Assembly: GCA_964035545.1 (NCBI GenBank)
Contig: OZ037767.1
Location: 18,599,759-18,663,758, forward strand
Direction: 5' to 3'
DNA: 64,000 bases
Origin: Bugula neritina
Taxonomy: Eukaryota > Bryozoa > Gymnolaemata > Cheilostomatida > Bugulidae
In this document: piece by piece, positions 1 to 64,000 of the stretch
Position numbering within the stretch: position 1 is the stretch's first letter
How the letters are laid out: every line of letters starts with the position of its first letter
Translations under genes and position numbers: made by a program
Notes under the pieces: model-generated
Databases searched by the model: none
What the model saw: the letters and a program-made list of their open reading frames with translations, nothing else
What the model was told of the DNA's origin: nothing

Positions 1-2374
1 TGGTAAAACAAAAATTATTTACATTATAATATAAGAAATAATGCTTAGGCTGTGTACCTATACACGTGAATACTAGATGGGAGGGTTTGATATTTAAGGA
101 TGTCTTGAAGAAGCTTTTCTTGTGATAAACACTTGAAAGCTTCAATCATAAGCTCATGCAATATAACAGCACTTGTATACTCTGTTATAAAACTGCTTGT
201 ATTTAATTGATGCTTTTCTTTTAATAAGGAACTTTTGGTAAAATGTTTAATTGGGAAAACCTCATTTAGGTGTGCATGAATAAAACGGTCATTATCGTAG
301 AAATCAAAACTGCCTTTTTTTTCTGCATATACGGTATGTGAAAGTTAAAAATCCATGCGTTATAGTAAACCAATGATAACATAAAACACATACACGTACA
401 ATAGCATTTTGTAATAAAATGATGAAAAGTTTTCCAGATAGAAAATAATTTCTGAATGTTATAACAGTGACTCATAAGTTTTTTTTATGGATCTCTTTTT
501 ATTTGCTATGCAATTACATAATATGTAAATATAGACAGTACTTGCATATTTATAGTGTATATAATGTTTCCTTTATCTAGTATTGTACTATCATATTATA
601 TTCCATATCATATGTCTATAAGTATTTACTTAAACATAACTGTGGTTTATAGTTATACAAGTAATATGCTTTTGTAAACACTTTGTAGTTGAAGATTTCC
701 TGCTGTAATTTTATAATCAAAAGACAAAGTCTATGTGCTATATAATACATCTGTCAGGATTCCCATCTACTGTGTACAGTTTAGCAAATATAATATAATA
801 TAATATAACGTGACAGTGTGTGAGCTGTACGGTGTAAACTAAAATGTATATAGCAATAACGTTATGCATTAGACACCTGTTTTATCTCACCGTAGCTGCC
901 TATTCCATACAATAAAAAATAAAGCTAACTACATGATTATTCGGGACTATTTTTATTATTGTAAACCAAACTAATTTTAGTCATATATATTCAAAGTTTT
1001 AAGAACTAAAAGCCTGCTATCCGAACAGGACAAAGCGGAGATAGGTGAGGATTTCAAAAGCTAAAAGCTTGAATTAAACAAACTTTCACTGTTTCATTTA
1101 AAAAGAAGCTGATTGTGGAATTGTTTCAACTTGGTCATAGAATTGTTTGACCTGGTCAATGGAAAGCGTTAGTTCCTGGATAAAATACGTTGCTCATTCT
1201 TCCTGATCTTTTAATCAGCTAATGCATTAGCCTTATATATAATACTTCAGCTAGCTTATAGGGAGAACTCTTATTTCATCAACTTCTCCTGTCAACTGGC
1301 CAATGGCAATTGTCCTAATGAACTTCACTATACACATAACCTTCAGTCAAAAATGAAGACAATCTATTTATAAATTGGCATACTGCCAGCTGTATGATGT
1401 ATATTAACTTTATGACTGCATGAGCATAGAAATGACTGGAAAATCACATTATTGTATATTACTAGTGTACCATTCGGTTGTAGATTTCTGCATATCACTA
1501 AACTATAATTTTGATAACTGAACATAAATGGACTGCTGAACATTATGAAAGAAAAGGACAATATGATAGCGATATCATATGATAGTGGATTACTGTTAGA
1601 CCTTGTGATGTATTTTAGCTTTCTACAGGCAGAGGATAAAAAATTTATGTTACATAGTTATACAGATGTAGCATAACTTGACTGACGAACCACATACAGT
1701 ATCTTGTTCCACTGCGTATTAAAACAAGCTCCCTATATGATTTAGGTATATATTTATTTTATTGAAGAAAAACTTCACACTCAATAAAAATGTTAATAAG
1801 TCATCTAAATATAAATAGTTCTAAAAAGGAAATAACTTGAAGAAATAAGCTTTAACCAATTACAGCACTTATAGTTCAGAAAAAATGAGGTTGAGTTTTA
1901 TTGGGTGTTGGCCTGGAATACAGTGGGTGAAGATTTACTGCAAACACTGTTAATTGGTTTAATGCTGTAAAGAGTTAAACCCTACTGTTGGCATAGTATT
2001 TTACCATCCTACAATATGTACATAAAATTAATATCAATATATTGATGAAACTTAATTAAAAACTCTATGATTTTACCACAAAAGTGCCATTCATTAAAAT
2101 ATTTTAAAAATAGAAAACAGTCAAAAGATTTCTACCGGTATTTGAAGCATAAAATATATTCAATAGTCTTGTGCCCTCTGAAATACATTACATATATTAA
2201 GTTGTTTATTCTAGCAATTAGATTTCGAAATTGCATAGATCTATATGCTGTATATTATATGTGTATAAAATATGAGCTAGTATTACATCATAAATTTAAG
2301 TTAAGACGGGCACGTGCAATCAACTGTCAGCCTTTATGTAACTCCATTGCTGCCAAGTGGTAAAACTGCATCAG
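1..2374. other. no gene recognised
   Basis: AT-rich sequence with short spurious open frames only. I saw no splice-bounded coding exon, RNA gene or clear repeat here. On the minus strand this is the 3' flank of receptor-like gene R1. Confidence 0.5.
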
Positions 2375-5066
2375 CTAAGTTTCTTGTTTCTTGTTCAGAA
2401 AGTTCTGATTTTCTTCGTCTGGCAGCAGCAACTTGTGCTGACTTTGATCAGACGGAAAGACTATGCTGCCACTGAGATCTTTGGAACTGACATCTGACAT
2501 TTCTGTGTAGACATCTGCCAAACAGTCAGTCATCATGTATATGAGTGTCTTATATACATACCCTACAGTCTACATTATTATGGCTACGTGTGTGTCATTT
2601 TGCTTGCTTTCCATAACAATGCCTTTTCCTACTTGCGTACATACGCACTTACAGTCAGTAATTTTAGCTTTAGCTAGTATATATTTATATACCCAGTATG
2701 TTGTTTGGCACCAAAACCAGCTTGCTTATAAAATAATATGTGGAGTTTGAACTTCAACAGTTGGTCTGTTATGTATATTCATGCGTTAGAGGTGGTGACA
2801 GAGTCTAAACCTAGTCAATAGGTCAGGGAGTAAAAGCTATAAGTAAGCTATTAAAATTTCATTATGCAAAATTTCAACTTTATACTTCTGACTAAAAATA
2901 TATTTTAATAATATATTTATATGAACTCCATTTCAGCGAAATGTATAAATAAACAGTATGATTGCATAGGCATTCTAAATGTATAGATCGAGTTTCCATT
3001 TCCTTTACATATATTATTTAACATACTATATCTTATAGTTCAAAGGGACATTTTTCGTAGTTGTATAGTTATGCATTACATTATATAGTCAAGCTTTTGC
3101 TGCATGTCATAATTAAGAATTAATAACTATTTGCAAACGGAAAATCAACTTGAGTAATAAACATGTCAGAAATTTGTCGTTTACTGCCTTAGAAATTTTC
3201 TGATTTAAATTCGTAGCTTAGGCAAGCAACCTTGTTTTATTTCATAAATCAAATTTTGTAATAAAAGATGCCTAACTTTTCTGTAATCATTGAAAAACTT
3301 CATTTCCAATTGTTCTTTTCTATTTTCTTTATTGGCTGCATACTCACCGCAGCCAATTTAGATTTTCATTTTGATTAAATTTTAAAATAAATATGTTTTT
3401 ACTTACGCATTTCTGTAACTGGGTGTGAATATAGCCATTTCTTATCAACATGCAAATCAGGAACTAAAAATTAAAAATATTGATGTTGGTGAGCCACTCT
3501 TCTAGTTTATTGTATTAACTTTTAAATTTTGGTTAACTCTGTACTACAGTTGCTTTAGGTAGTCTCTATCAAATATTATTATATAACATGATTTTAAAAT
3601 AAAGATGAATACAGCAAGACAAGCTTTTATAATTGCATGACATTTTATAGCTTTAGAAGTACTTGATTTGCTTTTAGTGCCAACCTTATACTAATTTTCA
3701 CCACCAATGAACTGAAACTTCATTGATGGGGGTTATAGTTCAATGCTCACCAAAATATGGTAGGTTTCGGTTATTGCTTTTCTCTGAACTAAAATATTTT
3801 TCTTTTTTTCTGTGCACCAAGCAAACAGATATTATAATAATCAATGTCACAGCCATTATTCCTAAAAGAAAACCTATAATCCATAATGGCTGGAAGAGTG
3901 TGAAGGGTTGAACTTCTAGAGTACCATAAGCTAACTCTACTGTTGTATGTCTTCCAATCAGTTGGGCTGTAGCAGTTGTTGTTGGAGTTGCAAACTCACA
4001 ATCTTCCTCGTAGTATTCTGCAAGAGATGTATAATATTTGAGTTAAAGTAAATTTTCAATTGTTTCCATGCAGTTGCTTTGGTGACTTTGTGGACAACTT
4101 TTTGCAACACTCAAATGCATCGTTACAGCCATTATTTTTGTAAACCTTCATTCAGTTAAAAAGCGCCTGGCACATTCATAGATAGTCTATTAAATAGTTC
4201 CCATATATCTTGGCTCTATCAGCTCAAATAGCTTTTAGCGTAGTGTGCCCAAGTATATTGATTTTATAGAGTCCTTTGAAGATGCACCTCTTGAGTTGCT
4301 TCAAAATAATGGTGCACTTGCATGCCATGATGACAGTTTGTTGAGCTGATATTAGTTGTTTCTAACTTTGATTATAGGCCTACTAATATCTATATTTACT
4401 TTATCATAAGATAATAAAATTCTATGAAAACTATACGGCAATGATATAGATATAGGTTGCAAGTTTTCATCACTTTAACTACAAACCTCCTCATAAAGTT
4501 ACACATTTCCCGCTTGTTAGCTTTTCTCAAGAGTTGCATGGTAAACTAACTCACTTTCATTTTGAGAAATAATCGTTTCCCAGATCGTAGCAATTTAAAT
4601 GAAGTGGTTAGAGCATTAGGTAATGGGTTCAAACTTTTGCAGCAGTATTGATGATGCCCCAAAAGCATTCTACTACAATTGCTCACAGTAACTAAGTTAT
4701 AATTTGCTGTTTTAAAACTCTATAGCACCAATATTTCTCGTGGATGCGTCATAGCAGTTGAGATTTAAACTAAAAGAAAGGTTACATGTTAGAAAGATGT
4801 CTATAACCGAAACACCTACCTCTACAGAACTCCTTACACTTAGCCTCTGATCTGGAGCCAGACTTCACAGAGTTGCAGACACTGCTGCAGCTTCTGTATT
4901 GGAGAAAACCCTCTAGAAAGAAACACCCTCTGCTTGAGAAATAAGTCACAGTTTGGCAATCTTCATAGGTGAGAGTAGAAAAATGACCTTTGCACTGTAG
5001 CAGTGTGCTTTCTGAAAAACTTGCTGCATGAAGAATCAGTACAAAAATAAGATATATTAAAGCCAT
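2375..5066 (-). CDS. R1: single-pass TNF-receptor-like protein, 3 exons
   Basis: Rebuilt exons are 4820-5066, 3751-4017 and 2375-2514, all joined in phase 1, giving about 217 aa. Residues 1-18 form a signal peptide. Cysteines 25, 37, 48, 60, 64, 77, 81 and 89 make the same eight-Cys module as in R2-R4. A Thr-rich stalk follows, then a transmembrane helix at about 126-150 (W-I-I-G-F-L-L core) followed by HRKKEK. The last exon gives a 46-aa tail starting DVYTEMSD, with a YxxM motif at 174-177. Exon 2 is 267 nt, exactly the length of the matching R2 exon, which supports the donor chosen (TTTTG/gtgagc). If that donor is not used, the frame stops nine bases downstream (TGA, 3740-3742). Unlike R2-R4, the signal peptide and Cys module share one exon. 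The cysteine spacing is what I see; the receptor role is inferred. The third exon is the least certain part. Confidence 0.7.
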
Positions 5067-5413
5067 GCTGATTATAGACGTAGAACTGCTGCGTAGCTCA
5101 GATTCTCAATAAATGAACTACTATAATATTATTTTACTGATAATGACATGAAGTGAAACTAATGCATTGTGCATGGAAAACCTATGAGTATATTGACGTT
5201 GGCTATCAGCCAAATCAATAGTGTATGGTGTATAGTGTATACATGAACAAACGCACACACCCTAGCGCTCAAGCGCATGTGGGTGTGCTAGACCTTACAC
5301 CGTGACAGCACAAACAAAATGGCACCGCTGTTATGTTTTGTCAACAGGCGTTCACACACTGATGAAAAATACACCACATGACGTTAAGCTGTGACCAATC
5401 ATAATAAGGCTAA

Positions 5414-5691
5414 CCCCCTATTCACACTACCGTAACAGCCATTTTTAATGTGTCCAGACTGAAGTTTTCAAAGTCCGCTATTAGGTACAATCTATGACAC
5501 TTCATTGGACAATTATATCCAATGAATTAAAGCAAAAGTTTTTCTGCCCAATAGGAGTCCGCCGCAACTTATTTGAATCAAGCAGTGCTTGATCCTACCG
5601 TACCGCAACACTGTACAGGAAGCTCAGACATTTGTCAAAATGGCTGATATCTGCTGTTACGGCGTACGATACGGTAAGTGTGAATAGGGGG
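5414..5691. mobile_element. PIF/Harbinger-like MITE with TAA target duplication
   Basis: A 278-bp element with 15-bp perfect terminal inverted repeats starting CCCCCTATTCACACT and direct TAA flanks at 5411-5413 and 5692-5694. A three-base TWA duplication is typical of PIF/Harbinger. The flanks joined without the element (gctgtgaccaatcataa...ttcttgtctg) occur uninterrupted at about 25744-25790, which acts as a related empty site. No ORF. Confidence 0.75.
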
Positions 5692-6270
5692 TAATTCTTG
5701 TCTGCGGTGACTCTATAGCGTTTTGATCATTACTTATTATATTACACATTACCTATTGTCTAAACTTTTGCTCAATCTATTCAAATCATTGCTTGCTGGC
5801 ACAGGACAATTTATCACCATTCACTCATATACTCATTTAGCTACTCACTTAGCCACAGCTTTTTTAAGCCACAGATAGCTTTGTATTCACTATTGCAATT
5901 ACCAATGAACTTTGTGACCACAATATATAGCTGTCAGCTTTTTATAGCTTATAGCCAGAGACCGGAGCTGAGTTGTTTTATGCTTTCATGCCAGTCTGAT
6001 GCTTTTCTCCACTGACTGTGTTATAGCTCTCACTGGTCATTTTTTGTTCTGTGCGTGATACATGTAGATATTTAACCTTTAACTATTACAACCTTATATA
6101 TTTGGTTCTAACTCTCCCCAGGAAGGGTGATAGAGGTATGTTGAACATTGTTATGCAACAATTTTGTAATGTTTTATGTTTTTTTTTCTTGTCATCAATG
6201 TCTTTATTATCAAATTGTATTGTAGTTAAATCATAGCGCAATATAATAATAAAAATATCTGTTTTAATTT

Positions 6271-11726
<5,456 letters not shown>

Positions 11727-12109
11727 GTTTTACGCAAGCTACACTAGTTCCACTTCACACGTTTAATCTATTCATATAGTTAAACAAAGCTGTTCACAGG
11801 TCAACAGCTGCATCTCTTATGCATTTTGGCTACTTCCACTTTTTTAGATTTAGATAATTAATTTTATTCAAGAAACTTGTAAGTATTTGCTTAAACCAAA
11901 TATGATGTTTAGGCCCTATACATTCTTTATAGCCGTTGAGCAGTGAAGATTGTATAAATTTTGCAATAACTAATAATTGCTATTAAATTGTATAAATTTA
12001 TAATTTGGCTATGGACTGAGAAGTGAATGTTAGCCATTGAGCAGGAAATAGAGACTAGCTATATAAAAGTTGTTAGAAATCACGAAAACACTTTCCTCCC
12101 TGTTGTGTA

Positions 12110-12180
12110 ATTATTCAGTGCATCTGCTTGCAAGCCGGAGGTTTGTAGTTCGGATCCAGTAGGGGCAATTATTTTACAGA
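12110..12180 (+). repeat. tRNA-like SINE fragment (family 2)
   Basis: It shares tgcttgcaag, a degenerate B box (gttcggatcc) and gggcaattattttaca with the better copy at 39717-39797. It is absent from the paralogous position in unit 2, so it inserted after the duplication or was lost there. Confidence 0.5.
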
Positions 12181-13034
12181 AGTAGATGTTAGTTAACAAA
12201 CCCTAGTAAATAGTGACACAAGCTTTTTTAAAAATAATGATGGCAATCAACTCGCTTTCATCATAAGTATGGCCATATTTTTATCTTTGTGATTTATTAA
12301 ATATATTTATACCACAAGCTTACAAAAGCTAAAAGCTTTTATAAGAGTCTTCCACCTAACAACCTTACAGATTTCCCTTTGAGCAGTCTCCTGTTTATTT
12401 TGCAAACTTTTACTTTATCTAATTTACTTATGCTTGAAGCTTTTAAAGTTGTTTGTTTGCAAATGCAATACGTTGTATATTGTATAGTATAGTAAAAGAA
12501 TGAAGCCCTTAGAAAATAGCTACAAAATGTTATGCTCAAATGTGCAAACAAGAATAAATTGATCATAATAAAATGTAATTTAGTTGACATAATATAATGT
12601 TAATTATTATAATACAACTTATCAAGTACAAATATGTATGATGCAATATAATTTAGTGCCTTATATTATAAAATAGTGTTTGTAAGTTAGTTGATTGTAC
12701 TCAGCTGCCATGTAATATAACATACTATGAATCAATATTATAGGATATAGCATAGTGGAATGTAAAGCAATAAATAAAATAGTAAAATGATGAAATATGA
12801 GATGATACATGATACCATAGTGTATTATTATATAACACATGTGATATAAAATAATATATTATATTCAAAAGATAACTAAGGGTAACATAATATAGTATAT
12901 AGCGTGGTAAAATAAATAAAATTTAATGCACTAAAATACAATTCAAATTAATACTAAAAGAAATTATTTAGTGCACATTGCAATATCAGTAAACAACTAA
13001 TATGAAATATTAATATGTGAAATGATGGTACATG

Positions 13035-13354
13035 GCAGGTTGTCCAACAGGTGACCCCAGGGCCGGATGTGGCCCCCAGCCTATATTTTTAAGTGACCCT
13101 AAAAGACATAAAACTGAAATTATTTTACAAAGTATAAACGAATTGGAGTAAAAAAACCACCTTTTAAATGTCCTAATTCTACACATGCTATACAAATCAT
13201 GCAACCTGCATTAGCTGTTGGGACTTTACTGTGTTATGATTCATATACAAATTTGGAATTAGCACAAGCTAAAGTAATCAATGTGGCCTTTGCCACAACT
13301 ATTTCCCTTCAGTGCATATGGCTCTCGCTCTGAAAAAGTCAAACACTCCTAGTA
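13035..13354. mobile_element. possible hAT-like non-autonomous fragment
   Basis: The left end reads caggttgtccaac followed by gggccggatgtggccccc, and the right end reads gtcaaacactcctag. This resembles the CAGGGGTGTCAAAC-type ends of hAT elements. The two ends match imperfectly and I could not confirm an 8-bp target duplication. Confidence 0.3.
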
Positions 13355-13539
13355 CAGGCTACATTGATTTAGTTTGAATATGAGGATGTCTGGCAATTTA
13401 AACTTTTACCATTGAATTGATGCCAATTTGCATCAAACCTTTGTACTTACATATAGGCAAAGTATGTTAGAAAAGTCAATTCATTTCTAATCTAATACAA
13501 TAACTGAAAATACAATAATGATTAAAGCTTAGCTGTGCA

Positions 13540-13803
13540 GCAGCTGCCTGTGATAGCCTGCAGTTCAAAAACTTGGCATGTTACCAAGTAACATCTTTGA
13601 AGGCTAGAGGAGAATCCCTTAAAGTGGGTTGAGTTCCACTTCATAAAACCTAGTCTTAGGCAGACAGTTGAAGTTCCTGGTCGCTAAAACACAATTTGCA
13701 AGAGTTAGAAGCTGCTAATAAGTCACATAGCTTTTGTTGCGACTAGATAACGAAATAGAGAGACTTAGGTTTTGCAGGCTCAGTCTGTTGAAAGTAAACC
13801 AGC
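13540..13803 (+). promoter_or_regulatory. conserved 5' flank of TNF-A
   Basis: From gcagctgcctgtgatagcctg to the ATG, this sequence is closely matched by 22866-23145 before TNF-B. It probably holds the promoter and 5'UTR of both genes. I did not identify a convincing TATA box. Confidence 0.4.
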
Positions 13804-20858
<7,055 letters not shown>

Positions 20859-22128
20859 ACTAAACAGTTTTCATTTTGACAAAAAAGTAACTAAAAGCTT
20901 TATTACGAATAGCAATAACTTTATTGGTGTTTAAGAGTTTTGCATATATTATGATCCACCAAAAATACGTACAAAAAACAAAGTAAATTATATTTTTTTT
21001 TTCATCTTATGCATTAATATTGCTACTTTAGGTTATAAAAGAAATTATCTAGAGTAACGGATAGCATGAAAATTCTTATGCAACTCACTGTAAATAGTAT
21101 TAATTATATAATATGTACTAATCTTTTTATATTGAAATTAAAATAGTAATATAATTAGTAATATTAAATGTTTTACGTACAGACTTTCATAGGTCAGCAA
21201 TTAATTCTTATATATAACATCACTAAGTCAAAAGGCTTATGTTATTACAGCTGCCATTTGAGTTTTTAAAGCAGGCTATAATTTGCATGAAGATAATTCC
21301 CATGTTGTAGTTATTCAAAATAAATAGCCTAATGCAAAATGTACCGGCAGAATGCAAAAAACTGCAGTAACCTCATTGTTTATAAACTAACGATTTGATT
21401 TAACTTGTAGAGCTAATAAAAAGATGCTAGACAGAAATTATGCTTTTTAATTGTAAATTCAAAATTGATTACTTTCTGCAGGTATTATACATAACATATA
21501 TCATAACTATTTTTGGCTGGTTTCACTTTTTTAGATTTAGAGAAATATAATGCTGTTTAGGAAAATCTCCTTTATAAGTATTATATAAGTAAACTTGTTA
21601 AAATCATGTATAACGTTTATTTATTCTTTATAGCTGTTTAGCAGAGACAATTTTGTAAATTCTGAAACTATTGATTGAAATTAAACATAATCTAGATTCC
21701 AGTTATAAACTGGGAAGTGAAAGCTAGCTACAATATAACGAAAGAAGAAGTAAAAAATATGATTAAGAACAGTGATGGTAGTTAACTCACTTACATCTTG
21801 CAATTATATGTTGTCTTTTTCTTACCTTTTTTTACAACACATCTTATAAAAGCAAAATGCATTTAGTTATCTTTTCTTCCAGCTAATAACCTTAAATATT
21901 TTTGCATGCCTTCTGTTTATTTTGCAAACTTGTACCTCACCCATAATTGACTTACGACTGAAGCTTCAAGGCCTGGCCACACACTTGTGAGAATTACACA
22001 AAATCATCTATTTGACACAAAAACAAAGGGTACGACCACCTGAGGCGACGGACGAAAAAACGCAATTGACCATAAGCACATTTAATTGGTTAATATAATT
22101 TTTGCAACAGTTATAATATCAAATCTAC

Positions 22129-22167
<39 letters not shown>

Positions 22168-23145
22168 TAATATAGTATATTAAAAAAAAGAAGTCACTAC
22201 AAAAATTGTTGCAAAACCCTATAACACTCAAATGTGGATATGATTATTATAATTAAATGCCACATATAATATGATTTATCTTACTGTAATATAATAACAA
22301 CTATTAGAATTATAATAAGCAAACTTATATATACTATTATAAGCAAACAAAAAACAATATAATGCAATTCATTGTATTATATACTTTATAATATGTATCA
22401 TTATGAACTGTTAATATATTAAAACAGAGGAATGTTAAAGAAGCTTAACTACAGCATTAAATTTGGTAAAGCAAGGCAGTGGTATAAATCATCCGCTATT
22501 AAGTTGAGAGCCTTTCAACAGTCCTATAGAAAGTTGGTTATGCTCAACCATACTATGTATTTTTTGATGTCATATATGAGAGGGCCCCATTTCATATCTG
22601 TAACTTGTTTACAAAAAAAAACAACTTTTAAAAGCTTGCCTACCAGTTTGCTCCTAGTGCTTGGGTTTCAAAGTGTGTTCTGTATCACCTATCTATGTAA
22701 TACTCAACAGTTACAATGATAGATCACATTGAGTGTTTCTGTCATTTGCTTAAGCCAATTTATTTTTATTTTATTTATGCTTTTACTGTTAATCTTTAAT
22801 AAATAATATTTTAGGTCACAAATTAGTTAACGCAGCTGATATTATACAGTAAATTGCACAGCTTTGCAACAGCTGCCTGTGATAGCCTGCAGTTCAAATA
22901 ACTTGGCATGTCTCCAAGCAACATGTTTGAAGGCTAGAGGAAAATCCCTTAAAGTGGGTTGAGTTCTACTAGATAAAAATTTAGCCTTAGGCACAAATTG
23001 AAGTTCCAGGTTAGTATAATTTTAACATAAAACACAATTTGCAAGAGGTAGAAGCTGCAATAAGTCACACGACTTTTGTTGAAATTAGATAAGTAAGTAG
23101 AGACACTTTAGCTTTACAGGTTCAGTCTGTTATAGGTTAATTAGC
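20859..23145. other. spacer between TNF-A and TNF-B
   Basis: The 3' flank of TNF-A, then the start of duplication unit 2 near 21515, an (AT)n run at about 22132-22164, and the conserved 5' flank of TNF-B from about 22866. No other gene seen. Confidence 0.5.
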
Positions 23146-28312
<5,167 letters not shown>

Positions 28313-31300
28313 ACTGAAAGTTTATTTCTCGGACAAAAAAGTAACTAAAATGTTATTATACACAGCAATAACTTAACGGTGTTTGAGAGTTTTGGATATA
28401 AACCGTATACAAAACAAAATTAATTATGATATTTTGTTTTCATCTTATATGCATGAATGCTGCTACTTTACATTATATTATGAATAACATAGCTAAGATG
28501 CAAAATGTTAGATAACTGACTGTAAATATCCTGAATTATAATTTATTTTGTATTATTCTTTTATATTTTTCTCTGCTGTGTCTTGATCGGCTGGCAAGTA
28601 TTCTTCTTCCATATGTTGAAATTAAAATAATAATGTAGTTAACATTAAAAAGTTTTTTTATGAAAAATTGTTATTGCAGAAATTGCATTGATTGCTCACC
28701 ATGCAGTATTGTATCGTGTAAGAACTGAAGTGTCACAACTTACAAAAGTCATTGCCGTTAGTAAACCTGTTGAAAATTGTTTCCTGAAAAGCAACAATTT
28801 GACATTTCACTAAAAAAAATGTGAATAGAAACCAGATGTTATCTTGAGCTCATAAATGGTTAAAGCATTTCATAGCTCTCTCAGAAAACTGACAAAAATG
28901 TTGAATAGGGAAATCACAGAAACATCAGTCAGCTGATTCTAGATTATGTCATGTCAACTTGTTTGATGGCTTTGAGAAATGTGGACTCTTCCTGTTAATT
29001 GCGAGATATAGTGGCAGATAGATTATGTCTATTATAGGTAGAACATGTAATAGGGTTGGCACAAGACTGGAAATATAAATAATGTAATTTAAAGCAAAAC
29101 GATTACCTTTTCTGCAATAAAGCACTTCAAATTGGAAAATGCCTATGTATATCTGACTACCAGTGTTGCTTAACCATGGACATACAGAAATAAAAAACAT
29201 TGAAGACTTTATTTTTTGCACTGAAAATGTTGAATATCATGGATGTGATTACTTTATAATGTACATTGGACACAATTCACAGCTCAATAAATTGACAACC
29301 AAGCAGCAACACATTTAAAAGTAGCTAGTTGCAACTTGCCAAACTTACAGACTTTTGCCATCTATAAATTAAAATGTCTGATTTTAATTTGATTTCCGAA
29401 GATGTGCTTACTTTTAGCAGTAACATGTTTAAACTGGCAGTAAATTATTTATTCTTTCATTTCAAGAAAAATTTCAAGTTTATATGAGTTGAAAGGTTAT
29501 TAAGAAGAAAGTCAGCTTTGTGCTGGACACTCATTCATTAACTCATATACTACAATGGCTGAGAAATACAGCTTTATGATCTTTATAAAGTCTATTATAA
29601 TAGCTTTTATTACACGTGATTTTGAAAGGTGTGCTGCCACAGCTGCTGCTTACAACCGAAATCAGACAAAAATGCACTTTCTAAGTGCTCTCTTATATAA
29701 ATTTAATTAAGTTTTTAAAAGGCAGACACATGTTGAAGAGATTTTATTTATCTAAAGTAATCACTCAAAGATGTTCGGTTATCTATCAAGTTTGTCCAAG
29801 GCTTATTTTGTTGGGAAGTTTCCAAGTCACTTGAGTTAGGTAGAATGAATCAAGTAATGTGTGCAAAACATTTCTGATACATACGATGTTTTTATATAGA
29901 CATCTTCATCAATACAATACACCAGTTCAATGAGAATTTTATAAACTGCTTTTAAAATCTTGTTGAGACATTCTAATTAGATTATAGGCCACTGAAAAAG
30001 GGTATATATTATACAGCAGAAACAGAAGCAATCATAGCATATGTTATTTTAGCAATGGCCTTATGGGGCACGGCTGCAGATTGCTATGGTAACCACAACA
30101 CTTACAGTTTTCTCGTACTCCTGCAATCTGTTTAATGATAATGATTACAGGGCTTTAGGAGAATTAACATTAATGAAATGTTAATTATGTAACAAATATC
30201 TAAACACACAAGACAAGTATGGGCAATTATTTATATAATATAGATTTAATATTCTAGTGTCAAGACATGTAAATTATGTTTCAGATTTTTATATCAGAGT
30301 TTAGAATAAATGCCTACTTAATGGGCATAAAGTATTGAGGTAAACTATTATTCACACATAGACTAATTGTGTAATTGTGAAATCAATGCAGCCAAGCATG
30401 TATTTCTAAAAAATAAGTACACAACTCCAAATAGGTTGAGCTACAAATAAATGTAATTATTCTTATAGCAGTACACACTCAATGTGTTTGTTTGAAATAT
30501 AATTGATTTACCAACTTTTGAAACATACAAATTTGATTTCAATTTCTTTCGTTCTATTAACAAATAAACTTGCAATGAGCCATAACACAAAAATATATTA
30601 TAAGTTGAACTCTCTATTCTGAAAATATCTTTTGATGGCTGCCGTTTTCAATCGGGCTAAACTGTAAAGACTGCACCTCTCACAGTGATGGCAGCAAGAT
30701 TTAAGATATTTTAAAATAACATAATATGACCTATATTTATCATCTGAACTAGCCCATGTACACTAGGCATGTGCTGCATAACCACCGGGTCACAAGCTGT
30801 TCCTCTGAAGTATACCGGCACCATAAACTTCAGTTATATCTTCAAATATTGTTTTAGAATAATATAAATAAATTTGAATTGCATAACAATTGGGGGCCAA
30901 ATAAAAAAGTCGCACAGGCGTATCAACTCTTATCAAATTATTATAAACAAAATACATTTATATACAATTTGGTTAAATTAGTAGAAAATGCTAAATTTAC
31001 TATGGCAGTAAACAAAACATCTGTTGATGCATAACATAAAAGCATCTTATTCAGTTTATTATCTTTTATTTTGCCCATCAGTTTTATATAGTTTTTATTT
31101 TACTTTAGTTTTATTCTGATCTTCCTGTGATTGAAAAATAGAACCTATATCTGACAATCAGTATAACCATGTTTGACCTAAAATTGAAATTCAAGTTCTC
31201 ATCCGACACTTATCAACCGATCAACTAAAGAGTTAAAGGCACTAAAATAGTACACATGAGTTATTAAAACCAGTTCAATATGATATTTCAATTCTAAAAC

Positions 31301-32218
31301 AAATCTAATATATTATATTAGTTATTAGTCCTAATGAGATTTCAACATCAAATTGTATTTTTGCTACAAATAAACTTGTTATAAATATCATGCACTGCAA
31401 CAACAAACATATTGCCATCTAAATAATACAATTAAACATTTCATTTGATTATAGATGCAATTCACATTTAATGCGATTTCTCTTAAATGAAAAATGTTGT
31501 TACAGCTCGTGTTAAAAACTTAATATTTGCAATAGAGTGTACAATTTAAAAATGTAAAAAATAAAACATGTTCAAGAGCAGCTGCTTTTCTGAGGTGAAA
31601 TAAGATGCTTGTGTATAGTCAGCATATTATAATTACACCATTTGAAGCTTTTCTTCATTTAGGGAGTTTTCTTTTCTTTCTCGCAAGTTGATCTCTAAAC
31701 AAATATTCAGATAATCTTAGCAAATTTCATTAGTAAGTTGTAATTTGTATTTGTAACTTTATGCTGATGGATAAAAAAATAATTTTGTTCAAAAGATGAT
31801 GCCTATTTTTGCCATTTGTATGCATTTATTACCCCTCATCTTTGTATATAACTATGTTGCTGCAGCTGCTTAACTTTAACTGAAAATTACCTACACAGAA
31901 TTTAGTGTTTTAGCGGTCCATATTAAAACATGGTGGATATAAAACATTATAATCAGACATCTCCAGATTAAAGTGATAAACTGTTTTTGCAGTATATATT
32001 ATTATAGCCAAAACTACATTAATACCTAGAGCTTTTCAAACATTATAAAAATTATATGAAGGAGCATACAACTGATGTTGAGCAAATCTTTTAAAGTTAC
32101 ACATGTGAAAGTTTTTTGGAAAGTTAGCATGAAATGCACAAGACAGTGCATTAATTAAACAAACACCTAAACTCATTCAATTATTTTAAAATTAACCTAA
32201 ATGTTTTTCCTTACTTAC
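28313..32218. other. intergenic, no gene confirmed
   Basis: AT-rich. A short minus-strand frame at about 28553-28618 ending EEYLPADQDTAEKNIKE before a stop could be the missing tail exon of R2, but the acceptor is weak. Nothing else recognised. Confidence 0.4.
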
Positions 32219-34348
32219 CATGATTGCCACAAAACATGCGGCTTGTTTTGTTAAATTTCCAAGCAGTCAGGATTGACATCATTATAATAAGTACAAGAAG
32301 ACAAGCTGAAACCGCAATTGGCATCATAAAGAGATTCAATTTCTTCTTGTTAAAATTGTCTGTGTGAAGATTTAAATTTTTGCTTTGCATTGAAGCCACA
32401 TGGTCAATGTTGGAGGAGGTGACTGTTGTTCTGGGTAATGAAGATGGGGTGTCCTCCACACCCTCACAATTCAGTTGAACGTATTCTAGTGAGAAACCAA
32501 CGCTAAGAATCCATCACAGTGTTTCACAGCAGTTATAATCAATGCATAGATTTTATTTATAGTTCAGTATTGTAGCAAGTGAATTTTTCTCAGTTAGGCA
32601 CTATGTATATGATAATTAACGAGGCAGCTATTGAAGTGTGCTGTTGTATTACCACGTCTTAGTGGTCTAAATGTCTACACTTTAGCCTCAGCAATCACAC
32701 ATCTTAGCCTCAGCAATCACATCAATTGGTAAAAATATCAATATTTCCGTTTTAGGTCAAAAAATAATTACTGCATCACTTTGCACTTTTTGAAAAGACT
32801 TTTATGTGTAGCATGTGTAGTAGTTCTATGTGAAAGCAAAGAGACATAACTCCTAGAATAATGTGTAGGACTTACCAGGGCAGTATGCATAGCATTTCCA
32901 GTAACTTGTAGAGTTAATCAACACGTCATTACATATTTTTGCACAGGATTTATACAACAGAAAGTGGGGGACATGGAAGCACCCTACCTCTATTGGATTA
33001 GCATCACAGTCTTTGTTGGAAAGAATAGATAATTCCCCAATGCATTTTAAAGTTATTGCCCTAAAGCATAAATAACATGTGAACATTATATTATGTATAA
33101 TTATAATATAATGTATTATTATATAATACATAATTAAATAAAGTATAATTATATAATATAAAATTACATAATGTATAATTATATAATGTATGTATAATGT
33201 ATTATAATATCATGTATAATCATATAATACATAATTATATAAAATATAATTGTATAATACATAATTATATAGTATATAATTATATAATACATAATTATAT
33301 AAAGTTTAATTATATAATATAAAATTACATAATGTATAATTATATAATGTATGTATAATGTATTATAATATCATGTATAATCATATAATACATAATTATA
33401 TAATTTATAATTCTATAATACATAATTATATAAAGTATAAGTATATAATATAAAATTACATAATGTATAATTAAATAATGTATAATTAAATAATGTATAA
33501 TTATATAATGTATAATTATATAATGTATAATTATATAATGTATAATTATATAACATAGAGAGCAGCTGTGGTCTAGGGGTTAAAGCATTTGCCTAGTAAA
33601 CACGAAGTCATGGGTTGAGGTGACACAGGCCACTGGTGATGTTAAAAAGAGCATTCAGTCAGAATTGCTCCTGTGCCCCATACATGAATAAGTCCTTAGC
33701 TCTATTTAACAAAAGCCTCTTTCATCTAGACTCTAGATTTTCCTCACAGAGATGGTGACTATAAACTTTTGTGAGTGAGTGAGTTATAATTATATAACAT
33801 GTGAATATTATATAATGCATAATTAGCATGTGAATACTTTGTAATGTACAATCATGTAACATGTGAATATTTTATAATGTATACTCATATAACATGTGAA
33901 TAATATTATGTAATTATTGAATTGAGTCTTTTAATAAAAAACACAAAAGGTGTTTCAATATTTAAATTATAAGTAGCTGTTGATAAAATTGCAGTAGAAA
34001 GGTCAGTTTTGTAATAAAACAATCACACTATGTATATAATTATTTAATTTGACACTATATATAATACAAATGTAGATTTTCAGAGATTTTGTAACCATGT
34101 GATGCATGAATACAGAAAGACTTTATACAAGTTTGCAGTGAACTATTTCAATTTTGGTTGGTGGCTAACTTCCCTAAAACAAGAGTTGACCAACTCTGGT
34201 AATACAAGAACCTTGTTATTTCAACCAAGCAAATGCTTTTATTATAGTTAAATAATAACCAATTGAACTGAGACATATAGAGTTCTGTCACCCACCTAGC
34301 AGAAAGATGTGAGACTGCCAGAACCAGAATCAATTGGAAAATAGTCAT
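32219..34348 (-). CDS. R2: single-pass TNF-receptor-like protein, 3' end not found
   Basis: Exons seen: 34296-34348 (signal peptide, MTIFQLILVLAVSHLSAR), 32876-33060 (185 nt, Cys module) and 32219-32485 (267 nt, stalk and transmembrane helix). Module cysteines fall at 24, 36, 45, 57, 61, 74, 78 and 86, spaced as in R1; NST at 67-69 is an N-glycosylation sequon. The helix (about MMPIAVSACLLVLIIMMSIL) is followed by WKFNKTSRMFCGNHG, then a phase-1 donor (G/gtaagt). Retaining that intron stops after two codons (Gly-Lys), giving a receptor of about 170 aa with a roughly 17-aa tail. A further tail exon probably exists in another part of the intergenic region, or the gene is a short-tailed, decoy-like form. 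Exon lengths equal to R1, R3 and R4 make the assignment firm up to the helix. Confidence 0.7.
33090..33555. repeat. AT-rich tandem repeat (ataattatataatgta-type)
   Basis: Lies in R2 intron 1. Short units around tataattatataatgta form a higher-order repeat of about 160 bp (33140-33243 resembles 33300-33403). Confidence 0.85.
33561..33785 (+). mobile_element. tRNA-Thr(AGU)-derived SINE
   Basis: The head (gtggtctaggggttaaagca ... gcctagtaaacacgaa) follows tRNA-Thr(AGT): A box, then an anticodon arm around TAGTAA and a decayed B box. The body continues tgatgttaaaaagagc to actataaact and ends (gtga)n. Flanks both contain ttataattatataacat, possibly a target duplication, although the local AT repeat makes this unsure. 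It lies in R2 intron 1. Confidence 0.8.
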
Positions 34349-36271
34349 GTTGACTGAGGAACCACTTGTTGAACTGAAAGATAAGTAAAGTATGGTATGG
34401 TATTAGCTGCAGCACTGCCGTAACTCGCTCTGTAATCAAGGCAGCATATTTGTGTATCAATTCTTTATGTTAGATGTGCTGATGAAATAATTATCAAACA
34501 TAATGATGTCATAACCTTTTATGTTCTTAACAACATATTATATGCATAGATGAATTGATTTTGCTGCCAGTGCCTATATATTGTACATTGTACAATATAC
34601 TATACAGCTAGTAGTAAGCCAAAATGCTTCTAACAGTTTCTAAGCCTCTATCGATTGCAATCACATACAAGAGCACATAGGCATTTAGCAAACTAAATGT
34701 GTGTACTTTGCACCTTGGAATACAAATGAAACTGAATCCCAAGTTTGAATACAGCCATAGCGTCCAATACCCAGTCAGACTGTTTAGCTCTGAAGCCTAC
34801 AAATTCTTCTCAAGCTTTTCGACCATCAACTTATATCCTGCTATGAGCAGAATTGATTCAACTGCCTATTTGTAATATATTTCCTGTTACATATCAATAC
34901 AAAAGTAGTCTAGTAATTAGGTCGAAGTATATACAACATATATAAGTTCTGTCTAGTCATTTCCCTTGCTATCAAAACACTACATGCACCCAAATTAGTG
35001 TACCTGCCATTGTGAATTATACACACCACCTACTGTAATAGTATTTTTGCTAGTTAAACTGTGTGTTATTTCAATGAAATAATTGTTATCTTACCACAAA
35101 CCCATCTCTGACCAACAAAATATGACAGTCCTATTTGGCTAGCACAGGCTCAGTCTGTTAATACTACAAGTGAGTATTCACTTTCAAAAAGGAAAGCTGT
35201 TACTAAACATTACAAACTTATTATGCAACCCTACACATATTGCAAAACTTCCCATTAATGAGTATATGTATTTTTTGCCACATTAGATCATGGAATTTCC
35301 AATTTCAATTGGAAGCTTCCATATCACTAGTTTGATAAATGCATTCAGTGTTCGTGTCAGTGCAAGTAGCTAATTTGGGTCAGTTTGAAAGCAAAAACTA
35401 AAGGTAAAGTCTGCCAATTATTATTTTCAAAGAGACCATTAGAATATTAGAACACAGTCATTATAAAGCAGTTACAACTATTTACCAATGCTATTTACTT
35501 GATTTCGATTTTTTTTGTGTTTGAAAAATAAGAACACGGAATGTACAAAGAAAAAAAATTACAATTTATATTCACACTGAATTATTCCATCTAGCCATAC
35601 ACCCGAAATATCTCAAATAACATTATTATGGCCTTTAGAAGGATGTTTCATGAAGAAAAATGATATGAGTGAAACTGAAACATATTCAGAGTTGATTTAT
35701 AGACAGTCTAGGAAAAAGTATCAAAAACTATTCTAATAAAAAGTAAATGATATAAGATGGAACATAATACAAACCATTAAGTGGGTACAGATAAAAACAT
35801 ATTAAAATATAATCATGTTGTGACCGTGACAAAGGTGGACAGTGATTTTTGTAAAGTTAATGTTATAGTAAAATTTGCTAATGTAAAAATTAAACGACTT
35901 GAATTTTTGCATATTTTTTGGTCCAAACATTAAAAGAAGATCACTTAAATAAAAACTAAAGTACAGATTATATAGAACTTGCATTACTATAACTCGAATA
36001 ATCACTATAACTTGTTTTTTCTTTGGCTTTACACCACGGAGTTACTTGTTGCTTTCACAATCTGCACGATGTACAGCTATGACTAACACAGATCAGGTGT
36101 TAGAACAAAACTTCCTAGAGACTGTTATGTAGTCCTGAAGTATATAATGCAGTGAGATTGATGCCAAATACTACTAAGTATTGATGTTTTGTATTAGCAT
36201 GAGTCGTGGCACTAAGTAGAATTGAAGTAGGAATATCAAAGTTCACAGTAGTCTAAAGTAGCTATCTTAAA
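34349..36271. other. intergenic, no gene recognised
   Basis: AT-rich sequence between R2 and R3. No splice-bounded exon or named repeat seen. Confidence 0.45.
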
Positions 36272-39200
36272 CTACGGAAACTTTTCACTGTCACTTCTCT
36301 GACTGTCAACAGGCGAAGACGGAGTTACTGGATCAAATGTTGGTGTTTGAGGAGGCAAAGGAGGTCCAGGGTCTTGCCCGGAGAATTCCCCTGTACACAT
36401 GACTGAAGCATTTACTCTGGAATTTCCATTACCGTCAGTCTGAGAAGAGCTGGCAAAAGCAAGCGGTGTGCTGGTCAGACTTCTGTCTCTCCTATCATGA
36501 CAGCTTCCAGCAGGTGGACATTGTGAAGCAGAAGTTGAAGCATATGGGTGACTGGTGACACTTTTGTTGGGTGATATGTCAACTGTCAGTTTGGTGACAG
36601 CTGTCAGCTTGGTGTCAGCTGTCGGACTCTGTGACAGCGGAGATTCAGATTCTGGGAAAGAAAAGCAGGACTCCTGGGTTGGAGTGACTGGACGCGGGTT
36701 TGGCAGGTACTGGTTTGAATCTAAGTTCGAGTTTGTGCCGGTACAGAGTTTTGGGTAGGGAGGAATTAGCTGAGTCTCTGAAATTGACAAAAGAAGCTAA
36801 GTTCAACAATAACTAAGGCTACACTTTAGCCTTTTCGAACTGATAGACAATTTTTAAACTGCATTCTTGCGATGAGGTAATGTTGACCAAGCATTGTACC
36901 AATGAGGTTACAACTGCGCAATCATCAAAGTTCACACTATACAAGTGTAATAGTATAAAGCACTACTAGTATATCACCTGCGAACTGCAAAATACATTAA
37001 GTAAATCTTTTATTTTGCTCACATTATTTTTATAGGCAATGCTACCACAATGCCCGCAGTAAAGTTGTCTGTTACCTGCGTTAGCATTTTCCAAATTCTC
37101 TGCGACTTCTGGATTCAAATTACGCAACTCTATACCCCTTTCCAGACCTTCAGAATTTGGTGGTAAATCTGAAATAGTTAAACAAACGAATAACCACTGC
37201 ATTGCTCTCTAACGAACATGTGCTCTCACACATACTAGACTATGCAGAAACCCGCAGTATTCACACAGAGATGCATATGTTGGGCTGTCATAGATAGGAA
37301 AGTACGGGGAATGAAGAAATCTCACAATTCTGTCAAAATGCACAAAACATCATCACTAGTTGGTAGCTGAAGCTCTTTGTACCAAAAGTTTCATTTAATC
37401 ACTGTTCATTCAAGGACACTATTGGTGTTAGGTTATGATCTGCTTTTGTATAACGGTCTTACTTCTCTTTCTGTGACGACGGAGCAGGTAAATGGCAATG
37501 ACTACTACAAGGGTTAGTGCGAAACCTCCAACCACAGTACCAGCCACAGTAGCAGTTGCTAAAATATAGCAAAGTTGAGATATTCTTTAGCAAGCAACAA
37601 AATCACAGCACAAATACCAATTTTTTTTTCACGCAAGTTTATAGTCATTATCCCTGTGAGAAACCCCTGATAGAAAGGGTTTTTGTTAAAGCAGGCTAAG
37701 GACTTATTTAAATGAGGCACAGGAGCAATGACTGGACGCTCTTCCTAACATCACCAATGGCCTTTGTCTGGGCTCGAACCCATGACCTTCGTGTTTACTA
37801 GGCAAACGCTCTAACCCCTAGACCACCGCTGCTCCCAAATACCAACATTATAATGTATATAAAATAGAAAGCAATGCAATATGGCACAAAACATAACAAG
37901 TCTGTGAAATAAAGACAATTGTGCAGCAATGTAATACAGTATACAATGTACTAAAATACAATACAGCAATGCAGAGCACTAACTTACGCAGCAATGCACA
38001 ATACAATGCATGCAGTACAATACAATGCAGTAAAATGCAGAGCAATGTGAAGCAACATAGTAAATTGTAGTGCAATGTCCCTATAGATCCAAAATTATAT
38101 GCTATTTATTCTTCTCCCAACTGATTCCGATTCAAAACAAACTTCAGGTAACTTAAAGGTGGCACAAGTTTCAGCGAGTCAGAAGACAAAACACAACTCC
38201 AAACAACATTTAATTTAGTTGTTATCTTCCACTCACAATTGGGGGTTTTCTTGGTATTATCTCTACTTTCTCCTACTCTGGGTTTTGAAAAAACAGAGTC
38301 AGTTGTAACTGTTGTTTTAGCTGCTACCGGAAGAGAGGTTACGGCATCAGTAGTCAACTCCCCTGGCAGCACTTTATCACAGGTATTCTTCGGACTGGAG
38401 AAATATCCTGAATGAATGCAATATATCACCTTCTATATATTACCTAATACACTGCTCAAAGCCTTGATTCTGTAAAACTATGCAACTAATACCAATCTAT
38501 GAAGAAAATTGGCACAAAAGTTCACAGCTTCATCAAAACAAAATACAATCACACTTACAGAACACCTACAGATACACAGAGCTTTCCATGACTTTGTATT
38601 ATGCAAATGGATGCTCATATGGATAAATTTGTGGTTGTGGTTTGCATTACCTAATGGTTGTGGTTTCATTCAATGCAAATGTTTCCAAACATTGAATGAA
38701 AAATCTATTCGAATAATGCACAGCTTGGAAATTTAGAGTATGAGTAAATCACACACATGAGTTTCAGTGAACAATTCTTAACTGGAATAGCGGATATTAA
38801 GTTTTAAACTGTTAAACCAAAATGGAAAAACGTTTATCCCCTTAATTTAAATATCAACATTCCAAACAATCTATGATACAGCTCTACTATTCATGTAGCC
38901 AATGAACAGTGGAGTCTACAGTGTGCAATGAAAGTAGGTCAAACGTATGACATAATGACAATGCAATGGCAGATAAGTGGGACAAAAATATATCAGTAAA
39001 CTAAATGTTGAGCAACTGGTAGTAAGCCCATGGGGCATAGAAGATATCTCAATTATTTTGAGCACAGAGAAAAATTGTTTTCCAGCACTGGTTTCTTGTG
39101 TTAAACAAAAATAATAATTACATTAAATGTAGTTATGATCAACTTATCAACTTATTTGTAAAGTTACTGCACACATAAAATTTATAAGTTGCTGTGAATG

Positions 39201-39900
39201 TTACTGTTACTATGGCAACGCCTACCAGGGCAAGATGATAAACATTGACTCTCCTTTATAGAGCCAAATACCACACCATTGCACAACCCACTGCAGCTTC
39301 TAAACTGAGAGAAGTGCTCAATATAGTAACAGGCATCGACGTCTTCGTGACCGTGAGTTTGGCAGTAAGCGTTGTCTAGTTTACTAAGTGGTCCTGTGCA
39401 CTTCCACACCCTACAATCACAGCTGTGCCGTTAAACTTAGTCCCAGATACCAAGTAATCACAGTATTACATATCTACACACTGTGAATTGAGAATATAAC
39501 TCTGCTTTATTTTCTTGCAAGTAGATAGCACTGAAAGCAAAACTGGTATCTTTACAGCCACAACCAAACTTTATAAATATAGAAGCTTAATTGTGTCACT
39601 AATAATGACAATTGAACTTTTTCAACACTTTGCAGTGATTTGACTTTGTTTTCAGATTTTTAGTTTAGAAATTTACATTATAGTTATATGTGTAGTGTTG
39701 AGAGTAGTCAGTAGCCTATGTGGTGTAATAGTTAGCACACCTGCTTGCAAGTCTGAAATCTCGGGTTCGAATCCTAGTGTGGGCAATTATTTTACAATAT
39801 GATTACTTACTCTTTACTACTGGCTTCTGTGACATCAAGAAAAATAAGTAGCAAACAGGATAAAGCCGGCAGTTGTGACAAACCTTTCTGGATTCTCATT
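36272..39900 (-). CDS. R3: TNF-receptor-like protein with TRAF-motif tail, 6 exons, possible 1-nt frameshift
   Basis: Exons: 39811-39900, 39226-39410, 38237-38407, 37463-37558, 37076-37168, 36272-36777; about 379 aa if exon 1 is read without one extra T. Exon 1 is a signal peptide (MRIQKGLSQLPALSC...), but a run of six T puts TGA in frame; five T would give phase 2, matching R4 and exon 2. The Cys module shows C-x11-C-x10-C-x10-C-x3-C-x12-C-x3-C plus an eighth Cys in exon 3. The stalk is Thr/Val-rich. The helix (about VAGTVVGGFALTLVVVIAIY) is followed by LLRRHRKR. The 170-residue tail is Ser/Pro/Thr-rich with PTQES near 244-248, a P-x-Q-E TRAF-type motif, and a block TSTPLAFASS to MCTGEFS conserved with R4. 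Family and tail motif are good; whether the T is real or a base-calling error is unknown. Confidence 0.78.
37621..37835 (-). mobile_element. tRNA-Thr-derived SINE with 10-bp target duplication
   Basis: On the minus strand: gcggtggtctaggggttaga (A box region), a TAGTAAACACGAAGG anticodon arm, GGTTCGAGCCC B box, and a body shared with the 33561 and 60839 copies, ending in a short T-rich junction. caaataccaa repeats at 37611-37620 and 37836-37845. Inserted in R3 intron 3. Confidence 0.88.
39717..39797 (+). repeat. tRNA-like SINE (family 2)
   Basis: tggtgtaatagttagcac (A box) and ggttcgaatcc (B box) are correctly spaced, but T-arm and anticodon-arm pairing is poor, so a pseudo-tRNA or SINE is more likely than a working tRNA gene. 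It ends gggcaattattttaca, as does the 12110 copy. It is only about 13 bp from the R3 exon-1 donor. Confidence 0.6.
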
Positions 39901-40255
39901 TTAGCACCTGTAATGAGGCAACAGTCTATATTTCGTAAAAAAAAATCTTTAAATAGTTAATTATTATGTATACAACTGAACTTAGGATTTCCAATAAACC
40001 AAATGCATACAAAGCTAATGCTTATATTGTTCACAGTATCATATAGTGATTACTAGTTACTTGTATCTAGGCTTACTAGATTGACTATTGTTTAACTACC
40101 AGTTATCAAGTGATCATTATCAATATGAATATCAATATAAATGTTTGTGCAAAAACATTGTGTTTGTCGTTGTGTAAAAATAAATTTCATTTTGAATATT
40201 TCAAGTTAATTAGTCTCTCTCTCTCTTGCAGTCAGTCGATACGACTATGACTGTT

Positions 40256-43200
40256 TTATGGATTAAGCTTAGATTTGGTTGCAGCTCTCCACACAGCTCT
40301 GTTGTCAGCTGTCTGCTGCCATGAACTCAAGTTTATTGCTCTCCATTTCATATTCCTCTTAGCAACATCTTTAAGTCTGAGTCTAGGTCGCCCTGTATTT
40401 CTTTTACCCTCTTTCAGCTGAGAGTAGAGCAATTGTCTTGGTAGCCGGCTATGTTCCATCCTGTGCACATGGCCTAGCCATCTCAAGTTCTTTTCTATAA
40501 GGATGTCGGCCATGCTTGGCAAATTGGCACGTCTTAATATTTCTTCATTCGTAACTTTGTCATACCATTTTACAGCCATTATGTCTCTCAGTTGCCTCAT
40601 CATGAAAGCGCTTAGCTTCTTTACCTGTGTCCTGTATATTGTCCATGTTTCTGCTCCATACAGCAGGCTTGAGAGCACCACCGCTCTGTAGACTTTACAC
40701 TTTACCCTGATGGATACATGTCTGTTGTTCCAGAGTCTCTGCTGCAGCTTACCGTAAGCCGCACTTGCTTTGCCTAGTCTGTTCCGTAGCTCTTTATCTA
40801 TTTTTGCCGTACAGGAAACAGTGCTTCCTAGATAAGTAAAGTCTGAGGCAAGTACAACTGGTTCTTGATCTATCATGACAACTTCAGGTTCAAGTGGAGG
40901 GTGGATGAGTTTGATTGGCTGGTACATGCATTCTGTCTTTTTTATGTTGATTTTTAAGCTAAACTGAGCCGCTGCTTTTGCAAAGTTGTTCACTAGCACT
41001 TGCATATCTGCAGCGCAATGTGCCACCAAAGCACTGTCATCAGCAAACAACATCTCTCTGACTAGGTGTTTGGTAGTACGGGTCTTAGACTTGAACTGAG
41101 CCACATCAAAGAGGTCAGCCCCATGTCGAGTTTGAATATAAATCCCTTCATTTACATTTTGAAATGCCACCTCAAGCATAGCGGTCAAGTATAATGAAAA
41201 TAGTGTTGGCGCAAGAATACACCCCTGCTTGACACCATTGGTTACTGCAAACTCATTTGAAGCATCTCTACCTTGCACTACCTTGGCTTGCATGCCTGCA
41301 TGAAGAGCTTTTATCAGGTTGGTGACCTTCTCAGTTAAGCCAAACTTCTTCAGTACCCTCCAGAGGCCATCTCTTGATACTGTATCAAAGGCTTTTGTAA
41401 AGTCTATAAATACAGCATACAGCTCCATGTTTTGTTCAGCACATTTTTCTTGAATTTGGCGAAAGCTAAATATCATATCAATGGTGCTCCTGCTGTTTCG
41501 AAAGCCACACTGTGTTTCTGGAAGTATTCCTGGAGTTGTATTTACATTGATTTTGTTGAGGATGATACGGGCCATAATCTTTCCAGCTATAGACAAAAGC
41601 GAGATTCCTCTATAATTACCACAGTCCTTCCTACTACCCTTTTTAAAAATGGGCATAATGTTCGCATTTTTCCAGTTCTGTGGCATCTTCTCATTACTCC
41701 ATATATAAGCAATCAGATCATATAGTCTCTCTTTAAGCCTGATTCCACCGTACTTCCACACCTCAGCTGGAATGCCAAATTCTCCAGGAGATTTATTCTC
41801 CTTGGTTGCATCTATAGCATCCAGAAGCTCATCAAAACTTGGCATATCATCTAGGCTTAATTTGGGTGGCATATTTTTGAGACTATTGAGAGCTTCCTGA
41901 TCCACTTCCCCTGGTACATTCAGCAACAGGTCAAAATGTTGGGCGAACCTTTTTAAGGTATCATTCTTTGCTGTAAGTACTGTTTTACCACTTTGGTCCA
42001 GCAATTGGGCAATTCCCCTGTTCTGTGGCCCATAGACTTCTCTAAGGCCATTGTAAAATGCCTTCATGTTGTTTTTATCAGCTGCCTGTTGGAGTGATTT
42101 TGCTTTTTCCTCCCACCATTGAGACTCTTTCCCTCGAGTGTATTTTTGCAACTTGCTGCGTGCTTGCGCTAATCGGTCAGTGCTACTTCTTGTTCTTCTT
42201 TGTAGTGCTTTTGATTTAGCCTTATTTCGTTCATTAAGTAATGCATTCAGCTTTGCATCATTGTCATCAAACCAATCTTGATGCTTTCTTTCTGCTTTAC
42301 CTAAGACTTTGGTAGCTGTGTTGAAGGCTGAGATCTTTAACCTTTCCCATCTCTCTTCTAAGGTTACACCATCATCATCTCTATAGTCCATTGCCTTATC
42401 CATCTGTTTCTGAAACTCCTGTAGCATATCCTGATTTTGTGGTTTCCCCACATTCAGTTTGCATGCGGAGTTCCCTCTTGTCTTGTTCTTTGCTTTCCTT
42501 AATGCAAATGCTAGCTTGGACCTGATCATGATATGGTCAGTTGAGCAATCAGCACCTCTCATTGCCCTAGTACCTAGCACATCATGCTGGTCTTTCCGTC
42601 TTGTAATCACATAATCGAGGAGGTGCCAATGCTGAGAATGTGGGTGCATCCAGGTGACTTTATGATGCTGCCTGTGCTTAAATACTGTGTTCGTGATAAC
42701 AAGCTGGTATTCAGAACAGAATGCCAGTAGCAGCTCTCCATTTGTGTTACATTTTCCAATTCCTTGATTACCAATAACGCCTGGCCAATTTTGAGCTTCA
42801 CACCCTACTCTTGCATTAAAGTCACCGGCTATAATCAGTTTGTCTGTGATGGATATATTCTTTACTGTTTCTCTCAATTTATTGTAAAACTCCTCTTTCT
42901 TTTCTTCCGTATTTGTCATTGTTGGAGCGTAAGCACTCACTATTGTCACATAATGATTCTTTTTCAGTGGAAGTCTCATGCTTATAATTCTATCACTTAT
43001 TGCTGTTGGTTCTTGCTCTAGATAAGGCATAATTGTATTCCTGATAGCAAACCCCACCCCTGATTCTCTTCTTTCTTCCTCGCCTTTTCCACTCCAAAAG
43101 AATGTGTACCCATTATCAACAAGGCTATCATTCAGGGCAAGCCGAGTTTCACACAAAGCTGCAATGTCGATATCATATCGGCCCAGCTCTTTTGCAACAA

Positions 43201-43387
43201 GTGCTGTCTGCCTCTCTGGTCTTTTTGAATTATTCCGGTCTAGTAATGTTCTAACATTCCATTCTGCTAGTCTCAGAACTTTTCTGAACTTTCCATTGCG
43301 TCCTAGCTGACTTTTCACTGGCTGCCGGAGCGAGAGCAGACCAGCGAGAAACCTTGTTAACCCGGGCGACGTTCGTGCCGGTATCAA
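40256..43387 (-). CDS. LINE ORF2: APE endonuclease / reverse transcriptase
   Basis: An uninterrupted frame of about 1043 codons. The endonuclease has AEWNVRTLL, the CETRL glutamate, GDFNARVG and STDHIMIRS. The reverse transcriptase has GNYRGISLLS, FIDFTKAFDTV (motif A), NGVKQGCILAPTLFSLYL (motif B) and LFADDSALVAH (motif C, FADD). The C-terminal part (YLGSTVS, LLYGAETW, RWLGHVHRM) is typical of RTE-like elements. There is no ATG near the start: 43387 is a TTG codon, and an in-frame TGA lies seven codons upstream, so translation probably depends on re-initiation or on the overlapping upstream frame. The lack of stops suggests a young copy. Confidence 0.92.
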   Translation of the reverse strand: MIPARTSPGLTRFLAGLLSLRQPVKSQLGRNGKFRKVLRLAEWNVRTLLDRNNSKRPERQTALVAKELGRYDIDIAALCETRLALNDSLVDNGYTFFWSGKGEEERRESGVGFAIRNTIMPYLEQEPTAISDRIISMRLPLKKNHYVTIVSAYAPTMTNTEEKKEEFYNKLRETVKNISITDKLIIAGDFNARVGCEAQNWPGVIGNQGIGKCNTNGELLLAFCSEYQLVITNTVFKHRQHHKVTWMHPHSQHWHLLDYVITRRKDQHDVLGTRAMRGADCSTDHIMIRSKLAFALRKAKNKTRGNSACKLNVGKPQNQDMLQEFQKQMDKAMDYRDDDGVTLEERWERLKISAFNTATKVLGKAERKHQDWFDDNDAKLNALLNERNKAKSKALQRRTRSSTDRLAQARSKLQKYTRGKESQWWEEKAKSLQQAADKNNMKAFYNGLREVYGPQNRGIAQLLDQSGKTVLTAKNDTLKRFAQHFDLLLNVPGEVDQEALNSLKNMPPKLSLDDMPSFDELLDAIDATKENKSPGEFGIPAEVWKYGGIRLKERLYDLIAYIWSNEKMPQNWKNANIMPIFKKGSRKDCGNYRGISLLSIAGKIMARIILNKINVNTTPGILPETQCGFRNSRSTIDMIFSFRQIQEKCAEQNMELYAVFIDFTKAFDTVSRDGLWRVLKKFGLTEKVTNLIKALHAGMQAKVVQGRDASNEFAVTNGVKQGCILAPTLFSLYLTAMLEVAFQNVNEGIYIQTRHGADLFDVAQFKSKTRTTKHLVREMLFADDSALVAHCAADMQVLVNNFAKAAAQFSLKINIKKTECMYQPIKLIHPPLEPEVVMIDQEPVVLASDFTYLGSTVSCTAKIDKELRNRLGKASAAYGKLQQRLWNNRHVSIRVKCKVYRAVVLSSLLYGAETWTIYRTQVKKLSAFMMRQLRDIMAVKWYDKVTNEEILRRANLPSMADILIEKNLRWLGHVHRMEHSRLPRQLLYSQLKEGKRNTGRPRLRLKDVAKRNMKWRAINLSSWQQTADNRAVWRAATKSKLNP

Positions 43388-43406
43388 ATACTGTTTCCAT
43401 TGTCAT
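43251..43406 (-). CDS. short LINE ORF1-like frame overlapping ORF2
   Basis: A 51-codon ATG frame (MTMETVFDTG start, RMEC end) overlaps the first 45 codons of ORF2 in another frame. C. elegans RTE-1 is reported to have a similarly short overlapping ORF1. Coding status here is inferred. Confidence 0.4.
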   Translation of the reverse strand: MTMETVFDTGTNVARVNKVSRWSALAPAASEKSARTQWKVQKSSETSRMEC

Positions 43407-43688
43407 AGTCCATAAAACTGCATGCGAAGTGGTTAAGTGAACTTGGCTTTCGCGTTACCATGTTCTCTCTCTCGGCAGGGTGTAAATGGGATCTAGCGGC
43501 AAGAACAGGTCAAGACATGCTAGCATTTACAACCTGCTGCAGTGGCTGGCCGTTATACACGTTTGTCTGTACACGCCCTTGAGTTAATTAGTATTACCAT
43601 GATAATTAATTTACAAAAAATAGGTTAAATTTTTATCTGACAATCAGTTTCACTATCACTGTTAATGAGTCACTGTATCAGTATCACT

Positions 43689-44866
43689 GGGGACGGGGCA
43701 ATATTCCGAAGGTGCATTGCTCCGAAGGCCCATTGTTCCGAAGGTGCATTAGTGCGAAGGTGCATTAGTCCGAAAATTAGTAGAATTATTATTAGAATTA
43801 AAATTATTTATTGAACATTTCAAAAAGTTGCTTTGAGCAGCAGGAAAATCTACAACATGGTTTTTAAATTTTAGTTTAGGTGAGGTTTTATTTGGCAGGA
43901 CTGAATTATTATATTCTAATAATGTTGCCCTTATCTACATATCTTGTGGAGTTGTTTGGTTTGGTGTATAGTGTGCAGCTTTGGTTATTTAATTTTAGAG
44001 TAGCTTCCAAGATGTTTTTTTTTTTCTTCAATGCTTGTATTTACTGATATTAAGAATAATAGCATAGAATAATGCAGTTTAGCAGCTTACAGATAATTTT
44101 AGAGATTAAATGTGATATCAAATAATTAACTGCCAAGCCAGAAATTTGCTATTTCATTCAATACCAATAATTTTTTGACGCCAACTTCAAATGCAAATTA
44201 TTTTTTATAAACTATGAGGTAAACTTTTACCAAGCTCATCATAAATACAGTATAGTAGACCCCAAATGTTTGATTGGCTTTAATATTTTTACTTAAGTTT
44301 TTCAGTTAATAGTCAACATATGAAAGGCCTATATAAGCTGACTGACTGTAGCTAGAATAGAGTTGCAGTCACTATAACCATTGAATTAGATATTTTGAGT
44401 TCATTGCCTATAGCTGTCGTTTTTATATGAACTGTGAAATAAAAATACTTATTAAATCACCCTTGCACAACACTTCATACTTCAGCACTTGAAGATGAGG
44501 AGAAACTAATGCATAAATTACCAATTACAGGCTTGCTAGCTGACAGGCTAGTGAATAGCTTGCTGTGTACTTAGTTTATGGAGCAGCCACAATGGAATGT
44601 TGATAAATGGTGCAGCCTTTAATTGAGGCAGGGTCATAGCGTAATCTAAGGCTAAAAAATTATAAGTAAGCCACATGCATGCCACCCACAGCTCGCAATA
44701 AGATAGCAAGATTGTGAGTGAAATTTATAATATTCTCAGTGATATAATACTATCTCTACTAATTTTCGGACTAATGCACCTTCGGACCAATGCACCTTCG
44801 GAATAATGGACCTTCGGAGCAATGGGCCTTCGGAGCAATGGGCCTTCGGAATATTGACTAGTCACC
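43689..44866. mobile_element. non-autonomous TIR element with tandemly repeated termini
   Basis: 1178 bp, flanked by gtatcact at 43681-43688 and 44867-44874 (8-bp target duplication). Each end has about 100 bp of inverted repeat built from 16-bp units around attagtccgaaggtgc, with more units at the right end. Ends read GGGGACGGGGCAATATTCC and GGTGACTAGTCAATATTCC. Parts of the interior recur in the 56147-57982 element. No transposase. Confidence 0.8.
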
Positions 44867-44874
44867 GTATCACT

Positions 44875-45500
44875 ATGGCTCTGATAATGATTATCACTAT
44901 GAGTATGAGTAATCAGTAAAGAGTAATGACTAAGTCTAAGACTAATAGTAATACTAATAGTAATAGTAAATGTAATGAATACAACTATAAGTATAAGTAT
45001 AATAATAAATATATGAGTATGACTACCACTCATAATCATAGCCATTAGTGATACTGATAGTGATATTCATAATGATAATCACAATCACAATGACAAATAG
45101 TAATACAATCACTATTGACTATGGCAATGACAACCAATATGAATATGAATAATAATATCATAACGTCAACGATTACCATAATGATAATCATAATGATAAT
45201 GATAATGGAATTCAAAACATCAGTGAGTACAGGTTACCTCAGTGAGTGAGTAGCTATGTGGAATAATATTAAACTAACGCATCACCTATTGTAAACGCAC
45301 TGTCGCTAGTGTAAAGGCATATTTCAATAAACTAAAAATTTTCTTGCTACAAACGGTTGTCAACTTTACCAAGAGGGGTTATGATTATAGCAACAAAATA
45401 ATAATATTATAGCGAAAATGCTTATAACTACAATTAATATAGCGAGCAATGCTTTTTTAAGGGATTCCTTTTAGGAGCAAAGGCTAGATAGATAGATATA
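44875..45500. repeat. low-complexity AT-rich (taatagtaa-like) sequence
   Basis: Degenerate three- and six-base repeats (aatactaatagtaatag, gataatgataat). No gene seen. Confidence 0.6.
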
Positions 45501-45668
45501 ATTTTTGGAGCAGCGAGACTTTGTCGAAAGTATGATCAAATGCGCCATGTGGAAACTTCCATTGGAAAGTTTTGGAAATTCCAAATGAGTGCATGATGTT
45601 ACCGTGTACGTATTTGGAATTTCCAAAACTTTCCAATGGAAATTTCCACATGGCGCATTTGATAATAC

Positions 45669-45932
45669 TGTAGTAATTCGTGCAATTACTGTGCGTGAGT
45701 TCCTAGCTTGTAATTATAGTCTATTTATCCACATCAATAACGTATTTAAGTAAGATTCAACGAGGTTTATTTACTACTAAGTATATTGAAAGATACAAAA
45801 AGTACACAGATTAAAAACACTACATCTTTACTCGTTTAGTACGCTCTCTCTACTACTCTTTACATCGCTGGGGGTTATCACATGACGCACTCTTATTGGC
45901 TAAGGGGACGCGCATATTACGTACTCACTACA
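45669..45932 (-). repeat. 3' LTR
   Basis: 264 bp, TG...CA ends. On the minus strand it contains AATAAA (gtagtaaataaacc), a possible polyadenylation signal. Confidence 0.95.
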
Positions 45933-45950
45933 CCGCCCCCCCCCAGCAGA
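45933..45950 (-). other. polypurine tract next to 3' LTR
   Basis: On the minus strand, ctgctgggggggggcgg lies directly before the LTR, where the plus-strand primer is expected. Confidence 0.7.
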
Positions 45951-46292
45951 AAGCCCTACTTTCTGATAACACAGATACAATTAGTACTAAGACAAAAAAA
46001 CATTACAAAAAACTATAAGACTGAGAGAGCGTGTGGCACATAAAAGAAAGAACATAACTATATACAATAATAAAGAAAATAGAAAAAAATATATAACAGT
46101 ATAAACACACACTATGACACTGACGGGAGAGGCACTTATAAGTGAATAGTCCATAGAGTTAGAGGCGCATACTTGTAGGTTACCATATGATTGTCACACT
46201 GAGGAATTGTTCGTTAGCACCGGTATGAGCAAGGTTTGAGAGGGGACACCACCCGCGGTATCATCACGAGTAGGGAGTTTGGGATGTCGTCT

Positions 46293-47386
46293 TCAAGCGC
46301 TCCCTTTCATTTGGGCTACAGAGGCGGAGAGGGCCCGGAGTTCAGATGCGGCGGCAGAGATTCTCGGTGCCAGCCGTTGCACTTCTTTCTCTAGTTCTCG
46401 TATCCGCTCTTCTGCTTCTCCTAGATTCCGGGCGGAGGCAGAGTGTCGGTTGGGAGACGAAGATGGCCAACGCCGTTTACGAGAAGGCCTTGGGGAGATG
46501 GGGGGGAGAGGGACGCCATCGCTGTGGTATTTCGATGCGTCGTAGTACGACTCTGGGTATGGAATCGGGGCGGGACACTGTGCGTGCGGGGGGGGGGTGA
46601 TGGACGGGGTAAGTGTGGTCTTCTGTATCCGGGTGGTTTAGGGCAGGGTCCTTGTGTGATGGCCCTGGGTGCGGGGAACCCCTGACGCAGCCGTTCGTAG
46701 CGAGTCGGGTCTGATATAAATGGTCGGATGAGATCAAGGAATTGTGGGAAGGAGGGTTCGTCGACTTCGAAAAGATGTCCAACATGGCATCCCATGGTCC
46801 GCTGATGACGGAGGATGTAGTCCCTGTGGTAACTATATTCACCACAGGGACAAAAGGTGGTGAAATAATGTTGGGGAACGTGAACTCGAAGTCTTCGTGG
46901 AGTGGTGAAATGAAGCTGGCATAAACGGCAGGTGGTGCATTGGTCATCGCCCTTGTATTCTCGAATAAGTGCTTCTGTGTCTGAGGTAACCCAACATGAC
47001 TGGTGTAAGAGTGCTTCCGGAAGTGTAGTGGGAACGGGTTCCTCGTTCCAAGCCATTTCCAATGGCGGCATGTCACTAGGGAGAGGAGAGAGAGTGGTAT
47101 CTAAAAGAGCAGAATTACTGTTAGATCGAGTGTGATCTTTACACCATAATTCTGATGACAACCGACTGTTACTAGTCTGAGAGTCATACATCTTTTTAGA
47201 TGGCACTCGAGAGACTGAGTCGTGTCGTGTAGACTGACAGAGAGACATAGTGTCAAGCTCCAGATCTAGTAGATCGTCGGCCATTGTTATGTTCTCGTCG
47301 CCTTTCACGTAGGACTCAGTCCCCAGTAGTCGTGATTCAATCAGGGCGATTAAATCAGAACTGACTGATGGTAGACTTGCTTCCAT
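46293..47386 (-). CDS. third retrotransposon ORF: C2H2 zinc-finger protein
   Basis: An ATG frame at 47386 runs 321 codons to 46421. It contains CRLCQLHFTTPRRLRVHVPQ then His (C-x2-C-x12-H-x3-H) and a second, looser finger (CPCGEYSYHRDYILRHQ...CH). Near a run of ten G (46588-46597) the better coding frame changes: another frame continues with SRKRRW and a coiled-coil-like segment (LGEAEERIRELEKEVQRL) to TGA at 46293-46295. This suggests a one-base slip in the G run. It is in the sense of pol, begins 65 bp after the pol frame ends, and lacks signal peptide or transmembrane segments, so it is not an envelope gene. Function unknown; nucleic-acid binding is inferred from the fingers. Confidence 0.65.
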
Positions 47387-47451
47387 GAGTGGAAATGTTA
47401 GGTCAGAGCAAGCTTACCTGAGAACCCGGTATTTGTAATCATACTCAGCGT

Positions 47452-48372
47452 TCAAGCTTGGATGTCCGTGGATTGAGTTTGGATGCGTCTGCCCTTGACA
47501 ACGTCAGCGTAGGAAAAGACTGGGCAGCGTGGTTGTTGCGCACGTCTGGAACTATTTGCCCCGGGCGTAGTAGTTTTGTTTGCTACTTCGCCTTCGCAAA
47601 AGTTGAGATTTCCGTGGTGTTCACAACTCCCACGCTTTGTTGCCAGTCCTTCCGTACGGCGCCCAGCTGGACTTTCGTAACTGCCGTTTGCAACACGGTC
47701 ACATACGAAGTCTTTCAGGTATGCTGGGGGTTGTCTAGTACGCTGTCCCCGTTCCAGGGGAGGTGACGCATTAGCTGGAGAGGGGGTTGTAGTTGTTGGT
47801 TGGGGCGGTGTACTCACTGGTGGGCTATTTTGCTCCACCTGTGGTGTTTCTGGCCCGTCGTTGATGATGGCATTTCCCTCTCCGCTGTTGTCTCCGGATG
47901 GAGCCCCTCCCACGGGGGGGTTTTGCACTTCCGGACGCGGATGCGGATCCGGAAGTGGTGGGGGTAGACTTGGTACTGGGGGCGGTGGGCGCACTTCCGT
48001 TGGTGGGAGTGGCGTTTCCTGCCTCACCAAGTCCTCCTCCCGCGGCACAACCACTTCGTATTCTGGCCCATGCCGTTGCCGCCCGCGCGTTGCTGTCTGC
48101 CTCCTGGGCTCCAACAACGGGGGGGGGGGGGCTGCTCCTGCCGCTCCTGGGCTAGCCCAATACGGTTTCAAGCGGGCTTCATTCTGGACAGAGACCTGTC
48201 CAGATCGCTCCAACTTGTACGTATGATTGGGCATCGCCTCAACTACTACGTAGGGTCCCACGAACTTAGGCTGGAGCTTAGCCGCTTGTCCTCGACGCCT
48301 ACGGTAGTTGATCATCCACACCCAGTCCCCAGTTTGATAGAGGGGAGGTTCCTGAGAGTTCTCCTGCCGTAC
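47452..48372 (-). CDS. pol continuation: integrase C-terminal domain after in-frame stop
   Basis: It continues the pol frame beyond TAG (48373-48375). GDWVW, FVGPYVVVEAM and ARLKPYWAS are typical of the integrase C-terminal GPY/F domain, followed by a long Pro-rich tail. An isolated substitution probably separates it from the rest of pol. Confidence 0.85.
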   Translation of the reverse strand, partial: VRQENSQEPPLYQTGDWVWMINYRRRRGQAAKLQPKFVGPYVVVEAMPNHTYKLERSGQVSVQNEARLKPYWASPGAAGAAPPPPLLEPRRQTATRGRQRHGPEYEVVVPREEDLVRQETPLPPTEVRPPPPVPSLPPPLPDPHPRPEVQNPPVGGAPSGDNSGEGNAIINDGPETPQVEQNSPPVSTPPQPTTTTPSPANASPPLERGQRTRQPPAYLKDFVCDRVANGSYESPAGRRTEGLATKRGSCEHHGNLNFCEGEVANKTTTPGANSSRRAQQPRCPVFSYADVVKGRRIQTQSTDIQA

Positions 48373-51300
48373 CTACCACTGCTTTGCTCGCAGTATTTCG
48401 TGTGCGGCCCTCAGGTCCTCTATCAATTTACTGGCATACTCGTGGATAGTATAGTCTTGCTCCGGGATGTGGTATGTGAGGTGGTCAGGCACTCGCGTCT
48501 CTCGACCAAGCATCAGGAGGTTAGGGGTTTCCCTCGTACTGGTGTGTGGTGTACTACGGTAGGCCCGCATGACTTGCGGTAGTACCGTATCCCATTCCTC
48601 CTGACCCCGGCCGAGGAGCAGACTGCGCAGTGCATCGCCCAACATGCGGTTGTTGCGTTCCACCACCCCGTTGCCCTGAGGATGGTATGGGGTGGTCCTG
48701 CTTTGGTTTACTCCCCAGAGGCGGCAGAGGTCGCTCAACAGTTGAGACTGGAATTGAGCCCCCTGGTCCGAATGTATCTGCTCGGGTAGTCCGAGGTAGC
48801 AGAATACATTTTGGTCTAGCACCCTGGCCACCGTGGGGGCGGACGCATCTGGAATAGCCAGGGCGTCCGCCCACCGTGTAAAGTGGTCGGTTAATACTAG
48901 TATCCAACTGTTTCCTCTGGGGGTGACGGGCATGGGTCCGACTAGGTCGACAGCTACCACCTGCCATGGCCTCCCAGCATATAGCCTACGCCGTCCCGCT
49001 TCGCCAGGGAGACGGCCATGCTTGCTGGCCTGGCAGATTTCGCATTGTTTGACTCTACGCCGTACCTCACGCTCCATGCCAGGCCAGTACCACCGGAGCT
49101 GTAACTTGGAGAGCACCCTGCTTACCCCGGCGTGGGCCTGTTTGTGGGTGTCCCATACTAACTCCCGGCGTATGGCGGCTGGGCAGATCACCCGCTTTCT
49201 TCCGTACTGGCTGTTGTAGGCGGCCACTGTGATGGTCAGCAGACCATCTGGCCTGATCCGCAGGGAGTCCCAACGTTGGCAGTACGACCGTAACTCGGTG
49301 CATCCTTGCCGCAGCTGTTCTTCACTGGGTCGTCGCCCCTCCTTTTTGGCTCGATATACGTCGGCTACTACTCCGGGGAGGTCCTCCTGGAGTCTTCGTA
49401 GCTCCCTGACGTTATCAGCCAAGACAGGATTGGCACGGAGGCGTTGGATAGCCTCCGGGGGCGTAGTGGCCTTCTGTAGGAGTTGACCCTGGTCCCAGTC
49501 ATACTCCGTTTCAGGGTGGTTCAATGCCCTCAACTCGGATTTTGGGGGACCTCCACCCCTCTTCTCAATGTTGAGGCACTGTTTGCACCCCTCGTCCGGT
49601 CGCCGGCTCAGTCCATCAGCATTGCCGTGTTTCTTACCGGGCCGATGCTCAATCCGGTAAGAGAACTCGGCCAGGACTTCGAGCCATCGGGCGATTTGGC
49701 TGGACGGTTCTGCTCTCTTGCATAACCAAATCAAGGAGGCGTGGTCGGTCCGCAAGCGGAACTTCCTGCTGTATAGATAAGGTCTGAAATGCTTCACCGA
49801 CTTGATTACTGCCAGCAGTTCCTTTCGGGTAGTGCAGTAATTTCGTTCAGTGAGTGAGAGAGACTTACTGTAATAGGCCACGACCACTTCGCGGCCCTCC
49901 TGCACCTGGGACAGCACAGCGCCGACATTTTGGTCATTGGCGTCGGTATCTAGGATGTACTCCAGGGCAGGGTCTGGATAGGCTAAGATAGGGGCCTCTA
50001 GCAGGCGGCCCTTGAGGCAGTCGAACGCTCTCTGTTCGACGGGAGTCCACTGCCAGGTCACCCCCTTTGCGGTGAGCCGGTTTAACGGCTGCGCCACCCT
50101 CGCAAAGTCTGGTATGTATTGCCTGTAATACCCTACCAGCCCCAGGAAGGCCCGTAGTCCGGTCAAATCCTGGGGGTTTGCCCAATCTTCTATAGCTCGT
50201 ACCTTTTCAGGGTCCGTCGCCACACCGTGACGGCCGACGACGTGCCCCAGGTACTTCACCTCTGGCTGCAAGAGAGCGCACTTGGAGGGTTTGAGCTTCA
50301 GATTGACACCTCGGAGTCGATCGAAGACCTCCCGCAGACGGCTGATGTGTGTTTGAAAGTCTGGGGAGATCACGATGACGTCGTCGAGGTATACCAGCAG
50401 TGTCTTCCAGTGGAGTCCACTGAGGACCTGTTCCATGAGCTTCTGGAACGTGGCGGGGGCAGAAGTCAGTCCAAAGGGGAGGACTTTCCACTTCCATAAG
50501 CCGTCCCGCGTGATGAACGCCGCCTTCTCCTGGGCGTCAGGGCTGAGGGGGACCTGCCAATAGCCGCTCAACAAGTCTAGCGTACCGAAGTACTTGCTGC
50601 CGACTAAGGCGTCCAGAGATTCGTCGATCCTGGGTAAGGGGTAGGCGTCCTGTATGGTCACGCTATTGAGCTTGTGATAATCCACACAGGACCGCCAACT
50701 GCCGTCTTTCTTTCGGACCAGTACGACCGGGGAGCTCCACGCACTATGTGCTGGCTCGATGAGGCCGCGGTCCAAAAGATCCCGGACTTGTTGGCTGACC
50801 TCCTTTTCCTTCTCGGGTCCCAGCCTCCTAGTGGGCTGTCGAATAGGGGTAGTCCCCGCAGCTAGCGGTATCTCATGACGGACGGCCGTGGTCAGGCCGA
50901 CGTCATGGTCCCCGCTGCTGAACACGTCGCTATAATCACGTAGCAACTGAGCCATGGCCTGGCGTTCCACATTGCCCGTGCAGCCGTCACACGCTGCCTG
51001 GTATAGCTCTTTGACGTGTGGTGGGACGGTCCCCCGCCTAACTGACGGGCTCTGTTGGGGACCTTCCGTCGCAGCTCCCAGCGACGGCCCTATATCTTCC
51101 TCCTGGATGGAGTGGAAGCGGCCCAGCATGGATCCTGACGGTAATTGTACCGCTTCGGAGAAGGGGTTGACACACTGCACCAAGATCTCTCCTCGGTCAG
51201 TCAGCCGGTTAAGACTGCTGGCGAGTTGGATTCTTGTGTGCGCACCTTCGACAACCCCTAACCCCGAGAGTTGGCTATTGTTCACTCTGCAGTGAACGGT

Positions 51301-52455
51301 AGCCCGGGAGCGGCCGGGTATAGTACAGTTCCGTACTACCTGCACGCCTCCCGCTAGGGGACGACCGAACTTGTCGACACAGGCGAGCTCCCTGCCGCCC
51401 ATTAGCATGGCTGACTTGCTAAAGTCAATATGGCACCCGTGTCTCTTCAAGAACGGCATCCCCAGTGTGGCATCCTCTTCAAGTTGGCTGATGACGAAGG
51501 TTTCCTGGATGGCCTGGTCGCGGACGCGCCCAGTCAGTTCTATGATACCGTAGAAAGGAATCCGTGACCCGTCAGCTAGGGTGCCCGGTTCCCCGGTATA
51601 GGGAGCTAAGGCTCCCCTCTCCCTAGGGGGGAGGGTGTCAAAGACCCGATGGCTGAGGAGATTAGTGGTACACCCGGAGTCTAACAGAAAGGTGACAGCT
51701 TTGCCAGCCACCTTCCCTGGCAAGAAGTAGCTACCTCCGTGAGGTTGTACCCGTACTCCCCCAGCGTGCTCGGTCTGGGCCGAACGGGGCTGTGCCCGTT
51801 TGTTCCGCGGTTTGCGGGGCCGGTGAGAGTTTCCTTGCGGGGGGGTGTTTTGATCCCCCCTGATGCCCTGAGGGGCCTCGCTGGTCAGCTCCATTTCTGG
51901 TAGCGGACCGAAGCGGTTGGTGAGAGGTAGAGAGAAGGGGTCTCGTGGTCGACCCGGTTGGCTGGTTCGGCGGGGTGTTTGCCACTGATGGGGGGCGTGC
52001 CGCTGGGCCCGTACGGGCTCCTGGCGACATCCACCCCGTTTTCCTCTCGGTTTGGGTCCGCGGAGCTCTGGAGGTCTCCGGGGAGGTTGGGGTTTCTGCT
52101 GCCGTTTGAGTCGTGGGCAGCTTGGGCGGCGATGTCCGTTGATGCCGCATTCCCAGCATTGTATAGTGGGTCTGGGGGGTTTTGCTGCTGGTCTCTTATA
52201 CTTCCTGGAGTTGTTGTATGTTATGGTTGCCACCAATTGTCCCAGTTTAGTCATCAAGCGGTCAACCTCCATCTCTATAGGGGGGCTAGTGGTAGCGGCA
52301 GTTGTTCGGACCGGGTGGTCTGGCTCTCTAGAGGTGCGCGGAGTAGTCACCTCCGTCTTGTAGAGCTGCTCGGCCCCAACGTAGGCCTTGTTTTCTTGAA
52401 TTGCGGCCTCGATCGTGGTTACTCCCTTTGCTTGTAACTGGTGGTGGAAGTCCAA
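48373..52455 (-). CDS. pol: gag C-terminus and pol polyprotein (PR-RT-RH-IN)
   Basis: 1360 codons. From the N-terminus: the gag end with a CCHC knuckle (CWECGINGHRRPSC), aspartic protease (FLLDSGCTTNLLS), reverse transcriptase (VDYHKLNSVT, LVYLDDVIVIS with YLDD), RNase H (ILDTDANDQNVGAVL), and integrase with an HHCC zinc site (HKQAHAG ... CEICQ) and D,D,E core (VAVDLVG, HSDQGAQF, QGNGVVERN). The true gag-pol start lies in the frame at 52916. The frames are out of register near 52490, where the downstream frame meets a stop just before its first coding residues. The frame ends at TAG, cutting off the integrase C-terminus. Confidence 0.95.
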   Translation of the reverse strand: MDFHHQLQAKGVTTIEAAIQENKAYVGAEQLYKTEVTTPRTSREPDHPVRTTAATTSPPIEMEVDRLMTKLGQLVATITYNNSRKYKRPAAKPPRPTIQCWECGINGHRRPSCPRLKRQQKPQPPRRPPELRGPKPRGKRGGCRQEPVRAQRHAPHQWQTPRRTSQPGRPRDPFSLPLTNRFGPLPEMELTSEAPQGIRGDQNTPPQGNSHRPRKPRNKRAQPRSAQTEHAGGVRVQPHGGSYFLPGKVAGKAVTFLLDSGCTTNLLSHRVFDTLPPRERGALAPYTGEPGTLADGSRIPFYGIIELTGRVRDQAIQETFVISQLEEDATLGMPFLKRHGCHIDFSKSAMLMGGRELACVDKFGRPLAGGVQVVRNCTIPGRSRATVHCRVNNSQLSGLGVVEGAHTRIQLASSLNRLTDRGEILVQCVNPFSEAVQLPSGSMLGRFHSIQEEDIGPSLGAATEGPQQSPSVRRGTVPPHVKELYQAACDGCTGNVERQAMAQLLRDYSDVFSSGDHDVGLTTAVRHEIPLAAGTTPIRQPTRRLGPEKEKEVSQQVRDLLDRGLIEPAHSAWSSPVVLVRKKDGSWRSCVDYHKLNSVTIQDAYPLPRIDESLDALVGSKYFGTLDLLSGYWQVPLSPDAQEKAAFITRDGLWKWKVLPFGLTSAPATFQKLMEQVLSGLHWKTLLVYLDDVIVISPDFQTHISRLREVFDRLRGVNLKLKPSKCALLQPEVKYLGHVVGRHGVATDPEKVRAIEDWANPQDLTGLRAFLGLVGYYRQYIPDFARVAQPLNRLTAKGVTWQWTPVEQRAFDCLKGRLLEAPILAYPDPALEYILDTDANDQNVGAVLSQVQEGREVVVAYYSKSLSLTERNYCTTRKELLAVIKSVKHFRPYLYSRKFRLRTDHASLIWLCKRAEPSSQIARWLEVLAEFSYRIEHRPGKKHGNADGLSRRPDEGCKQCLNIEKRGGGPPKSELRALNHPETEYDWDQGQLLQKATTPPEAIQRLRANPVLADNVRELRRLQEDLPGVVADVYRAKKEGRRPSEEQLRQGCTELRSYCQRWDSLRIRPDGLLTITVAAYNSQYGRKRVICPAAIRRELVWDTHKQAHAGVSRVLSKLQLRWYWPGMEREVRRRVKQCEICQASKHGRLPGEAGRRRLYAGRPWQVVAVDLVGPMPVTPRGNSWILVLTDHFTRWADALAIPDASAPTVARVLDQNVFCYLGLPEQIHSDQGAQFQSQLLSDLCRLWGVNQSRTTPYHPQGNGVVERNNRMLGDALRSLLLGRGQEEWDTVLPQVMRAYRSTPHTSTRETPNLLMLGRETRVPDHLTYHIPEQDYTIHEYASKLIEDLRAAHEILRAKQW

Positions 52456-52916
52456 AGAGTTGAGGGAGTGTACAAAAGCTTCGAATGTAGGCTATAGCGC
52501 CGTCTGTGTGTTTCTGGCAGATCGCTATACGCGGTCCGTGCCAGTCTCTGCACCAGAGTAGCGTGATCAGGAAGCGGTGTACATGTTTTGCGGAGCATTC
52601 CTTGCAGCCTGGACTTGGCGACGGCAACGGGTATGCCAAAACGGGCCCGTAGCGTAGCAATGATCCCGTCTACGCTAGACCCCCACCCGTACGGCTTGGC
52701 TTCTTCCGTCAGTGCCATTCGTAGTTTCATCAGGGTTACTCTTGGCGGCCATCTTGTAATGGCTGCAACTTCACGGAACTCCTGAATGAACTGTTCAACA
52801 TCTTCAAGGCCCGTGAATACGGGAGCCTCTAATGTATTCCTATACGCCTCCTCTCCGAGAGGGTCTATGATAATGTTTCGCTCACCTTCTTCAGTTGAAG
52901 CTACACTTCCGGCCAT
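52419..52916 (-). CDS. gag: gag N-terminal part, frameshifted
   Basis: ATG at 52916, 42 bp downstream of the primer-binding site. The 165-aa frame holds a Ty3-type capsid core (FTGLEDVEQFIQEFREVAA, then WPP, LMKLRMALTEEAKPY). From about residue 140 it leaves the correct frame, and the gag sequence continues in the frame of the 48373-52455 ORF; a one-base indel near 52490 explains it. Confidence 0.85.
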   Translation of the reverse strand: MAGSVASTEEGERNIIIDPLGEEAYRNTLEAPVFTGLEDVEQFIQEFREVAAITRWPPRVTLMKLRMALTEEAKPYGWGSSVDGIIATLRARFGIPVAVAKSRLQGMLRKTCTPLPDHATLVQRLARTAYSDLPETHRRRYSLHSKLLYTPSTLWTSTTSYKQRE

Positions 52917-52958
52917 GATGTTCTAATACTTTCCCATTGTCTTTATATAGTAGCTAGT

Positions 52959-52977
52959 AATCCCACCGCTGCCACCA
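52959..52977 (-). other. primer-binding site, tRNA-Leu(AAG)
   Basis: The plus strand reads aatcccaccgctgccacca, identical to the 3' end of animal tRNA-Leu(AAG) including CCA as I recall it, one base from the 5' LTR. The tRNA identity is from memory. Confidence 0.8.
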
Positions 52978-52978
52978 C

Positions 52979-53242
52979 TGTAGTAATTCGTGCAATTACT
53001 GTGCGTGAGTTCCTAGCTTGTAATTATAGTCTATTTATCCACATCAATAAAGTATTTAAGTAAGATTCAACGAGGTTTATTTACTACTAAGTATATTGAA
53101 AGATACAAAAAGTACACAGATTGAAAACAATACATCTTTACTCATTTAGTACGCTCTCTCTACTACTCTTTACATCGCTGGGGGTTATCACATGACGCAC
53201 TCTTATTGGCTAAGGGGACGCGCGTATTACGTACTCACTACA
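52979..53242 (-). repeat. 5' LTR
   Basis: 264 bp, TG...CA ends, five substitutions from the 45669-45932 LTR. Confidence 0.95.
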
Positions 53243-53276
53243 ATACTTTCGACAAAGTCTCGCTGCTCCAAAAATA

Positions 53277-54046
53277 GAATTGGGGTAAGTTATTTGCGTT
53301 TTACACCAAATCACGACGTACCAAAATATTGACGTAATTTCTTTGTTTCAATTATTTTCTTAGTGTATAAAAGTTACATAGTTTTAGCCTGATATAGAAT
53401 GGCATACAAAGAGAGTTAGGAAAAGTTCTAAAGCTAACACACCATTCATACTATATCAAATGTAATATTTAGTCACTTGTAGCCATAGGGCTATACACTA
53501 CTAGCTTATATTAACTGTTTACTTATATATCAGTTACAAAATTTGCATTTGAAATTTTTGGTAGACTTCGAAAAGCAAATATTATGGTTCTAGAAAGTAT
53601 AATTTATTATTCTTGATTGAAATAAAATAACATACAATCTATAAGTATCGAAATGTTTATATTATAGCGCACGCAGTAAGGAAGCATCCAAAGTTTAGGT
53701 TAGAGCACATGGGCCAGTAATTAGAATAAGAGACTATTGGTGACCATGTTAGTAAGCTAGAGTATTCAGTGCTGGCCATACTTGTGCAATTTACATTTGT
53801 GTAGGAGACTTGAACTCAACTTAAATGAGACATTGCACTGGGCATACATATATCAGTTTTATTTTAATCAAACAACTATATATTTTTATGATTGAATAGC
53901 ACAGAAATATAAATGATTGTTTGTTGTCCCTAATACTACATAAAAACATAAATATGATTTAATAATAAAACAACACACAGTTAAACAAACCAGAATTTTT
54001 TTGAACTAAAACTAAAATAATGAAATGGATATGGAGGAGAGTTATT

Positions 54047-54127
<81 letters not shown>

Positions 54128-54845
54128 TATGTATATATATATACTAACAATAATTTGTGGCACAAAATTATACTTTGAAGCGTAAAATAATATTGTCTGC
54201 TATATTATGAAATGAGAGTTTATATGCTTGTGCTTAATTGGTCTCACCTTAATGATTTCCCTTAAAGAGAAATTAAAAGATAATTGGCTAAAAATATTAT
54301 TCTGCTAATTTTAAGTATACAAATCAATAATAAATCAATTAGTAATATCATAATATTTATAAATAATTGAGCATTACCATGGTTTGTGAGGAAGCATTTT
54401 CCTGGTAAATTCTTAGGTCTTACATAGCTAAACATTGACTTGTGGATAGAATGAATAGAATGAATGGAAGTTGTAAAACTAGCAGTGGAGCTGAAAAACA
54501 GGCCACTAAAAAAATTGAATAAAAAATAATTAAATACTTTTGGCAGCACACTAGGTAACTTTTAAAAATAGTTTTCCATAATTTCAGGTTAGACTATAGA
54601 AACATAGCACATTTCAAAGAAGATGAGCTCAGAAATGCAATATGTAGCACAATGATGATTACGTAATAGAAAAATGTTGTAAAAAAATTGCGCTGGAGCA
54701 ACTTGGTATATTAAGAAATTAAAGCTAAGACCCATCTTTTCATTGCACTTGGACGGCACACTTAGACATAGTAGGAGTGACTTATTTTGTTAGATGTTGC
54801 TTTGTCAGTTGGCAGTGAAAATTATCACAGCCAGGTTGATCCATT
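53277..54845. other. no gene recognised; (AT)n tract at 54052-54140
   Basis: AT-rich 3' flank of R4 with a TA dinucleotide array of about 70 bp. Minus-strand open frames across it are repeat artefacts. Confidence 0.5.
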
Positions 54846-57800
54846 TCAACTTTCTCCACTGTCAAAAGGTGAGGACGGAGCTACCGGATCAAATGTTGGT
54901 CTTTCAAGAGGCAAACGAGGTCCAGGGTCTTGCTCAGAGAATTCTCCTGTACACATGACTGAAGTGCCGACTCTGGAATTTCCACTACTGTCACTCTGAA
55001 AAGAGCTGGCAAAAGAAAGCGGTGTGCTAGTCAGACTTCTGTCTCTCCTATCATGACAGCTTCCAGCAGGTGGACATTGTGAAGTAGAAGTTGAAGCACA
55101 TGGTTGACTGATAACATTGGTGTTAGGTGTCATGTCAACTGTCAGCCTAGAGTCTGCTGTCAAACTCTGTGAAGCAGCACTTGGATGTAGAGTGCCAGAT
55201 TCCTGAACAGGGGTGGAAGGTCGAGGGTTGTGTTCGTACTGCACGCTGTCAAGGTGTGAGTTAGTATCAGTACAGATTTCACTGTAGGATTCGCTGCCAT
55301 CAATGAATGGAGTGCCTAAAACATGAGAATAATGTGAGATATCAGTCAACCAGCTCTTGCATAGTGGAGACAGGAATCAAATCTAATTTATGTTCCCCAT
55401 GCATTGCTATTCAAATAAGACTAAGGAATTTGTCAACCAACAATTGACAGTTTAATCTTCACTGCGCTTTTATTAATAAAAATCGAGTATAGTATAAAAT
55501 ATAAAAAATACTGACAAAGATTGTAATAAAGTGTCACAAATTCTACTTTATAAACTGTTATAATACATATCACTCTCTTTTGTTATTTAGCTTACACTTA
55601 TAATTATATGGCACACAAGTCTATTGCAACTATCATTATGCAATAATTGTTTACATTCTTAATCGCTCTTTATTGGTTAATGAATAGTGCCTATTTTACA
55701 CGAGTCATGCACAGTGTATGATGTGATAGTATTTTTTAGACTTATTAATTTAGAATCACCGGCTTTCCATGTACCGATCTCAGATCGATCTCAGGCAGAT
55801 CGATCCATGGAAAGACGGCAAAGATCGATCTCAGTCGTTCTGAGCTGGTCGGTCTGTAGAGCTCGAACTCAGATCGATCTCAAGGCAATAAGACCATGGA
55901 AAGACGAAAGATCAATCCGAGAAGTAGAAAAATGACTGCTCGCTAAAATGTTGTCTGCTAATAAAAATGATAACTTATTGTTAATTATTAAGCAAAGTAC
56001 TTAATAATTAAGATAGCCACCTTTTCAAGTGGCAAAACTTTGACTTTCAGTAAAATGATTAGGAAAACTTAATTATGTAAAATTATGGATGGTAGAAGAT
56101 ACAAAAAGTGAGAGTATTTAAATTGAATTTAAATGACTAGTATAACCAGGGATGTAGTGGTACCCATACGGTCCCATACGCCGTATGGCCTAGAAGAAAA
56201 TAGACTGTTCTAGGCCATACGCCCGTATGGGCATAAATATTTTTGAAAGATGATTAGTGCACAGGATAGTTTGGGCATCCTCACTGAGAATATTATCATA
56301 AATTTCGCTCACAATCTAGTTTAAGTTCTTGTTATGTTAATGCTATGTGGGTGGCATGCGTGTTGCCTACTTGTGATTGTTTAGCCTGAGATTACACTAT
56401 GAATAATAAGCAGCTGCCCGAATTAGAGCTATCAACATTCCATCTTCTCATCTCTATGTGTTCACTGAAGCGCGAAGTGCTGTGCATTGGTGATTACTAA
56501 GGAAAAAATCTTTCATTATCAGTGTATAAATCACTAACTTGTAGAAAATCTATGAAGGCTATTGAAAAGATTAAAAAAATTTGCCATGCATAAATTTCTC
56601 AGGTTTCCGACAGTGTTTGTTCTATTCGAATACCATGCTTTCCTGATGAGATATTTGGCAGGAATTGAAAAATAAATTTTTCAGGTAAAATTGGCCAAAA
56701 GTGGGTAGATTTTTGTCTATAACTTTGCAAAAAAAATATTGAAAACTCAAAAAAGCAGGTGCTCTGAGGAACAGAAAGATCTAAAACATGGTTTTTAAAT
56801 TTTAATTCTAGCACAATTAAGTGAGGTTTTATTTGGCTGGACTGAATTCTTATAATATACCAATAATGTGGCCCCAGCAAGGCAGTGACAGCTAGAAGGT
56901 TGCTCTTATCTGTCTTGTGTGGACTTGCATTTTGTCAATAAGCAATAGAATTTGGAAAAAAACCAACATGAAATCCAGAAATAAAATTAAAATGTCTTCA
57001 GGAAACAGTACCAGGTGTGTAGGAGGGGTTAATGAAAATTTATCACCGAGGTCTACAGGTACTATATCCACATTTTGGTCAAAAACCTAGCGTTATTGCA
57101 TGTCAATTATCAATGCAATAAGGTTTTGCAAACTGTACACCACCATAAGTAACCTTCTATGTTTGATTGTACTAACATCAGGCTTTACATTTAATCGTCT
57201 TCTAGGTTAACACATATTAAACTTGTCAAATTTGTTCTTTTGGGGTATATTTCCTTGATGTATCTAGTGGAAGCTCAGGGGTTTTATTTTAAAACCAAGT
57301 TAACATACTTTTCTTGGGTGTGCTTTATTGTGTGTAAGGAGGTGTGGTGGTATCACCTTATGGATTAGACTAGTATACTCTAATAAACTCCAAATAGGTT
57401 TTCAACCAATTTCTGCTTGCCAATGAGTTATCAATTCAAATTGCTCTTTATATGTAACCAACACACATTTTCTGATTAGCAATCTTCCTCTGTTCTGATC
57501 TATTATTCTTTTTCTTTGCACGGCAGTGTATTAGTTATTTAAAGTAATCAGGTTGCATTTGGAGAGCACTTGTTACCTGCCTCTATCCTTCCATCTTTTT
57601 GAGATATTCAGCAATTTTTCTGTACAGGTTGGACTTAGTGTCAGAACAAACCTAACTGCAGTTGAGTAAGACTACATTACATTACATTACAGTCAACAGG
57701 TATGGGACGAGACTGAATATTTATATATATAGTTTGCAGCAATGCCCAGTCGTCATGTAGCTGGTGTGATATGAAAATAATAGCGAGGTGCACATTTCAA

Positions 57801-60800
57801 CACAGATTTTTTCAGAAGAATTATAATTCACAATGGCTTTAGATTGCATAAATTTGCATCAGAAGCGCTCTGAGGGCTTCGGCGGCCGGGGCGCTGCCCC
57901 GGACCCCGCCGGGGGCCTGGGCGGCCCCCTGGACCCCCGGCCTGAGAGTATGGCCTAGAATATTCTTGCCACTACATCCCTGAGTATAACGCACTGTCAT
58001 TAGTTATTTGCTGCGTAATTTTAAGCCTAATAGTCCCGTAAGTTTATGAATAAGCTGCACAACAGCTATTAATTTTATATAAGCTGTCAAGCTAAAATAT
58101 TAAAATTAATTATCTTAAATTGGCCAAATTACTCCATACTAAAAGCTTTACTGCGTAGAGTTTATAGCTGGCGGTAAATTTTAAACTATGAAATTTTTTT
58201 TTTCACCAGCAGTAGCTTTTATCACTCAGGTGGGTAAAAAAATTATGCTATTAAAGTAATCTTTACCTAAGAGGAGGCAACTCCGAAAGATCGATCTGAC
58301 GCTCTCATGGAAAAACGATCGATCTGAGCACATGTCTCAGATCGATCTCAGCGAGATCGATCTGAGATCGATCTGAGATCGATACATGGAAAGCCCGTGT
58401 ATAAAAGCAGATGCTTTACTTGTAAGAGGAGTTCAACAATAAAGTTCATGAACTTTGACCTTGACAAATTACCTTCTGAATCGACTAGAGAATTAGCATT
58501 ACTCCTGCGGTTGTGCATTTCTAAATCATTTCTGCCTTCTCTGGAAGTTGATCTGGATGCTAAAAATAGACTCGATGATGGAAACTTTCGCAAGCGTTAC
58601 AACAAGACACATGATACTAATAAGAGTTCTATGCAAAAAATCAGAGATGAGGCGAAGATGAAATTTTAAAAAGTTTGTTTTTCGAAGTAGAAAAATAGAT
58701 GAAGAAATGAACCCAAAATTCATAAACGAGTATTTTGAAGCAATATATTCCTTTAAGATATTTGCACTCTATCAATATTTTGAGTTGAATTTTTATTGAA
58801 AAAGGAATAATGCAAAATAAAAATCATAATTTTCAAGTTGTAATTTAAATGTTTTAATACACTGCACAGGCAATTTTAAATGGTGAAATTTATGAAGTAT
58901 AAGCACCATAAATGTCATGAAACCCGTATCTTTTGAAATATATGTTTCAACTACTTTTGAACTAAAAAGACAACCTTTATAAAAATGCATCGTTGCCTCA
59001 AGTGCACAGCATCGTTATTTCAATCTTTAAATTTTTTACAGGAACACATTAAATATTGCGAGTTTTTATTAAAAGCAATAATGTAATATTATTTGCTAAG
59101 ATTCATAAGCTTTAAAGTAGTGTCTACTTATATAGTTAGGAAATATAATAAACATTTACGTTTTCTTTTGATCTTTCTGTGCCAGCAGCAAACAAATGTG
59201 ATGGCTGCCAAGACGACGAGTAGAACAAAGGTGCCCACCAGTGCTAGAGTTACTAAAACATCAAAATAAAATTAAACATAAATTTAAAATACACTACAGA
59301 ATGCGTAAAAATACATCACTGAGTTTGTAACAATACACTACTGAGTGTAACAATACTGAGTGAGTAACAATATACTACTGAGTGAGTAACAATACACTAC
59401 TGAGTGAGTAATAATACACTACTGAGTGAGTAACAATACACTACTGAGTGAGTAATAATACACTACTGAGTGAGTAACAATACACTACTGAGTGAGTAAC
59501 AACACACCACTGAGTGAGTAACAATATACTACTGAGTGAGTAACAACACACCACTGAGTGAGTAACAATACACTACTGAGTGAGTAATAATACACTACTG
59601 AGTATGTAACAATATACTACTGAGTGAGTAACAATACACTACTGAGTGAGTAACAATACACTACTGAGTGAGTAACAATACACTACTGAGTGAGTAACAA
59701 TACACTAATGAAGAACAACTTGACTGCTCCAAGAACACTCACAGATTTTAGCAATTGCCTCACCAGCAGTTTTTTGATGAGATACATGTGAAACAGATGC
59801 AGTAGTAGGAGTTAGCTGGGGTATTAGTGTCCTAATTGTCATTGATTTCGTAGTTACCTCCCCTGGTGACATTCTTGTACAGGTATTGCTTGGGTGAGAA
59901 AAGTAATCTACAAAAATGAGTCTCATGAAATGCTAGCCATGCCACTCTGATTGCGTCAAAGCAGCATATAGCTGTTATTATTCCCATGTATTATAAATAT
60001 TGTTATCTATATTATATATGAATAAGCATACCATAAAGAAGAAAATTGAAAAAACATTAATGTGTAAATTGAAAAGTTAGCATTTCTGCAACAATCTGTT
60101 GCGGTTTCTATAAACATCACGACTGACTAAAACCATAAAAAATTAATTGCAACCAAAAATCACTGGTTTAGTACCAAGATGGCAAATTTATTTGATTTTT
60201 ATAGAAAGTAGCTTCGAGACTATTGTATCCCAACCTTGCATAGCTCATGCAGACAAATGCGATTCATGTTTGAAGTATTTGAGTCAACAGAAGTACATTA
60301 TACTTCACATGTGATAACTATTGGGTACTACAGAGTCTTACAGGATAACACTGAGAACTAGTGAGTGCTACAGAGTAACACTGATAGCTAGTGAGTACTA
60401 CAGAGTAACACTGATAGCTAGTGAGTACCACTATGGACTAATGAGTGCTACTGAGCCCTAGTGACAACTACTAAAAGTGCCAAGATTTAGCATACGATAA
60501 CATACCCGAGAAACAAGACAAATGTTGCACCAAAAGCTGAGTCACTAGTCTATAGATTGTGACTGTCAGTCACAATGAATAATCAAAGTTACAAAGTTCA
60601 TTAAGAGTAGCTGACATTTTTCTAAGTGAAAAATGACACTAAGAGTTGAAAAGGCAATATATTTACTACCATTTATAAGTTACCATATTTTATATGGAAA
60701 AGCATGTGTAATTCTAGATAAGAAACACAGCAAAAGAAATTAGGCTCCCTCAAGAATTTTAACCCTCGCCCTAAACCAAAATGTAATAAAACAATTAAAG

Positions 60801-61607
60801 AACTTAGGTTATCCCACTTTTTCCATTACTACTTCCAAATAGTGATGTTAGAAAGAGCATCCAGTCATAATTGCTCCTGTGCCCCATTTGAATAAGTCCT
60901 TAGCCTTATTTAACAAAAACCCTTTCCATCAGGGGTTCTCACAGGGATAATGACTATAAACTTCCATGAGTTTGTATATAATACCACTTACTAGGGCAAT
61001 GTGCCGTGCATCTGCTTTCACTTATTGAGCCAACTTCCACATTCTCACACAAGGTAGCACAACTCCTGAACTGCGAAAAATGTTGCACGTAATAGCAGCC
61101 ATCTCTGTCTGTGTGTCCATTACTTTGACAATAGGTGTCATCCAGTTTACTTAATGGTCCTATACATCTCCATATTCTACAAAACATGCAGGGGCAATTT
61201 TTCTTCTTAGTAGATTTGTTTTTAAGTCAATGTATCCCAATACCCTGAAATCAGTGTGCATAGACAAGTGAAACTGATGGTATGGATTACAGGTATAAAA
61301 TATGATTGCGTGTTTAGGATAATATTGCCTCTCAAAGCAAAAGATTTTTATTGTCATTATTCTTTCTGGAGGTTTAGGTACTGGGGGTAAGCATTTTTAT
61401 GACTAAAGCCACAAAATGTTATACAATGTAGCTCTTAGCTAATACCAAGTAATCCTAGCTTTTATTCCAATTCTATTAAAAAAGACAAACCCCAACTAAA
61501 CAATTGTAATGCTGGAAGTTTCAGTGTACTCACTGTGCAGATGATGTTATGCCAGCAAAACATAATATTGACAAAGATAATTTAGACAATTTTCTCCTTC
61601 CTCTCAT
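54846..61607 (-). CDS. R4: TNF-receptor-like protein with PVQES tail, 6 exons, intact
   Basis: Exons: 61534-61607, 60992-61176, 59743-59907, 59160-59252, 58473-58559, 54846-55315; every junction keeps frame, giving 357 aa. Exon 1 is a signal peptide (MRGRRKLSKLSLSILCFAG). Exon 2 is 185 nt, like R2 and R3, and holds the Cys module (C-x11-C-x10-C-x10-C-x3-C-x12-C-x3-C), including GCYYVQHFSQFRSCATLC. Exon 3 adds the eighth Cys and a Thr-rich stalk. The helix (LTLALVGTFVLLVVLAAITFVCC) precedes WHRKIKRK. The tail is Ser/Pro-rich with PVQES at 237-241; CD40 uses PVQET to bind TRAF2/3. A distal block (SQCPPAGSCHDRRDR, MCTGEFSEQDPGP) is shared with R3. Intron 5 is swollen by nested transposons and intron 3 is almost all minisatellite. 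The receptor call is inferred from architecture, the motif and ligand linkage. Confidence 0.82.
55759..58397. mobile_element. TIR element with agatcgatct-rich ends, host of nested hAT
   Basis: Inverted ends ccggctttccatgtaccgat and (reverse complement) cgggctttccatgtatcgat, followed by repeated agatcgatct. Without the nested 1836-bp insert and its duplication it is about 795 bp. No clear target duplication or transposase. It abuts R4 exon 5, leaving 75 bp. Confidence 0.65.
56147..57982. mobile_element. hAT-like non-autonomous element, 8-bp target duplication
   Basis: 14-bp terminal repeats CAGGGATGTAGTGG, flanked by agtataac at 56139-56146 and 57983-57990. CAGGG ends plus an 8-bp duplication fit hAT. 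The left subterminal region has a hairpin (cgtatggcctagaa / ttctaggccatacg); the right end has a very GC-rich stretch (57880-57950). No intact transposase frame. Inserted in the 55759-58397 element. Confidence 0.85.
59320..59708. repeat. 22-bp minisatellite (actgagtgagtaacaatacact)n
   Basis: About 17 units occupying most of R4 intron 3 (59253-59742), ending about 35 bp from exon 3. Confidence 0.93.
60335..60440. repeat. short tandem repeat (about 30 bp: acagagtaacactgatagctagtgagtact)
   Basis: Three to four imperfect units in R4 intron 2. Confidence 0.7.
60839..60968 (+). mobile_element. 5'-truncated tRNA-Thr-derived SINE
   Basis: Matches the body of the 33561 and 37621 copies from gtgatgttagaaagagc to gactataaactt; the tRNA head is missing. 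It ends about 22 bp from the R4 exon-2 splice donor. Confidence 0.8.
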
Positions 61608-64000
61608 TCTGTAATACCTAAAACCACAATTACAAAGTTGTCTTTGAAACACAGCACATTGATGATGAAATGCTTTCAAGGCATCAAAATTATATTGTCC
61701 TGTAGGAGTGAAATGGGAGAAAGCAACAGAGGAGGTGTGGACCAAAGTGCTTGAAATAGCTGCTGGTTTTGAGTAACAAAATATTACAATAGAAGACTGC
61801 AATGATTATCAGCAAATAATATACTCATGCAGAAGCGTGCACACTTAATGATTTGAAATTGTCATCACCCCTGCGTGTAAGTAAGCACAACAATTAATGT
61901 GCATTTTCTGTGGGCTGTGAAAGTAGAGTGGTCCACAAGTCAAGTTGCTGTAATAAATAGGCTATATTATAACGACTGTATAATACTAATAGTGCCACAT
62001 GCCAGTAGATACCTCTTATCTGTTCAGTTGAGGATGGTGTTTGAGACAAGTTAGAATAAAGGTCTTTATATTCTAGTAGGTATGAAATTCTCAATTATGT
62101 CACAACAGTGTCAACACATCTTTAAGTTTAAGCTATCTGAAAAGAGCAAAAGTAACAAAGAGGAGCCATTGAAAACACTTCGACTAACTAAGTAACTAGT
62201 TTTTCATTTTTCATTTAAAAAGTGATTTGCAGATAGATGATTCACCAGGTAATATCACTATCAGTATCTGTGACAATGTACACATTCTGATGTAAAAACA
62301 AAGGTTATTCAAAGGTTTCGTTTGCAAAATTGTCCAAGTTTGCAATCTGTTTTATGAGCTATCAGTATCATCATGATAATCATAATGGTGATTATATGAT
62401 GGTGGATATGCCTGATAGTGATATGTCATGTGGTTATGGGACTTATGGCATGTTTCGAATTCGATTAACATAATATTAATTATAATACAATCATTTTGAT
62501 ATTTATCTTTATGTTGAGAAGTTACATACAAATTTACCACAGTGCTACTAATAGAATGATAAATGAAGCAAAACATCCCTTACCTTCAGGAATCAAAGAT
62601 ATTGAAAATATAGTTTGTAACTTGTAAGTTACTAAGACTAAGTATAAAGTATGATCTGACTGAATTCCCAGCCCAACTTTGTGACAATCATTGAATTTCT
62701 CGCAATTCCTATCACTATGACTACCCACTCGTGCCAGTAATGTAAACACGCTAATAGATTGAACAGTAATTAATTACCTTAAGGCTTAAGCAGTTTCTAT
62801 GGCGCCAGTAGCTGCTGAAATGAAGTGGTCACAATATTAATATTTCCAATTACTCTCCTGGAATTTCGGCGGCCCTCTAAGATATTGCGCACTGGACTTC
62901 ACCGGAATCCCCAACGAATAGCGCACGTCTCTAGTTACGAACAAAGCACCATCCAATGACAGCGGCATACCAGCGTGAGAATTAAGAATGTTTCTATAAG
63001 AAGCTTTGAGTTGGGGGTTATTAAGTACAGTAGTTTGCGGGCTCCCAGTTGTTGAAACTACAATTATTAACTCCCAACTCAGAGCTGCTCGTAGAACAAT
63101 TCAAAATTTAAAGCTCAGTGGCATAAAAAAGCAGATTTAATCCTATATTGGTTGCTGTAATAAATAAGCAAAATTAAACAAAAAGAAAACATTAATACAT
63201 TGTAGATTACCTAACTAACTAATTATGAAACTCTACAATAAATGAACTACGACAAAAAAAAACATAATTTACATTCATACTATAATCACCTTTTGCCTCC
63301 TCAGGGCCGTAGCTACACACACACACACACACATATATTTATTTAAATTCTTCTAATTTCATTATTTTGCCAGGTTATAGCCACTATAATATTTGCAGTA
63401 ATAGTGCTATAATTATCAGTAGGAGCTTTTTTTAACAACATAATATACTTTTTCTGAATAATATGTGCTCTAGGTGAACATCATGATGAGCAGAATACAA
63501 AAATAATATACTGCAGGTTTATTTTAGCTGGAATACATATTACAGTTGTTTTACATTTCTTACACTGTGAAATTATATATGTGCACAAAGATTGAATAAA
63601 TAAGTGACACAAACAAATTTTAATTTCTTATATTTATTGTTGAATAAATAACAGATTATCTAACTGTGAATTGATATATAAAATGACCAAATACAATAAA
63701 CTTTATGAATTCTTTGGTGCTCTGTAACTCATATATCGCAATGAAGATTAATAGTTACTCAAAGCATTGCACGGTGGTATATAATATCATTCACTCTGAA
63801 TAAGTATTGAAAGTATGACAAATGTATAAATTTGTATGGGTGGTTTTTTAAGAAGGTTTACATAACATATGCTCTAATTTTCCACATTCTGTTTTAGACA
63901 CAAATAGCTGAATAATTGTTAATTAGCAAATTTCTAATAGAACCTACTATAATACTTCTATTACAAAAACAAAATAGAACATAATGAGGATATATATCGA
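61608..64000. other. 5' flank of R4, no other gene recognised
   Basis: AT-rich. It probably contains the R4 promoter, but I could not place it. There is an (AC)n run at about 63315-63332. Short open frames here lack splice support. Confidence 0.4.

Follow-up and report, generated by a model that had tools for sequence, protein, structure and literature searches.

The question raised by the window, a stretch of 64,000 nucleotides from the bryozoan Bugula neritina, is whether TNF-type ligand genes and the receptor-like genes that lie among them encode two sides of one signaling system or have become neighbors by chance. A first-pass annotation had placed two TNF-domain genes on the plus strand (T-A and T-B) and four paralogous receptor-like genes on the minus strand (R1-R4) in this region. 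All six are present, and the outer limits proposed for the group coincide with true gene ends, namely the stop codon of R1 (2375-2377) and the start codon of R4 (61605-61607). The locus probably belongs to a cluster of ∼223 kb where local duplication has multiplied both the TNF-type ligand genes and the single-module receptor genes, and whose products would signal via TRAF in a manner resembling Eiger-Grindelwald or BAFF. The features within the window are given in Table 1.

Table 1. Exons of the ligand genes (T) and receptor-like genes (R) in the window.
Gene	Feature	Position	Strand	Basis or remark
T-A	exon 1: cytosolic part, membrane segment (frame broken here), coil	13804..14064	+	comparison with T-B; boundaries by eye
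T-A	exon, KVKRQ basic site	15438..15516	+	similar to T-B 24112-24190
T-A	exon GIPFYDIALIRGDP	15925..15987	+	weak similarity to Watersipora P0003 (E=1.3)
T-A	stalk exon with Cys pair	18070..18182	+	3' boundary approximate
T-A	TNF-domain exon a	18904..19043	+	match to Watersipora proteins
T-A	TNF-domain exon b	19934..20089	+	match to Watersipora proteins
T-A	TNF-domain exon c, stop included	20739..20858	+	match to Watersipora proteins
T-B	exon 1: start, cytosolic part, membrane segment, coil	23146..23410	+	by eye
T-B	exon, KVKRQ basic site	24112..24190	+	similar to T-A counterpart
T-B	exon GIPYYDIALIRGDP	24551..24612	+	weak similarity to Watersipora P0003 (E=0.42)
T-B	stalk exon	26418..26530	+	3' boundary and join to next exon approximate
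T-B	TNF-domain exon a	26797..26924	+	match to Watersipora proteins
T-B	TNF-domain exon b, Cys pair	27381..27536	+	match to Watersipora proteins
T-B	TNF-domain exon c, stop included	28193..28312	+	match to Watersipora proteins
R1	signal peptide and module C1-C7	4820..5066	-	
R1	C8, stalk, transmembrane segment	3751..4017	-	
R1	tail exon with stop (PDEENQ)	2375..2514	-	splice phase agrees, by eye
R2	module C1-C7	32876..33060	-	
R2	C8, stalk, transmembrane segment; splice donor at end	32219..32485	-	
R3	signal-peptide exon	39811..39899	-	
R3	module C1-C7	39226..39410	-	structure modeled
R3	C8 and Thr-rich stalk	38237..38407	-	
R3	transmembrane exon	37463..37558	-	
R3	juxtamembrane exon	37076..37168	-	
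R3	tail exon: PTQES, stop	36272..36777	-	
R4	signal-peptide exon	61534..61607	-	
R4	module C1-C7	60992..61176	-	
R4	C8 and stalk	59743..59907	-	
R4	transmembrane exon	59160..59252	-	
R4	juxtamembrane exon, putative	58471..58560	-	similarity to Bugula P0005
R4	tail exon: PVQES, stop	54846..55315	-	

The Ligand Genes

The three TNF-domain exons of T-A and of T-B each match Watersipora proteins, and a protein search showed that T-B is homologous to two of these, P0001 and P0003. Against the Pfam TNF model (cut-off 23 bits) these two proteins, the ones scanned, score 30.2 and 29.3 bits, while the T-B gene model falls under the cut-off at 17.2 bits (E=0.0053). The first match of the predicted structure of P0001 is Eiger, the TNF jelly-roll ligand of Drosophila (E=4.5e-9), and the titles name TNF-family ligands in 49 of the 50 matches listed. 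As judged through these homologs and the modeled fold, T-A and T-B are members of the TNF ligand superfamily by their C-terminal TNF homology domain. A type II membrane anchor was seen by eye in exon 1 of T-B and is broken in T-A, where exon 1 is 4 nt shorter and has a stop (13969-13971) inside the membrane segment, and because of this frameshift and stop T-A as read is without an intact anchor.

The Receptor-Like Genes and Their Module

R1-R4 have a common layout, in which one 8-cysteine module is followed by a stalk and then a transmembrane segment. The modules of R2, R3, and R4 are 39, 38, and 33% identical to that of R1, respectively; seven cysteines are invariant in all four, and the eighth is encoded in the following exon. 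The first annotation of these modules as TNFR-like finds a parallel in the cysteine spacing of half of the module, which is like that of a C2 module, and none in TNFR sequence matches from Pfam or the PDB. The C2-like half, C-x3-C-x12-C-x3-C, was found in 14 of the 17 module loci in this genome, with three cysteines ahead of it and one behind.

The closest parallel is Grindelwald, which according to excerpts of PMC8024323 also has a single module with 8 cysteines and a helical half of the type C-x3-C-xn-C-x3-C, its C2 module being C-x3-C-x11-C-x3-C, and which, like the R genes, was overlooked by sequence search. The two differ in the linker (x12 in the bryozoan module, x11 in Grindelwald as excerpted) and in the arrangement of the cysteines, which is 3+4+1 in the R modules rather than the 4+4 given there for Grindelwald, and the N-terminal two-disulfide X2 hairpin was not found in the R modules. 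With 8 cysteines the module departs from the TNFR CRD, which has six cysteines and three disulfides (PMC4979521), but this does not exclude TNFR membership because the same excerpts give Grindelwald 8 as well (PMC8024323).

A Pfam scan of the 17 modules gave a best E-value of 0.011 with no TNFR model among the matches, and no TNFR was found in PDB sequence searches with the module profile or with R3 alone. The best PDB sequence match is to plant alpha-hairpinins (vicilin N-terminal repeats; E=0.089), which resemble the R module in their CxxxC-n-CxxxC helical hairpin but, unlike the R genes, are not membrane receptors, and the likeness is probably convergent. None of the 32 Foldseek rows for the R3 module model is significant; TACI and BCMA account for four of them and plexins for at least six, including the first, Grindelwald is absent, and a second aligner returned no matches for this model. 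BAFF-R, BCMA, and TACI are like the R genes in having a single small module, although there is no sequence similarity to the R modules and the number and order of the cysteines differ. In the BAFF/APRIL system we know of no interleaved ligand-receptor gene cluster of this kind. A wider receptor search matched one metagenome fragment (P0007), and no Watersipora homolog was found among candidates limited by shared words and length. The R genes are best read as a TNFR-like receptor family that is lineage-specific, has a single module, and was duplicated next to its probable ligands. If the module does have a TNFR fold, it would be another type of TNFR, after Grindelwald, to have been overlooked by sequence searches, and receptor counts in other invertebrates would then be too low.

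Cytoplasmic Tails and a Proposed Mechanism

The tails of five of the receptor-like genes, R3-R7, contain the motif P-[VT]-[QP]-E-[ST]. It occurs five times in ∼119,700 residues of six-frame ORFs, every occurrence lying on the sense strand of a module gene, in its tail exon, and it is common to two tail classes that have no mutual BLAST similarity at E<=1. A point of comparison is CD40, a multi-module canonical TNFR. Its TRAF1/2/3/5 site, PVQET in excerpts of PMC3408473, resembles the PVQES of R4 and the PTQES of R3, while the TRAF3 site of BAFF-R, PVPAT in excerpts of PMC9616699, resembles the PVPES and PVPET also found in the bryozoan tails. The Grindelwald tail recruits TRAF (PMC8024323), a feature that the R tails would share through their candidate TRAF-site motif. 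The genome contains TRAF-type MATH domains (28 exon matches). The TRAF-site-like motif lends added support to a receptor role for these genes.

Some of the R genes could have TRAF-like tails missing altogether and act as decoys or adhesion proteins instead of signaling receptors. The R2 gene model has neither a signal-peptide exon nor a tail exon, the latter having been sought in 14 candidate stretches of which none was convincing, and P[VIT][QP]E[ST] was not found in the 57 kb covering R8 and the off-cluster members. We give this explanation hardly any credence, as there is a good splice donor at the end of the R2 transmembrane exon, which makes further R2 exons likely, and the 57-kb stretches may end before the tails.

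In the mechanism that we favor, the ligands would be anchored in the membrane as type II proteins, carrying a stalk, a basic (furin-like) site, and, at the C-terminus, a TNF jelly-roll expected to trimerize. The receptors would be type I proteins in which an 8-cysteine module, its second half a C2-like helix-loop-helix, is followed by a stalk, a transmembrane helix, and a tail. A ligand trimer would bring together three receptors, as in Eiger-Grindelwald or BAFF/BAFF-R, and the tail motif may then recruit TRAF adaptors and so start JNK-type (or NF-kB) signaling. These particular ligands may be the partners of these particular receptors. Where the fly has one ligand and two receptors, the bryozoan has clustered families of both.

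Extent and Possible Origin of the Cluster

The cluster is larger than first annotated and extends past the window to C3:18.827 Mb, so that, of the loci found in this genome of 215.8 Mb, 8 of 17 module loci are interleaved with 4 of 10 ligand loci inside 223 kb. Physical linkage with local duplication of both gene types is borne out, as the clusters overlap in 0.9% of random placements (p ∼0.009) when the genome is handled as a single line on which each cluster counts as one unit. The 12 cluster genes stand in no unusual order (7 runs; P for as many or more = 0.47), and it is the overlap of the clusters alone that is unusual. No linked cluster of TNF ligand and receptor genes of this kind is described in the excerpts of PMC7674686 and PMC12843592 used here.

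The rarity of such overlap speaks against the two families being chance neighbors, as do the TRAF-site-like motif in five tails and the C2-like cysteine spacing. Under that explanation the TNF ligands use canonical multi-module TNFRs encoded elsewhere, and the R genes are an unrelated, bryozoan-specific hairpin-module family with some other ligand, both families expanding in a repeat-rich region. It is consistent with the presence of canonical TNFR_c6 modules on C5 (7.334 Mb) and C7 (1.443 Mb), with a second ligand cluster (C7:1.85-1.92) that has no module locus nearby, with the 9 of 17 module loci that lie away from ligands, and with a module sequence unlike TNFR. We judge it unlikely, though by no means fanciful. 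With a few ligands and a new family of single-module receptors in one cluster, there are fewer ligand-receptor pairs to test, and the interleaved genes would offer a natural case for the origin of new signaling pairs.

Within the cluster, ligand types TA/TB occur with R1-R4 and TC/TD with R5-R8 in separate sub-blocks. An ancestral linked pair of a TNF ligand and a single-module receptor might have been duplicated into these two sub-blocks to form a supergene in which each sub-block has its own cognate specificity, perhaps with polymorphism and a role in recognition between colonies, but we regard this as improbable. The sub-blocks, the colonial host, and the linked and duplicated ligand and receptor-like genes would also suit an allorecognition locus at which linked ligand and receptor are polymorphic. 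Such a locus is very improbable, and the self/non-self signaling that had been suggested at first is unsupported: off-cluster receptors fall into both receptor groups, diversifying selection was not seen when the TNF-domain exons of T-A and T-B were compared, and these exons are under purifying selection, with dN/dS of 0.07-0.15.

Extent of the Cluster of Ligand and Receptor-Like Genes

The cluster of TNF-type ligands and receptor-like genes is real and extends beyond the window, which occupies C3:18599759-18663758 in a 215.8-Mb assembly of 295 contigs. The first-pass annotation had claimed ligand-receptor linkage with local duplication, and this was borne out, since an overlap arose in 0.9% of trials when six clusters of modules and two of ligands were placed at random; gene order among the twelve cluster members is not unusual given a shared cluster. 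Ligand loci were counted for this subfamily, ligand and module counts are lower bounds, and two stalk matches among the 17 rows returned by the module search were excluded. A second tandem ligand cluster (C7:1846559-1917424) contains about six TNF-type loci, nearer to the Watersipora subatra proteins, of which the one at 1.910 Mb is supported at E=0.06 and 0.41 and the one at 1.917 Mb by a stop-containing match and one clean exon; genome searches found no module locus adjoining it.

Locations of the ligand, receptor and other features (contig positions in Mb; window positions in nucleotides)
Feature	Location	Strand
Ligand loci, four	C3: 18.619, 18.627, 18.725-18.728, 18.781-18.790	
Ligand loci, six	C7: 1.847-1.917	
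Module loci, eight	C3: 18.604-18.827	
Module loci, three	C3: 25.09-25.11	
Module locus, one	C3: 31.18	
Module locus, one	C4	
Module loci, two	C9	
Module loci, two (17 in all)	C7: 7.09	
T-A first exon	window 13804-14064	+
T-B first exon (cytosolic part, membrane segment, coil)	window 23146-23410	+
R3 tail; R3 module	window 36302-36606; 39223-39416	-
R4 tail; R4 module	window 54858-55162; 60989-61182	-
GNAT-like frame between R1 and T-A	window 6271-6630	-
Endonuclease-RT frame	window 40256-43402	-
Protease-RT-RNase H-integrase frame	window 48373-52491	-
Perfect TG array	window 10388-11722	
16-base minisatellites	window 7556-8092, 16070-17443, 24805-25151	

We infer that the cluster ligands pair with the cluster receptors; any role they may have in recognition would likewise be an inference. 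Canonical TNFR_c6 modules exist elsewhere (four matches above the cut-off and one under it at C5:7.334 and C7:1.443 Mb, with three modules within one frame at C5:7.334 Mb), and the cluster ligands therefore have other candidate partners.

Ligand and Receptor-Like Genes

Protein searches set the window among cheilostome bryozoans, and both families named in the first-pass annotation, TNF-like ligands and receptor-like genes, were confirmed. The ligand T-B is homologous to W. subatra proteins of which P0001 (30.2 bits) and P0003 (29.3 bits) exceed the Pfam TNF cut-off of 23, T-B itself scoring 17.2 bits, under that cut-off. Its four matches at E<=1 are three W. subatra proteins (37, 35, and 40% identity; 76, 76, and 59% query coverage) and one unnamed fragment. 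The first exon of T-B is followed by a KVKRQ exon (RFKRE in P0001), a GIPYYDIALIRGDP exon resembling one of P0003, and then the stalk exon and the three exons of the TNF domain. An AF2 model of P0001 built from three sequences had a mean pLDDT of 56 and a pTM of 0.43, with higher confidence across most of the TNF domain; its top structural match was Eiger (6i50; E=4.5e-9, TM by target 0.72), and among 269 chains at E<=0.001, 49 of the 50 matches listed have titles naming TNF-family ligands. P0001 and P0002, two isoforms of one ligand, differ in a stretch directly preceding the TNF domain, a pattern that mutually exclusive exons would produce.

The TNF-domain exons of T-A are open, while its first exon lacks 4 nt relative to T-B within the membrane segment and meets a stop at 13969-13971; a pseudogene, an allele, an assembly error, and a different first exon are all possible.

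The receptor-like genes R1-R4 share an eight-cysteine module, a stalk and a transmembrane segment (signal peptides and membrane segments being called by eye and by hydropathy scan). R3 is readable by eye from signal peptide through stop with consistent splice phases, as is R4 from signal peptide through stop, with a putative juxtamembrane exon positioned by the Bugula neritina protein EB796_008502 (P0005), and R1 from start through stop; for R2, module and transmembrane exons were found and no others, the tail having been searched for. The first seven cysteines lie in one exon and the eighth in the next, where it was seen in all 14 of the 17 known loci examined by eye (R1-R8, C4, both C9, both C7, and C3:25.087), a Thr/Ser/Pro-rich stalk starting soon after it in each. 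The spacing C4-x3-C5-x12-C6-x3-C7 (numbered cysteines) is kept in 14 of the 17 loci, the exceptions being x16 in both contig C7 loci and the absence of the fifth and sixth cysteines at C3:31.18. Receptor alignment A2 had two matches, a metagenome fragment and P0005, to which the R4 tail is 78.7% identical, an identity that puts the species close to Bugula.

TRAF-Site-Like Motifs in the Tails

A six-frame scan of the window plus nine retrieved loci (ORFs of at least 30 residues, ∼119,700 residues in total) gave five occurrences of P[VIT][QP]E[ST], each on the sense strand and within a module gene's tail exon (R3 PTQES, R4 PVQES, R5 PVPES, R6 PVPET, R7 PVPES). The pattern was picked after viewing the tails, so its chance in a shuffled tail (0.0005-0.009 each) is descriptive. 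The R3/R4 tails gave no BLAST match at E<=1 to those of R5-R7; R1 has a looser match (PDEENQ), and the pattern was not found in 57 kb of sequence retrieved for R8, C4, C7, C9, and C3:25. Published work gives PVQET as the CD40 site for TRAF1/2/3/5 (PMC3408473) and PVPAT as the BAFF-R site for TRAF3 (PMC9616699), and the genome has 28 exon matches to TRAF-type MATH domains. The tails are predicted to bind TRAFs. By the most likely reading, the receptor-like genes make up a single-module, TNFR-like family that is confined to this lineage and signals through TRAFs. JNK is ranked first as the pathway because, according to PMC7674686, fly signalling of this type leads to JNK and TNF control of NF-kB had yet to be found in invertebrates.

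Relationships and Selection

One tree took in seven of the ten ligand loci with two Watersipora proteins, the other the full set of 17 modules. In the ligand tree the four C3 loci separate from C7 and Watersipora (support 99/99) and the ligands TC and TD beyond the window pair at 100/99, both subject to a long-branch warning. The module tree shows a weak split (78/89) between a group of R1-R4, C4, and C7 and one of R5-R8, C9, C3:25, and C3:31, off-cluster receptors occurring in both groups. By these splits, each C3 sub-block (T-A/T-B with R1-R4; TC/TD with R5-R8) has its own ligand and receptor types.

Neither the T-A/T-B nor the R3/R4 comparison gave a signal of diversifying selection, single pairs having low power. 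The T-A/T-B dN/dS was 0.10, 0.15, and 0.07 in the TNF-domain exons and 0.46 in the first exon; for R3/R4, dN was 0.29 with saturated dS in the modules, and dN was 0.21 with dS 0.46 in the tails. At the DNA level R3 and R4 are 87% identical in the tails versus 65% in the modules, possible explanations being gene conversion of the tails and a higher rate of change in the modules.

Other Genes and Repeats

The frame between R1 and T-A has a weak GNAT acetyltransferase likeness (E=0.02-0.04, under cut-offs), so one or more genes of a different kind may sit inside the cluster. Also inside it are two open retroelement frames: the endonuclease-RT frame is of non-LTR type and 1048 aa long, the protease-RT-RNase H-integrase frame of LTR type and 1372 aa long. 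The window further carries several minisatellites and a perfect TG repeat, with 667.5 units in 1335 bases.
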